Source: Clostridia bacterium (GTDB lineage Bacteria; Bacillota; Clostridia; Saccharofermentanales; Saccharofermentanaceae). From it: a DNA stretch of 52,515 nucleotides. A program made the position numbers and the translations under genes. Location of the stretch: contig JAKSRG010000021.1 of NCBI GenBank assembly GCA_024403735.1, positions 1 through 52,515 of the forward strand. Direction: 5' to 3'. Every line of letters starts with the position of its first letter. Position 1 is the first letter of the stretch. The notes under the pieces were generated by a model, which made no database searches, was not told where the DNA came from, and was given only the letters and a program-made list of their open reading frames with translations. Shown here in pieces: positions 1 to 52,515 of this stretch.

Positions 1-1468
1 CCTCTGCTGATGTGAGTACACCGCCGTTAGCTGCTGTAGCTGCGATAGACTTAGCGTCCATAAGAGCAACTGCTGCGAGCTGTCCGTTACCTGGCTTAGA
101 ACCTTCTCTATTAGGGAAGTTACGTGTAGCGTGACGGATTGAAAGTGCGTTATTAGCTGGAGTATCACCAGCACCGAAGCAAGGTCCGCAGAAAGCTGTA
201 CGGATAATAGCACCAGCATCCATGAGGTCTGCGAGGTAACCCTTACGATCGAGGTCTGTAAATACAGGCTGTGAAGCTGGGTAAATAGAGAGATAGAACT
301 CACCGTTACCGATTGACTTACCCTTGATAGCGTTAGCTGCTTCAACGATTGATGAGTAAGATCCGCCTGAGCAACCACCGATAACACCCTGCTGTACCAT
401 GAGCTTGCCGTTAGAAACCTTATCAAGGAGGTGGAACTCAGCTCTGCCACCTGCAACTTCGTCAGCTGCCTTCTCTGTCTCGCGGAGGATATCCTCGAGG
501 TTCTCGTAGAGCTCGCTGATTGTGTAAGCGTTAGATGGGTGGAATGGAAGAGCGATCATTGGCTTGATCTCTGAGAGGTCAATCTCAAGACATCCATCGT
601 AATATGTAACTGCAGCTGGCTCGAGTGGCTTATAGTCGTCTGCTCTGCCGTGCATTGTGAGGTATGACTTAACATCATCGTCTGTTCTCCAGATTGATGA
701 GAGACATGTTGTCTCAGTTGTCATAACGTCGATACCAATTCTGTAGTCTGTTGTCATTGATGATACACCAGGACCAACGAACTCCATTACCTTGTTCTTT
801 ACGTAGCCGTTCTTGAAAACTTCCTTGATGATTGCGAGTGCAATATCGTGTGGACCTACGCAGAGGCTTGGCTTACCCTTGAGGTAGATAGCTACAACGC
901 CTGGATATGCAACGTCGTATGTCTGCTTCAAAAGCTGCTTTGAGAGCTCACCGCCGCCCTCACCGATAGCCATTGTACCGAGAGCACCGTAACGTGTGTG
1001 TGAGTCTGAACCGAGGATCATCTTGCCGCAGCCTGCGAACATTTCACGCATGTACTGGTGAATAACTGCGATATGAGGTGGAACATAAATACCACCGTAC
1101 TTCTTTGCTGCTGAAAGACCAAAGAGATGGTCATCATCGTTGATAGTACCACCTACTGCACAAAGTGAGTTGTGGCAGCATGTGAGAACATAAGGAAGTG
1201 GGAACTGCTCCATACCAGATGCTCTTGAAGTTTGGATGATACCAACATATGTGATATCATGTGATGCCATTGCGTCGAACTTAATCTTCAATGCATCCAT
1301 ATTATCATTTGTGTTGTGAGCCTTAAGAATACCGTATGCGATAGTACCCTTCTTTGCCTCGTCTTTGTTAGCGGCTACGCCTGAGATTGCCTGCACCTTT
1401 GCAGCTTCAGCCTCTGGAACGATTTCTGTGCCGTTAACAAGATAAACTCCTGAATCGTAAAGCTTCAT
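1..1468 (-). CDS. aconitase-family hydratase (YbhJ-like), 3' part outside window
   Basis: This is the N-terminal 489 codons of an aconitase-superfamily [4Fe-4S] dehydratase; the rest lies beyond base 1. The translation shows the family signatures GSDSHTRYG and [10 protein letters not shown]. The latter has the C-x2-C cluster ligands, and [10 protein letters not shown] precedes it. The start ATG (complement of 1466-1468) follows GGAGG with good spacing. The sequence is closer to the YbhJ-type 'hydratase' group of about 750 residues than to TCA-cycle AcnA, so the substrate is not certain and citrate/isocitrate activity should not be assumed. It diverges from ppaC across a 366-bp gap. A sigma-A-like promoter lies about 60 bp upstream. 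The family call is firm; the exact reaction is not. Confidence 0.85.
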
Positions 1469-1526
1469 TTGTTCGTCCTCCATTAACGTATATTTCCAAT
1501 TAATCAAATCACATTAATCATGTTCA

Positions 1527-1555
1527 AGTTTAGAGTATCGCGCCTAATCTATCAA
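1527..1555 (-). promoter_or_regulatory. sigma-A-type promoter for the aconitase-family gene
   Basis: On the minus strand, TTGATA (1550-1555) and TAAACT (1527-1532) are separated by 17 bp. They match 5/6 and 4/6 of the consensus hexamers. The predicted start lies about 50 nt upstream of the GGAGG ribosome binding site. The rest of the 1469-1834 divergent gap holds a weak hairpin around 1604-1640 and the GTTTTCGAG palindrome; I could not place a convincing ppaC promoter. Confidence 0.5.
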
Positions 1556-1681
1556 GCAGAAATGATGCTATTTTTGGCTCGTTTAAAGATTTTCGATTAT
1601 TTGACCTAAGAAGGGCGAGAATTAAAAAATCTTTTTAGGGTAATTGTCATTGGGGCAGATTATTGATTTGACTGGCGGAGT

Positions 1682-1704
1682 GTTTTCGAGCAGGTCTCGA
1701 AAAC
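1682..1704. repeat. GTTTTCGAG inverted pair (dispersed motif, hairpin form)
   Basis: Two copies of the dispersed 9-mer face each other: GTTTTCGAG, 5-nt loop, CTCGAAAAC, a perfect 9-bp stem. It lies between the divergent aconitase-family and ppaC genes, preceded by GGCGGAGT. The same GGCGGAGTGTTTTCGAG string recurs at 36250. There is no T-tract, so it is not an obvious intrinsic terminator. Confidence 0.7.
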
Positions 1705-1834
1705 GGTCTATGTGTGCATCTTGAATACACGAAACAATCAAAAATCGTAATATTTATAGCGATTTCGCATTTGAAGTTGCGCCCTTTTGACTGTAAAATG
1801 CGTGTGTAAAGAAAAATATAGAGGTATAAGGCTG

Positions 1835-3466
1835 ATGGATAATAATAACAGCAAGATTTACGTTATCGGACACAGAAACCCAGACACAGATTCTGTAGTC
1901 TCAGCTATGGCTTACGCGGCGCTCAGAAACGCTGTCGGTGACAGAGAATTCGAGGCAGGTCGTATCGACCATTGTAGCGACGAGACAAAGCGTCTTCTCG
2001 AGTTTTTTGGACTTCAGGCGCCAACAAGAATTAAGGACGTACGAACACAGGTTAAGGACCTCGACTTCGATACACCTCCTACACTCGAACCAACAGTTAC
2101 ACTCGACCACGCATGGAAAGTGCTCGAGGAGAACGGCATCTCAAGCATGCCAGTTGTTAACAGAGACGGCACACTCTATGGCCAGCTATCTGCTCACGAC
2201 ATCGCAACATTCGACATCGGAACTATCCACAACCCAATCGCAGAGAACCTTCCAATCTTCAATCTCCTCGGTGTTATCGAGGGCCGTATCGTCTATGACG
2301 GCGCAGACATGAAGACTTCTCTATCAGGCGAAGTTATCATCGCTACACCTACTGGCGACGAGTCAACTCGAGTATTCAACGGCAATTCAATCGTCCTCTG
2401 CGGCAGCCAGCCAGAAGTTATCCGCGCAGCCTTCGAAGCAGAAGTTAGCGCAATCATCCTCTGTGCATCAGGCTCAGTAGACGAGATCATCAAGGACTAC
2501 CCAAATAGCAAGACATGCGTTATCTACTCACCACTCGATGCAGCACGTATCGCTCGTCTCCTCTTCCTCTCAACACCAATCGAGCGTACATGTTCCAAGG
2601 AGGACATTGTATGCTTCTCAACTAACGACTACGTTGACGATGTACGAGAGAAAGTGTTGAAAAGCAGATTTAGATGCTACCCAATCTTGGATGAGAACAT
2701 GAAGGTCGTAGGAACACTTTCTAGATATCACCTCCTCCGTCCTAGAAGAAAGCGCATCGTCCTCGTTGACCACAACGAAGCAGCACAGGCAGTACCTGGC
2801 TTCGAGCAGGCTGAACTCGTTGCAATCATCGACCACCACCGCCTCGCAGACATCGAGACAGGTCTTCCAATCTACGTTCGTAACGAACCAGTAGGAAGCA
2901 CAACAACAATCGTAGCAGAAATGTACCAGGAGCGCGGCGTATCACCAGCACCTAAGATGGCAGGCCTCATGATCGGCGCTATCTTGTCTGACACAGTTAT
3001 GTTCAAGTCACCTACATGTACAAAGCGCGACATCGAACTCGCTGAGCGCCTCTCACGCATCGCAGGTGTATCAATCGAAGAAGTTGGTAAAGTCCTCTTC
3101 GACTCCAACAGTCAGGAAAACAAGTCTTGCGAGCAGCTCCTCTCAGGCGACTTCAAGGAATTCCACATCGCAGGCCAGCGCCTCGGTGTTGCTCAGATTA
3201 CTTGTGTCGACTCAGAACGTTTCATCTCACGTAAGGAAGAGTTCCTCGAGACAATGAGTATCCTCAAAAAGAAGAACTCATACGACATCGTCATCCTCAT
3301 GCTCACAGACGTACTCATCGAAGGTTCAGAGCTCATCTTCCTCGGCAACGAAGACACAATCCGCTACGCCTTCAACGTGGAGCCAAAAGACAATCAGGTC
3401 TTCCTCCCAGGCGTTATGTCTCGTAAGAAGCAGATCATCCCAATGCTCACAGCTTTGTGGGGTTAA
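1835..3466 (+). CDS. ppaC: manganese-dependent inorganic pyrophosphatase with CBS/DRTGG regulatory insert
   Basis: Family II (DHH) pyrophosphatase: hydrolyses PPi to phosphate in the cytoplasm, pulling biosynthetic reactions forward. The N-terminal GHRNPDTDS (residues 12-20), VDHNE (311-315), IDHH (332-335) and C-terminal SRKKQ (529-533) are the metal and substrate motifs. Between residues about 74 and 305 lies the regulatory insert: CBS, a DRTGG-like segment, then CBS. In this subfamily the insert gives adenine-nucleotide control (AMP/ADP inhibition, ATP or ApnA activation). At 543 residues the length fits CBS-DRTGG PPases rather than the 310-residue short form. The ATG at 1835 follows AGAGG; an upstream in-frame TTG at 1787 lacks a ribosome binding site and was rejected. 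It is monocistronic with its own terminator. Confidence 0.95.
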   Translation: MDNNNSKIYVIGHRNPDTDSVVSAMAYAALRNAVGDREFEAGRIDHCSDETKRLLEFFGLQAPTRIKDVRTQVKDLDFDTPPTLEPTVTLDHAWKVLEENGISSMPVVNRDGTLYGQLSAHDIATFDIGTIHNPIAENLPIFNLLGVIEGRIVYDGADMKTSLSGEVIIATPTGDESTRVFNGNSIVLCGSQPEVIRAAFEAEVSAIILCASGSVDEIIKDYPNSKTCVIYSPLDAARIARLLFLSTPIERTCSKEDIVCFSTNDYVDDVREKVLKSRFRCYPILDENMKVVGTLSRYHLLRPRRKRIVLVDHNEAAQAVPGFEQAELVAIIDHHRLADIETGLPIYVRNEPVGSTTTIVAEMYQERGVSPAPKMAGLMIGAILSDTVMFKSPTCTKRDIELAERLSRIAGVSIEEVGKVLFDSNSQENKSCEQLLSGDFKEFHIAGQRLGVAQITCVDSERFISRKEEFLETMSILKKKNSYDIVILMLTDVLIEGSELIFLGNEDTIRYAFNVEPKDNQVFLPGVMSRKKQIIPMLTALWG

Positions 3467-3537
3467 TGTTTCGGTTGGGTGCTTATTTGGCGAACCCAGT
3501 TCAGATATTAGATTTAAATTTAGATTTAGTTTTAAGG

Positions 3538-3561
3538 CCAGTCCTTCGGGGCTGGTTTTTT
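3538..3561 (+). terminator. intrinsic terminator of ppaC
   Basis: A 7-bp stem (one G-U pair) closes a TTCG tetraloop at 3545-3548, followed directly by six T. It lies about 70 bp after the ppaC stop. Confidence 0.9.
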
Positions 3562-3600
3562 GTTTGGGAATTTCAGTTTTGGATGGGGTTTGCAGTGCGT

Positions 3601-3906
3601 CAGCAAGAGTAATTGCAAGAGTAACGCCTCTGACTCTTGCTGTTACTCTTGATATCCCTAGATTTCATGCTCAAAACCACCTTCAGCAAGAGTAATTGCA
3701 AGACTAACGCTTCTGACTCTTGCTGTTACTCTTGATATCCCTAGGGTTCATGCTCAAAACCACCTTCAGCAAGAGTAATTGCAAGACTAATGCTTCTGAC
3801 TCTTGCTGTTACTCTTGATATCCCTAGATTTCATGCTCAAAACCACCTTCAGCAAGAGTAATTGCAAGACTAACGCTTCTGACTCTTGCTGTTACTCTTG
3901 ATATCT
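3601..3906. repeat. 83-bp tandem repeat, 3.7 copies, each with inverted arms
   Basis: Copies start at 3601, 3684, 3767 and 3850, exactly 83 bp apart and nearly identical; the last stops after 57 bp. Each unit opens with CAGCAAGAGTAA, a second similar arm (CAAGACTAA, or CAAGAGTAA in copy 1), then ACTCTTGCTG and TTACTCTTG. The unit can therefore fold into a stem of at least 10 bp in alternative registers. The remaining 30 bp or so form a conserved spacer. There is no open frame with a ribosome binding site and no promoter. It lies just after the ppaC terminator, in a 665-bp gene-free gap. Confidence 0.95.
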
Positions 3907-3940
3907 GCGGTTGTGGTCAAAAAAGTCTAACTAAATATCC

Positions 3941-4060
3941 CACCAACTCTACCGACTCGTACACTTATTCTGAATATTGACCGTTTTGATGCCTTCAGGT
4001 ACCGAAATTCAGAGTAAACGTAGCACTAACTTCACCTACTCGTACACTTTTACTGAACGC
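3941..4060. repeat. degenerate 83-bp tandem pair next to the main array
   Basis: The segment from 3941 (CACCAACTCTACCG...) recurs at 4024 (CACTAACTTCACCT...), exactly 83 bp later. About 28 of the first 35 bases match, including ACTCGTACACTT. The sequence is unrelated by eye to the array at 3601-3906, yet the period is the same. Unit one also contains TTATTCTGAAT facing ATTCAGAGTAA, again an inverted pair of arms. A GTATTTTCGAG variant of the dispersed motif follows at 4062-4071. Confidence 0.7.
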
Positions 4061-4075
4061 GTATTTTCGAGACTC

Positions 4076-4102
4076 AAAAAGGGCGGATCAAAATATCCGC
4101 CC
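4076..4102 (-). terminator. intrinsic terminator of the GH43 gene
   Basis: A perfect 8-bp GC-rich stem (GGGCGGAT / ATCCGCCC) with a 6-nt loop, followed on the minus strand by TTTTT. It lies 30 bp after the GH43 stop codon. Confidence 0.9.
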
Positions 4103-4131
4103 CTCTGATAAATCAAAATCACTAATCAACC

Positions 4132-5553
4132 TCAGTGCGCCAATGTGAAACTCATAAAGTCTACCGCGCCTTCACCTTCATATGTGAAGTAAAGTGGGTG
4201 CTTACCACTAAGTGCGCTCATCTCACCTTCAAATGAAGTCCAAGCTTCAGATGGAGCCACGTTAATAGTTGCTACAACGTTACCGCCACGCTCATCACGA
4301 ACAACCATCTTGCCTGTGCCAGTACCACGAACCTGAACACTAATTTTACGAGCACCTGTCTCGCCGCCAAAATCAAAATATCTGTAACCAGCAGTTGCAC
4401 CATCACGCATGTTGTTGATGTACTGGTTAGGATCGCACTCGCGGTCTTCGCCTTCCTGAGTGAACGCTGGGTGATTGCAATCCTGCTGTTCAGCAAGACT
4501 CTCAGTTGTGCCGTTCTTGCTATAGAGATGGCAAGCAATTCGCGCTTCGTATGTTCCCTCGTCCTTGAGTGGTCCACCATTAAGACCACAAGATGTAACT
4601 TCTGCCTGGTGGAATGCCTCACCATCGAAGTAAATCTCCTCTGCGCAAGCCTGACGTGAGAAGAAGTGTCTGTTAGTCTGGCGGTGATAGAAAACATACC
4701 ACTTGCCATTTACGAATGCGACACTACCGTGAGTGTTGCCGCGATAGTTGAGTGCTTCTTTATTGCCGTTAGCACCAATATCAGAGTTACTAACAAGAAC
4801 ACCACCGTAACGATACTCGCCAAGTGGAGTATCAGCGACTGCCCAGCAAAGCTCGTGCATCCATGTTGAGCTGTAGATAAAGTAGTACTTGCCGTTGATT
4901 TTACGAACTGAACTAGCCTCAAAGAATGGGTGCTCAGCGTATTCAGTGCCAGGAGCAGCAGTGATTATTGGAAGGTTCTCAACTGGTGCACTCTTGAGTG
5001 TGAGCATATCGCGCTCAAGTTCCATTTTCTGGCTATTCTTATCGAGGTTTGGCATATCAGCGTAACGTGGACTGTTACCTGAGAAAAGATAGATGCGCTC
5101 ATCATCATCTATAAAAATACCTGGGTCAAACTGACGAGTGTCATTCTCTGTTCCGAGCACACGTCCATCTGGCCAACGAACAAAGCCTAGGAATTCGTAT
5201 TCACCTGCAGGAGTGTCGCACACTGCAACACCGATCTCCTTAAGGAAGTCCAAGCAGTAATAAAGGTAGTATTTGCCATCGAGACCCTGGCACACGTCTG
5301 GTGCCCAAAGTGCATGTGAACCATCAGCGTTACGTGGGTCCTGTGTTTTCTTGAAGATCACACCCTCATAGCGCCAGTCGGACAAATCGTCCTCTGGTGC
5401 AGACCAGCACACATAGTCGTTCTGGCAATACACTTCGCCATTGAACTTATCGTGGCTACCGTAGATATAAAGTCTACCGTTAAATACTCGTGGCTCACCA
5501 TCGGGGATATACTCGTAACTTGGAAGATATGGATTAAATACCTGTTTCTTCAT
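4132..5553 (-). CDS. glycoside hydrolase family 43 with C-terminal CBM6-like domain
   Basis: Five-bladed propeller glycosidase of the arabinofuranosidase/xylosidase type, 473 residues. The GH43 catalytic triad is visible: the general-base Asp near D18 (YIPDGEPR), D86 in LWAPD as pKa modulator, and E212 in EHPFFEAS as general acid. The typical FDPGIFIDDD string lies near 142-151. The last 100 residues or so resemble a CBM6-type beta-sandwich. There is no signal peptide, so it should act in the cytoplasm on imported oligosaccharides. The start was moved to the ATG at 5553 because GAAGGAGTC lies 9 nt upstream; the upstream in-frame ATG at 5577 lacks a site. It is monocistronic with its own terminator. 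Linkage specificity cannot be read from sequence. Confidence 0.88.
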   Translation of the reverse strand: MKKQVFNPYLPSYEYIPDGEPRVFNGRLYIYGSHDKFNGEVYCQNDYVCWSAPEDDLSDWRYEGVIFKKTQDPRNADGSHALWAPDVCQGLDGKYYLYYCLDFLKEIGVAVCDTPAGEYEFLGFVRWPDGRVLGTENDTRQFDPGIFIDDDERIYLFSGNSPRYADMPNLDKNSQKMELERDMLTLKSAPVENLPIITAAPGTEYAEHPFFEASSVRKINGKYYFIYSSTWMHELCWAVADTPLGEYRYGGVLVSNSDIGANGNKEALNYRGNTHGSVAFVNGKWYVFYHRQTNRHFFSRQACAEEIYFDGEAFHQAEVTSCGLNGGPLKDEGTYEARIACHLYSKNGTTESLAEQQDCNHPAFTQEGEDRECDPNQYINNMRDGATAGYRYFDFGGETGARKISVQVRGTGTGKMVVRDERGGNVVATINVAPSEAWTSFEGEMSALSGKHPLYFTYEGEGAVDFMSFTLAH

Positions 5554-5617
5554 ATGCTTTGACTCCTTCGAAAACATTCTTTACACCCAATTATCACACT
5601 ATTCCCCAAACAAAAAC

Positions 5618-5650
5618 AGAGGCCGACCACACCAAAGATCGACCTCTTTT
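5618..5650. terminator. bidirectional hairpin terminator
   Basis: A 9-bp stem with one mismatch (AGAGGCCGA / TCGACCTCT), followed by TTTT on the plus strand and GTTTTTG on the minus strand. It serves the minus-strand membrane protein gene ending at 5751. Confidence 0.8.
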
Positions 5651-5673
5651 GAGAATTCATTATTTTTATGTCA

Positions 5674-5756
5674 CAACCATCGCCAAACTTAATCACAGCC
5701 TAGTCGGTATGCCGTCAAACAAGCGCATACTCATTCAACCATTGCCAAACTTAATC
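5674..5756. repeat. 21-bp direct repeat duplicating a gene 3' end
   Basis: CAACCATCGCCAAACTTAATC (5674-5694) recurs with one change at 5736-5756, 62 bp away. The second copy contains the stop codon of the membrane protein gene. The flanking TAGTC-GTAT similarity suggests a decayed duplication of the gene's last 60 bp or so. Confidence 0.6.
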
Positions 5757-6347
5757 GTCGTAGTCTGTATCATCGAGGTCGGTGTCGTAATCTTCCTCTT
5801 CCAAAGTCTCAAGAAACGCATCAAGTTTTGCCTGATTGATTAAAGCCATATCATATAGCCAGCTGCCCAAGCATGAGAAAGCAACTATCGAGATAACTTC
5901 CATCAAAATCTCTATAGTGAACATGTGGTGCTTCATGATATAGAAATTGGCGAGTGCATAAATCAGATTGTTGCTCATAATTGCTGGAATCATCATGCAT
6001 GCAACAACATAAAAGAAGCGAATATTGATAGCGGCTATTTTGCAATTGCACATCAACACGAACAACAAGCCAAACGCAGTAAATTCTACATCATCTAGTG
6101 ATAATTCAGGAAACTTATTCGCGATTATGAGAAGCAAGAGGCTGAGCGACATGAGCACTAAACCATTTGAACTCTTACCTACGAACACGATACCAATAAA
6201 CACTGCGCCAACTACGAAGAACATCACGGTACTCAAATTATTGAGCGCGTTGTTTTCAAAAGCGTTAAAAAGATTATATAAATAGTGAACGGACAGAAGT
6301 ATAGCCGAGATAATTGATGCAACTCTTGTTCCTTTACGTTCTAGCAT
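5751..6347 (-). CDS. small multi-pass membrane protein, unknown function
   Basis: A 198-residue protein I do not recognise. About five hydrophobic segments are visible (for example ASIISAILLSVHYLY, TVMFFVVGAVFIGIVFVG, GLVLMSLSLLLLIIA, FFYVVACMMIPAIM). They are followed by a strongly acidic C-terminal tail rich in Asp, Glu and Tyr (EEEDYDTDLDDTDYDD). The start is the ATG at 6347, with GGAGG six nt upstream. A longer reading from 6374 would place that ribosome binding site inside the gene. It is flanked by hairpin terminators, so it is probably monocistronic. The acidic tail is probably cytoplasmic. The neighbours (purine salvage, GH43) give no clear hint of its role. Confidence 0.7.
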   Translation of the reverse strand: MLERKGTRVASIISAILLSVHYLYNLFNAFENNALNNLSTVMFFVVGAVFIGIVFVGKSSNGLVLMSLSLLLLIIANKFPELSLDDVEFTAFGLLFVLMCNCKIAAINIRFFYVVACMMIPAIMSNNLIYALANFYIMKHHMFTIEILMEVISIVAFSCLGSWLYDMALINQAKLDAFLETLEEEDYDTDLDDTDYDD

Positions 6348-6380
6348 AGTTTCCCTCCAAGTATTTTTGTACATATAACA

Positions 6381-6410
6381 AGACCCCGCTACTTTTTCGT
6401 AACGAGGTCT
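6381..6410 (-). terminator. hairpin after pbuX, weak terminator
   Basis: An interrupted stem (AGACCCCG ... CGAGGTCT with inner TAC/GTA) lies 28 bp after the pbuX stop. The minus-strand sequence after it is only TTGTT, so termination is likely but weak. Confidence 0.5.
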
Positions 6411-6437
6411 AGAGAAAACTATTTTATCTTAAAAATA

Positions 6438-7829
6438 TTACTTCTTATCAGCTTCCATATTCTTTGGGAGAACGAGGTTCAAGATGATTGAAGTGATGAA
6501 TACTACTGCTACACAGTTCTCAGCGAATACTGTTTTAACCATACTTGGGAAGATATTGAACATATCAGGGCACTGTGTAAAACCAAGGCCGATACTGAGT
6601 GAGAGCGCTGCGATTACGATATTGCGCTGTGTGAAACCACACTTACTGATCATCTGGAGACCACTAACAACAATAGTACCAAACATCATGATTGTACAGC
6701 CACCGAGAACAGCATCTGGAAGTGTCGCGAGGAATGCACCAATTGCTGGGAAGAAACCAGCCAAAATCATGATAATCGCACCAGAAGCAATTGCGTAGCG
6801 GTTAACTACTTTAGTCATGGCAACGAGGCCTACGTTCTGGCTGAATGAAGTGATTGGAAGACATCCAAATACTGATGAGAGTGAACTTACAAAACCATCG
6901 CACGCGATTGATCCTGAAGTCTCCTTTTCTGTAACGTCTCTTCCAAGGCCAGAAGATGCGAGCGCTGATGTATCACCGATTGTCTCAGTTGCTGATACGA
7001 GGAAGATAAGCGTGAACGCAATAATTGCATCTGCGTGGAATTCCATCTTGAATGGGATCAAGTGTGGAAGTGTGATTATTGAAATATCCTTGAATGCTGA
7101 GAAATCAACAACGCCCATAAAGAGAGCCAAGATATAACCAACTACTAATCCAAAGAGTACTGAGAGCTGCTTCAAAAAGCCCTTCGCAAAGATGTTAAAG
7201 AGGAGACAACATAGAAGTGTCACTACACCTAAGATCCAGTTTTTAGCTGAACCATATGTTGGTGAACCCTGGCCACCAGCGAAAGAGTTAGCACCTACTG
7301 ATAGGAGTGAAAAACCAATTGCTGTAACTACAGTTGCAGAAACAATTGGAGCTACGATCTTAATCCAGTACTTGGCGAACAAGCCCAGGACACCTTCAAT
7401 CAATCCACCAACGAGGACCGCGCCCATGATAGCGCCGTAGCCGTACTGACCGCCGATAACACAAGCGATTGATACGAATGTAAAGCTGATACCCATAACG
7501 ATTGGGAGCTTAGAACCAATTCTCCATAGTGGGAAAAGCTGGATGAGTGTACCAATACCAGCGATAATCATGGCTGCCTGGATGATCATTGCCGAATTAG
7601 CTGGATCAAGGCCACAAGCGCCTGCTACGATGATGATTGGTGTGATATTTGCAACGAACATCGCGAGGATGTGCTGAAGTCCAAATGGAATAGCCTTGAG
7701 CGGATTCATCTTGGCGTCGAGACTATAAATAGCGTCACCTGAAGATGCTACGCTTACGGATGCAGAGCTAGCCTTTGCACTAACATTTGCACTGGAGTTT
7801 TTACGAGATTTAGTCTTAGACTTACCCAT
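6438..7829 (-). CDS. pbuX: xanthine permease, NCS2 family
   Basis: Nucleobase:cation symporter-2 protein of 463 residues with about 12-14 membrane segments. The N-terminal 35 residues are unusually rich in Ser, Ala and Lys and cytoplasmic in character. Family landmarks include PLKAIPFGLQHILAMF, FVSATETIGDTSALASSGLG and the conserved QNVGLVAMT. It imports xanthine (or related oxopurines) for the phosphoribosyltransferase encoded just upstream; the gap is 12 bp and its AAGGAGG overlaps the xpt stop codon. The ATG at 7829 lies seven nt from that site. A TTG at 7835 is in frame but too close. The xpt-pbuX order matches the classic purine-salvage operon. Substrate choice within NCS2 (xanthine or urate) is inferred from context. 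Confidence 0.88.
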   Translation of the reverse strand: MGKSKTKSRKNSSANVSAKASSASVSVASSGDAIYSLDAKMNPLKAIPFGLQHILAMFVANITPIIIVAGACGLDPANSAMIIQAAMIIAGIGTLIQLFPLWRIGSKLPIVMGISFTFVSIACVIGGQYGYGAIMGAVLVGGLIEGVLGLFAKYWIKIVAPIVSATVVTAIGFSLLSVGANSFAGGQGSPTYGSAKNWILGVVTLLCCLLFNIFAKGFLKQLSVLFGLVVGYILALFMGVVDFSAFKDISIITLPHLIPFKMEFHADAIIAFTLIFLVSATETIGDTSALASSGLGRDVTEKETSGSIACDGFVSSLSSVFGCLPITSFSQNVGLVAMTKVVNRYAIASGAIIMILAGFFPAIGAFLATLPDAVLGGCTIMMFGTIVVSGLQMISKCGFTQRNIVIAALSLSIGLGFTQCPDMFNIFPSMVKTVFAENCVAVVFITSIILNLVLPKNMEADKK

Positions 7830-7841
7830 GATCAAACCTCC

Positions 7842-8423
7842 TTACTGCTTTCTGAAAACAATCTCGCCAGTAGAAGCGTCCATCGAATCAACGATTGCGA
7901 GAGACTCGAGCTGATAGCCGAGATTGCGGATTACCTGGCCACCAACCTGGAAGCCCTTCTCGATAGCGATGCCGATACCTTCAACAGTACCGCCTGCCTG
8001 ATTAACGATTGAAATAAGACCCTGGAGGGCGCATCCATTAGCCAAAAAGTCGTCGATGATGAGGACATGGTCGTCCTTGCCCAAATACTTCTTGGAAACA
8101 ATTACCTGATTTTTGCACTTGTGAGTAAATGACTCAACGTCTGCAACATACATATCGCCGTCGACGTTGATGCTCTTTGACTTCTTCGCGAAAACTACCG
8201 GAACATTGAAAACGAGTGCTACGACGCACGCGATACCGATACCTGAAGCCTCGATTGTGAGAATCTTGTTGATTTCTTTGCCAGCGAAACGGCGCTTGAA
8301 CTCCTCGCCCATCTCTCTAAAAAGCTCAACATCCATCTGATGATTAAGGAAGCTATCAACCTTAAGGACATTGCCTTCCTTCACAATTCCGTCCTTAACA
8401 ATTCTTTCCTCTAAGAAATTCAC
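7842..8423 (-). CDS. xpt: xanthine phosphoribosyltransferase
   Basis: Type I PRTase of 193 residues, the usual Xpt length, converting xanthine and PRPP to XMP in the cytoplasm. The PRPP-binding loop is [13 protein letters not shown], and the family's N-terminal [12 protein letters not shown] and [10 protein letters not shown] segments are intact. The start is a GTG (complement of 8421-8423) with GGAGGG seven nt upstream. It is first of two genes with pbuX. A TATAAT lies about 56 bp upstream. Unlike the Bacillus operon, no purine riboswitch core is recognisable in the short leader. Confidence 0.93.
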
Positions 8424-8442
8424 TTGTGAACCCTCCTGTTAA

Positions 8443-8484
8443 GTGTTACTCATTTAACACCTTTTGGCGCATAGGTTCATTATA
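8443..8484 (-). promoter_or_regulatory. putative xpt promoter and leader inverted repeat
   Basis: The minus strand has a perfect -10 TATAAT (8479-8484) but no good -35 at 17 bp. Downstream, the leader contains GTGTTA facing TAACAC (8443-8460), a 6-bp hairpin just ahead of the ribosome binding site that could be an operator or a leader structure. Confidence 0.4.
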
Positions 8485-8495
8485 CTACCGGACAT

Positions 8496-8564
8496 GCTCG
8501 AAAACGAGATGCAGCTACTTTAAATATTGAGAAAAATGCTCTGGGTGGCAGGGTGTTTTCGAGA
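8496..8564. repeat. inverted pair of the GTTTTCGAG motif between NUDIX gene and xpt
   Basis: CTCGAAAAC at 8497-8505 faces GTTTTCGAG at 8555-8563, the latter in the longer context TGTTTTCGAGATGGTC. The right-hand copy begins 7 bp after the NUDIX stop codon, and the left-hand copy lies in the xpt promoter region. Confidence 0.65.
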
Positions 8565-8570
8565 TGGTCG

Positions 8571-9062
8571 TTAAATGCCCATCTCGCTCATAATCTTTGT
8601 CATACGTCTAGTGATGAAAGTCTCCTCAGTAAGCGCGAAGAGTTCCTCCCTAGTAATCCACTTGTAGTCCACAGTTTCACCTTCCTGGAGAACAACGGAA
8701 TTCTTATCACAACTAGTTACGCAAAAATACTCCACGTAGAGAGTTCGATTGTCGTCACGGATAACTCTGCCTATTTCTGTAAGGCTATCTGAAGTGATGC
8801 CAGTCTCCTCACGAAGTTCTCTGACAGCACAAAAATAGGGCTCTTCACCCTGAATTGCTGAACCGCCTGCAGTAAGTTCCCACTTACCGCCATGTGTTTT
8901 GTTGGGATCACGTTTCATAATAAGGTATGTACCATCGGTATGCTTGACACAAACCTCGCATACCAAATGATAACAACCCTCCGGCACGGGCAAGCCGCGC
9001 ACTAATGTTTTGCCTTGAATTTTTGTGAAATCTCTATCATAAGCATCCCATAGTTCAGCCAT
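8571..9062 (-). CDS. NUDIX hydrolase
   Basis: A 163-residue NUDIX-domain pyrophosphohydrolase. The box G-x5-E-x7-REL-x-EETGI is complete (starting at GGSAIQGEE, with RELREETGI). The N-terminal MAELWDAYDRDF and VRGLPVPEGCYHLVCEV resemble the group of NUDIX proteins annotated near IPP isomerase-like hydrolases, but the substrate is not predictable. The start is the ATG at 9062, five nt after GGAGG; an upstream in-frame GTG at 9074 overlaps the ribosome binding site itself. It is a single gene, with a TATAAT about 60 bp upstream (9120-9125, complement). The stop codon is followed at once by a GTTTTCGAG copy. Confidence 0.88.
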   Translation of the reverse strand: MAELWDAYDRDFTKIQGKTLVRGLPVPEGCYHLVCEVCVKHTDGTYLIMKRDPNKTHGGKWELTAGGSAIQGEEPYFCAVRELREETGITSDSLTEIGRVIRDDNRTLYVEYFCVTSCDKNSVVLQEGETVDYKWITREELFALTEETFITRRMTKIMSEMGI

Positions 9063-9253
9063 GCGATCCTCCACTTCAAAGCAAGCCTATATAAACCCTC
9101 TTGTATTAACCCTAAGTAAATTATAAGCAAATCTTTATATTTGGCGATGTGGCTTTTGCTACAAAAATTTTCATTGCTTATTGTCAGATTCTATAACTTT
9201 TTGTGCAAAAACGACGTATTTTGAGCGTGCACGGCTTAGAGCGGAGCAATATT

Positions 9254-9293
9254 TATATAATCGCGCAGCAATTTTTGTAAAGCGCGTTATATA
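9254..9293. other. non-coding inverted repeat in the 9063-9522 gap
   Basis: TATATAA-T-CGCGC faces GCGCG-TTATATA with a 15-nt loop: 12 bp paired with one bulge. No open frame with a ribosome binding site exists in the 460-bp gap. The gap also holds a 54-bp palindromic element and the terminator of the downstream lipoprotein gene. The function of this hairpin is unknown. Confidence 0.5.
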
Positions 9294-9377
9294 TCACGGC
9301 GTAACTTAGGTGATCTTTAGTGCCGCTAGGGCTCGGCTAGATTAACTGAAACACGACTATAGTAGTAATATCGCAGA

Positions 9378-9431
9378 AAGTCTATCAAAAGCTCTATCTA
9401 ACACTTCGAAGATAGACTCTTTTATAGACTT
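9378..9431 (-). repeat. 54-bp palindromic dispersed element, copy 1
   Basis: The ends are AAGTCTAT... and ...ATAGACTT, with TTCGAA near the centre. The reverse complement of this segment matches 26031-26084 at 49 of 54 positions (by-eye alignment). It encodes no protein. The size and inverted ends suggest a miniature palindromic repeat. Confidence 0.75.
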
Positions 9432-9456
9432 ACTGCAATCGACCAGCATTCTCCCA

Positions 9457-9488
9457 ACAAAAATACCCTATGCGGCCGCATAGGGTAT
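9457..9488 (-). terminator. intrinsic terminator of the solute-binding lipoprotein gene
   Basis: A perfect 26-bp palindrome with GCGGCCGC at its centre (9463-9488), followed on the minus strand by TTTTTGTT. It lies 35 bp after the gene's stop. Confidence 0.9.
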
Positions 9489-9522
9489 CTAGGGAGACGT
9501 AACTTATATTACTTATAAGTTC

Positions 9523-11895
9523 TTAGTTATTGCCGCGCTCGTTGATTACTGTCTGAGTGCGGTCGTTGATAACCTTAACTACTTCGTCGAATGACTTCTG
9601 GCCAGCTAAGTAGCCTCCGAGTTCCTCTTCAAGGATTGGAGCGATTGCCATATCTGTTGAGTATACGCTACCAACATTGTTTACTGCAGAGATGAGATCG
9701 TCTGCTACATCGTAATCGAGACGTGTCATGCCGTACATTACGAGTGTCTGCTCGTCCATACCGAGATTAATCATCATGTCGTATTCTTCGTTCATTGTGT
9801 CTACTGCATCCTTAGCAAGATAATCGAGGGCGTCCTTGCTTACTGGCATTGCACCTTCTTCGTACTTCTGAACTTCTGGGTCGAGCATTGTCTTGATGAA
9901 GTCCCATGAAGCTTTCTTTGCAGCGTCGTCACAGTTAGCTGAGATTGATGCTGATGAATAAACATATGCTGATGGACCATTTTCTTTGCTGCTTGGCATA
10001 CCATAGATTGTAACTGCATCCTTGAAGTTCCTTGCTTCAGAAATAAACTGGAGTGGACTAAAAATCTCAACATACTTTGGATCAGTTGACGTTGTTCCAT
10101 CAAAACCGATTGTGTATATATCATCGTAATCATTGCTGCTTACTTCTGGACTAATGTTGTCCTTAGCAAAATCACAGAGGGATTTGAACTCGTCGTTGTT
10201 AAAATCAACTTTGCCGTCTTTGAGATATGGAACGCTGCCTGTGCTAATGCCGTCAACGATGAACATAATCTGTGAGTCAACGATTGGTGATGAACCGTTA
10301 CATACTTCATCTACGAACTTAGGGAAGTTGTCGTATGTGAAGCCAATCTGTCCATCCTTCATATCAGTCTTCTGGATCATGATACCTTCAATACCGTATG
10401 CTAAAGGGATAAAGAACATCTCTCCATCAGGAGTTTTGCTACCATCAATGATGTTACTTACATACTTAGACATATCAATACCGTCATTACCATTGATGAG
10501 CGGTGTGAGGTCAACGAAGTATTCAGCATTCTCGAGCTGCTTATTGCCCTGTGCGTTAAGGATAACGTCTGGGCCTTCACCTGCCATGAGATCCATAACG
10601 AGCTTGTCTGAAATCTCGTTAGCAGTCTTTAAACCTGCTGTCTCGCTGTCATCGCTATCATCGTAATCAGTATCATCTACTTCAATCTTTGCGAAGTAAT
10701 CTGCATTATTGTTATTAAACTGAACTATTGCCTCTGCTTCTGAATATGAGATACCGCCGTTAAGACTATATACGTTGAGGATTTTCTTACCTGCGTTAGG
10801 ATTTGTATCAGCCTTATCGAAGAGGTAAATGTAGCTATCTGGAGCTATCAAGCTTGCGTAATCATTCTGGAATGCAATGATTTTATCACCATCTGAATAT
10901 ACTACCTTGCCACCCCAAATGCTTGATACGTTAACGTTTGTGTCGTTGAAGTCCATGATCATTTCTGGCTTAAGGTCTTCGCCAATTGCGAAAATACCAG
11001 AGTAGTCGATTGCGTATGATACGCCATCCTGAGCCATGTTGAAGTAATAGTCATCTGTATCAAGTTCCATGTCAGTAACTTTTGCTTTACCTGTTGGGAT
11101 ATCAAGTTCAAGTGTGAATGACTTACCTTCACCATAGCAGTCAATGATCAATGTCTCTTCATCTACAGGAATTGTGTTACTGATGTACTCAACCTGCTTA
11201 TTTGTCTGCTGTGAAAGATCAACTGTGCTGATTGTCTTATCGTCTTGAACAATTGCAATCTTATATCTAACTGAATCCTCAGTGAAATCTGCAATGATTG
11301 CCAAAGTGTAATCGCCAACATTCAATGTATCCTGAGCGTAGCCCAAATCGCCTACTTCAAGATTGAATTCCTTAATCTCTGATGCGCCAGTCTTAGGATC
11401 AACAAGTACGAACATGTTAGAAGCGGAACCTGAGTTAGCGTTGCCGCCGAGGCACATTGCCTTGAGTTTGCCATCCTGAACGCTCAATGTAGTTGCCTGA
11501 ATGAGGTCGAGATTTGTTGTGTTCTCGATAACAATTTCTTCGATGAACTTACCTTCCATATCATACTTAGCGATAGAGTTAATAATGTAATCGTTGTAGT
11601 TGAAGTTTGGATCCTTGAATGCTGCGTTAACGTCGAATGATTTCTCGCCAGTGATAAGAGCGTAGATGTTGTCGTCGATAACTACTGGTGAGTCGATTGA
11701 AATCTGTGTAACTTCGTCTGCTGAGTATGGGCACTCGAGCTTAACCTTTTTGCAGTTGAACCATGACTGGTCTGCTGAGATTGTCTCACGATTGTCTGTG
11801 TCGCTCTTCTTACAGCCTGCCATTACGAAGGCTGATGTGCATAAAATTGTTGACGCGAGCATAAGTGACGCGATCTTGGTCATTTTCTTTGCCAT
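9523..11895 (-). CDS. two-domain extracellular solute-binding lipoprotein, orphan
   Basis: A 790-residue lipoprotein. The signal peptide ends in a lipobox with C28 (VMAGC). Residues 29 to about 370 contain repeated beta-rich segments (for example YDMEGKFIEEIV, YIYLFDKADT) that look like a propeller-type domain. Residues from about 375 to the end resemble a family 1 extracellular solute-binding protein (DVILNAQGN, YVSNIIDGSKTPDGEMFFIPLAYG, SSASISANC). Typical ABC sugar-binding proteins have 420-560 residues, so the N-terminal half is an addition. No ABC permease or ATPase is adjacent, so it either serves a distant transporter or acts as a sensor. The ATG at 11895 follows GGGAGAC by eight nt. 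It is monocistronic with a strong terminator. Ligand unknown. Confidence 0.8.
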   Translation of the reverse strand: MAKKMTKIASLMLASTILCTSAFVMAGCKKSDTDNRETISADQSWFNCKKVKLECPYSADEVTQISIDSPVVIDDNIYALITGEKSFDVNAAFKDPNFNYNDYIINSIAKYDMEGKFIEEIVIENTTNLDLIQATTLSVQDGKLKAMCLGGNANSGSASNMFVLVDPKTGASEIKEFNLEVGDLGYAQDTLNVGDYTLAIIADFTEDSVRYKIAIVQDDKTISTVDLSQQTNKQVEYISNTIPVDEETLIIDCYGEGKSFTLELDIPTGKAKVTDMELDTDDYYFNMAQDGVSYAIDYSGIFAIGEDLKPEMIMDFNDTNVNVSSIWGGKVVYSDGDKIIAFQNDYASLIAPDSYIYLFDKADTNPNAGKKILNVYSLNGGISYSEAEAIVQFNNNNADYFAKIEVDDTDYDDSDDSETAGLKTANEISDKLVMDLMAGEGPDVILNAQGNKQLENAEYFVDLTPLINGNDGIDMSKYVSNIIDGSKTPDGEMFFIPLAYGIEGIMIQKTDMKDGQIGFTYDNFPKFVDEVCNGSSPIVDSQIMFIVDGISTGSVPYLKDGKVDFNNDEFKSLCDFAKDNISPEVSSNDYDDIYTIGFDGTTSTDPKYVEIFSPLQFISEARNFKDAVTIYGMPSSKENGPSAYVYSSASISANCDDAAKKASWDFIKTMLDPEVQKYEEGAMPVSKDALDYLAKDAVDTMNEEYDMMINLGMDEQTLVMYGMTRLDYDVADDLISAVNNVGSVYSTDMAIAPILEEELGGYLAGQKSFDEVVKVINDRTQTVINERGNN

Positions 11896-12004
11896 ATTAA
11901 ATTGTCTCCCTTTTCCATTTGCGAGTTTAACCTACTCGTTTTATCCAGAGAGAATATTAACAATCAAAGTTAAAGAAAAGATTAAGAAAGGGTTCAGATA
12001 TCTA

Positions 12005-12039
12005 TGAGATTTTGCGTGAAAACTTGCGGCAAAATCTCA
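12005..12039 (-). other. perfect 11-bp hairpin after the MoxR operon
   Basis: TGAGATTTTGC faces GCAAAATCTCA with a 13-nt loop, 30 bp after the last stop of the MoxR-DUF58 operon. There is no T-tract beyond it on the minus strand, so it is either a weak terminator or a processed leader structure for the lipoprotein gene downstream. Confidence 0.5.
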
Positions 12040-12068
12040 CATGTATCTGCGCATATTCTTGCATACTA

Positions 12069-13280
12069 TTACTTATATCTAACCTTCTCGTACTCTTTGG
12101 TGAGATCGCCAAGTTGCTCCTTGCCGAGGTTATCTACTGCTGAAGTAATCTCCTTCGCTGTATAAGACGACTTAATCTCAGCGCCATGTGAGATCGCTTT
12201 GCGGACCTTCTTATAGAATTTCTTTCTTATCTTCATCTCATAGCCGGTACCGAAAACATTAGCTGATCTTCTAAGGAAAGGCTTCCTATCCACACGCTCG
12301 ATGACGTCTGTTACAGCATCAGATGAACCTACAACTTGACGCCTAATATTATTCTTGTCGCCGAACTCATTCATTATTGCTCTGACAATTAAAATAGTGA
12401 ATATTGCTGCAATCGAGATTCCAAAGGTACCCCAAATAAATCTGTATACCCAAGGATTGCTCACAGCCTCTTCCTCTACTATCATCTCTTCACCAGTTTC
12501 CATGAGATTAAGGTCAAGGTCGTCAGTAATCACATCGTCCTGCTTGAGTAATTTGGACATGACTAATCTAATCAAATATGTGAGCCAGTTAGTTATGAAC
12601 TTCCAAGGGAGCATCCAAAGGCAGAAAATAGCTACAGCAAAACCAATAGTAACAACGACAATTGTTTTACGGTTCTGCTTAGATACTTCCTTAACTGGAA
12701 GAACTGATGAACGCATACTGTGGTAGTAGCCGACTTCGAATTCATTAATCTGTCTTGCTACAAAGTAAATAAAGAATGCTAGGAACACGTTAATTACTAG
12801 TCCTGTCGTATCAATCTCACGATCATCGTACATCAAGTATGTGAGGGCGAATTTTACGAGGAAGTTAGTCAAAACAGCGAACAACACGCCATTAATCTTA
12901 ATCCTTCCACTAATTGGCTTCGCTATACTAAGCATCGCATAAACGATGTTCAAAATGTCTAGAATTACTAGCACGAACAAGTGAATTGTCACATTAAAGT
13001 ATGGATAGAAGACAATCGAATAAATTACAAAGAATGCAAAAGACGCAATTACTTTGAAAAAACTTGGGATATTCAGTTGTCTTACTAATGCAGACAATAC
13101 TACAGGGATTGCACCTGACATCATTATCCAGTATGGAACCTCATAGTTTGGGACATATACATCGGCATATGTACAAATCGCGAATGTTGTGAGGAAGAAT
13201 AGTAGCGACGTACAAATCTCGATGATAGATTTATCGAATAAGAGGTTGTTTTCGCGCTCGTTAAGCTTAACATCAGTCAT
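12069..13280 (-). CDS. membrane protein with DUF4129-like C-terminus, MoxR operon
   Basis: A 403-residue integral membrane protein. About six hydrophobic segments occupy residues 20-200, another lies near 208-225, and a third region near 280-300 precedes a basic cytoplasmic tail. The tail (IRKKFYKKVRKAISHG...TAKEITSAV) resembles the DUF4129 domain often found with DUF58 and MoxR proteins and with transglutaminase-like membrane proteins. No transglutaminase catalytic triad is visible. Translation is coupled: the ATG at 13280 overlaps the DUF58 stop by eight bases. GGAGG lies nine nt upstream of it, and only three nt before the alternative ATG at 13286. It is third gene of MoxR-DUF58-membrane protein, a set linked to envelope stress and protein-complex maturation. 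Its specific role is unknown. Confidence 0.75.
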   Translation of the reverse strand: MTDVKLNERENNLLFDKSIIEICTSLLFFLTTFAICTYADVYVPNYEVPYWIMMSGAIPVVLSALVRQLNIPSFFKVIASFAFFVIYSIVFYPYFNVTIHLFVLVILDILNIVYAMLSIAKPISGRIKINGVLFAVLTNFLVKFALTYLMYDDREIDTTGLVINVFLAFFIYFVARQINEFEVGYYHSMRSSVLPVKEVSKQNRKTIVVVTIGFAVAIFCLWMLPWKFITNWLTYLIRLVMSKLLKQDDVITDDLDLNLMETGEEMIVEEEAVSNPWVYRFIWGTFGISIAAIFTILIVRAIMNEFGDKNNIRRQVVGSSDAVTDVIERVDRKPFLRRSANVFGTGYEMKIRKKFYKKVRKAISHGAEIKSSYTAKEITSAVDNLGKEQLGDLTKEYEKVRYK

Positions 13281-14409
13281 GGCCATTCACCTCCAACTTC
13301 TTGAGGTGTGGAGCGATAGTAGCTTCTACAGTCATATTCTTACGAGACATGTCGCCCTTATAACAAGGTAGCACCCAGATGAGGTTCTTGCCCTGCTGCA
13401 GCGCAGTCTCGAGACCTGCTCGAAAACGATCGTCACAATTCGCAGAAATAATAACATTCAAGCTATCTGATACATCACTCAAAATATACTCGTCAATCAG
13501 ACTAAAGAATGGGAGCGCTTCCTTGGTAAGGTCAATTCGCGCGAGGTCAATTCCTCTTTGCTCCATAGAACTAATCTCAGCTGTTTTATCGGCAACTGGG
13601 AGAGAAGTGAGCACATCAAGGCCGTTGGAATAGAAAGCAACTGATATTCCCTGCTCGTAAAGTTCCAACATGAATGAATATGCGATGCTGATTGTTTTCT
13701 CGAGGAGACCATTTGAATTCTTTGTATTATATGGCTCGAGATTAATGAACAGATTAATACGTCTGTTGTTAGTTGAATCATTCTGGTTAACCATGAGGTC
13801 GCCTGTTCGCGCACTGGCCATCCAGTTAACCTGACGCATTGGGTCCCATGGCTGATATTCACGAATTCCAGCCAAGCTAAATGGATCAGTAAGAAGTGTT
13901 CGTCTAGACTGAATATCGCTAAAAGTTACTACCATCAATGTATGAAGTTCGTCGATAGAAAGGCGTTCAGGAAGTACTGTTACGCTAGAATCTGAAGGCA
14001 CAGTCATACCGAGCTTCTGAACAAGGAGAAGGTCAGCTGAACTAACTGTAATACGAGTAAAGGTGTAGTAACCTCGCTTGGTGCAAGTAACCTTAATTCG
14101 TCTTGTATGTCTCGTATATGCGCCCATAGTGAGCATGTCCTCACGATAGAAGTTATCTGTGAGGGCTACATTAGTCATATCGTTAAACTCGATGGCAACT
14201 GGTGTCTCGAATTTAAGGATAAGAAATGGTAATGGAATTCTCTTATTATTCTGAGCTATCTCGACTACCTCGATGGTGTCGCCAGGGTTAGCAATCTTCT
14301 GCGAGAAATGAACATCAACGTCTAATTTGGAGAGACCTTTCTTGGTATAGAAAGCGAGCTCAATGCTGACGAGAATTCCTATGATAATTAGGAATACTAA
14401 TATGGTCAT
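13273..14409 (-). CDS. DUF58 domain protein
   Basis: A 378-residue protein with an N-terminal hydrophobic anchor (MTILVFLIIIGILVSIELAF), a beta-rich middle and the DUF58 signature REYQPWDPMRQVNWMASAR near residue 190. A vWA-like fold follows. Members pair with MoxR AAA+ ATPases, acting as adaptor or substrate-binding partners. The start ATG overlaps the last base of the moxR stop (TAATG), so the two are translationally coupled. The reading frame contains a copy of the dispersed motif embedded in a 19-nt match to the intergenic palindrome at 1682. Molecular function unknown. Confidence 0.87.
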   Translation of the reverse strand: MTILVFLIIIGILVSIELAFYTKKGLSKLDVDVHFSQKIANPGDTIEVVEIAQNNKRIPLPFLILKFETPVAIEFNDMTNVALTDNFYREDMLTMGAYTRHTRRIKVTCTKRGYYTFTRITVSSADLLLVQKLGMTVPSDSSVTVLPERLSIDELHTLMVVTFSDIQSRRTLLTDPFSLAGIREYQPWDPMRQVNWMASARTGDLMVNQNDSTNNRRINLFINLEPYNTKNSNGLLEKTISIAYSFMLELYEQGISVAFYSNGLDVLTSLPVADKTAEISSMEQRGIDLARIDLTKEALPFFSLIDEYILSDVSDSLNVIISANCDDRFRAGLETALQQGKNLIWVLPCYKGDMSRKNMTVEATIAPHLKKLEVNGHD

Positions 14410-15380
14410 TAAGCCTTAAAATCCTCCGTTGGGCATGGAACAGTCTCGATAATTGAATTAACTACTCGTACTGCCATCTCGCGCTTGCTAACATATGCGC
14501 CATTCTCGCCATAGAAGCCTGTTGAGTGAATAGATAATCTATGTGCCAAAACTGGTGCTGCGAGCATCTTAAAGTCATCTGGTATGCAGAAGTCACGTCC
14601 ACTCAAAAGTGCGAGTGCCTTAGCTGCAGCAACATATGCGATAAGTGCACGTGGGCTCGCACCGATACGTGTCTCATGAGAGTTTCTTGTCTCCTCAACA
14701 ATGCGAGCAGCATAATCTAGAAGATTATCTGATACCTTAATCTTCTTAGCTTCATTCTGCATACTAATGAGATCTTCGCGTGAGATAACTGCTTCAAGAC
14801 TCTCGAGTGGGTCTGATGTGTCAAAACGCTTCAAAATCTCGATGCTTTCTTCATGAGTTGGGTAACCCATATCAATCATCATCAAAAAACGGTCGAGCTG
14901 TGCCTCTGGAAGTGGGAAAGTACCCTGTGACTCAATTGGGTTCTGAGTAGCAATTACGAGGAATGGCTTATCAAGAACTGTAGTAACACCGTCAACTGTC
15001 ACCTGCTTTTCTTCCATACACTCGAGGAGTGATGACTGAGTTCTGGCAGTCGCACGGTTAATCTCATCTGCGAGCAAAATGTTAGTGAAAAGAGGACCCT
15101 TTCTAAAAACGAACTTGTCCTGACTTCTGTCGAAATAATTGATACCTGTGAGGTCAGATGGCAACAAATCAATAGTGAACTGAACACGCTTGAAATCAAG
15201 TCCGATTGACTTAGCAAGTGCGCGCGCTGTCTTTGTCTTACCTGTTCCTGGAACATCCTCGAGGAGCACATGACCACCTGTCAAAAGTGCCACCATAAGT
15301 AGGCGAAGTTTGTCGTCCTTACCAACGATAACCTTGCTAACGTTATCAATAATCTTTCTAGCTTTCTCTAATCCTTCCAT
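14409..15380 (-). CDS. MoxR-family AAA+ ATPase
   Basis: A 323-residue AAA_3 ATPase with Walker A EDVPGTGKT (K48), Walker B LLADEINRA (D105, E106) and the ATQNP sensor-1 segment. A C-terminal lid carries the ASPRA arginine region. MoxR proteins act as chaperone-like motors that insert cofactors into, or remodel, partner proteins; DUF58/vWA proteins are the usual partners. It is first gene of a three-gene minus-strand operon. The start ATG follows GGGAG by seven nt. The substrate is not predictable. Confidence 0.92.
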   Translation of the reverse strand: MEGLEKARKIIDNVSKVIVGKDDKLRLLMVALLTGGHVLLEDVPGTGKTKTARALAKSIGLDFKRVQFTIDLLPSDLTGINYFDRSQDKFVFRKGPLFTNILLADEINRATARTQSSLLECMEEKQVTVDGVTTVLDKPFLVIATQNPIESQGTFPLPEAQLDRFLMMIDMGYPTHEESIEILKRFDTSDPLESLEAVISREDLISMQNEAKKIKVSDNLLDYAARIVEETRNSHETRIGASPRALIAYVAAAKALALLSGRDFCIPDDFKMLAAPVLAHRLSIHSTGFYGENGAYVSKREMAVRVVNSIIETVPCPTEDFKA

Positions 15381-15499
15381 ATATCTTCTCCCTTTCCTTT
15401 ATGTAGTTTCATACTACTATAATTTTAGGGGCATTGTGAACAGACAAACTCAAGATAATATATGGATTTTGTATGGATTTTCGCCGGGTTTCGCGATTG

Positions 15500-15577
15500 G
15501 CTCGAAAACACGCTATAAACAGGCGCAAAGTGCTGATACTTATAGTTTTGTAACAATGTTACACGGTGTTTTCGAGA
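15500..15577. repeat. inverted pair of the GTTTTCGAG motif downstream of the GT87-like gene
   Basis: CTCGAAAACA (15501-15510) faces TGTTTTCGAG (15567-15576), in the 227-bp gap between the GT87-like gene's terminator and the moxR start. The sequence between the arms (tataaacaggcg...acaatg) has no other recognisable element. Confidence 0.65.
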
Positions 15578-15588
15578 TGTTCAGAGCA

Positions 15589-15616
15589 TAAAAAATGCGC
15601 TAATTACTTAGCGCAT
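15589..15616 (-). terminator. intrinsic terminator overlapping the GT87-like stop codon
   Basis: A perfect 9-bp stem (ATGCGCTAA / TTAGCGCAT) with a 4-nt loop, then six T on the minus strand. The stop codon (15608-15610) and the last two codons form the first arm of the stem, so the coding sequence and terminator overlap. Confidence 0.92.
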
Positions 15617-18600
15617 AATGTTGATTGACTTAACTCGTGCCGGATACTTCAAAGTTATCTCCGTGAGCTCATTCGAATCGAGCTTAAATGTCTCTTCATA
15701 AGAGATCATGCGGTCTTCGAGGACTGCCATGTAGCGGATAGTAACTTCGCCTTTTTCAGTAGTCGCGATGTAGAGTGGCTTAGTAGTCACATACTCGTTG
15801 TACTCGATTGTATAATCGTCGGCATCAGCGAGGAAACATGACTTCGCGTCGTCATCGTAGATCATAACGAGCTTGTTATCGTACTCAGGGAATACTGTGC
15901 GGAAATAATCGATGTCATTACATAGCTGAACGTCGTAGCCGACCTCGTGATCGAGGAGACTATCGTTAATTCGCATATCGCTATGAACGCCGTCCATCGA
16001 AGGAGTGTAAATCACCTCTGGGTGGAGTTCGTCGAGCTTGTCATCTGACATAACTTCCCAGATGCAGTGAGCCTTAGTAGACATCCATGAACCAGTAGAT
16101 GACAACAAAGTATCGAACTTGTCGTTGATACCTACTGTTACATATGTGGCGCCTGCGAAAACAAATCCCATCATGAGGATCGCGCATAATCTCTTGAGCT
16201 TATCTAATCTTGAGAAGTAGTGTGCGAGAAGCATTACTACTGAGAAGATAGCCATACTCCAACCAAAGTAGCAGATTGTAGTAGGAACGTAGCCGCCTGT
16301 TGAGTAATCAACTACCCAGCTAACATATACGCCGATAAGCGAATGTGGAATTGCAAATGTCAATGCGAGAAGCACGCCGCTAACTGCAAGAACTGCGAGT
16401 GTTCGATTAGCATCTTCCCTCTTCTTCTTATCAAGTGATGTATAGTGACGGCACGCAAGATAGAATACTGATACAAAGCCAGCTAGTGCAATCACTGCCA
16501 TAATCACACCTCTGATATTGATGTGCTCGCGTAATCCGCTAACAACACGCATATCAAAGAGTGGGAACATACCCATGCTGAGTGTGAAGTAAGTAACGAA
16601 GAAGCGGCCTGGATCCATATCTTCAACGAAGCTTGATACACCAACATTAACAACAGGGTTAATTCTTAAGTATGTCAAGATAATGAGGAAGATTACTGCG
16701 ACAGTAATATGAGGGATTAATGTCACGAAGAACTTAATAACGCGTTTTGTAAACTTAGTCTCTACCTTCATTACATATGAGATAGTGATAACTGCATAGA
16801 TAAGTGAAGATACGATAAATGACTCATATACCTGCATTGACTCGTAGAAAAGGATGAAACTTCCAACAAGTCTTAGGATGTTAAGCTTATACTGCTTATC
16901 GCCCTTTGTTAGGCTATCTTTACGATTAAGATACTCAGAATAGAGATATAGGCCACATACCATGATGAAGAAACCATACATGAAGTCTAATGGATAACAT
17001 GTGATGAGGTTATGCCATACATCAATCTGGAGTAAGCCCCAGAAGCAAAGTGCGAAGGCAAAACCATAATACTTATTAATCTTCTTACCGATAATGTATC
17101 CAAGAAGGGCAATATTAGCACACACAGGAACATACTGCATAAGCCATACGAGGACATAGTTACCCGAACTAGAGATGAGGTATCTGATACCAACAATAAT
17201 TGGGAATATAAATCCAACTCGTCCACGCGCTAGGCCATAAGTACGGCAGGCTTCAAAGCCCTGAGCAAATGGCGAATCACTCACACGAGCAGAGATAAAA
17301 TCTGCGATTGAGTCGTGACAAGCAAGAAGATTACCACGCAAGAAGTAAAGGATAGAAATCACGATAAATACTGTAGATGAAATAGTGATTGCCTTCAAAA
17401 TCTTAGTAGTGCGATCGCTAAGCATAACCTTGCTCTTCTTCTCTTCTGAGATAGCCTTAAGGTCATTAATGCTACAGATGAACTTCTCAACAATGTAGTA
17501 AAGAAGCATTATCAAATAGAGCAAGCAATCGAGAAGAACTGCAATATTTACATCGCTATATTCTGTAGGAATACCAATTGGGAAGCTTGGGAAATAGAAG
17601 TAAGACTTTGGCACAAGAAGTAATGCTGAGATAACAATGTATGGGATATCTCTCTTCATGAGCTTGTCCTTATTCATAAGCATCACGAGAATTGGTGCGA
17701 ATAAGTAGCAAGAGTTATAAAGGTATGAATTAGGAGACAAGAATACCATGAGCGAAGTTAGAATAAGTAACTTCTTCCAAAGTTTCTTCTCCTTTACGAG
17801 GAATGCGAAACCAACGATTGTGAAGAATGCACCTGATGCGAGCCAGATGAGCTTAGTGATATTACCGTGTGGGAGCATACCCATCATTGTGAACATCACA
17901 CCAGCAAGACCAGTTACACCAACAGTGTAGTAAACAGAATAGATGCCACCACCTACACCGCCAAATCCAAGAACGCCCTGGACAAATACGATGCAATTAG
18001 TTGAGTATCTGCCTGCGAAGAAACAGATTGGAATAACTGTTACAACGAGGCCTGTAAAAATTGCTACGAGTGTCTTGTGCCACTTCTTCTCTGTGATATA
18101 CATACCGAGAAGATAGATTGGGTATACCTTAGTAGCGGCAGCAAGTGCAGCGAAGATTGCGCCAAGTGAAGTATCTGGCTTCATCTCTTCGAAAACAGCC
18201 CAGAGAACCATTAGTACGATTGTAACTACAAGATAGTTACCGCGGTCCATCATAAATCTGGATGGTGCGCTGAAGAAGAAAGCTGTAGCAAGAAGCATCG
18301 TGATAATGATGTTGCCTGCTTTATCTAGCGCAGAAAGTGTTCGCTCGCGCTTGTTTTCGAACCATGCGTAGAGGACACATGAGAATAGTAAGAAAATTCC
18401 ATAAACCGCGAAGAGGATAATAAGCGACCTCATATACGCTGGATCATCGAATGCTGTCTGGAGGTTCATCGGATTATAGATGCTCCAGTCATTCATGAGG
18501 GCGAAGATCTTCGCGAACGCGAGAATGATTGGTGGGTAATTACTTAGTCTTGAAATGTATGGATTATTGTCCTTCAAGGCATAGTTAATCGTCGCAAAAT

Positions 18601-18727
18601 CCTTGTACATATCCTTGGCTGGGAACAAGAATGTTGGCGAATGAAGTAAGTAATATAATCCGTAGAAGGCAAGGAATACCACAAAGAAAATGATTATTTT
18701 CTTGTTTCTCTCCTTGTATATCTGCAT
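15608..18727 (-). CDS. giant GT87-like (DUF2029) membrane glycosyltransferase fusion
   Basis: A 1039-residue polytopic protein, last gene of the glycan operon. The N-terminal 430 residues or so look like a GT-C family 87 enzyme: an early Asp in DMYKDFATINY, NNPYISRLSNYPP, the MDRGNYLVV segment, and ATKVYPIYLLGMYI. These enzymes use polyprenyl-phosphate sugar donors on the outer face of the membrane. Residues from about 440 to 870 form a second, different multi-pass module. The last 160 residues are soluble and beta-rich. Standard GT87 proteins have about 400-450 residues, so this is a fusion of roughly double length. The ATG at 18727 follows AGGAGATTAAATTT. It lies 44 bp from the GT2 gene, whose product could charge the lipid donor. 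Confidence 0.72.
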   Translation of the reverse strand: MQIYKERNKKIIIFFVVFLAFYGLYYLLHSPTFLFPAKDMYKDFATINYALKDNNPYISRLSNYPPIILAFAKIFALMNDWSIYNPMNLQTAFDDPAYMRSLIILFAVYGIFLLFSCVLYAWFENKRERTLSALDKAGNIIITMLLATAFFFSAPSRFMMDRGNYLVVTIVLMVLWAVFEEMKPDTSLGAIFAALAAATKVYPIYLLGMYITEKKWHKTLVAIFTGLVVTVIPICFFAGRYSTNCIVFVQGVLGFGGVGGGIYSVYYTVGVTGLAGVMFTMMGMLPHGNITKLIWLASGAFFTIVGFAFLVKEKKLWKKLLILTSLMVFLSPNSYLYNSCYLFAPILVMLMNKDKLMKRDIPYIVISALLLVPKSYFYFPSFPIGIPTEYSDVNIAVLLDCLLYLIMLLYYIVEKFICSINDLKAISEEKKSKVMLSDRTTKILKAITISSTVFIVISILYFLRGNLLACHDSIADFISARVSDSPFAQGFEACRTYGLARGRVGFIFPIIVGIRYLISSSGNYVLVWLMQYVPVCANIALLGYIIGKKINKYYGFAFALCFWGLLQIDVWHNLITCYPLDFMYGFFIMVCGLYLYSEYLNRKDSLTKGDKQYKLNILRLVGSFILFYESMQVYESFIVSSLIYAVITISYVMKVETKFTKRVIKFFVTLIPHITVAVIFLIILTYLRINPVVNVGVSSFVEDMDPGRFFVTYFTLSMGMFPLFDMRVVSGLREHINIRGVIMAVIALAGFVSVFYLACRHYTSLDKKKREDANRTLAVLAVSGVLLALTFAIPHSLIGVYVSWVVDYSTGGYVPTTICYFGWSMAIFSVVMLLAHYFSRLDKLKRLCAILMMGFVFAGATYVTVGINDKFDTLLSSTGSWMSTKAHCIWEVMSDDKLDELHPEVIYTPSMDGVHSDMRINDSLLDHEVGYDVQLCNDIDYFRTVFPEYDNKLVMIYDDDAKSCFLADADDYTIEYNEYVTTKPLYIATTEKGEVTIRYMAVLEDRMISYEETFKLDSNELTEITLKYPARVKSINIMR

Positions 18728-18771
18728 AAATTTAATCTCCTGGCACGTAATAATCGGGTCTAGCTGGACTG

Positions 18772-19752
18772 TTACTTAGTCTCTTCTGAGGCCTTAGGTT
18801 CGCTAGTATCCTTAGGCTCATCAAAGTTCAATCGCTCAGCTTCAACAACCAATGGTCTATTCATAATACGGTCGTTGATATTGAGGATGTACTCACCAAG
18901 AAGACCGATGAAGAACATCTGGATTGAACCGAGGACGAACTCACCGATAAGTACAGGAGCCATACCTGCTGGGAAATCATCCCACATAACGAGCTTCATA
19001 ATGAGATATACGAGTGCGATAAGAAGGCTGATTGCTGATGCAACTGCACCTCCGATTGTAGCGATACGAAGACCAATCTTAGTGTAAGAAGTGATAGAGA
19101 GCATCGCAGCATCGTAAAGACGATAGAAGTTGTTACTTGTCTTACCTGCTCTTCTCTGTGGCTGCTCATAAGGGATTTCCTTACGTGCGAAGCCGAGCTC
19201 ACCTACAATTCCACGAAGGAATGGCTTAGGATCCTTGAGGTCGCGGAGGACCTGAACGAAGCTCTTGTCGTAGAGACCAGAACCAGTAAAGTGCTCGATC
19301 TGCTCAACATCAGAGAACTTCTTAATAATCTTATAGTAAAGTGATCTAAGGAAATACATAATCTTGCTCTCCTTAGATGATGTCTTGATACCAATTACAA
19401 TCTTATAGCCATTCTCCCACTCAGCTACATACTTAGGGATGAGCTCAATTGGGTCCTGGAAGTCGCATACCATAGAAATTGTGCAGTCACCAGTTGTCTG
19501 GAGCATGCCATAGTATGGTGAGTTGAACTGACCGAAGTTCTTGGCATTGAAGATAGCCTTAATCTTCTTATTCTTCTCACAAATCTGACGAAGCTTTGGA
19601 CGAGTTAAGTCCTTAGAATCGTTATCGATAAAAACAATCTCATAATCATAGTTAGGAAGATCTCTTCCGAACATCTCTACGAGGGCATCAGCCATTGGCT
19701 CAACATTGAGCTCCTCGTTATAGCATGGAATAAGAATACTTATTTTCTTCAT
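18772..19752 (-). CDS. GT2 glycosyltransferase, GtrB/DPM1-like with two C-terminal membrane helices
   Basis: A 326-residue family 2 glycosyltransferase. The N-terminal SILIPCYNEE and the DxD region (FIDNDSKD, VCDFQDP) bind nucleotide sugar and metal, and RRAGKTSNNF follows the catalytic core. Two hydrophobic helices (about 225-250 and 265-292) anchor it, as in polyprenyl-phosphate hexosyltransferases of the GtrB/ArnC/DPM1 type. The likely product is a polyprenyl-phosphate-linked sugar, flipped by the GtrA-like protein at the head of the operon and used by the GT87-like enzyme downstream. The start ATG has AGGGA nearby. The acidic C-terminal tail varies in this family. The transferred sugar is unknown. 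Confidence 0.88.
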   Translation of the reverse strand: MKKISILIPCYNEELNVEPMADALVEMFGRDLPNYDYEIVFIDNDSKDLTRPKLRQICEKNKKIKAIFNAKNFGQFNSPYYGMLQTTGDCTISMVCDFQDPIELIPKYVAEWENGYKIVIGIKTSSKESKIMYFLRSLYYKIIKKFSDVEQIEHFTGSGLYDKSFVQVLRDLKDPKPFLRGIVGELGFARKEIPYEQPQRRAGKTSNNFYRLYDAAMLSITSYTKIGLRIATIGGAVASAISLLIALVYLIMKLVMWDDFPAGMAPVLIGEFVLGSIQMFFIGLLGEYILNINDRIMNRPLVVEAERLNFDEPKDTSEPKASEETK

Positions 19753-19781
19753 TTCTATTCCCTATATACCTTTCCTGTCTT

Positions 19782-20732
19782 TCACACGTCTTTATTGTAA
19801 ATACTATCTTTATACCATTCAACTACTTCTTGAATAGCATCTTCGAACTCGTATTCAGGCTCGAAGCCAGTGTCTTCACGAAGTTTAGTAGTATCGGCGC
19901 ATAGATACATAACCTGTCCTGGATAGTAATCCACTTCGCCAAAACCAATCTCCAATGAAGGATTAATTGCATCCCTAATAGCCTTAATATAATCGGCCAA
20001 AGGTCTAACCTTTCCGCTGCCTATTGTATAGACGCTACCATCTACACCTTTTGTTGCACTTAGGAAGAAAGCCTTGGCAGCATCCTTACAATAGAGGTAA
20101 TCCCACATCTGTTCACCCTTAGTGTAAGAAGCCTTCTGTCCATCGAGCATCTTGCCGATACCACTCATTACCATTGTATGAGCGCCATCGAACTGACCGA
20201 ATGTGCTCAAAATTCTAACCCAAATATGCTTGATACCAAGCTTATGAGCCTCAATCCTTGTCATCTGTGAAGCACAAAGCTTCGCAATTCCGTAACCATT
20301 CTCTGGATTACAAGGTGTCTTATCAGATAACTTGGTGCCATCCATAACACGACCATACTCAGCCTGTGAGCCAGCGCCCATAAAGCTACTGCACTTGAGT
20401 GCTGCTGCGGCCCTAACAGCCTTAACTGAACTCTCAATATTCTTGAGCTGGAGATCCATATTATTTCTGTTGTCTCCATAAGTTCCGTCCCAGGCAAAAT
20501 GGAAGAACAAATCAGCCTCAGTAATTCCAGATACTGCGAGCACGTCAGGCAAAGTCTCAATATCCTCGAGACCAACCTCAGCAACTGTAATGTTGTCGCC
20601 AGAAGGAATATTATCAATTCTTCTAGAATTAGGACGCGCTACAGCGACAACGTCATAACCTTCCTTAGTTAGAAGGTTAATTGTTGCAATAGCTAGCATT
20701 CCTGTTGCGCCTGTTACAATTGCACGTGGCAT
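19782..20732 (-). CDS. NAD-dependent epimerase/dehydratase (extended SDR)
   Basis: A 316-residue nucleotide-sugar enzyme. The Rossmann motif GATGMLA (residues 8-14) has Ala in place of the final Gly. The catalytic YGIAK lies at 147-151, and the sugar-binding C-terminal region has EYEFEDAIQEVVEWYKD. It probably epimerises, reduces or dehydrates a nucleotide-activated sugar within the glycan operon. The start ATG follows GAGGT by six nt. It lies 72 bp downstream of the ThDP enzyme gene, and its product may act on that enzyme's product. The substrate is unknown. Confidence 0.85.
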   Translation of the reverse strand: MPRAIVTGATGMLAIATINLLTKEGYDVVAVARPNSRRIDNIPSGDNITVAEVGLEDIETLPDVLAVSGITEADLFFHFAWDGTYGDNRNNMDLQLKNIESSVKAVRAAAALKCSSFMGAGSQAEYGRVMDGTKLSDKTPCNPENGYGIAKLCASQMTRIEAHKLGIKHIWVRILSTFGQFDGAHTMVMSGIGKMLDGQKASYTKGEQMWDYLYCKDAAKAFFLSATKGVDGSVYTIGSGKVRPLADYIKAIRDAINPSLEIGFGEVDYYPGQVMYLCADTTKLREDTGFEPEYEFEDAIQEVVEWYKDSIYNKDV

Positions 20733-20804
20733 TATTTGACCTCATATTGTTGCCGAGCTAGTCACTATATCGTCAATCAGACCATCTCGTCAACAACCTT
20801 TCTA

Positions 20805-22625
20805 TCACTGATTAGGAACTGATGCCTTGATAGCATCGAACTCGTCTCTCTCGAGGAATGGGAACATATCATCGATTGGTGGTGATACGATCTTGCCGTC
20901 TGGGAGAACCTTAGAAGAGAGCTTAGGAGAGAAGTTCTGCTTGTCTGATACAACAACCTCACAAAGAACTGGGTCGTTGCCAGAGAGAGCCTCATTAACC
21001 TTCTCCTCGATCTCAGATACGTCAGTAATCTTCACATAGCGCATGCCATATGCCCATGAGAGCTTCTCAAGATCTGGGAAGCTAAGACCATTGCCATCAC
21101 ATACACCAACGAGTGGTGGATTGAAGAGGTTAGTCTGTGTCTGACGAATTGAGTGATAACCATTGTTATTGATGATAAATGTCTTAAGGTTGAGCTGGTT
21201 ATAAACGATTGTCTGCATCTCCTGAATGTTCATCTGGAATGAACCGTCACCGTCAACACATACTACACGCTTACCACCTTCAGCTACTGCACAACCAACT
21301 GCAGCTGGGAAACCATAACCCATAGCAGCGCAACCAGAGTTAGTGAACAATCTTGTGTTGTTCTTGATATGAGCACCCTGGAAAGTTACTACGCAAGCTG
21401 AACCATTACCGCAAATAATCTTCTCATCATCTGCGAGAACCTTAGTGAACTTATCAATAAATGTATAAGGATTAATAGGATTATTTACTTCATTATAAGA
21501 AGGGAGACATGCAGGATACTTAGCATCGATATCTCTACCCCACTTAACCCAGTTAGCGTGAATTGGGTTAGGCTCATAGCCCTTAGCGAGCATATCAACG
21601 AGCACATCCTTGAGATCAGCGTGAACCTTCAAATCAACATTAACTGTTGGCTTGTTAAGCTCAGCCTCATCAATCTCAACAACAATCTTAAATGCCTTCT
21701 CAGCCCAAACCTTATAGTTGTAGCTGATCTGACGAATATTCATACGGCAACCGATAACGAGGAGAACATCTGCCTCCTGAACTACGAAGTTACCACCTCT
21801 TGTACCTACTGTACCAGGACGGCCGCAGTACCAAGGGTTGTCATCTGGCATGAGGTCGTGAGCATTCCATGCTGTAACTACTGGGATCTGGAGCATATCT
21901 GCTACCTTAAGAAGTTCAGCATGTGCGCCAGCCAATCTAACACCAGTACCAGCAAGGATTACTGGGCGCTTGGCATTCTTAATCTTAGCGAGGATCTCAT
22001 CTGTGAGTGCCTTGTTATAAACTGGTTTCTCCTTAGCCATGAGCTCCTTCTCTTCCTCAGTTCCTTCGAACTTACGAAGATTATCTGTATCAATCTTTGC
22101 AGCCTGAACATCAAGAGGAATATCGAGCCATACTGGACCCTTACGTCCATTGTTAGCAAGATACCAAGCCTTCTCCAAGTGATAGAGAATATCATTTGGC
22201 TCAGTAACCATAACAGCGTACTTTGTCATGTTAGAAACAGAACCAATGATTGGGAATTCCTGATCGCCCAACTGACGAAGTGGAACATCTGGACATGACC
22301 ATACAGTTGTCTCTCGCTTAACCTGACCAGAAAGAACGAACATAGGGATTGAATCGAGCCAGCCGCCCATAACACCAGTAATTGCATTAGTTCCGCCAGG
22401 ACCAGAAGTTACTGTACAAAGCGCAATCTTGCCAGTAAGTCTAGCGTATCCCTCTGCACCAATACTACATGCCTGCTCGTGGTGGTTATAAATAGAAGTA
22501 AGTCCTTCCTTGTGGCCAAGGGCATCATTAAGATGCATGGCGCCTCCACCTGTTACTGTGAAGTTATGTGTAACACCTTTCTCAACGAGAAAATCTGCTA
22601 CAAGCTTAGCTAATTTGATCTCCAT
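20805..22625 (-). CDS. thiamine-diphosphate enzyme, acetolactate-synthase-like
   Basis: A 606-residue ThDP-dependent enzyme with all three domains: PYR domain with the activating Glu in YNHHEQA (E50), a central domain (RPVILAGTGVRLAGA), and a PP domain with the ThDP motif VDGDGSFQMN ... NNNGYHS. It resembles acetolactate synthases but lies among sugar-nucleotide and glycosyltransferase genes, not isoleucine/valine genes. Comparable enzymes in polysaccharide clusters (YerE type in yersiniose synthesis) add a two-carbon unit to a keto-sugar. Here it may make a branched sugar or a glycan acyl precursor; this is inference. A start ATG at 22625 is clear from homology, with only a weak upstream site. 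A GTTTTCGAG inverted pair separates it from the HAD gene. Confidence 0.85.
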   Translation of the reverse strand: MEIKLAKLVADFLVEKGVTHNFTVTGGGAMHLNDALGHKEGLTSIYNHHEQACSIGAEGYARLTGKIALCTVTSGPGGTNAITGVMGGWLDSIPMFVLSGQVKRETTVWSCPDVPLRQLGDQEFPIIGSVSNMTKYAVMVTEPNDILYHLEKAWYLANNGRKGPVWLDIPLDVQAAKIDTDNLRKFEGTEEEKELMAKEKPVYNKALTDEILAKIKNAKRPVILAGTGVRLAGAHAELLKVADMLQIPVVTAWNAHDLMPDDNPWYCGRPGTVGTRGGNFVVQEADVLLVIGCRMNIRQISYNYKVWAEKAFKIVVEIDEAELNKPTVNVDLKVHADLKDVLVDMLAKGYEPNPIHANWVKWGRDIDAKYPACLPSYNEVNNPINPYTFIDKFTKVLADDEKIICGNGSACVVTFQGAHIKNNTRLFTNSGCAAMGYGFPAAVGCAVAEGGKRVVCVDGDGSFQMNIQEMQTIVYNQLNLKTFIINNNGYHSIRQTQTNLFNPPLVGVCDGNGLSFPDLEKLSWAYGMRYVKITDVSEIEEKVNEALSGNDPVLCEVVVSDKQNFSPKLSSKVLPDGKIVSPPIDDMFPFLERDEFDAIKASVPNQ

Positions 22626-22677
22626 TTTTATACCTCTTTATAGCTCAAATATTAAATAACTATTTAAACAATATTGT

Positions 22678-22770
22678 GCTCGAAAACACTTGCTTAAACA
22701 CTAGTTGGCGGAACGCCGCAGACGCTAGTCTACTGAACACAGCCCACTGAGGCGCAGGTTGTTTTCGAGA
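22678..22770. repeat. inverted pair of the GTTTTCGAG motif between HAD and ThDP genes
   Basis: CTCGAAAACACTTG (from 22679) faces TTGTTTTCGAGATGGTC (from 22759), about 80 bp apart, inside an otherwise continuous minus-strand glycan operon. The right arm lies 14 bp after the HAD stop. Confidence 0.65.
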
Positions 22771-22783
22771 TGGTCTTATCGAA

Positions 22784-23488
22784 TTACTCAAAAAGACCCG
22801 CCAAGTCCATCATCTTATCTACGTAAATGATGTGCTCGTAATCGTTAATGTCCTCGCCTCCGAACTCACCGAAACCAAAGCCGAATGACACACCCGCAAA
22901 TAGCGTACCGATGTTGCTCGCGCCAGTCGCGTCGTGCTTACTATCGCCGACCATGAGGACCTTCGACTTGTCCTCCACCTTCATGTCCTGAATACAGAGC
23001 TCGATGATGTCAGCCTTAGTTAGCTTGTTCTCGTAGTCAGAGCCATGAATTGTTGTGCAGTACTTATCGAAATCGAAATGACAGAGAAGTCTCTTGGCGT
23101 AATCGTCCTTCTTATAAGTCGCGATGCCTGTAGGAATGCCCTTATCCTTGAGGAACTTCAGGAACTCGAACATGCCCTCATAAGGTGTCGCCATAAGAAG
23201 ATTACTGTTCGAATATCTCTCACGGAAGTATGCACTAACCTTCTTGTTCATCTCACCAGTGCAGCCAAGCTTGTCTTCAAAAGACCACTCAATTGGAGGA
23301 CCGATGAACTTATATAGCTCACTATCAGGGAGTTCCTTAAGGCCAAAGTGCTCAATTGTATCTTTGATAGATCTAACAATTCCCGCTGATGTGTCGAGAA
23401 CTGTACCGTCAAGATCGAATAAAACCGCCTGAATATCGTATTTCTTGCTCATATTGCTACTCTCGCTCATACCGCTCATCTCACTCAT
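22784..23488 (-). CDS. HAD-superfamily phosphatase
   Basis: A phosphoglycolate-phosphatase-like HAD hydrolase. Motif I is FDLDGTVLDT, the motif II and III region contains GIATYKKDD, and motif IV is MVGDSKHD. The cap is the small alpha-helical C1 type. In this operon it probably removes phosphate from a sugar intermediate, between the aldolase and ThDP steps. Start choice is uncertain. The N-terminus has a run of Met-Ser (ATGAGT/ATGAGC) with in-frame ATGs at 23488, 23479, 23470 and 23452. I chose 23488 because GAGGTG lies about 10 nt upstream; the last ATG gives MSKKYD, the usual family N-terminus. A GTG at 23506 would overlap the aldolase stop. Confidence 0.82.
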   Translation of the reverse strand: MSEMSGMSESSNMSKKYDIQAVLFDLDGTVLDTSAGIVRSIKDTIEHFGLKELPDSELYKFIGPPIEWSFEDKLGCTGEMNKKVSAYFRERYSNSNLLMATPYEGMFEFLKFLKDKGIPTGIATYKKDDYAKRLLCHFDFDKYCTTIHGSDYENKLTKADIIELCIQDMKVEDKSKVLMVGDSKHDATGASNIGTLFAGVSFGFGFGEFGGEDINDYEHIIYVDKMMDLAGLFE

Positions 23489-23502
23489 ACTAGACCCGCA
23501 CC

Positions 23503-25101
23503 TCACACCTTGTAGAATGAAGAAGTAATGAACTCAACATTAAATCCGTTAGATAACTTGTCGAGCTCGCCGATCACATAGTCGTTGAGTGCCTTTGCCT
23601 CGAACGAAGTGAAGTTGTACTCCATGTCAGGATTGTAGTAGTTAGGTCTATTGTCCTCTGCATAACCATCGAAACCAGCGCATGAAACTTCAGTAACGCC
23701 AATTCTCTTGAGGAGCTTAAGAAGCATCAAGAATGAGTTGTCGATAATCTGTGCATTGAAATCCAAAAGATTGGAATATCTGATTGTGTAATCGAATTCA
23801 CTAACTGACTTAGTCACGTTAGATGTAGCAATAACCTTGAAAGAATCAGCGTTCTTAGTAAGGTTAGATGAAAGCTGAACAAATCTCTTCGCATTAGTAA
23901 CGAAGCAGTAGTCAGGCTTGATAAGTGAAGGAACGTGATTAATTGAAATAATCACTGGATTATTGCTCATGATGTGGTCCTTAACGCTATCTGCCTCATT
24001 AGATACAGATGTACCTGGACCAATGATAAGGATCTTCTTACCTACAAGATTATCAGTAAGTTCAGCAATTGCCTTATCATCATTAACCTCTCTCTCCTGA
24101 TAATCAGAATAGAGCTGCTCGATTAGCTTCTCATCGTAAAGGAGCTTCTTCTCGCCCTGAAGCTTAGCAAGGATAGAATTAACCTGCTTAATAGATAGTG
24201 TACGCTTGTTCATGAGATAGCTTACGTAATTAGGGTGGCAGTCATTTGATGCCGCAATGAAATAGAAAAGGCTATAGCCCCAAGGAGTATCCTTATGGAA
24301 GCCCATCACATTAGCATCAGCTGCCTCAAGGATCTGTGCGATATCGTAATTCTTTCCATGTCTGCCATTGAGGTACATAGCGATAAGCTCGAGTGGACAA
24401 TTACCAGCACTCTTACCCATACCGAAAACAGTACCGTCAACTAATACTCTACGCTCAGTCTTATATGAAAGCATCTCAATACAGTTCGCATAACCAAGCT
24501 GGAAATTATTATGAGCGTGATATCCGAGCTCAATATCCTTATCGAGGTTCTTATCAAGGATCTCGCAATAGTGCATAAGTGTATCACTATGGCAAAGGCC
24601 ATAAGTATCAACCATTGATACTGCAAATGGCTTAATCTCATTTGCCATGCTAATCAAGTCCATGAGTTCCTCGTCGCTATAACTAGTAATTGATACGAGC
24701 TGCGCAAAAACCTTATAACCCAAATCCTTGATTTGCTTAATATAAGCCATAGCCTCCTTGCGGATGCCCTTCTTAAAAATAACGCGGATAGCATCAAGAC
24801 AGCTCTCCTTCTTAGGGCACACAAGGCTAATATCTACATGGCCGTAATCAATCATGCCCACAACCTGAGCATCCCCATGATCAAGACCAGCAATTGTCTT
24901 ATTGATTGACTTAACATTTGGATAAATCGCTCTGTTAGGATCGTACTCACGCTCCTGGTCAATAAATCCAATCTCGATATATTCAACTCTTGATGCTACG
25001 AGGCGCTCGAAAATGCTCACGATGTTGTTATTACCAAACTCCCAATCATTAACATATCCACCGTCTCTCAATGTGCAATCAAGTAAGCTAATTCTACTCA
25101 T
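23503..25101 (-). CDS. DRE-TIM aldolase (HMGL-like) with C-terminal domain
   Basis: A 532-residue protein. Residues 1 to about 300 form a DRE-TIM metallolyase barrel: DCTLRDGGY (8-16) and the metal pair in GYHAHNN (H195, H197). This family includes 4-hydroxy-2-oxovalerate aldolase and 2-isopropylmalate synthase. Residues from about 350 to 532 are a second domain beginning GKKILIIGPGTS, with a Rossmann-like start. I do not recognise its function; it recalls domains of surface-glycan proteins. It should cleave or form a carbon-carbon bond on a 2-oxo acid or sugar. It lies upstream of HAD and ThDP genes, a set I associate with polysaccharide loci. The ATG at 25101 follows AAAGGGA. Confidence 0.85.
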   Translation of the reverse strand: MSRISLLDCTLRDGGYVNDWEFGNNNIVSIFERLVASRVEYIEIGFIDQEREYDPNRAIYPNVKSINKTIAGLDHGDAQVVGMIDYGHVDISLVCPKKESCLDAIRVIFKKGIRKEAMAYIKQIKDLGYKVFAQLVSITSYSDEELMDLISMANEIKPFAVSMVDTYGLCHSDTLMHYCEILDKNLDKDIELGYHAHNNFQLGYANCIEMLSYKTERRVLVDGTVFGMGKSAGNCPLELIAMYLNGRHGKNYDIAQILEAADANVMGFHKDTPWGYSLFYFIAASNDCHPNYVSYLMNKRTLSIKQVNSILAKLQGEKKLLYDEKLIEQLYSDYQEREVNDDKAIAELTDNLVGKKILIIGPGTSVSNEADSVKDHIMSNNPVIISINHVPSLIKPDYCFVTNAKRFVQLSSNLTKNADSFKVIATSNVTKSVSEFDYTIRYSNLLDFNAQIIDNSFLMLLKLLKRIGVTEVSCAGFDGYAEDNRPNYYNPDMEYNFTSFEAKALNDYVIGELDKLSNGFNVEFITSSFYKV

Positions 25102-25229
25102 ATAAAAAATCCCTTTAGTTTTTCACTTCTAAAATAGTATCGTCCAGGTTGCCCTAGACTTAGTTTTCCAGCGCTAAGTGGACTGGATGTGTGTGGCAGG
25201 CGTCTTGGCCTAGCCTTCGTTCGCTAGTA

Positions 25230-25790
25230 CTAAGCGTCCTTCTTCGTCTTCTTCTGGCCGTATGCCCAGAACTTATTGATGATGAAGTTCACTGGCACCG
25301 CGATGACGAGATTAATGATTACCGCTAGATACTCATTAATACCGAGCACTGTTACACAAAGCCATGAAATCAAGTTACTAACTCCAAGGCCTGTGAACGC
25401 GTATGCTACATAGCTCTTGAGAAGTGTCTTCCACCAGACACGCTTTGGCGCGCCTTCCTCCTCCTTGAACACGTATCTGTTGTTCCAGAAGAAAGACCAT
25501 AGAACACTCAAGAAAAACGCAACGCAATTGGCAACATAGATTTTGATATCATGCTTCTGCAACAATCCGTTCTTGTTACAAATGAACAAAACGCAGAAGT
25601 TTAGACCCATGGAGATAAGCGTATTAGATACGCCAACAATAGCGAATTTACAGAACTGAAGGAAAGCTTGCTCCTGCGCTTCTGTCAATTCCTTATGGAT
25701 TGGCTTAAGAAGTATTCTGAGCACGAATAGAATAAATCTACTCAGCAATTCCCATATTTTTCCACCTATCTTCTCAAGTCGTCCAAGCAT
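25230..25790 (-). CDS. GtrA-family membrane protein
   Basis: A 186-residue protein with four membrane helices after a basic N-terminal stretch of about 45 residues. The family pattern is clear: FCKFAIVGVSNTLISMGLNF, SFFWNNRYVF and the C-terminal NFIINKFWAY. GtrA proteins are proposed flippases for polyprenyl-phosphate sugars, and work with a GtrB-like GT2 and a GT-C transferase; both are encoded downstream in this operon. It appears to be the first gene of the glycan operon. A TATAAT lies 30 bp upstream of its start. The Shine-Dalgarno sequence is poor (AGATAGGT). Confidence 0.85.
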   Translation of the reverse strand: MLGRLEKIGGKIWELLSRFILFVLRILLKPIHKELTEAQEQAFLQFCKFAIVGVSNTLISMGLNFCVLFICNKNGLLQKHDIKIYVANCVAFFLSVLWSFFWNNRYVFKEEEGAPKRVWWKTLLKSYVAYAFTGLGVSNLISWLCVTVLGINEYLAVIINLVIAVPVNFIINKFWAYGQKKTKKDA

Positions 25791-25820
25791 ACCTATCTCA
25801 CTTTACCAATAATCCATGCC

Positions 25821-25826
25821 ATTATA
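25821..25826 (-). promoter_or_regulatory. putative -10 element for the glycan operon
   Basis: A perfect TATAAT on the minus strand lies 31-36 bp upstream of the gtrA start, but no convincing -35 is present at 16-18 bp. It faces the repeat-rich 25.8-26.8 kb gap. Confidence 0.35.
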
Positions 25827-26030
25827 CATCAAAACATATACGATTAAATGGTCAGAATTGTTTCACTTATATTATATTTATTAGCCAAAAGCCACCTCAA
25901 AGTTAGGCATTTTAGTAAAAAATCAAGCGAATTGGAGAAAACTGGCATTTTAGGTACTCATTCAGTTTCTTTTTGAGTTGCGCCTTGTCGAGTTATTGAA
26001 GGTGCTCCAGGCATCGTAGTGTTTCTGAAA

Positions 26031-26084
26031 AAGTCTATCAAAGAGTCTAGTTTCGAAGTGCTAGATAGAGGTTTTGATAGACTT
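26031..26084 (+). repeat. 54-bp palindromic dispersed element, copy 2
   Basis: AAGTCTATCAAA ... TTTTGATAGACTT with TTCGAA near the centre. It matches the reverse complement of 9378-9431 at 49 of 54 positions (by-eye alignment). It sits between the glycan operon and the tandem arrays. Confidence 0.75.
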
Positions 26085-26125
26085 CTACATCACACTATTG
26101 ATTCATCCCTCCTCATTCATCAAAT

Positions 26126-26370
26126 CATTCTCTATTGGAACACTAAAAGTGAGTGTTACGGAGAATGAAGCAAGTAAAACTGCATATTACAGCTGTTCAG
26201 GACTGATATTCTTCAAGATATTCTCTGCTAGAACTTCGAGAGTGAGTGTTACGGAGAATGAGACATTAGAAATGACATATATCGCTTAATTTGAACTAAT
26301 ATTCCTCAAGTCATTCTCTGCTAAAGCTTCTGGAAAGAGTTTTCTGGAGAATGCGCGGACTGAAAATCAC
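26126..26370. repeat. degenerate 93-bp tandem repeat, about 2.6 copies
   Basis: Related units begin near 26126, 26219 and 26312, 93 bp apart. Each opens with an ATTCTCT arm and, about 35 bp later, GGAGAATG as the opposite arm. GTGAGTGTTACGGAGAATGA is shared by units one and two. ATTC-TCAAG precedes units two and three. Similarity between units is partial. No coding potential is supported. Confidence 0.75.
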
Positions 26371-26716
26371 TCATTCCATATCTCAGTTAATCCTAGATCA
26401 ATCAGATTAACGTTTAGTTGGAATAAAGCAGCCAAACAGCCCATTTTTCAGATTTTAGGCAGTTCATTCCATATCTCAGTTAATCCTAGATCAATCAAAT
26501 TAACGTTTAGTTGGAATAAAGCAGCCAAACAGCCCATTTTTCAGATTTTAGGCAGTTCATTCCATATTTCACTCAATCCTGAAGTCGCTAGATTAACGTT
26601 TAGTTGGAATGAAGCACCCAAACAGCCCATTTTTCAGATTTTAGGCAGTTCATTCCATATTTCACTCAATCCTGAAGTCGCTAGATTAACGTTTAGTTGG
26701 AATGAAGCACCCAAGC
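26371..26716. repeat. 93-bp tandem repeat, 3.7 copies, each with inverted arms
   Basis: Units start at 26371, 26464, 26557 and 26650, exactly 93 bp apart. Units 1-2 and units 3-4 form two subtypes, differing mainly in the TCAGTTAATCCTAGATCAATC block. Arms ATTCCA / TGGAAT and, in units 1-2, GTTAATC / GATTAAC give a hairpin. The shared spacer includes CAAACAGCCCATTTTTCAG. The array ends about 120 bp upstream of the BMP-fusion gene start. Confidence 0.95.
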
Positions 26717-26772
26717 TTCAAGCAAACTAGCCTAAAAATATTGAAAACAACCCGCTTTATTATCCAACCTCA

Positions 26773-26805
26773 CAACTTATTATGAAGTTGGTCTCATGCT
26801 ACAAT
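26773..26805 (+). promoter_or_regulatory. putative promoter/operator of the BMP-fusion operon
   Basis: TACAAT (26800-26805) could serve as -10. Its -35 at 17 bp would be only TTATTA. Overlapping this is an inverted repeat, CAACTT-6-AAGTTG (26773-26790), a candidate operator. Start site to start codon would be about 27 nt, with AAGGAG eight nt before the ATG. Confidence 0.4.
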
Positions 26806-26838
26806 TATCGTGTGATTAATGGATAAGGAGATTTTGAT

Positions 26839-28836
26839 ATGGCTACAGCTGCTGAAGATTATGCAAAAGCTAGAAAACTTGCTCTCAAAGAGCAGCAACA
26901 CGCATTAAGCGAAAATGTTAGTCCTTATCTTCCTGTTCTTGATGAGATGATTGAATCAAGAATTTTCATGAAGGAAGAGAAAATTGGTCTACGTGAAATT
27001 CCTATCGAACAGATAGTTGGAACAGTCACTAAGGGTAGACAGGAAGCATTCGCTAAAAACTTCATGCCACTCCTTCCTGCTGATACTGAATTCGGAACAA
27101 AGTGGATTGTCCTCATGGATTACCAGACTAGAGAAGGAATTCAGGACGCTATCAAAGTTATTGAATACATGGGCAAGTTCTATGTTATGGAAGGTAATAA
27201 GCGAGTTTCTGTAATGAAGTTCCTCGAGATGCCTACAATCCTTGCCGATGTTACTCGTGTGCTCCCACCTCTTTCTGAGGATAAGGAAGTTGTTATCTAC
27301 TACGAATTCTTGAAGTTTAATAAGTGCACTTCAATTTATAACATTCTCTTCTCTGAAGAGGGCAGCTACGACAAGCTTGCAGAAAGCCTTGGCAAAGATC
27401 TCGAAAACACTTGGGATGAAGATTCAATTCTCGACCTTAAGTCAGCTTTCCTTAAGTTTACACAGGCTTATAAGGCTGCAGATAGCAAAAAGATTAAGCA
27501 GATTACAACTGCTGATGCTTTCCTCGTATATATCGAGATGTTCAAATATGCAGACCTCGTTGATGCTACTGTTGACGAGATCAAGAAGAACCTCAACACA
27601 ATCTGGCCTGAGATTGTTATCGCTGATAATGGTAACCAGATTGAGTTCTCTGAGGAGCCTCAATTACAGAAGAAGTCTGTTATTCCAATCATCGATCCAC
27701 TCATCGACAGCTTGTTTACTAAGGCGCCATACTCTGTAGATCACCCACTTGATATCTTGTTCATCCATAACGGTGATGCTTCTGTATCAAGATGGATTAA
27801 TGGTCACGAGAAGGGTCGTAATGAACTCGAGGAGATGTTCCCTGGCATCGTACGAACACTCGCGTGCGACCTCAAGGACTGCGATGAAGAGACTTTCGAA
27901 GAGACAGTTGATGCAGCTATTGGCGATGGAGTTGAGCTCATCATCACTACTTCACCTGTTCAGATGGAGTATGCGTTACGTGCTGCTGTTAAGTATCCTA
28001 ATGTAAAGTTCCTCAACTGCTCTGTTCACTTGTCACACGGTGCGGTTAGAACTTACTACGGAAGAATGTACGAAGTTAAGTTTATGCTCGGTGTACTCGC
28101 TGCTACAATGGCTGAAGATCACAAGATTGGCTATGTTTCTACATACCCAGTTTTCGGAAATATCGCTAACATTAATGCATTCGCACTTGGTGCTGCAACA
28201 GTAGACCCTAAGGCTAAGATTTATCTCACATGGTCATGTCTTAAAGACGAGTACTGGAGAGAATATATTACTGAAAACAACCTCAAAATTGTATCTGGTC
28301 CTGACCTCATTAGACCTACAAGAGCAGATAATGCATATGGTCTTTTCAAGGTTGATGACGAGGGCAAAATCACTAACATCGCTTTCCCTGAATGGAAGTG
28401 GGGCAAGTATTACGAGCTCATCGTTCAGACTATCCTCAACGATGCTTGGAATGCTGAGAGTGATGAGATTAAAAACAAGGCAATCAACTATTGGTGGGGT
28501 ATGTCTTCAGGTGTTATCGATATTTCACTCGTTGATGAGAATATCCCATACACAACTAGAAATCTTATTGGTGCAATTCGCAAATCAATTACATCAGATA
28601 TAGTTAATCCTTTTGATGGAGAGATTTGGAGTCAGGTAAAGCAGATTAAGACTGCAGATGAGCCTCGCCTCTCTAATGAAGAAATTATCAATATGAGCTG
28701 GCTTCTCGACAACGTCGTTGGTACAATTCCAAGCTTCGACGAGCTCACAGAATCAGCTCAGAAAACAGTAAAAGCGAACGGTATGCCGATCATTAGTAAT
28801 ATCACTACTGAGAAGCCAAATGGTGATCAGGAATGA
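26839..28836 (+). CDS. cytoplasmic BMP-family nucleoside/purine-binding protein fused to a ParB-like domain
   Basis: A 665-residue protein without signal peptide or lipobox. From about residue 300 it matches the BMP/Med-type periplasmic-binding fold (DILFIHNGDASVSRWINGHEKGR, LIITTSPVQ, IGYVSTYPVFGNIANINAFALGA, WGKYYELIVQ). That fold usually occurs in secreted lipoproteins of nucleoside ABC transporters. The N-terminal region has EGNKRVSVMKFLE (118-130), recalling the ParB/sulfiredoxin-like E-G-N-R nucleotide-binding signature. Together they suggest an intracellular sensor of a nucleoside-like ligand, not a transport component. The start has AAGGAG eight nt upstream. The stop overlaps the next gene (ATGA). 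The family call is firm; the role is inference. Confidence 0.78.
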   Translation: MATAAEDYAKARKLALKEQQHALSENVSPYLPVLDEMIESRIFMKEEKIGLREIPIEQIVGTVTKGRQEAFAKNFMPLLPADTEFGTKWIVLMDYQTREGIQDAIKVIEYMGKFYVMEGNKRVSVMKFLEMPTILADVTRVLPPLSEDKEVVIYYEFLKFNKCTSIYNILFSEEGSYDKLAESLGKDLENTWDEDSILDLKSAFLKFTQAYKAADSKKIKQITTADAFLVYIEMFKYADLVDATVDEIKKNLNTIWPEIVIADNGNQIEFSEEPQLQKKSVIPIIDPLIDSLFTKAPYSVDHPLDILFIHNGDASVSRWINGHEKGRNELEEMFPGIVRTLACDLKDCDEETFEETVDAAIGDGVELIITTSPVQMEYALRAAVKYPNVKFLNCSVHLSHGAVRTYYGRMYEVKFMLGVLAATMAEDHKIGYVSTYPVFGNIANINAFALGAATVDPKAKIYLTWSCLKDEYWREYITENNLKIVSGPDLIRPTRADNAYGLFKVDDEGKITNIAFPEWKWGKYYELIVQTILNDAWNAESDEIKNKAINYWWGMSSGVIDISLVDENIPYTTRNLIGAIRKSITSDIVNPFDGEIWSQVKQIKTADEPRLSNEEIINMSWLLDNVVGTIPSFDELTESAQKTVKANGMPIISNITTEKPNGDQE

Positions 28837-29441
28837 AAGTACTAGTTATTGCAGATGTAGAAGAGAGACTTCTCTATGATTTCTTCAAGAAAGAGCGCGT
28901 TGAAGGTGTTGAGTTAATCATCTCCTGTGGTGACCTCAAGCCTGGATACCTGGACTTTCTTATGACGATGGTTAACGTTCCAATGCTGTATGTCCTCGGT
29001 AACCACGATGATGAGCTATCCAAGACACCTCCTGCAGGTGGTTTCTCACTAGAGAACCGTGTCATTAAGTACAAGGGATACAGAATTGCTGGACTTGGTG
29101 GTTCGATTAAGTACAACACTCGACACATCAATATGTACACAGAAAGACAGATGGCTTGGCGCTGTTTTACGCTCACTAACAAAGCTAGACTAAAGGGCGG
29201 CATCGACATCCTTGTCACTCATTCACCTGTTAGGGGTCACGGCGACCTCGATGACAATGCGCATCGCGGATTCGAGTGTTTCAATGAACTACTTAACAAG
29301 TTCAAGCCTATGTACATGTTCCATGGTCATGTTCACACGAACTACCACCACAAGGTTAAGTCTAAGCTCAAGCATCCGTCTGGCACTATTCTCATCAACG
29401 CATGCGGTTATCAGATAATCGATTTGCCAGATAGAGAATGA
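28833..29441 (+). CDS. calcineurin-like metallophosphoesterase
   Basis: A 202-residue protein with the phosphoesterase metal-site motifs: an initial D in VIADVEE (the usual DxH His is replaced, reading D-V-E), SCGDLKPGY, LGNHDDE, THSP and HGHVH. The early motif deviation may alter the metal site. It should hydrolyse a phosphomono- or diester in the cytoplasm, possibly a nucleotide. The start overlaps the BMP-fusion stop by four bases, so the two proteins are made in step and probably act together. A nucleotide-related pathway is an inference from the partner's fold. Confidence 0.85.
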   Translation: MKVLVIADVEERLLYDFFKKERVEGVELIISCGDLKPGYLDFLMTMVNVPMLYVLGNHDDELSKTPPAGGFSLENRVIKYKGYRIAGLGGSIKYNTRHINMYTERQMAWRCFTLTNKARLKGGIDILVTHSPVRGHGDLDDNAHRGFECFNELLNKFKPMYMFHGHVHTNYHHKVKSKLKHPSGTILINACGYQIIDLPDRE

Positions 29442-29465
29442 TCTATATATTATTTGACCGAATCG

Positions 29466-29508
29466 AAAACCTCCTACCCTAGGAAACATTCCTGGAATAG
29501 GAGGTTTT
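29466..29508. terminator. bidirectional terminator between convergent genes
   Basis: A perfect 11-bp outer stem (AAAACCTCCTA / TAGGAGGTTTT) with partial inner pairing; the A and T tracts of the stem suit both directions. It separates the metallophosphoesterase (+) from the OhrR-type regulator (-). Confidence 0.85.
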
Positions 29509-29539
29509 GAGTTATCGATAACTTAATACTAAACTTATG

Positions 29540-29989
29540 TTACTCGCCGTCTTCAGTACTTAGGCCGCCCAAAACTTTGTAAAGCAAATCGTAAAGTGTC
29601 TTAGCTTCTTCAGGAGTTACATTTACACATGTACCCATCTGCTTTGGTACTTCGAGAGCCTTATCTCTGAGCTTCATTCCTACATCTGTGATACTAGCAA
29701 TCAATACGCGCTCATCTTCTGATGAACGTTCACGAGAAATATACCCCTTCTTCTCCAAGACCTTCAATACTGGTGTCAAAGTTCCTGAATCCAAATATAG
29801 ATATTCACCTATCTCTTTAACGCTGATATTCTTATGCTCCCACATAACCATCATTGTTATGTATTGAGTATATGTTAGCTCGAGCTTGTCTAGAAAAGGC
29901 TTGTAGCGCTTAACTATCTCTTTCGAACATGCATAAAGAGGAAAGCAAAGTTGATTCTCAAGCTTAAGCGCGTCGTATTTCTTGCTCAT
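29540..29989 (-). CDS. ohrR: MarR-family peroxide sensor, OhrR-type
   Basis: A 149-residue winged-helix regulator. The N-terminus KLENQLCFPLYACSKE places a Cys at 15, the position of the redox-sensing Cys of OhrR/SarZ proteins, with another at 21. Recognition helix and wing follow (LDSGTLTPVLKVLEKKGYISRERSSEDERVLI). OhrR represses organic-peroxide defence genes until its Cys is oxidised. Here its gene lies 88 bp after the TSCPD gene, on the same strand as gpx, so it may repress this unit. The start ATG follows CGGAGTG. Conserved Tyr residues of the sensing site (YTQY) are present. Confidence 0.87.
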   Translation of the reverse strand: MSKKYDALKLENQLCFPLYACSKEIVKRYKPFLDKLELTYTQYITMMVMWEHKNISVKEIGEYLYLDSGTLTPVLKVLEKKGYISRERSSEDERVLIASITDVGMKLRDKALEVPKQMGTCVNVTPEEAKTLYDLLYKVLGGLSTEDGE

Positions 29990-30076
29990 AATTACACTCC
30001 GTAATAGTCATTCAACCAATTATAACAAATGCGGTCAATACTATGTAATCGATTATTCGGCAGTACCGAGGAACTA

Positions 30077-30358
30077 TTAGTCTTCGTCCTGAACTTCACC
30101 GTTAAGCTCAGCTTCGTATGCTCTTCTAACAGCCTTAGTGAGCTGATCGCCACAAGAAGTTCCCTTGTTACCACATGTGATACCACTTAACTTCTTCTCG
30201 ATAGTATCAACTGTCTCACCCTCGAGAAGTCTTGCAATTGACTTGAGGTTACCATTGCAACCGCCCATGAACACAATGTTATGAACCTTATCGCCATCCA
30301 AATCCATGCTTATAACATAAGCACATGTTCCGCTAGTTGCATAATCGTAATGGTACAT
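30077..30358 (-). CDS. TSCPD-domain protein (TIGR03905 type)
   Basis: A 93-residue protein with TSCPD-type features: SGTCAYVISMDLDGDKVHNI, the GGCNGNLKSIARLLEG block and a C-terminal CGNKGTSCGDQL Cys pair. The domain is also found at the C-terminus of some ribonucleotide reductases and as short stand-alone proteins in Clostridia; its biochemical function is unknown. The start ATG overlaps the gpx stop by one base (TGATG), so translation is coupled. With gpx and an OhrR-type gene, the Cys residues suggest a thiol-redox role, which is inference. Confidence 0.85.
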   Translation of the reverse strand: MYHYDYATSGTCAYVISMDLDGDKVHNIVFMGGCNGNLKSIARLLEGETVDTIEKKLSGITCGNKGTSCGDQLTKAVRRAYEAELNGEVQDED

Positions 30359-30897
30359 CAGAGCACCTCCTTAATCTTTTTCTTAACGTCATCGAGAGAA
30401 GCTGTCGGCTCAAATCTTGCTACGATATCACCCTGCTTATCGATCAAAATCTTAGTAAAATTCCACTTGATATTACCATTGTTCTTGTAGTCCTTATCCA
30501 TCTTCTTAACAACAGTATTGAGAATTAGTTTCATAGGACCATTAAATCCACCAAATGTTGTATTCTCTGTAATCCATTTATAGAGAGGAATAGCTGTCTC
30601 ACCAAGGACATCAATCTTGGAATACTGTGGGAATGTAATACCAAATCTACCTGTACAAAAATCATGGATCTCACCATCATCACCTGGGGCCTGATTACCG
30701 AACTGGTTACATGGGAAATCAAGGATCTCGAGGCCACTATCGTGGAGTTCATCATAGATTGACTGAAGTTCAGCATACTGAGGGGTAAAGCCACAACCAG
30801 TTGCTGTATTAACAATCAATAACACTTTGCCTTCAAAGCTCTTAAGAGCTACATCACTTCCATCCTGTGCCTTCACAGTAAAGTCATATGCGTTCAT
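30358..30897 (-). CDS. glutathione-peroxidase-family thiol peroxidase
   Basis: A 179-residue Gpx-fold peroxidase. The active-site segment is NTATGCGFTPQY with Cys35 in the peroxidatic position (Cys form, not selenocysteine). FPCNQFGNQ (61-69) and IKWNFTKILID complete the catalytic site. Such bacterial enzymes usually reduce H2O2 and lipid hydroperoxides with thioredoxin rather than glutathione. It is first gene of the unit with the TSCPD protein. AAGGAGG lies six nt before the ATG. A near-consensus promoter and a candidate OhrR site lie upstream, consistent with peroxide induction. Confidence 0.93.
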   Translation of the reverse strand: MNAYDFTVKAQDGSDVALKSFEGKVLLIVNTATGCGFTPQYAELQSIYDELHDSGLEILDFPCNQFGNQAPGDDGEIHDFCTGRFGITFPQYSKIDVLGETAIPLYKWITENTTFGGFNGPMKLILNTVVKKMDKDYKNNGNIKWNFTKILIDKQGDIVARFEPTASLDDVKKKIKEVL

Positions 30898-30912
30898 AAT
30901 TTGCCTCCTTTT

Positions 30913-30977
30913 AAATTGCGTAAAATTAAATTGTGTTCAATTGATTTGATAATACACTGGATGTTTTTAAATGTCAA
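30913..30977 (-). promoter_or_regulatory. gpx promoter with candidate OhrR operator
   Basis: On the minus strand, TTGACA (30972-30977), 17 bp, TATTAT (30949-30954): near-consensus. Just downstream, at 30913-30943, AT-rich ACAATT/AATT half-sites (CACAATTTAATTTTACG, CAATTGAACACAATT) resemble the OhrR box built on TACAATT-AAATTGTA. The overlap with the start site would allow repression. The promoter is well supported; the operator is tentative. Confidence 0.65.
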
Positions 30978-31022
30978 TTGGAGATCAAATTTAAACTAAA
31001 TCAAATAGTACTCGTATAGTAG

Positions 31023-31059
31023 AAAACCCCGCGAGAAACAATACTCTCGCAGGGCTTTT
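31023..31059 (-). terminator. intrinsic terminator of the 385-residue unknown gene
   Basis: A 13-bp stem with one mismatch (ACCCCGCGAGA / TCTCGCAGGGCT) closes a 7-nt loop, followed by TTTTCT on the minus strand. Confidence 0.85.
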
Positions 31060-31083
31060 CATAGTTACAAAGCTACTAACCAG

Positions 31084-32241
31084 TTATCTGGCAATAGTCT
31101 CGAGCACGAGATACTCTTCTGGCTCAGGAACGATTGAAGGATTATTAGAAACATACTTTATCAACTCATTAAGCTTCTCATCAGTGAGTTCAACCTTAAC
31201 TCGTCTCTTAGTATAGACACCAACCAAACCAGCGATCACATCATCTCGGTAAAAGCAGACAAGAGTGCTACCAATAATACCCTTAAACGCCTCTGGAATA
31301 TCAGAAATGTCACCAGAGATATCGCACATTCCATATTCAGAACCAATAGGTCTATATATAATCTCAAAAGAAGGATTTGAAGTAAGATATGCCTCAAGTT
31401 CAGCCATAGCGCTCTCATTAACAGTAAAAACGTCAGTTCTATCAATGAGTGCAAAAGCAACTTTTTTACCATCCTTCTCATCACTAATGATGCCTAACAC
31501 TTCACTATCGCGCATCGCCTCAAGACCTTCTGGTACATCATTAAGCTCAGAAGTAATATCAAAGAAACGGAAGCGGTTCTTGCGTTCAGTAATAGACATT
31601 GGATCCTCAAGGATTGAGAGGTACATATTACCACTTCTATTCATGAGAGATTCAAAATCACCTGCTGCCAGTTTGTTTTCGAGCTGGTCAAGATCAATTC
31701 CGTAGTATTCGGAATACTGAGGAAGTGTGAGCATAGGCACCTTAACTGACACCATATCCATCACATCGTCAGGTTCACAGTCGAAGAGGTCGCCTCCGAA
31801 TGGATACACCTCGAAGTAACCTTCGTTGTGTGGATAGTGAGATAAACATAGCTTAGCCTCGGCATTCGTAACGACTACGCGATAAGCCCAGCAGCCCATA
31901 GGCGCGTCGGCAACCTGAGTTCTACCAATCTCGACATACAACTTATAAAGGATGTCCTTGAGCGCGAGGTCAAAGGGTGTAGCAGCCTGTTCAGCATCAG
32001 GCGCCTCAGAAGACTGGATGTCATTAATCACCTGACCAATTCGCTTCAAGACCTCAGTCTTTGTGCACATGTAACCTTCGTCCTTGAGGATGTATCCGAG
32101 CTCCATCTCATCAGGCTCAATCGATGTTCCCTCGAGCGCCTGCGCATTATGGAAATCACTCCAGAACCTGTTCGCATTATTCGCGATAACTTCTCTCTTC
32201 TCTGCATCTGTCATACTTGGAACAATAGTAAAACTCTTCAT
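31084..32241 (-). CDS. unrecognised 385-residue soluble protein
   Basis: I do not recognise this protein. It has no signal peptide or membrane helix and is acidic. Residues 1-100 look helical (EKREVIANNANRFWSDF, DLALKDILYKLYVEIG). The rest alternates beta strands and helices. The motif-like string APMGCWAYRVVVTNAEAKLCLSHYPHNEGYFEVYPFGGD near residues 113-150 is its most distinctive stretch. The start is clear: AAGGAG seven nt before the ATG. It is monocistronic with a terminator, and codon use and composition match the neighbours. Divided between a peroxide-defence unit and an ABC exporter operon, context does not help. Confidence 0.7.
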   Translation of the reverse strand: MKSFTIVPSMTDAEKREVIANNANRFWSDFHNAQALEGTSIEPDEMELGYILKDEGYMCTKTEVLKRIGQVINDIQSSEAPDAEQAATPFDLALKDILYKLYVEIGRTQVADAPMGCWAYRVVVTNAEAKLCLSHYPHNEGYFEVYPFGGDLFDCEPDDVMDMVSVKVPMLTLPQYSEYYGIDLDQLENKLAAGDFESLMNRSGNMYLSILEDPMSITERKNRFRFFDITSELNDVPEGLEAMRDSEVLGIISDEKDGKKVAFALIDRTDVFTVNESAMAELEAYLTSNPSFEIIYRPIGSEYGMCDISGDISDIPEAFKGIIGSTLVCFYRDDVIAGLVGVYTKRRVKVELTDEKLNELIKYVSNNPSIVPEPEEYLVLETIAR

Positions 32242-32353
32242 AATTAATCTCCTTAGAATATAAACTCAAATGGTGGCCTATAGCTCACCTCTTTTGAGTT
32301 ATATATGTGGGGCGGTCGGAGATAATTAAGTGAATTTTTTGATTTTCTCGAAA

Positions 32354-32387
32354 ACAAAAAACAACGCCAAGCGAAATCACTTGGCGT
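32354..32387 (-). terminator. intrinsic terminator of the heterodimeric ABC exporter operon
   Basis: A perfect 8-bp stem (ACGCCAAG / CTTGGCGT) with an 8-nt loop, followed by TGTTTTTTG on the minus strand. A GTTTTCGAG copy (complement of 32347-32355) starts within the T-tract. Confidence 0.88.
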
Positions 32388-32413
32388 CATCAAAATTCAT
32401 ATATCAACTAGCA

Positions 32414-34237
32414 TCAGCCGTTAGCTGACTTCCATGTCTCGAGTTCCTCGAACTGGCGCATGTAAAGGCTATAGTACTCACCCTTTGCTTTCATGAGTTC
32501 TCTGTGGTTACCGCGCTCAACAATCTTACCATCAGAAACAACGAGGATTGTATCTGCGCCTACTACTGTAGAAAGACGATGCGCGATGATGAAAGATGTT
32601 CTATCAGATGTCAAAGCTTCGATAGCTTCCTGAACTGCGTGTTCTGTCACAGAGTCAACTGAACTAGTAGCTTCATCAAGGATGAGGATCCTAGGGTCAG
32701 AAAGGAGTGCACGAGCAATTGATAGTATCTGCTTCTCACCAGTTGAGAGGAAGTCACCACCCTCACCTAACTCGGTATCAAGACCATGGTCGAGCTTATC
32801 AAGCATCTTATCTGCACCTACAGTCTTAAGTGCCGACAAAATCTCATCGTCAGTCGCATCTTCTTTACCGTACTTGAGGTTATCACGAACTGAACCAGAA
32901 AAGAGATATGGTGTCTGGAGCACGTAGCCGATATTACTATGAAGCCACTTCAGAGATCTATCGTTAGCAGGTCTACCATCGATCAAAACTTCACCCTTAG
33001 TTGGTTCGAAGAAGCGGCAGACGAGGTTAACTAGTGTAGACTTACCAGCGCCAGTCTCACCTACAATTGCGACACTCTGGCCCTTATTAACCTTGAGGTT
33101 AAAGTGATCAAGGATAATCTCTTCTCCATCAGGATACTTGAATGTTACATCCTTAAACTCGACATCACCAACGAGCTCCTCGAAGCTCTCATACTTAGGG
33201 TTAAATGAATCGCCATACTTCTCAATAACTTCAGGCTTATCAAATACTTCACCAGTAGTTCCCATAAGCTCAAGATAACGCTCAATATTTACACCTACTG
33301 AAATCATTCTTGTTACAGTATTAACAATAAACTGAATTGGCTCGAGCATGCCAAGCGCATATGACATGAAGATTGATAATGTACCAATCTCTACAAGGCC
33401 CTCGTAAGTCAAATTGCCACCCTTCCAGAGGACAAGTGCGAGTGACATTGTCGAGATCAAAGTCATGATAGATACGAAGAGTGCACTATGGTGATTGGTC
33501 TTAACGCTCTTCTTGTACATCTTATCTGTATCAACATGGAACTCGTCATTAATCTTCTCTTCGATAGCAAGTGACTTAATCGACTTAACGCCTGTGATAC
33601 CTTCATTAATGTCTGAAGTAATCTGCGAATTAAGTTCACGAACCTGTCTATTATGGATAAGAAGCTTCTTATTAAAAATAACAATAACAAGTGTCGCAAT
33701 CGGTAACATCACAAGGAGATAAATAGCTAATCTCACATCGATTATCATCATCACAATAATACCGAACAGGAGATAACTACCCCACCATACAACATCCATA
33801 ATCTGCCATGACACGAGCTCGCCAATCTTACCTGTATCACTCATAACACGAGCGTGAATATAACCAACATTGTGGCTGTTGAAGTAAGATAGTGACACCT
33901 GTTGGAGATGCGCGAATGCATTGTTACGAAGGTCCCTATCCATGTATAGCTCGAGCTTCGCACATAGCATAACGTTGATATAGTTCGTCGCACATTGAAG
34001 CGCTGTTATCACGAGATACGCAGCGATAAAGAACCAGATTGTATCGAGTGTCTTATCACCAATGAAGTGATTAATTGCATAGCGATTGAATAGTGGATAA
34101 ATCGCATCGAAAACACTATAGATCAATCCAGCTATAATCATCCATATAAATCTAGTTTTATACTTCCTAACATATGGCCATAACTTAGGTAGTCCAAACA
34201 AAGGAAGCTTGACTTGTTTTTCTTTATTTTCCATCAT
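32414..34237 (-). CDS. ABC exporter half-transporter, catalytically competent Walker B subunit
   Basis: A 607-residue half-transporter with six N-terminal membrane helices and a nucleotide-binding domain. Walker A is GETGAGKST, Walker B LILDEATSSVD with the catalytic Glu. The signature is LSTGEKQ rather than LSGGQ. This pattern marks one half of a heterodimeric exporter (TM287/288, LmrCD, BmrCD type), where each subunit supplies part of two unequal ATP sites. Its start overlaps the partner's stop by four bases (ATGA), so the pair is made together. Substrates of such pumps are usually drugs or lipids; none can be assigned here. Confidence 0.92.
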   Translation of the reverse strand: MMENKEKQVKLPLFGLPKLWPYVRKYKTRFIWMIIAGLIYSVFDAIYPLFNRYAINHFIGDKTLDTIWFFIAAYLVITALQCATNYINVMLCAKLELYMDRDLRNNAFAHLQQVSLSYFNSHNVGYIHARVMSDTGKIGELVSWQIMDVVWWGSYLLFGIIVMMIIDVRLAIYLLVMLPIATLVIVIFNKKLLIHNRQVRELNSQITSDINEGITGVKSIKSLAIEEKINDEFHVDTDKMYKKSVKTNHHSALFVSIMTLISTMSLALVLWKGGNLTYEGLVEIGTLSIFMSYALGMLEPIQFIVNTVTRMISVGVNIERYLELMGTTGEVFDKPEVIEKYGDSFNPKYESFEELVGDVEFKDVTFKYPDGEEIILDHFNLKVNKGQSVAIVGETGAGKSTLVNLVCRFFEPTKGEVLIDGRPANDRSLKWLHSNIGYVLQTPYLFSGSVRDNLKYGKEDATDDEILSALKTVGADKMLDKLDHGLDTELGEGGDFLSTGEKQILSIARALLSDPRILILDEATSSVDSVTEHAVQEAIEALTSDRTSFIIAHRLSTVVGADTILVVSDGKIVERGNHRELMKAKGEYYSLYMRQFEELETWKSANG

Positions 34238-36018
34238 TCTTCCTCTTGCACACTTCTTTGTAATTCATAAATCTTGCTATAAATTCCGTTGTTCTTGATG
34301 AGGGTCTCGTGATTACCAGTTTCTTTTATCTTGCCCCCATCGAAAACATAGATGTTGTCTGCTCCCATGATCGTTGTAATTCGGTGGGAGATGATAATAA
34401 CTGTAGCGTCCTTACTAGCCTTCTTAAGACCTTTACGGATAGCAGCGTCTGTCTTAGAGTCAACAGCTGACAAAGAGTCGTCGAAGATCATAATCTCTGG
34501 CTTTCTGATGAGCATCTGCGCGATTGCTGCACGCTGCTTCTGACCACCAGATAGTGTAACTCCCTTCTCACCTACATATGTCTCGAAGCCCTCTTTGAAT
34601 TTATTAATAGACTGCTTAAGGCACGCTGTCTCAACTACTTCATCGATATCAGCGTCACTTGCGTTATCGCTAGCAATCTTGATGTTGTTCTTGAGACTTC
34701 TGGAGAACAAATATGGCTCCTGAAGGACAAAACCAATATGACTTCGAAGGCTCCTTCTCTTAATCTTGGAGATATCAACTCCGTTAATAGTGATGCGGCC
34801 TTCTGAAGGATTATAAAGGCCATCAAGGAGCAACATGAGTGTTGATTTACCTGAACCAGTTCCACCAAGGATACCAATAGTCTGGCCCTTCTTGATTGTC
34901 ATATTCACATTCTCGAGGACATTCTTAGCATCGTACGCGAAACTAACATTCTGGAATTCAATGTCACCATAATCAGGAAATTCAACTGAATCTTCACTAT
35001 CAAGTTCAATCTCAGACTTAATGATGTAATTAAGACGATCGATTGATACGCCAGACTTACTCATATCAGAGATAACGCGACCAAGCTCCATAATAGGCTG
35101 AATGATCATGAGGTTATAAGCGATGAAAGATACGAACTGACCAGCAGTCATATAGTCGTTAACAGTGAGATATGAGCCGAGCGCCAAGATTGTAATCATC
35201 TGAGCATTCTTAACGAAATCGCTGATTGTCCAGAACTTCGCAAGGATACTCATCATCTGAATCCAGTGACCGATATAAACTTCATTCTTCTCTTCAAATC
35301 GTTTGCGCTCATACATCTCGCGACCGAAAGCGCGAACTACTCGTACACCTGCTAGGTTCTCCTGAGCAGTAGATGAGAGGCGACCTTCCTCGGCATCAAC
35401 CTTCTCGAATTTCTCGCCTACTTTGCCATGGAAAATGAGCGAATAAACGACTACTACAAGGATAAAGAAGCACGCGCACAAAGTGAGGATTACATTAACT
35501 CGGAGCATGAAATAAAGCGCGAGAAGAATAGTCGCGATCATGCGGCAAAGGTTAACGAGCTGCTCCTGGATAAAGTTCCTGATCATATCAACATCTGATG
35601 TACAGCGCTGGATGATGTCACCTGTTTTATTAATATCCTGCCACTTATATGGGAGCTTTAGGATGTGCTCGAAAAGGGTGTTACGCATTCTTCTAGCGAG
35701 GTTCTCACCTCCGAGTGAATTGAACATTCTGAAGGCATATCTACTAATCGCACTTAAGACGCCAATGATAACTACTGCGAGCGCCACAATCCAGAGATGT
35801 GACATGATGTAGTCTCTACCTCCTAGATTATTCGCAAAGTCAATAATGAACTTAGGTGTCTGGCTAATATCATCAATAATGTAGTCTACTGTATAACCCA
35901 TAATCTTTGGATTAACGAGGTCAAAGATTACCTGAAGGAACACAAAAACAATCGCAAGCGCGAAGTATCGCTTGCAACCCTTAAGGAAATAGCTAATTGT
36001 CCCTAACCTAGTCTTCAT
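34234..36018 (-). CDS. ABC exporter half-transporter, degenerate Walker B subunit
   Basis: A 594-residue partner with six membrane helices, Walker A GGTGSGKST and a canonical LSGGQKQ signature. Walker B reads IMIFDDSLSAVD: Asp replaces the catalytic Glu, so its own site is degenerate. This is complementary to the downstream subunit, as expected for a heterodimer. The start was placed at the ATG at 36018, five nt after GGAG in GAGGAGAG. The longer reading from 36048 includes the ribosome binding site. It is first gene of the pair. A TATAAT lies 30 bp upstream on the minus strand without a good -35. Confidence 0.92.
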   Translation of the reverse strand: MKTRLGTISYFLKGCKRYFALAIVFVFLQVIFDLVNPKIMGYTVDYIIDDISQTPKFIIDFANNLGGRDYIMSHLWIVALAVVIIGVLSAISRYAFRMFNSLGGENLARRMRNTLFEHILKLPYKWQDINKTGDIIQRCTSDVDMIRNFIQEQLVNLCRMIATILLALYFMLRVNVILTLCACFFILVVVVYSLIFHGKVGEKFEKVDAEEGRLSSTAQENLAGVRVVRAFGREMYERKRFEEKNEVYIGHWIQMMSILAKFWTISDFVKNAQMITILALGSYLTVNDYMTAGQFVSFIAYNLMIIQPIMELGRVISDMSKSGVSIDRLNYIIKSEIELDSEDSVEFPDYGDIEFQNVSFAYDAKNVLENVNMTIKKGQTIGILGGTGSGKSTLMLLLDGLYNPSEGRITINGVDISKIKRRSLRSHIGFVLQEPYLFSRSLKNNIKIASDNASDADIDEVVETACLKQSINKFKEGFETYVGEKGVTLSGGQKQRAAIAQMLIRKPEIMIFDDSLSAVDSKTDAAIRKGLKKASKDATVIIISHRITTIMGADNIYVFDGGKIKETGNHETLIKNNGIYSKIYELQRSVQEEE

Positions 36019-36180
36019 AATCTCTCCTCGGACCAAAGATACCAACAATTATACTCACAATCGCGAATATATATACTAAATCAAAGTGATTTTTTCACAC
36101 TTGCTTACTAATATGAGCCTTCGACCTGATTGCGAACACACTGATAAACATAAGTTTTTCTCCCCCAAAAGAAGTTTCTT

Positions 36181-36220
36181 CAAGAAAACTGCCCTGGAAC
36201 TACTAAAGGTTCCAAGGCAG
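36181..36220 (-). terminator. intrinsic terminator of the MacB-like ABC operon
   Basis: A 12-bp stem with one mismatch (CTGCCCTGGAAC / GTTCCAAGGCAG) and an 8-nt loop, then TTTTCTT on the minus strand, about 55 bp after the permease stop. Confidence 0.88.
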
Positions 36221-36248
36221 CCGGGTTTGATTAACTAAACACTCTGGA

Positions 36249-36270
36249 AGGCGGAGTGTTTTCGAGATAG
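36249..36270. repeat. dispersed motif copy with extended flank
   Basis: GGCGGAGTGTTTTCGAG followed by ATAGTCG, directly after the stop codon of the ABC permease (minus strand). The first 17 bases are identical to those at 1674-1690 by eye. Confidence 0.6.
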
Positions 36271-36274
36271 TCGA

Positions 36275-38656
36275 TTACTCAATAATAAGCTCGTTAACAT
36301 CAATCTTTCTAACCTTTCTTGAGGCAACGAATGCAAAAATAAATGCGCTGATGCAGATGATAATGAGCGGCATGATATAGTTAGTTGGCACGAAATCGAT
36401 TGTAATTCTAGCTATGCCAGTGATACTGAACATGAGGTTAAAGAATGGTGTAACGGTGAATGCGCCGACAAAGAGACCAACTACAGCACCGATTGCGAAC
36501 ACAATCATGAAGCGGAATGCGAACTGAGTGCGAAGCTTTGTAGATGTAAAGCCCATTGCCTTATAGATACCGAGCTGCTTGCGCTCATTGTTGAAGCACT
36601 TTGTGCAGGCCATTGTTACGATGATTACTACGAAAGCAACTGCAAGAACATACACTACATATCCAGCAAATGAGATAGCACTTCCAATTTCTGAACCCAT
36701 AATGTTAGTATCTGATACTCCAGTCATGACGCCATACTTTTCAGTAATCTCATCAGCGATTGCCTGAGTTTTCTCCTGTGGGTACCAGTCATTCTTGTTA
36801 TCTGGATTTTCTAATCTGAAATAATGTGTAAAGTAAATTGTTCTCTCATCAAGGCCGATATGAGTAGCAGCCTCTTCACCCATGTAGATGACATTACCAA
36901 CATCTGATGTTGTATTACATGTACCAACAATCAAGTACTCATAAGATTTGTCATTGTAGCAAAGTGTAATCTTATCGCCGATTTTCACTCCATACGAGTT
37001 GATAACGCCTACACCTACAACTACTTCATTATCGTAGTCTGGTGTTCTGCCTGAGACAATACATTGAACATTAGATCCACTATCGAACATCGAACATCTT
37101 ACTTTGTTGTCATTAAGAGAAACATAAGTAGAAGTGATTGAGAACTCGTCCTGAATATTAGTATATGAAGCTACGAGGTCGTGAATCGCCTGCTTTTCTT
37201 CATCAGTGAGGTTATAATAATTGCCAATTCCTAATTCACCAATAGGTTCTGCTGAACAAATTGTATTCTTAGAACTCAAGCACTGACCACCAACGAATAC
37301 AAATACTAGAAGCAGCACCATAATAAGTGAAGTGATCATAATACCAATATACTGTGAAATTGATGATGTGATATTTCTGAATGCAACTGTAGCTGAGAGT
37401 GTCTTCTTAAAGATTGGAGCCTGAATTCGTGATGAGAATGAGATGTCATCGCGTCCTTCAGAGATAGCTTTATGAGGTGAAATTCTTGCGATCTTACCAG
37501 TGCAGATATAGATAACTACTACAGAAAGAAGAATGATAAATCCTAGTGAACCACTAACAAATAATGGACTATAGTATGGCTTAAGAATTACACCAACAAA
37601 TGATGTGAAGTTATTAAGAAGAACATTCAAAAGCGCAAAGGATACACCAAAACCAATGATCATACCTAACATCTCTGCAGATAGGAACTGCAAGAGATAG
37701 ATGGCTCTTAATTTACCACTAGAGAAACCCTGAGATTTAAGAATACCAAGTGTTTTGTAGTCAGTCTTAACAGTAGTAGAAATGTTGTTAGAGATTACTA
37801 CAAGGAGCACTACAAAAAGGATTACTGCTACACCAACCAAGATACCTGCAACTACTTCGATAAGCATTCCACCATAAGTAGTCGAATCTCTCTTTGTACA
37901 TGAACCAAATGAAGCATCATAAATGCCAGTGTCATTATTAATAATCTTGTTAAACTCACTATCACTCAAAGACTTATCTTTGGCGTTAATCTCCATAAGC
38001 CAGTAATCATATTCGTAGGAAATTCCAAACTCATCATACTTATTATGAACTTCAGTTACAAAGGAATCGAAATCCTCCTGTGACACGATTACATGCTTCC
38101 ATCCCATTGAGACAGAACCCCAAACATCTTCAATGAAGCCCGCAAAAGTAAGTTCCAGTTCTGTACTCTCACAAACAAGAGTTACCTTATCTCCAGGCTT
38201 AACACCAATCTGAGAAGCGATACCAGTAGCAAAATAAACCTCGCCCTTTTTCACATTGAGCTTCTCATCAGAAAAGTCAGTCAAATCATCCTTAATAAGA
38301 GGATATCTGCCGTTATCAGGAAAAATAAACACCTGTGAATGATATGCCTTCTCTTCATCATTTGAGTTATAAACCTCATGAAGACCAAGCACATCAATTA
38401 GATTTATACTCTCAATCTCATCCTTCGCCTTCAAAGTGTCCATGATGTCATCAGTAACATTTTCCTTAGCGACAATGAGCGTAGTATCAGGAGTACTAGT
38501 AATCTCATTAGCCTTATCAATTGAACTAGTAACTGAGAAAACAACACTACCAAAAGAAAGAATGCTTGTTACAGCAATAATCATCATCAAAACAATGCCA
38601 ATAAACTGGCCTAAGTGAGCCTTGATATTAGCTCGTACCATAGTAAAAATATCCAT
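36275..38656 (-). CDS. MacB/FtsX-family ABC permease
   Basis: A 793-residue permease. It has an N-terminal helix (about 17-40), a large extracellular domain (about 45-270), then three helices (about 275-400). After a linker, the layout repeats: a helix near 435-460, a second extracellular domain, and three C-terminal helices. This duplicated FtsX arrangement is typical of Gram-positive lipoprotein/peptide-resistance or export systems, with no cytoplasmic ATPase in the chain. The ATPase is encoded just upstream (38 bp gap). AAGGAG lies eight nt before the ATG. Such systems move peptides or lipids, or sense antimicrobial peptides; no histidine kinase is adjacent to favour the sensing role. Confidence 0.9.
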   Translation of the reverse strand: MDIFTMVRANIKAHLGQFIGIVLMMIIAVTSILSFGSVVFSVTSSIDKANEITSTPDTTLIVAKENVTDDIMDTLKAKDEIESINLIDVLGLHEVYNSNDEEKAYHSQVFIFPDNGRYPLIKDDLTDFSDEKLNVKKGEVYFATGIASQIGVKPGDKVTLVCESTELELTFAGFIEDVWGSVSMGWKHVIVSQEDFDSFVTEVHNKYDEFGISYEYDYWLMEINAKDKSLSDSEFNKIINNDTGIYDASFGSCTKRDSTTYGGMLIEVVAGILVGVAVILFVVLLVVISNNISTTVKTDYKTLGILKSQGFSSGKLRAIYLLQFLSAEMLGMIIGFGVSFALLNVLLNNFTSFVGVILKPYYSPLFVSGSLGFIILLSVVVIYICTGKIARISPHKAISEGRDDISFSSRIQAPIFKKTLSATVAFRNITSSISQYIGIMITSLIMVLLLVFVFVGGQCLSSKNTICSAEPIGELGIGNYYNLTDEEKQAIHDLVASYTNIQDEFSITSTYVSLNDNKVRCSMFDSGSNVQCIVSGRTPDYDNEVVVGVGVINSYGVKIGDKITLCYNDKSYEYLIVGTCNTTSDVGNVIYMGEEAATHIGLDERTIYFTHYFRLENPDNKNDWYPQEKTQAIADEITEKYGVMTGVSDTNIMGSEIGSAISFAGYVVYVLAVAFVVIIVTMACTKCFNNERKQLGIYKAMGFTSTKLRTQFAFRFMIVFAIGAVVGLFVGAFTVTPFFNLMFSITGIARITIDFVPTNYIMPLIIICISAFIFAFVASRKVRKIDVNELIIE

Positions 38657-38694
38657 TTTGAAATCTCCTTATTAATCACAAATATCTGGCGTAA

Positions 38695-39453
38695 TTACCA
38701 GTTAAGAGATTCCAACCAGGCATTTACCTGTGTCTCACGCGCCTTTGTCTCATCAGCCTTATATGGAGACATCTTAAGTTCACCCTTAATTGAACCATCT
38801 TCAATGTAGAGAATGCGTGATGCGCGAATTGCTGTTCGCAAATCGTGAGTTACAAGAAGGATTGTCTGACCTTCTTTATTAAAGTTTGTGAAAATATCCA
38901 ATACTTCGACTGAAGCTGACTTATTGAGCGCACCTGTTGGCTCATCAGCAAAGAGCACCTTAGGCTCGTTGATGAGGCTTCTCGCAATTGAGCATCTCTG
39001 CTGCTGACCACCAGAAGTCTTTGATGGAACGTGTGTTTTCACGCCCTCAACACCAACCCTCTTAAGAAGTTCGTTAGCGCGGCTATCAACTTCCTTCTTA
39101 GACTTATTCTTATTCAAATATCCTGGAACAGTCACGTTCTCGAGGAGTGTCAAATTAGGAACAAGGTTCATCTGCTGGAAAACAAATCCGAAGTCACCTG
39201 CGCGGAGGTTAGTTAAATCCTTCTCACTCATTTTCGCGATGTTCTTAGCACCATACATGATGTCACCTGAAGTTGACTTAGTCATACCTGAAAGGCAGTA
39301 GAGAAGTGTTGACTTACCTGATCCAGATGAACCCATGATGCATACGAATTCACCTTCGTTAATCTCGAGATCAACGTTAGAAAGAACGTGGTTCTGCACA
39401 CCGTCGTTGGCATAAGTCTTACAGAGTTTAGAAGCTTTAATTATTGTAGTCAT
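38695..39453 (-). CDS. MacB/LolD-type ABC ATP-binding protein
   Basis: A 252-residue ATPase. Walker A is GSSGSGKSTLL, signature TSGGQQQRCSIARSL, Walker B VLFADEPTGALN and H-loop LVTHDLR. The Q-loop lies in FGFVFQQMNLVPNLT. The DEPTGALN Walker B and LVPNLTLLENV are typical of the subfamily that partners FtsX-like permeases, here the next gene. It is first gene of a two-gene operon, with GGGGGATT before the ATG. An inverted repeat 57-85 bp upstream may control it. Confidence 0.93.
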   Translation of the reverse strand: MTTIIKASKLCKTYANDGVQNHVLSNVDLEINEGEFVCIMGSSGSGKSTLLYCLSGMTKSTSGDIMYGAKNIAKMSEKDLTNLRAGDFGFVFQQMNLVPNLTLLENVTVPGYLNKNKSKKEVDSRANELLKRVGVEGVKTHVPSKTSGGQQQRCSIARSLINEPKVLFADEPTGALNKSASVEVLDIFTNFNKEGQTILLVTHDLRTAIRASRILYIEDGSIKGELKMSPYKADETKARETQVNAWLESLNW

Positions 39454-39509
39454 TTAATAATCCCCCATCCGTGTTATAAGCTTTATGCACGAAGTATACA
39501 TTTCCTAAT

Positions 39510-39538
39510 ATTAAGAGTTCCTTAAGAATACTCTTAAT
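39510..39538. promoter_or_regulatory. inverted repeat upstream of the MacB-like operon
   Basis: ATTAAGAGT-11-ACTCTTAAT, a perfect 9-bp inverted repeat around an inner CTTAAG palindrome. It lies 57-85 bp upstream of the ATPase start and just after the stop of the U32-like gene. There is no minus-strand T-tract, which favours an operator over a terminator. On the plus strand AAAATTTTT follows, but no plus-strand gene precedes it. Confidence 0.45.
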
Positions 39539-39549
39539 CAAAATTTTTC

Positions 39550-40446
39550 TCAAAATAAATCGAGCATACTATCAAGGTATATCTCTTCCCTCACCACAAG
39601 CTGGTACTCTGGCTTGGTCATATAGTAAAGAAGAAACTCCAGAATTATCGCACTTCCGAGGCTCCTTCCCTCAATCTTAAAGTTAGTAAATCCATTAGGC
39701 AAATAAATATTATTAATATCATCTACTCCTATAAAAGATGGATTACTCATAGCCTTCGAAAACTTGTAGCCGCTATTTCCATTTGGTGCGTGACATATGT
39801 GATCAGGACAATCTTCACCAAGATTTTTACGGCTAACATTCTCGTAGCACTTAGCGCGTTCCTGGCAGCCAATCCAGCAGCATTCATTACACAAGAACTC
39901 CACCTTATCCTTAAGTTCAGATGGGAGTTCATTTAGTTTATCTAATTCCTTATTAAGTCTAAAATCAGGAACAACATACTTGAACTCGCTTCGTCGTAGT
40001 TCATTATGGAAATCTTCAAATCTAGTCTGAACCTTTGTTGTTGAAGACACATAATAAAAGTCTGGATACTTCTTACTTAAATATTCAAGTAACAAATCTG
40101 AATGCACGATTATTCCATTACGAACCTTACCTTTGGAAAACATCTCGCAAAGACTATTACATCTTCTGTCGCTTAGATGCTCTTCCTTAAGTAGCGAATT
40201 ACTAAATGTCAATCTAGAAGATATTCCATACTCATTCATGAGAGACAAGACTTCTTCGGGGCTATTATCTCCATAGCCAACACGGCCTCCACCCCATAAG
40301 CAATCTGCGGGAGCGCCATATATTGAACTTATCTCACACCAGTCATAGAAATACTCAGGGTGTTCACGCATCATTGGCAGAAACACCTTGTAGAGATCAT
40401 AGAACTCAAATAGACCAGGAAGATGATAAGCTATCTTTGTCTTCAT
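39550..40446 (-). CDS. U32-peptidase-like protein, function unknown
   Basis: A 298-residue soluble protein. A Cys-rich stretch, CNECCWIGCQERAKC near residues 185-200 with more Cys after it, and NGFTNFKIEGRS towards the end recall the TIM-barrel U32 family, in which Cys residues bind an Fe-S cluster and KIEGR is conserved. Similarity is distant and judged by eye. U32 members include tRNA/rRNA hydroxylation and prenyl hydroxylation factors, so it may modify a small molecule or glycan. The start was set at the ATG at 40446, five nt after GGGGA. The frame also opens at a TTG at 40470. It lies 32 bp after the FkbM methyltransferase gene and is probably co-transcribed. Confidence 0.6.
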   Translation of the reverse strand: MKTKIAYHLPGLFEFYDLYKVFLPMMREHPEYFYDWCEISSIYGAPADCLWGGGRVGYGDNSPEEVLSLMNEYGISSRLTFSNSLLKEEHLSDRRCNSLCEMFSKGKVRNGIIVHSDLLLEYLSKKYPDFYYVSSTTKVQTRFEDFHNELRRSEFKYVVPDFRLNKELDKLNELPSELKDKVEFLCNECCWIGCQERAKCYENVSRKNLGEDCPDHICHAPNGNSGYKFSKAMSNPSFIGVDDINNIYLPNGFTNFKIEGRSLGSAIILEFLLYYMTKPEYQLVVREEIYLDSMLDLF

Positions 40447-40478
40447 ACTATTCCCCATGAATAATACCAACCGATACT

Positions 40479-41609
40479 TTACTCAACGTACATGATTGTC
40501 TCGAGTTCATCGAGACCATAATGTCTGAATGAAATTCTATAGTCTGGATGCATCTCAAGGATTAAGTCAGCCAAGATAACGAAGTCCTCTGGCTTATGAT
40601 ATACAGACACAGCCATTCTAGGACGATTAGCCTTAATAAGTTTCTTAGCGCCTAATAGAGCATCGTACTCAGCACCTTCAACATCGAACTTAATAAAAGT
40701 AACGCGCTTATCCTTAAGGACATCATCAAGAGCTACAGTCTCAATAGTCTGAACACCTTCCATTCCTGCTGCCTCTGCTTCTTCCTTTGTGATAATACAA
40801 GAATCTTCGAAACCCTTTGAAATGAAATATGCCTTCTCATTAGCTTTTGAAGTTCCATATGGATAAAGGTCGCACTTACCAAGTGTCTCTAGAACTTTCT
40901 TGCACTTCTCATAGTTAACTGGGTCAGCTTCGAAACTATAAATATGCTCGTATCCTTTCTGACCGCACCAACCTGCAAATCTGAAGCATGAGCCACCATC
41001 GTAGCAGCCACAATCAACGAACACCTCGTTTTCGAGCGGGTCAAAGTAATCAAAATACTGAGATGAATTATTTCTCCAGTCGTATACACCCATTGCGATG
41101 CTATTCTCTGGAATGCCTGCCTTCTCGATTAATCTTCGTCTAGTGCTATCAGCAACATCCTTCTTGGAATATGAGATAACAACATTCTTGTCGCTATAAA
41201 GTGCACGATTACTTATGAGTTCCTCTTCGCTGATGATCTTAATTCCAGTCTGAGGGTCGATGCCACACTTAGCCTCATCAGGCTCAATAAATGCATCGAT
41301 ATTAACGCCAAAGATTTGGAAACGTCTAGCAAGATAGTGACCAGCACCACCAGCACCATAGATGAGGCAGTGGTCGAACTTGTGGATCTTCTCAGCATAG
41401 ACCTCGATGTCGCTACTAAGATTACGATACTTAGGATCAATATTCATGAGATATGAGAGGTCACCTGTTAATGCGTACAAGCTTCTAACCTCAAAGATTT
41501 TCTTAGATATCTCATCATTAAGATGCGAATAAACATTTCTAGCTTTGGCAATGAAATCAGAATCCTGATTGAAGGAATTTCTGGCCATTGTTACGTAATC
41601 TATACCCAT
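40479..41609 (-). CDS. FkbM-family SAM-dependent methyltransferase
   Basis: A 376-residue protein. The N-terminal 170 residues contain a Rossmann-like segment (CLIYGAGGAGHYLARRF) of the kind seen in surface-glycan modification proteins. The C-terminal half is the FkbM methyltransferase: SAM-binding EVFVDCGCYDGGS, YSFEADPVNYEKC, and the FIKFDVEGAEYDAL signature. These enzymes O-methylate sugars and polyketides. It probably modifies a surface glycan together with the U32-like protein downstream. The start ATG has GAGAGGT eleven nt upstream, slightly far. Acceptor unknown. Confidence 0.87.
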   Translation of the reverse strand: MGIDYVTMARNSFNQDSDFIAKARNVYSHLNDEISKKIFEVRSLYALTGDLSYLMNIDPKYRNLSSDIEVYAEKIHKFDHCLIYGAGGAGHYLARRFQIFGVNIDAFIEPDEAKCGIDPQTGIKIISEEELISNRALYSDKNVVISYSKKDVADSTRRRLIEKAGIPENSIAMGVYDWRNNSSQYFDYFDPLENEVFVDCGCYDGGSCFRFAGWCGQKGYEHIYSFEADPVNYEKCKKVLETLGKCDLYPYGTSKANEKAYFISKGFEDSCIITKEEAEAAGMEGVQTIETVALDDVLKDKRVTFIKFDVEGAEYDALLGAKKLIKANRPRMAVSVYHKPEDFVILADLILEMHPDYRISFRHYGLDELETIMYVE

Positions 41610-41719
41610 ATACTATCTGTACCTCTCGTTATTTAATTTGGTTTATCATTTGGTTTATTTAGTCTTACTAATCTTACCACATTATAACTACTAGAATGCC
41701 GTATGAAGTTGTAGACAAC

Positions 41720-41750
41720 AAAAAACCTCAGACCCTTGAAGGCCTGAGGC
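41720..41750 (-). terminator. intrinsic terminator of the HerA-like gene
   Basis: A 9-bp stem with one mismatch (CCTCAGACC / GGCCTGAGG), 6-nt loop, followed on the minus strand by TTTTTTGTTG. Confidence 0.88.
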
Positions 41751-41774
41751 TTAATATTTAAGTTCAAATATGAA

Positions 41775-43391
41775 TTAGAGGAGTGGTGTCTCGTTGAACT
41801 GTGTACGCTCACTCTTTGTAACACGGATAAACATGTTATGGAGGAGGTTAACACTCGAGAGGATAACTTCACCCTGATTTAGCTTACGAACATGCTTGAT
41901 AGAGAAGTCATCGAGATGGCTCTCAACTGCCTTAATCTCATCGTTAAGCATAAGTCTGTGGATAAGGAGTGTACCAATCTGACCAAAGAGAATTGGTGAT
42001 ACGTCCTTAGGGTTCTGAGTTGTGAGGTAAAGGAAGATACCATTCTTACGACCTTCTCTTGCAAGAAGTGTAAGTCCACCATGGAAATCCTTATCTGAAT
42101 ATCTAGACTTAGCATATCTATGTACTTCATCGATGAAGAATACGAATGGATTAATGTTCTCCTTAGAAATAACGAAGTTACTGATAAGGTCGATAACCAT
42201 TCCACCAACACCTTCAGATGCACCAAGGTAAGATGTATCAATATAAAGGCTAACGTTAGGAAGTCTCAAGAACTCCTCAATAACATCGAGAAGGTTATAC
42301 ATAGCTGGATCGTTAGAGAAGAATGTCAAGAATCTTGTGTTAGTCATCTGATACTGAATCTTCTGAATGAGTGAAGCATTTGAGTTAGCCTTAAGAACAT
42401 CGTAACGATATCTGAAGTTATAATCGTTATCTCTATCTGGCTCACATACTGACTCCTGCTGGATCTGCTCAGGAAGAAGTTCGATATTGAAGTCTGTATC
42501 TTCCTTGGATACAGAAGCCAAGTTCTCCTGAACTTCATCGATATTCTCACCAACCTTTGGATAGTAAGAATTGTCGCCAATCTTCTTCATATAACGAAGT
42601 GATGTGATAGCCTCAGCAAGTACTGCACCCTGGCTGCTGTTCTCAGTCTCGAAGAGCTTCTCCCACTGATCCATTGTGAGCTTGCCTGGTGAAATTGTTG
42701 TATCAACACCAAGTGTAACCTTAGTAATCTCATCGTCCTTAAATGCATTCTTATACTCACCTGTTGGGTCAATGATGAGAGCCTTACGTTTAGTAGAAAC
42801 TACCTTATCAAGAATAGCAAGAGCAGTTGTAGACTTACCACTATTTGTAGCACCGATACACATAAGGTGACGGTTGAAAAGTGTGCTAGGCTTGAGTACT
42901 ACATCAGCATGAGACTTATCCATGTATGTAGCGAATGCTGGAAGTGATTCTTCCTCTCTTGTAGAGAATTCCAATGAACGAATGAAAAGCTCATAAATCT
43001 CATCTGTAGCAAGATATACCTTATCTGAGATACCAAGTGTCTTAAAACCAGCGAGCTCAAATCTATTAGAGCTTGGTGTCATAAGAGCGATTGTATCAAT
43101 ACTTACTTCATGATAATCGTTACGCTTTTCATCAGCTGAAGTCATCTCGAAAACACTCTTTCTTGAAGCCTTGTTCTCGAATACTTCGCCCAAGAACAAA
43201 CCAGCTGTTGATTCAACGATTACGAAATAGTTAATTGTATTTGGAAGAAAAGATTCATTAAATTTACTTCTATCTGCCATCAATGATGGATTATCAATCT
43301 GTGCGATACTACAGCTTCTGTATACCTGTGTTACCTTACCCAAATAATAATCCTGAAGATTAACACCCTGATATAGTGTTTCTAGTGTCAT
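41775..43391 (-). CDS. HerA-like (DUF87) FtsK/HerA-superfamily ATPase
   Basis: A 538-residue ATPase. The N-terminal 90 residues are beta-rich, as in the HAS barrel of HerA. Walker A is GATNSGKST (180-188), Walker B FVFFIDEVHRYA, and TTQNPKDVSP serves as sensor. Hexameric HerA proteins translocate along DNA and in bacteria often pair with a nuclease (NurA, DUF4297) or SIR2 in phage defence. No nuclease or SIR2 gene is adjacent here. The only neighbour on the same strand is a Gly/His-rich membrane protein 96 bp upstream. The start is the ATG at 43391, five nt after GGGGGAGG; the reading from 43433 has that site inside. It lacks a visible partner, so the function is open. Confidence 0.85.
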   Translation of the reverse strand: MTLETLYQGVNLQDYYLGKVTQVYRSCSIAQIDNPSLMADRSKFNESFLPNTINYFVIVESTAGLFLGEVFENKASRKSVFEMTSADEKRNDYHEVSIDTIALMTPSSNRFELAGFKTLGISDKVYLATDEIYELFIRSLEFSTREEESLPAFATYMDKSHADVVLKPSTLFNRHLMCIGATNSGKSTTALAILDKVVSTKRKALIIDPTGEYKNAFKDDEITKVTLGVDTTISPGKLTMDQWEKLFETENSSQGAVLAEAITSLRYMKKIGDNSYYPKVGENIDEVQENLASVSKEDTDFNIELLPEQIQQESVCEPDRDNDYNFRYRYDVLKANSNASLIQKIQYQMTNTRFLTFFSNDPAMYNLLDVIEEFLRLPNVSLYIDTSYLGASEGVGGMVIDLISNFVISKENINPFVFFIDEVHRYAKSRYSDKDFHGGLTLLAREGRKNGIFLYLTTQNPKDVSPILFGQIGTLLIHRLMLNDEIKAVESHLDDFSIKHVRKLNQGEVILSSVNLLHNMFIRVTKSERTQFNETPLL

Positions 43392-43487
43392 GTCTACCTC
43401 CCCCGCAAGTCCATGTGACTCGATAAAAAACATTATGTACTGATTATAATTTACGTCAATGTAAATTGATAGTTACAACTTGATTAT

Positions 43488-44468
43488 TTACAAAACATTT
43501 TTGTTTAACTGAAGATTATGCTGGATCTTCTTTTTGCTGCTATGAGCAACCTTATGGCACTTTCTCTTGTCAAGCGTTGTTAGATTAATAACTCGAAGTG
43601 ATGTGCCACAAGACTTACATCTAGTAGCTCTACTACCTGCAAGAGCACCACAGTTAGGGCACTCATCCTTATACCAATAACCAGCCTCAATCTCCTCAAT
43701 CTCTTTATTTGTCTCTTCAATCTTCATATCTGCAAGGTTGTTATCTACAACCATAATGCAAAGATTACGGAACATTCTTAGTCTTACTTTGCTGATTACA
43801 AAGAATGTGATGGCACTAACAAGAACAACGATTGCTGGGAAATAGAAAACCAATTCATCAATGAAAGCAAATGCCTCATCTGACATAATTCTATTCTCAG
43901 CAAATGGAATTACTGCCTCATAGAAAAATAGATTAACTACTGCACTAACAAGAGCTATTAAGTACCAAACGAAATCTCTTACCTTCAAGATAAATGGCCA
44001 CTTACATACTTCAGTTGTAGAAGTAGCTAAATTACTTTCCTTATATCTTCTATCTCCGAAAATAAGGCAAAAGCCATCATCTGTATACCATGAGGTGTTA
44101 TCAGTCTTTCTTCTCATAACAGAATCAATATTTGAATATACTGCTGATGTATAAACAGAACCTTCATTCTTCTTAAGTTCATGAATAGCTCCTACTTCAC
44201 CCTTTGTCTTCGTTCCCCAGATGAAAAGGCCGAGACCAGCGAACATCATAATAGTATTAAGGACATTCAAACAGTGAAATCTATTATTTATTCCAATTAA
44301 TACATATACAATTAGAAAAATTGAATTAACAACCAAACGATCATTAAATGAACCTACTGAATGTGATCCACCACCAAAGCTACCGCCACCGCCACCGAAG
44401 CCTCCTGATGAGCCTCCATGATGACCGCCGCTGTGAAAACCACCACCATGATGTCCTCCAGTTGCCAT
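43488..44468 (-). CDS. Gly/His-rich membrane protein with zinc ribbon
   Basis: A 326-residue protein I cannot assign. Residues 1-40 are almost only Gly, His and Ser (repeats of GGHHGG, GGGGGSFGGG), possibly metal-binding or disordered. Hydrophobic helices follow near 47-62, 68-85, 165-185 and 208-228. The C-terminal cytoplasmic part has a four-Cys zinc ribbon (CPNCGALAGSRATRCKSCG) and a basic tail. The ATG follows an AAGGAAGGTAGGA purine tract. It lies directly upstream of the HerA-like gene on the same strand. A membrane anchor for the ATPase is conceivable but not shown. Confidence 0.72.
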   Translation of the reverse strand: MATGGHHGGGFHSGGHHGGSSGGFGGGGGSFGGGSHSVGSFNDRLVVNSIFLIVYVLIGINNRFHCLNVLNTIMMFAGLGLFIWGTKTKGEVGAIHELKKNEGSVYTSAVYSNIDSVMRRKTDNTSWYTDDGFCLIFGDRRYKESNLATSTTEVCKWPFILKVRDFVWYLIALVSAVVNLFFYEAVIPFAENRIMSDEAFAFIDELVFYFPAIVVLVSAITFFVISKVRLRMFRNLCIMVVDNNLADMKIEETNKEIEEIEAGYWYKDECPNCGALAGSRATRCKSCGTSLRVINLTTLDKRKCHKVAHSSKKKIQHNLQLNKNVL

Positions 44469-44632
44469 ATCAATTTCCTACCTTCCTTTTGATACCTCGA
44501 TTATATATTAACATTCTGTAATTATCAAGTGGTTAATATCAAAATATGTCAGGTTATTTTCGCGCAATGGAAGAGATAAAGAATTACCTCAATATTACCG
44601 CTAATATCACGCAAAGAAGACATCTATTGTTA

Positions 44633-44661
44633 TTGGAGTTGTAACATAAGAATAGTAGAAT
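44633..44661 (+). promoter_or_regulatory. promoter of the phosphodiester glycosidase operon, probably leaderless
   Basis: TTGGAG (44633-44638), 17 bp, TAGAAT (44656-44661). The expected start site, about seven nt on, coincides with the ATG at 44669. No Shine-Dalgarno sequence precedes that ATG (GTAGAATTGTACGT), unlike nearly every other gene here. Leaderless translation is an inference. Confidence 0.5.
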
Positions 44662-44668
44662 TGTACGT

Positions 44669-45784
44669 ATGAAAAAAGCATTGAAAATACTAGGCGGTTT
44701 CTTTTTATTTTTACTAGCAACACTAATCATTATTGGTGTTGGAGCTTGGGGTGCCCTCAAACTCGCAATTTATGGTCCTTCCACTCATTTCAAAGAGGTA
44801 TTTGTTACTTCAATGATGGAATCAAGTTTTGGACCAAATGTTATTAGATTAGTCCTCTCAGAAGACGAGATTACAGCTATCAGAAGCAAGAACCAGGTTA
44901 TGGAATTCGACGAGATTACTGACCCTTCACTTATTACAATCATGCACAAGGAAGCTGAAGATAAGGCAGCATCCACACAAAGTACTAGTGAAGTCGTAGA
45001 AGAGGACCTCGATCCAGATGGTGACGGAATTGAGTTGCACGAGATATCTGGACCAATGTATCACGGTTTCGTAATGATCGTGTACGACCCTTCAAGAGTA
45101 ATCTGCGGAACTATTAATAACTACTCACAAGACGGCGGTGGTATGACGCTCGAGAATCTCATCAACAAGTATGGTGGCGTTGCAGGTATCAACGGTGGTC
45201 AGTACGAAGACGAGAGCGGCCTTGGTATGGGCGGCTTCCCTATTGGTATTGTATTCTCACAGGGTTCACTCAGACACGTTGGTTATCCAAAGATTCTCGA
45301 CGAGGCTACTGGCGAATATATTGACAATCCTAATCCAGAAGCAACAACATTCACTGTATGTGGCTTTACAAACGATGACGTACTCGTAGTTGGTACTATG
45401 AGTCCTGAATATGCTCAGGGTATTGGAATGAGAGATGGTTGCTCATTCGGTCCTGCGCTCATCATTAACGGCGAACCAGCATCTTACCTAGGAGCTGGCG
45501 GTGGACTTAATCCACGTTCAGCTATCGGTCAGCGAGCTGATGGTGCTGTAATTCTTCTCTGTATCGAGGGCCGTAAAACATCCTCTATGGGTGCTTCGAT
45601 GGCTGACCTAATCGACATCATGCTCGAGTATGGAGCTGTTAATGCATATAACCTTGATGGTGGTATGTCTTCTTCAATGTTCTTGAACGGCGAAGAGATT
45701 GTAGATAATGCTAACGTTCGTTCAGACAGAGCAATTCCTACTGCATGGGTTGTTCTTCCTCAGAAGGATCAGGAGGGTGCGTAA
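44669..45784 (+). CDS. phosphodiester glycosidase (NAGPA domain) membrane protein
   Basis: A 371-residue protein with one N-terminal membrane helix (about 7-30), the rest outside the cell. The NAGPA domain is well marked: GVAGINGGQYEDESG, SFGPALIINGEP, NPRSAIGQRADG and NLDGGMSSSMF (from residue 328). This domain cleaves sugar-1-phosphodiesters (the human uncovering enzyme) and in bacteria occurs with exopolysaccharide and teichoic-type polymers. It is first gene of a three-gene plus-strand operon; the following ATG abuts its TAA. It may trim phosphodiester-linked sugars from the envelope. Substrate unknown. Confidence 0.88.
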   Translation: MKKALKILGGFFLFLLATLIIIGVGAWGALKLAIYGPSTHFKEVFVTSMMESSFGPNVIRLVLSEDEITAIRSKNQVMEFDEITDPSLITIMHKEAEDKAASTQSTSEVVEEDLDPDGDGIELHEISGPMYHGFVMIVYDPSRVICGTINNYSQDGGGMTLENLINKYGGVAGINGGQYEDESGLGMGGFPIGIVFSQGSLRHVGYPKILDEATGEYIDNPNPEATTFTVCGFTNDDVLVVGTMSPEYAQGIGMRDGCSFGPALIINGEPASYLGAGGGLNPRSAIGQRADGAVILLCIEGRKTSSMGASMADLIDIMLEYGAVNAYNLDGGMSSSMFLNGEEIVDNANVRSDRAIPTAWVVLPQKDQEGA

Positions 45785-46999
45785 ATGAAGAAACATAATG
45801 CAACTCCTAACAGTAATCAACCTAATACTCAGGCTAAGCCTCGTATCGACGCTCGTACTACTACACCAGTAGAAAAGAAGCCTGTTACTACGAATGCTCC
45901 TACAAAATCAAAGAAGAGACGCATTCCTATATTCACTATCGTACTATCAGTATGGCTCATCGCAATTACATGCTTCATCTGTTGGTTCTATGGTAAGGCA
46001 AATGACTACATGCTTCACTATGAAGATGTATACCAGTCTTCTATGCCTGAACTCGTAGCAGAAGATGTTGCTTCTCACTTCATTAACTATGATGTCGATT
46101 ACATCATGGCTAATATGAACACATCTCCAAGACTATCTAAGTTCGAAACACAGGATGAAGTTAAGACATACATCGATAATATGATCAACGGCAAGAATAT
46201 TGAGTACAAGCCATCCAGCAAGTATTCAGATTCAATCCCTACATACGTTGTTGAAGCAGATAACTTTGTAGTTGCTGAATTCACACTCTGCAAGGATCTC
46301 CAGCATCCAAAGGAGTTTGGTTTCCCTACATGGCAGCTCAAAGATATCACTTACTATACAGAACCATTCGAGACTGTATATATATCCGCTCCTACTAACT
46401 TCAATGTATATGTTAACGGTATACTCCTCGACGACACATATGTATGTTCAGAAGAGATTAAGCCATCTGATGAGAGCTATCTCATGGACTACAATACTAT
46501 GCCTGGAATCCACGACTTCTATGTTGCGGACTTGTACCTAGAGCCAGAAGTTAAGATTACAGATATGTTCGGTACTGAAGTTAATGTTGAATACGATACA
46601 TTGACAGACATCTATTCAACAGGATATACAGATCAGCATCCAGAGCGAGAAGCATTGGAAGAATTTGCTATTAATTACACAACAACATTTGCCAATGTTA
46701 TCTCTCACGATGACAATCTCGAGAACTTGAAGCCATACTTCCCTGAAGATAGCCAGCTATACGATTCAATCAGTCGTAACACTGCTCTCAAGTATTTTAT
46801 GGCTCACTCAGACACAACTATTGAGAACGAAGAAATCAAAGAATTCACTGTTTATTCAGAAGACGTCGTATTTATCGAGGTCTATATCGAACAGCACATG
46901 ACGGTAGGTTGGAATGACATCGAAGTTATCCCAACAACATCACGTCTCTACTGCGTAAAGATTGACGGCGAATGGAAAGTTGTATCCATGAGATTCTAA
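45785..46999 (+). CDS. membrane-anchored extracellular protein, unknown
   Basis: A 404-residue protein with a Pro/Thr/Lys-rich cytoplasmic N-terminus (about 1-47), a single helix (48-68: PIFTIVLSVWLIAITCFICW) and a large extracellular part. No catalytic motif is recognised. The final YCVKIDGEWKVVSMRF and the two regions around residues 85-150 and 290-400 resemble the NTF2-like folds found in TcaA- or MecA-N-like envelope proteins. This is a weak, by-eye impression. Strong AGGAGGG lies seven nt before the ATG, inside the upstream gene. It sits between a phosphodiester glycosidase and a GT2-GtrA fusion, so a role in polymer assembly at the cell surface is likely. Confidence 0.75.
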   Translation: MKKHNATPNSNQPNTQAKPRIDARTTTPVEKKPVTTNAPTKSKKRRIPIFTIVLSVWLIAITCFICWFYGKANDYMLHYEDVYQSSMPELVAEDVASHFINYDVDYIMANMNTSPRLSKFETQDEVKTYIDNMINGKNIEYKPSSKYSDSIPTYVVEADNFVVAEFTLCKDLQHPKEFGFPTWQLKDITYYTEPFETVYISAPTNFNVYVNGILLDDTYVCSEEIKPSDESYLMDYNTMPGIHDFYVADLYLEPEVKITDMFGTEVNVEYDTLTDIYSTGYTDQHPEREALEEFAINYTTTFANVISHDDNLENLKPYFPEDSQLYDSISRNTALKYFMAHSDTTIENEEIKEFTVYSEDVVFIEVYIEQHMTVGWNDIEVIPTTSRLYCVKIDGEWKVVSMRF

Positions 47000-47022
47000 T
47001 CTCTACGGATCAGGGAGCACTT

Positions 47023-48087
47023 ATGAACCTACCAATAATTATTCCAGCATATGAACCAGACGAACGTCTTTTGGAACTACTAGATACACTTATCGTTGGT
47101 AATAAGAAGATTATCATCGTTAATGATGGTAGTGGTGATAAGTATGCTGAAATTTTTACTAAAGCTCTCGCTAAGATTGAACCTTATGGTGGAGTTCTTC
47201 TCGTTCACGATATCAATCGTGGTAAGGGGCGTGCGCTCAAGACCGCCTTCAAATATGTAATCGAGAACATTCCAGATGCTATAGGTGTAATCACTGCAGA
47301 TTCAGATGGACAGCATACTTCAGAATGCATCAACATGGTTGCAGATGAATTCATCAAGTATCCTAATTGCCTTGTATTAGGAGTTAGATGTTTCGATGGA
47401 GAAGGTATTCCATGGAAGAGTAGATTTGGTAACGACATGACAATCAAGACCATGCGTTTTGTATCAGGTCTAAATATCAGCGATACACAGACCGGCCTTC
47501 GAGCAATCCCTCTCGCCTTCATGAAGGAACTGGTAGACTTTGGTGGCGATAGATTTGAATTCGAGACACAGATGTTACTCGAGACTATCGATCGTTATGA
47601 GATTAGAGAAGTTAAAATCTCTACTATTTACGAATCAAAGGATAACCATCAGACACATTTCAATCCAATTAAGGATTCAATTAAGATATATAAGGTTCTT
47701 GGTAAGCAGTTCCTACACTATCTTATTGCGTCTGGTAGTTCATTCGTGCTAGATATCATCCTCTTCTATATCTTCTGTAAGGCATTCGCTAGTTTTGAAG
47801 ACTACATTGCAATCGCAACTGTAATAGCAAGAGTATGTTCTGCTATCTTTAATTACGCAATTAATTACACAAAAGTATTCAAGAGCAAGGAGACTATACT
47901 CAAGTCAGCACTTAAATACTTTGGTCTAGCTGTTATTCAGATGAGTTGTAGCGCATTACTTGTAACTATAGGAGTTAGATTAACTCACGCTAATGAAGTT
48001 CTTATCAAGATAATCGTTGATACAATCCTCTTCTTTATTAGCTTCAAGGTTCAGCAGCGCCTTGTTTTCGCGAAGAAAGAAAAATAA
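47023..48087 (+). CDS. GT2-GtrA fusion: glycosyltransferase with flippase-like domain
   Basis: A 354-residue fusion. Residues 1-215 are a family 2 glycosyltransferase: IIIPAYEPDE, IIVNDGSGD, VITADSDGQHT and the RKGRALK-like NRGKGRALKTAF. Residues 225-350 are a GtrA domain with four helices (YLIASGSSFVLDIILFY, FNYAINYTKVF, the C-terminal FKVQQRLVF). It would both load a sugar on polyprenyl phosphate and help it across the membrane, tasks split between two genes in the 15.6-25.8 kb operon. The ATG at 47023 has AGGGAG five nt upstream. The longer frame from 46972 overlaps the preceding gene and was rejected. Third gene of the operon. Confidence 0.9.
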   Translation: MNLPIIIPAYEPDERLLELLDTLIVGNKKIIIVNDGSGDKYAEIFTKALAKIEPYGGVLLVHDINRGKGRALKTAFKYVIENIPDAIGVITADSDGQHTSECINMVADEFIKYPNCLVLGVRCFDGEGIPWKSRFGNDMTIKTMRFVSGLNISDTQTGLRAIPLAFMKELVDFGGDRFEFETQMLLETIDRYEIREVKISTIYESKDNHQTHFNPIKDSIKIYKVLGKQFLHYLIASGSSFVLDIILFYIFCKAFASFEDYIAIATVIARVCSAIFNYAINYTKVFKSKETILKSALKYFGLAVIQMSCSALLVTIGVRLTHANEVLIKIIVDTILFFISFKVQQRLVFAKKEK

Positions 48088-48110
48088 TCCACAACTCGAC
48101 TTCTAGACAA

Positions 48111-48602
48111 TCAAATCTTCACTTTTTGGTATGCAATTCTAGGATCACCATTCTCTAAATAGATGATTCCGCAGCGCGTGAAGCCTTCTTTGGCAAGTGC
48201 ATTTTGCATCACCACATTATCGTGGTGTGTATCTATCCTTAGGCTCGAAAGGCGCTCCAGTGCCCACTTTGTAACAATGTTAACTACGCCTTTTGTGGTT
48301 CCATTACTCGCCAAACGATGGATTGTTCCATAGTAATCGTCATTAATCCAGGCTCCATCAGTTATCACTTTGTATGTTGGATCTTCTCCCTGGATATATG
48401 CGAAAACAAAATGCAAAATTCCATCTTCTTCGCCTACATAAAGAATATCGTCAGATATCATCTTGGAGATTTTCTCAGGAGTTACGCCATTACTACCAGC
48501 CCACTGTTTCTCATTGCCATGTTCATCCATGAATTTCTTGGCATGAACATAAATGTCCATAATCTGATCTAGTTCATCAATTCTAGCGTGCCTAATATCC
48601 AC
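48111..48602 (-). CDS. GNAT-family N-acetyltransferase
   Basis: A 163-residue GNAT protein: VDIRHARIDELDQIMDIYVHAKKFM at the N-terminus, TIHRLASNGTTKGV as the acetyl-CoA-binding stretch, and IDTHHDNVVMQNALAKEGF before the last strand. It resembles ribosomal-protein or small-molecule acetyltransferases; the substrate is unknown. The start is a GTG at 48602, eight nt after GAGGAG. A longer reading from 48692 would put that site inside the gene, and the extra 30 residues do not fit the family. It is convergent with the GT2-GtrA gene. Confidence 0.85.
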   Translation of the reverse strand: MDIRHARIDELDQIMDIYVHAKKFMDEHGNEKQWAGSNGVTPEKISKMISDDILYVGEEDGILHFVFAYIQGEDPTYKVITDGAWINDDYYGTIHRLASNGTTKGVVNIVTKWALERLSSLRIDTHHDNVVMQNALAKEGFTRCGIIYLENGDPRIAYQKVKI

Positions 48603-48728
48603 AATATTAACTCCTCGAAACAAAATTTCTACTACATTATAACAAGATTTCGCTTTTAATATTCTTTGCAATGATTTATCATTATATGTCAATAACTATA
48701 AATCCCTAAATAAACAAAGGAGCAAGTC

Positions 48729-49817
48729 ATGAAATTCACAAAGAAATCCATTCCGGGAATTCTCATCTGCATCCTTATAGCAGCAGTTGCAACATTCCTA
48801 GGAACATTAAAGTTCGGAAGTGTATCACTTGAAGTAATTGGTGCACCAGTATTCGCAATCATTATCGGTATGATTATTACACTAATCAGACCTAGCTTCG
48901 CTTCTAGTGAGACTTTTCAGCCAGGTATCAAATTCACATCCAAGAAGATTTTGCAGTGGGCTGTAATCATCCTTGGTTTCTCACTTAACCTTGGAACTAT
49001 TGCTAAAGTAGGTTCACAGAGTCTTCCAGTAATCATCTGCACAATATCAACATCTCTCATCGTTGCATTCATAATGATGAAGATACTCAAGACTGATTCA
49101 AAAGTATCAACACTCATTGGTGTTGGCTCATCAATATGTGGTGGCTCAGCTATTGCAGCTACAGCACCAGTTATCGAGGCCGACGACGAAGAGGTTGCTC
49201 AGTCTATATCGGTAATTTTCTTATTCAACGTAATGGCTGCACTCATCTTCCCTTACCTCGGTCGCGCAATCGGGCTTGGCTCAGAAGGGTTCGCGATCTT
49301 CGCAGGTACTGCAGTTAATGATACTTCATCTGTTACAGCCGCAGCTTCAACTGCAGAAGGCTTATACGGAGTAGATGGCATCTTATCAGCAGCAGTTACT
49401 GTTAAGCTTACAAGAACATTAGCAATCATCCCTATCACACTCGTCCTCGCATTCTACAGAATGTATAAGGCAAAGAAGACTGGTGGCAAATCTAACAACT
49501 TTGACTTCAAGAAGATTTTTCCTTGGTTCATATTATTTTTCGTTGGTGCTTCTATCGTAACAACAATCGTTGGCATCACACCAGATTCAGCATTCAAGAC
49601 TTTCTATACTGACACATTCGTAAGCGCTATGAAATGGTTAGCTAAGTTCTTTATCGCTATGGCAATGTGCGCAATTGGTCTTAACACAGATATTGTCAAG
49701 CTCATCAAAAAAGGTGGCAAACCAATCCTCATGGGCTTCACTTGTTGGGTAGCAATTACACTAGTATCTATCTTAGTTCAGATGCTCACAGGTATCTACT
49801 ACACTAACATCGCTTGA
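48729..49817 (+). CDS. YeiH-family putative sulfate exporter
   Basis: A 362-residue membrane protein with about ten helices. Family signatures are GAPVFAIIIGMII, GIKFTSKKILQWAVIILGFSLN, GVGSSICGGSAIAATAPVI, and AGTAVNDTSSVTAA. YeiH/PSE proteins are proposed to export sulfate or sulfite-derived anions; evidence in the family is limited. AAAGGAG lies six nt before the ATG. The upstream AATGATTTATCATT near 48670-48683 is an imperfect palindrome that could be an operator. The stop codon is followed within three bases by a 72-bp tandem repeat. Confidence 0.9.
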   Translation: MKFTKKSIPGILICILIAAVATFLGTLKFGSVSLEVIGAPVFAIIIGMIITLIRPSFASSETFQPGIKFTSKKILQWAVIILGFSLNLGTIAKVGSQSLPVIICTISTSLIVAFIMMKILKTDSKVSTLIGVGSSICGGSAIAATAPVIEADDEEVAQSISVIFLFNVMAALIFPYLGRAIGLGSEGFAIFAGTAVNDTSSVTAAASTAEGLYGVDGILSAAVTVKLTRTLAIIPITLVLAFYRMYKAKKTGGKSNNFDFKKIFPWFILFFVGASIVTTIVGITPDSAFKTFYTDTFVSAMKWLAKFFIAMAMCAIGLNTDIVKLIKKGGKPILMGFTCWVAITLVSILVQMLTGIYYTNIA

Positions 49818-49819
49818 TA

Positions 49820-50025
49820 TTACTATCAAATGTTTGTACTGAGAGGGTGTTTAGGCGCTTCAGTACAAATATCAGTACAAACTTTTCGCAGATACTATCA
49901 AATATTTGTACTGAGAGTGTGTTTAGGCGCTTCAGTACAAATATCAGTACAAACTTTTCGCGGATACTATCAAATGTTTGTACTGGATGGAATAAAACCA
50001 ACACCAGTACTAAAATCAGCATTTC
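49820..50025. repeat. 72-bp tandem repeat with inverted arms, about 2.9 copies
   Basis: TACTATCAAA recurs at 49821, 49893 and 49965; CAGTAC arms also keep the 72-bp step (49861, 49933, 50005). Units one and two are nearly identical, while unit three is degenerate. Each has TTTGTACTGA facing TCAGTACAAA (10-bp stem) plus an extra CAGTACAAA arm. Small in-frame ORFs across the array are by-products of the repeat. Confidence 0.93.
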
Positions 50026-50048
50026 CTAAGAAAACGTGAATAACCAAC

Positions 50049-50106
50049 AAAAGAGCTATCCATATTTCAAATCCATATGAAGGATTGGAATATGATAGCT
50101 CTTTTT
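50049..50106. terminator. long bidirectional terminator
   Basis: AAAGAGCTATC pairs with GATAGCTCTTT, and inner CATATT/AATATG and AATCC/GGATT extend it to about 22 bp. It ends in TTTTT on the plus strand. It separates convergent yeiH-type (+) and aldo/keto reductase (-) genes. Confidence 0.88.
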
Positions 50107-50124
50107 CAACGCCTTAATTCTCTA

Positions 50125-51264
50125 TTACTTTCTTCCCATCTTAACAGCAAACTTATTAAGTTCTTCTGGAATATGAATTGTCTGAGGACATACCTGCTCA
50201 CATGCATGACACTCGAGACAGCACTCTGGCATCTTATCCTTATCAACAGACGCTAAAGCCATTGGTGCAATGAAGTCACCTGAACCAGCTACCATAGCCT
50301 CGTTATAAAGCTTCAACAAGAACGGAATATCAAGTTCCATTGGACACTTAGATACACAGTAATGGCATCCAGTACATGGAACTGTTGTTTTGCTGATCAT
50401 ATCATCAGCGATACTTAGGATGAGATTCATCTCTTCCTCATTGAGAGACTTATTCTCTTCATAAGTAGCGATATTAGCCGCAACCTGCTCCATATTAGAC
50501 ATACCTGAGAGTGTAACAACAACGCTAGGAATTGACTGCAAAAATCTGAATGACCAAGCAGGTACTTCTTCATCTGGGCGAGCCTCTTTGAGTTTAGCTG
50601 TTGCTTCATCTGACAAAGTAGCGAGCTGTCCACCTCTAACAGGCTCCATTACCCATACAGGAATATCCCACTTATCAAGAAGTTCAACCTTACCCTTAGC
50701 ATCCTGGAACTTATAGTCAAAATAGTTGAGCTCAATCTGTCCGAACTCCATATCCTTACCATAAGCTTCGAGGAACTTAGTCATACAAGCAATATCACCA
50801 TGAGCTGAGAAACCAAGATGCTTGATTCTGCCATTCTTCTTCTGCTCCATAAGATAATCGTAAATACCATACTTAGGATCAAGGTAATAATCTACATTCA
50901 TCTCGCATACGTTGTGGAACATGTAGAAATCAAAGTACTCTACCTGACACTTCTTGAGCTGTTCTTCAAAGATTTCCTTAACCTTTGGCATATTAGACAA
51001 ATCATAACCCGGGAACTTAGAAGCAATATAGAAACTATCGCGGCTATAATTCTTGAGGAGTTCACCTACTACGAGCTCAGACTGTCCTCCGTGATAACCC
51101 CAAGCTGTATCATAATAATTGATGCCCTTCTCCATACAGTATGCAATCATCTTACGCGCTTGCTCTACATCGATACAGTTATCTTTACCTTCGATAACTG
51201 GAAGTCTCATATTACCCATACCGAGTGCTGATAGTTTTAGTCCCTGAAAATCATTGTAAATCAT
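50125..51264 (-). CDS. aldo/keto reductase with two 4Fe-4S motifs
   Basis: A 379-residue protein. Residues 1-290 or so form the AKR barrel with catalytic D52, Y57, K83 and H117 (DTAWGYHGG, ASKFPGY, YMFHNV). The C-terminal 90 residues carry two ferredoxin-type cysteine groups: C297-x2-C-x2-C-x3-C307 followed by Pro, and C349-x2-C-x2-C-x3-C359. This fusion is common in anaerobes and lets ferredoxin electrons enter or leave the NAD(P)-linked site; the substrate is unknown. AAGGAGA lies seven nt before the ATG. It is third gene after an AKR and a flavodoxin lipoprotein. Confidence 0.92.
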   Translation of the reverse strand: MIYNDFQGLKLSALGMGNMRLPVIEGKDNCIDVEQARKMIAYCMEKGINYYDTAWGYHGGQSELVVGELLKNYSRDSFYIASKFPGYDLSNMPKVKEIFEEQLKKCQVEYFDFYMFHNVCEMNVDYYLDPKYGIYDYLMEQKKNGRIKHLGFSAHGDIACMTKFLEAYGKDMEFGQIELNYFDYKFQDAKGKVELLDKWDIPVWVMEPVRGGQLATLSDEATAKLKEARPDEEVPAWSFRFLQSIPSVVVTLSGMSNMEQVAANIATYEENKSLNEEEMNLILSIADDMISKTTVPCTGCHYCVSKCPMELDIPFLLKLYNEAMVAGSGDFIAPMALASVDKDKMPECCLECHACEQVCPQTIHIPEELNKFAVKMGRK

Positions 51265-51276
51265 AAATCATTCTCC

Positions 51277-51957
51277 TTAATATAAATAGTCTGCTAACCA
51301 ATTAGTAATTGTTTCTTCGCTTGTTCCTGCTGCAAATCTTTTACCTTCAACCCATATCACATTCGAACTCACAAGTTCATGAAGGTGATCATCACTCGTT
51401 CCAATATCGCTACTTGCAGATGTGCAAAACGGAATGATTGTCTTATTCGAGAAATCATAACTTTCAAGAAAAGTATCCACAATTCTTGGAGCCTGTCCCC
51501 ACCAGATAGGGTACGCAAGAATAATCATACTGTACTGGTCCATATTCGCTACCGTACCTACAATCTCTGGTCTAGATGATGTATCATTCTGCTCAATTGA
51601 AGTTCTACTTTCTGAATTGCCGTAATCGATATCTTCATCAGTATAAGGAATCTTCGCCTCAATCTCGAAAACATCCGCCCCACAATAATCTGCTGCGTAA
51701 AGGGCAAGTTCTTCAGTATTTCCCGTCCTCGAGAAATACACAACTAATATGTTACTATCAGAGGTTCTATCGTGTGTCTCTTTACCCTCATTAATAGCAG
51801 GCTCAACATCAGTAGTCTCACCACCATTAGAATTAGCAACTGTTGTCTGTGCTTCATCCATATTTCCGTCTTTGACATCAGCTTGCTTCTCACTTGAACA
51901 AGATGTCATGACCATCGCGAAAACAACACTCAAAGCCATCGCTAATGCTTTCTTCAT
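51277..51957 (-). CDS. flavodoxin-domain lipoprotein
   Basis: A 226-residue lipoprotein. The signal peptide ends at a lipobox with Cys20 (VMTSC), followed by an acidic, low-complexity linker of about 45 residues. Then a flavodoxin fold begins with ILVVYFSRTGNTEE (FMN phosphate loop, residues 70-83) and has the LAYPIWWGQAPRIV and FCTSASSDIGTS loops. Flavodoxins are usually cytoplasmic; a secreted, lipid-anchored form suggests extracytoplasmic electron transfer. The start ATG at 51957 has AAGGTG six nt upstream; a GTG at 51966 overlaps that site. It lies between two aldo/keto reductase genes, so the three may form one redox route. Confidence 0.9.
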   Translation of the reverse strand: MKKALAMALSVVFAMVMTSCSSEKQADVKDGNMDEAQTTVANSNGGETTDVEPAINEGKETHDRTSDSNILVVYFSRTGNTEELALYAADYCGADVFEIEAKIPYTDEDIDYGNSESRTSIEQNDTSSRPEIVGTVANMDQYSMIILAYPIWWGQAPRIVDTFLESYDFSNKTIIPFCTSASSDIGTSDDHLHELVSSNVIWVEGKRFAAGTSEETITNWLADYLY

Positions 51958-51983
51958 TCCAATCACCTTATCTATTCCAACCT

Positions 51984-52515
51984 TTACTTACCATTTTGCG
52001 CCATAACTCCAACAAGTGCATGTGGCACATAGAGTTCTTCAAGATAACTAATCTCTTCATTAGTAAGAGTAAAATCAACTGCCTTAACTGCTGTATCTAC
52101 ATGTGATGTCTTCGTAGCACCAACTACAGGTGAAGTAACCTTTGTAAGAAGCCATGCCAAAGATACCTCTGACATTGATACACCTCTCTTTTCAGCTATC
52201 TCAAGAACTCGCTCAATAATAGCACTATCTGTCTGTGCTGTCTTATCGTATTTGAACTTAGCATAATTATCTTGTTCAAGTCTTGCTGATGTCTCGCCTG
52301 GTTTTCGAGATAGTCGTCCACTCGCTAATGCACTATATGGTGTCATTGCAATATTCTGATCGTAACAAAATGGCGCCATCTCACGTTCCTCTTCCCTTGC
52401 GATTAAGTTGTAGTGACCCTGAATTGATACGAACTCTGCTAGTCCATTAGCTCTAGCATAGAAGTTCGCCTTGGCTAGCTGCCATGCATAACAGTTAGAG
52501 ATAGCGATATATCTT
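51984..52515 (-). CDS. aldo/keto reductase, 5' end outside window
   Basis: The C-terminal 176 residues or so of an aldo/keto reductase; the frame is open to the window edge, so the N-terminus is missing. Recognised from RYIAISNCYAWQLAKA, EFVSIQGHYNLIAREEER, MTPYSALASGRL (NADP-binding region), and VSLAWLLTKVTSPVVGATKTSH (C-terminal cofactor loop). No Fe-S motif is present, unlike the gene two places downstream. The TAA is 17 bp before the flavodoxin ribosome binding site region. A GTTTTCGAGATAGTCG copy lies within the frame at 52311. Confidence 0.9.
   Translation of the reverse strand, partial: RYIAISNCYAWQLAKANFYARANGLAEFVSIQGHYNLIAREEEREMAPFCYDQNIAMTPYSALASGRLSRKPGETSARLEQDNYAKFKYDKTAQTDSAIIERVLEIAEKRGVSMSEVSLAWLLTKVTSPVVGATKTSHVDTAVKAVDFTLTNEEISYLEELYVPHALVGVMAQNGK

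Follow-up and report, generated by a model that had tools for sequence, protein, structure and literature searches.

The window, the whole 52,515-nt stretch of DNA analyzed here, belongs to a 2.66-Mb genome of a Saccharofermentans-related Clostridia bacterium (G000) that contains 478 copies of the 9-mer GTTTTCGAG (250 + 228), versus 47 (32 + 15) for the reversed-pattern control. This 9-mer forms the core of a motif of approximately 22 bp, gCAGnnTGTTTTCGA(G/T)nnGGTC, which is sharpest in intergenic DNA and is followed in this genome by an A-rich tail. On sequence grounds, we regard the motif as probably, if by no means securely, a DNA uptake sequence, a reading that fits because of the density of the sites, their presence on both strands and in both coding and intergenic DNA, their inverted pairing, the graded longer consensus, the related motifs of sister species, and the competence-type genes of the host. 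An earlier sequence-only reading of the window had proposed an uptake sequence or a Chi/KOPS-type motif; the first half of that proposal fits, and the second found no support.

Motif counts in the window and the source genome

The 8-mer TTTTCGAG occurs exactly 20 times in the window, both strands summed, as had been counted by eye, versus a mean of 2.25 in 100 dinucleotide shuffles, none reaching 20. Two of the positions listed then were 10 off (25016 and 52312 are 25006 and 52302). The 9-mer, for which about 17 copies had been claimed, was found 17 times versus 0.28 expected, and our ORF calls gave the same intergenic share, 11 of the 20 TTTTCGAG copies. The "several" long forms came down to two exact copies of TGTTTTCGAGATGGTC (from 8554 and 22760), the remaining extended copies diverging in the three bases that precede GTC. 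Neither of the outcomes that had been named as speaking against the motif, genome-wide counts near expectation or an excess restricted to the window, occurred. The window sites are listed in Table 1.

Table 1. Motif sites in the window, with motif scores; copies with TTTTCGAG only fell under the score cut-off.
Position	Strand	Feature	Context	Score
1682..1704 (1682-1690, 1696-1704)	+, -	inverted pair, foldable as hairpin: GTTTTCGAG-5 nt-CTCGAAAAC	intergenic	26.5, 15.5
8497..8563 (8497-8505, 8555-8563)	-, +	inverted pair	intergenic, co-directional neighbors	17.2, 29.4
15501..15576 (15501-15509, 15568-15576)	-, +	inverted pair	intergenic	22.0, 24.0
22679..22769 (22679-22687, 22761-22769)	-, +	inverted pair	intergenic	16.0, 28.0
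29462..29470	-	single copy, GTTTTCGAT form	intergenic	19.9
32347..32355	-	single copy	intergenic	18.9
36258..36266	+	single copy	intergenic, stop codon 9 bases away	25.4
4064..4071	+	TTTTCGAG core only	intergenic	under cut-off
35668..35675	-	TTTTCGAG core only	coding	under cut-off
812..820	-	weak copy (GTTTTCAAG)	coding sense	15.1
5567..5575	-	copy (GTTTTCGAA)	coding sense	19.4
13248..13256	+	copy (GTTTTCGCG)	coding antisense	21.7
13419..13427	-	copy + GTC extension	coding sense	24.1
18353..18361	+	copy (GTTTTCGAA)	coding antisense	16.9
25006..25014	-	copy (ATTTTCGAG)	coding sense	14.3
27400..27408	-	copy	coding antisense	18.7
31675..31683	+	copy + GTC extension	coding antisense	26.6
34106..34114	-	copy (GTTTTCGAT)	coding sense	15.8
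34339..34347	-	copy (GTTTTCGAT)	coding sense	18.3
41028..41036	+	copy + GTC extension	coding antisense	23.2
43146..43154	-	copy	coding sense	18.7
48064..48072	+	copy (GTTTTCGCG)	coding sense	16.4
51664..51672	-	copy	coding sense	18.1
51916..51924	-	copy (GTTTTCGCG)	coding sense	22.1
52301..52309	+	copy + GTC extension	coding antisense	18.5

Across the genome, the extended form GTTTTCGAGNNNGTC was present in 143 copies, with a single copy in the control. A weight matrix applied to 418 kb of held-out sequence found 164 sites versus 7 in the reversed sequence, and the held-out density of 392 sites/Mb equaled the training density. Hard thresholds were used, a soft-assignment motif search having been dropped because it drifted into codon structure. 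The comEC gene itself contains three matrix sites, and two of these carry the exact 9-mer.

Site counts were overdispersed, with a mean of 7.8 and a variance of 15.7 per 20 kb, and it is against this background that the apparent depletion in the one clear mobile element sampled is to be read: 20 kb with an integrase and a relaxase held no site at the cut-off, the best match (13.3) being just below it. A genome search for further elements returned one relaxase and three integrase hits; an integrase on contig C10, considered as a second depletion test, was uninformative because it lies near the contig end.

Related motifs, competence genes, and a candidate reader

In a further 187 genomes of the order, GTTTTCGAGNNNGTC was present in 0 to 9 copies apiece, and the motif extension is, as judged from these assemblies, unique to this species among the genomes of the order compared. 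Two sister species, G099 and G062, have a TTTTCGARAA motif that shares the TTTTCGA heart with G000 and has different flanks (215 to 267 strand hits with 41 to 52 in the control for G099; 103 to 108 with 19 to 21 for G062). An all-strand fit in G099 (465 sites) was set aside because its control ignored codon phase. These two genomes form one clade with G000 and G075 (support 100/98), in which the likeness of G075 is one of counts only; G096 had too little sequence for a motif fit. The same kind of fit on antisense and intergenic sequence gave no motif in G007 plus G016 or in 17 pooled pil loci.

The bare TTTTCGA heart was found in intergenic DNA at 3.7 to 5.9 times expectation in G000, G062, and G099, at 2.8 to 4.3 times in G043, G005, G016, and G007, which lie outside the clade, and at 1.2 times in the 17 pooled loci; in G005, TTTTCGAAAA occurred 11 times versus 0.7. 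Because the heart is also enriched in those four genomes, a more widespread sequence habit may lie behind the motifs of the sister species. We infer that the TTTTCGARAA motif may be another dialect of one ancestral specificity, although the wider, weaker TTTTCGA excess leaves alternatives.

Other apparent carriers were rejected. The 9-mer is abundant in G005 (238 copies), G016 (230), and G007 (218), and these copies are mostly sense codon background, since they have no fixed extension and the antisense excess is only 0.8- to 2.1-fold in G016, G007, G005, and G043. Fits in G005 (2/62 sites intergenic) and G043 (5/83, 1/23, 10/20, and 1/62) were mostly antisense coding and were not counted, though the bare heart is enriched in both. 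Two putative dialects also fell away: TTGTTGACGA in G007 belongs to a long dispersed repeat, and the 84 copies of GTTTTCGATAC in G005 are clustered about 52 bp apart.

A check for competence genes, suggested by the earlier reading, found ComEC, ComEA, the type IV pilus proteins PilD, PilB, PilT, PilC, PilM, and PilN, a PilO-like protein, and pilins encoded in G000, which has a pilus gene cluster. A second ComEA-like match, on contig C6, proved to be the helix-hairpin-helix of a Tex-like protein. These genes are spread across the genus (ComEC in 83, ComEA in 82, and the PilT family above cut-off in 78 of 85 genomes), so the machinery does not explain the confinement of the long motif. Together with the enrichment of the bare heart outside the clade and the 79 to 217 sites/Mb that the G000 weight matrix finds in relatives, this genus-wide distribution weakens the uptake reading.

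A pilin with a zinc-ribbon-like CxxC..CxxC tail, encoded near pilMNO, is a candidate reader of the tag. It was found in all five clade species of the tree, and a search of 21 further pil loci, with pilins seen in 19 of them, did not turn it up. The G096 copy was missed by our pilin pattern and found by reading ORFs, and a pattern-free repeat gave the same five of five; the tail is not a trait of G000 only, as sister species carry one too. The structure model of the candidate was poor (mean pLDDT 49.9), and a fold search of the PDB with it returned no match at E 0.001.

Placement of the sites and competing explanations

Among 341 sites, 267 were coding and 74 intergenic. Intergenic DNA makes up 9% of the sequence, yet it held 47 of a first set of 177 sites, of which a further 41 were antisense coding. 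Between co-directional genes, 26 intergenic sites ran along and 25 against gene direction, scored relative to the genes and not to the replication origin, and strand counts by contig were 34:27, 25:16, 15:10, 5:18, and 11:16. Chi/KOPS-type polarity is unsupported by the 26:25 split, though with the imbalance on stretch C23 (5 plus, 18 minus) it is not strictly excluded.

An abundant cytoplasmic DNA-binding protein, such as a nucleoid organizer or a segregation or recombination factor, might bind the motif without any role in uptake. We consider this unlikely but deserving of weight: it would account for the abundance of sites with a graded consensus on either strand, for the avoidance of the 30 bases beside start codons (5% of intergenic sites versus 23% of random intergenic positions), and for the C23 imbalance, though coding sense sites follow gene direction. 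Against it stand the missing intergenic polarity and the number of sites, known nucleoid organizers having tens to low hundreds. The close pairs, 27 inverted versus 1 direct, and the change of flanks around one heart in sister species resemble instead what the available part of Frye 2013 describes for uptake sequences.

That the inverted pairs behind genes act in RNA, as hairpins that end or protect transcripts, with single copies as by-products, seems improbable. A stop codon lies within 100 bases of 87% of intergenic sites versus 61% of random positions, and the inverted pairs found between genes with arms no more than 100 bases apart, 16 in all, fold with their flanks at -11 to -34 kcal/mol, values that stand without a shuffled control. 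In 3 of the 16 pairs, TTTT follows within 20 bases of the second arm. However, the other 13 have no T run, most sites are coding and a share of these is antisense, and single copies would need no fixed 22-bp DNA consensus.

Codon or codon-pair usage (GTT TTC GAG/GAT, Val-Phe-Glu/Asp), combined with a genus-wide TTTTCGA habit, does inflate the sense counts. Sense GTTTTCGA[GT] in relatives reaches 2.1 to 8 times that of codon-shuffled genes, the 9-mer attains the copy numbers given above, and intergenic GTTTTCGA is raised in small counts in G043 (13 vs 1.3), G005 (8 vs 0.9), G007 (3 vs 0.5), and G016 (2 vs 0.3); such a habit may lie behind part of the sister-species signal. The sense 9-mer excess is 7.2-fold in G000 and spans 2.4- to 15-fold in relatives, so the bare 9-mer count overstates the motif. 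Sense-strand 9-mer counts are codon background common to relatives, and antisense and extended sites differ. Antisense GTTTTCGA[GT] in G000 occurred 73 times versus 6.0 after codon shuffling (12-fold), and intergenic GTTTTCGA 79 times versus 3.3 expected. The extended GTTTTCGA.....TC was found 43 times versus 1.2 in antisense (37-fold) and 56 versus 3.2 in sense. A motif fitted to antisense and intergenic DNA only gave 289 strand hits versus 56 in the control, with the cut-off placed at 20% control. The extended motif, with its species-specific extension, rules out codon usage as the sole cause, and we judge this explanation very improbable. At the 44 of 198 coding sites that could be aligned, site residues were conserved like their neighbors (sense, 0.52 vs 0.54; antisense, 0.49 vs 0.49).

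A REP- or MITE-like repeat family spread by transposition is scarcely credible, for although relatives have such repeats (the long TTGTTGACGA and spaced GTTTTCGATAC elements), in G000 flank profiles are close to background outside about -7 to +20, leaving no longer repeat unit beyond the 22 bp and the A-rich tail, the distance within pairs varies from 9 to 82 bases, pairs of both orientations occur, and the majority of copies lie within genes.

If the motif is an uptake sequence, a pilus protein would bind the tag on free DNA, giving preferential uptake of DNA from the cell's own kind. The tag reader would be a surface pilin, possibly the zinc-ribbon-tailed one, with PilB and PilT extending and retracting the pilus and ComEA and ComEC importing one strand. 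Recombined fragments would then spread and preserve the tag by molecular drive, and the inverted pairs, mostly behind stop codons and potential transcript hairpins, would be a tolerated by-use, as in neisserial DUS. The wider proposal is one we put forward tentatively and doubt somewhat: that a clade of Clostridia labels its genomes with TTTTCGA-centered tags, of which there are two dialects or more, and reads them with the zinc-ribbon-tailed type IV pilin that arose in the same lineage. Uptake sequences would then have evolved independently for a third time, and for the first time outside Proteobacteria.

Comparison with known systems

Competence in Gram-positive bacteria is commonly regarded as unspecific, a point against the uptake reading. 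Among the matches listed by open-access keyword searches, none reported an uptake sequence from Firmicutes, Bacillota, Clostridia, or any Gram-positive, and none concerned Saccharofermentans with competence or the motif letters. An uptake sequence in Clostridia would, if true, be new there and would mean that self-recognizing natural transformation operates in anaerobic Clostridia communities. The available part of PMC12616744 describes uptake sequences for Neisseriaceae and Pasteurellaceae only, and with two described families the origin of sequence-specific uptake systems is an open question. That origin would become testable with a strongly tagged Clostridia species, sister species bearing a related tag, relatives that share the pilus and Com genes and lack the long motif, and a candidate reader matched to the lineage.

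Chi and KOPS are likewise short, over-represented chromosomal motifs, but they are polar, and the intergenic sites here split 26:25 relative to the genes. REP and MITE elements share the dispersal and the inverted intergenic pairs and differ in the features set out above.

The USS of Pasteurellaceae (AAGTGCGGT in Haemophilus influenzae) is alike in having a 9-bp core within a longer, laxer motif with a downstream A-rich stretch, in occurring on both strands in coding and intergenic DNA, and in its density of hundreds of sites per Mb. AT-rich segments of USS motifs are described in the available part of PMC12616744. The sequences are unrelated, the host here is a Clostridia bacterium, and our motif is known from sequence rather than from uptake bias.

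The DUS of Neisseriaceae (ATGCCGTCTGAA), whose reader is the minor pilin ComP, shares inverted pairs behind genes and sister-species variants, and both, with low density in acquired DNA, appear in the available parts of PMC3630211 and PMC7371117; for that last likeness our single mobile element is suggestive. DUS density is given as one per 400 to 1,100 bp (PMC7371117, in part), compared with about 390/Mb here. The sequence is again unrelated, and the candidate pilin, with its zinc-ribbon-like tail, has no shown kinship to ComP.

Copy number and extent of the motif

The window contains exactly 20 copies of the 8-mer core TTTTCGAG (2.25 in dinucleotide shuffles), 11 of them intergenic, both as claimed in the sequence-only reading, which placed all but two correctly and those two wrong by 10. 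The 9-mer GTTTTCGAG occurs 17 times (0.28 in shuffles). Across the genome that contains the window, G000 (2,655,260 bases, 59 contigs, 99.5% complete), 478 copies (250 + 228) were found versus 47 for the reversed pattern, so that the claimed over-representation extends genome-wide. The motif is real, and it is both stronger than claimed, being a 22-bp motif unique to the G000 species with a related motif in its sisters, and weaker, as the bare 9-mer count overstates it.

The flanks of the 9-mer revealed this longer pattern. We trained a weight matrix on 450,515 bases, made up of the window and 20 further stretches, and used reversed sequence as its control; at 10% false discovery it returned 194 sites in the training sequence, including 80 with the exact 9-mer, 58 with GTTTTCGAT, and 13 with GTTTTCGCG. 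The consensus from intergenic sites alone, gCAGnnTGTTTTCGA(G/T)(A/C)(A/T)GGTC followed by A-rich DNA, is free of codon effects. At a score of ≥14, 418,000 held-out bases had 164 sites (392/Mb; 7 in reversed sequence), matching the training density (177 sites in 450 kb, control 10). The same matrix gave 79, 133, 156, and 200 sites/Mb in the relatives G007, G016, G005, and G043, and 167, 199, and 217 in the relatives G075, G062, and G099; at a score of ≥20, G000 had 153-158 sites/Mb versus 5-63 in relatives. Net of such background, and extrapolating from one-third of the genome, we estimate approximately 700 to 1,200 genuine sites in G000.

Other words were also over-represented. CAGCAAGAG(T) recurs both within the window and between genes of G000, where intergenic CTCTTGCTG was found 12 times (0.26 expected), and the window has eight copies of the 10-mer ACTCTTGCTG/CAGCAAGAGT in several places, as well as the 8-mers CCTTAAGG (12 strand counts) and TCCTCGAG (14), which could be coding.

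Codon use and genomic placement

GTT TTC GAG encodes Val-Phe-Glu. Sense copies numbered 61 in G000 versus 8.5 in codon-shuffled genes (7.2-fold); relatives showed a similar sense excess (2.4- to 15-fold), so bare sense counts say little. Antisense counts are the clean test. Antisense GTTTTCGA[GT] occurred 73 times in G000 versus 6.0 in codon-shuffled genes, with corresponding values of 27 versus 5.5 in G099, 15 versus 2.8 in G062, 0 versus 0.5 in G075, 23 versus 11 in G043, 14 versus 7.3 in G005, 3 versus 2.8 in G007, 2 versus 2.5 in G016, and 2 versus 3.2 in 17 pooled type IV pilus (pil) loci. The extended GTTTTCGA.....TC was found in G000 56 times in sense (3.2 shuffled) and 43 times in antisense (1.2), and at ≤7-fold in sense, with small counts, in the other genomes. 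Intergenic GTTTTCGA numbered 79 versus 3.3 expected in G000, and elsewhere 13 versus 1.3 (G043), 8 versus 0.9 (G005), 3 versus 0.5 (G007), and 2 versus 0.3 (G016), some of these in repeats.

Within 868,515 bases of G000, 341 sites scored ≥14 (267 coding, 74 intergenic); of the first 177, 47 were intergenic, and those in coding sequence were sense in 89 cases and antisense in 41. Intergenic sites were scarce near gene starts (5% within 30 bases versus 23% at random) and close to stops (87% within 100 bases versus 61%), and those between codirectional genes were oriented with (26) or against (25) the genes. Neighbors ≤120 bases apart (n = 28) were inverted in 27 cases and direct in one (binomial p 2e-7), with about 14 close pairs of any orientation expected at random. 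Sixteen intergenic inverted pairs lay ≤100 bases apart, each able to fold as a hairpin, three of them with TTTT ≤20 bases past the second arm. Coding sites (score ≥16) could be aligned to sampled relatives in 44 of 198 cases, with site residues and flanks equally conserved.

At the cut-off, one of 42 stretches (window included) was site-free (see table), its top score being 13.3; it also holds the sole PF03432 match in G000. Site counts in 20-kb units were overdispersed (variance 15.7 around a mean of 7.8), so depletion in foreign DNA, here one element, is suggestive.

Coordinates of features in the host genome, the window, and a relative
Feature	Location	Content
ComEC gene (G000)	C1:208007-209827	three matrix sites inside
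Integrated mobilizable element (G000, L073)	C7:1-20000, at contig end	Tn916-type integrase, MobA/VirD2-like relaxase, AAA ATPase, phage-type regulator
HerA-like helicase	window:41775-43433	weak matches to anti-phage HerA models, under their cut-offs
GTTTTCGATAC cluster (G005)	C1:355602-355793	mixed orientation, ~26 and 52 bp spacing
GTTTTCGATAC cluster (G005)	C1:714747-714940	mixed orientation, ~26 and 52 bp spacing

Related motifs in sister species

The manganese-dependent inorganic pyrophosphatase of the window matched 51 loci, the nearest (61-70% identity) from rumen and gut Clostridia such as Saccharofermentans sp. MAGs and 'Ruminococcaceae bacterium KHP2'; at such identities the host is a separate species near Saccharofermentans (Clostridia). 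GTTTTCGAGNNNGTC occurs 143 times in G000 and 0-9 times per genome in the 84 other genus genomes, as in all 187 other genomes searched of the order. The 9-mer was not in excess in the next relatives (G013, 20 versus 47 in the control; G021, 17 versus 49). A PilT phylogeny sampling 42 of the genus's 85 species recovered a single clade (support 100/98) of G000, G075, G096, G099, and G062, with G000 as its first branch, and placed G005, G043, G007, and G016 together elsewhere.

Motifs were fitted to antisense-coding and intergenic sequence only, using codon-shuffled controls and a cut-off at 20% control. The G099 motif, ttTTTTCGARAAga..aa, had 215-267 strand hits versus 41-52 in the control, with 62-74 of the hits intergenic. 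A similar G062 motif had 103-108 hits versus 19-21, with 27-29 of the hits intergenic. In these numbers a palindromic TTTTCGAAAA copy is counted on both strands. Seeds of the G000 form did not converge in G099 or G062, nor did sister-form seeds in G000. Fits in G007 plus G016 and in 17 pooled loci yielded no motif, and sites fitted in G005 and G043 were mostly coding. Long flank-specific motifs were found only in G000 and its sisters among the genomes fitted.

TTTTCGARAA reached 313, 307, and 254 copies per Mb in G075, G099, and G062, and 55 in G000, 116 in G005, 71 in G043, 64 in G016, 26 in G007, and 32 in 15 pooled loci; two copies in 11.7 kb of G096 are too little sequence to judge. With near-copies dropped, the intergenic heart TTTTCGA exceeded expectation 3.7-fold in G000, 5.9-fold in G099, and 5.0-fold in G062, and outside the clade 4.3-fold in G005, 3.9-fold in G043, 3.7-fold in G016, and 2.8-fold in G007; the value was 1.2 in the 17 pooled loci. 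This weak excess is wider than the clade, which speaks against a clean clade boundary and leaves room for a broader ancestral TTTTCGA habit. The heart was kept in place in 13 of 58 aligned site-species pairs of the clade, a number without a matched control. One specificity with dialects is the simplest reading.

Relatives also carry other repeats: a dispersed family of many TTGTTGACGA units in mixed orientation in G007 (L085-L089), 84 copies of GTTTTCGATAC in G005, with clusters such as those in the table, and the intergenic words TACGGCTA/AATACGGC in G043 (L090-L094, L146-L165) and AGGTTGGAA in G099 (L186-L195).

Uptake machinery and known uptake sequences

ComEC was present in 83 of 85 genus genomes (46/46 good ones), ComEA (SLBB plus helix-hairpin-helix) in 82, and PilT family matches over the cut-off in 78. 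One G000 cluster encodes pilD, pilB, pilT, pilC, pilM, pilN, and a pilO-like gene, with two N-methylated pilins nearby. As the machinery is genus-wide, it does not set G000 apart. A pilin with a C-terminal CxxC..CxxC tail (zinc-ribbon pattern) might do so; it occurs in all five clade members, and no prepilin-like ORF with this tail was found in pil loci of 21 other species (pilins seen in 19), the G013 and G021 pilin having a looser cysteine tail. Searching 5.8 billion proteins gave 10 homologs besides the query, and in the 11-row alignment C130, C153, and C156 are invariant and C133 is kept in 10. From the match of this pilin to the clade, our guess is that the pilin is a candidate motif reader; its predicted structure was too poor in quality to inform on motif reading.

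According to PMC12616744, no families other than Neisseriaceae and Pasteurellaceae are known to use motifs of this kind, and the Pasteurellaceae USS core has AT-rich segments downstream. PMC3630211 describes dialects of the Neisseriaceae DUS, approximately 1,900 copies of it per genome of 2.2-2.3 Mb, and its inverted pairs, which lie at terminators; PMC7371117 gives one uptake site per 400-1100 bp, with fewer in genomic islands. Both systems are reviewed in PMC5031613, which describes DUS and USS as mutually unrelated, and for that reason homology to either is not claimed here. The anatomy of the G000 motif closely matches theirs; the trait that would define it as one of them is biased uptake. 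We lean, at slightly better than even chances, toward a putative DNA uptake sequence.
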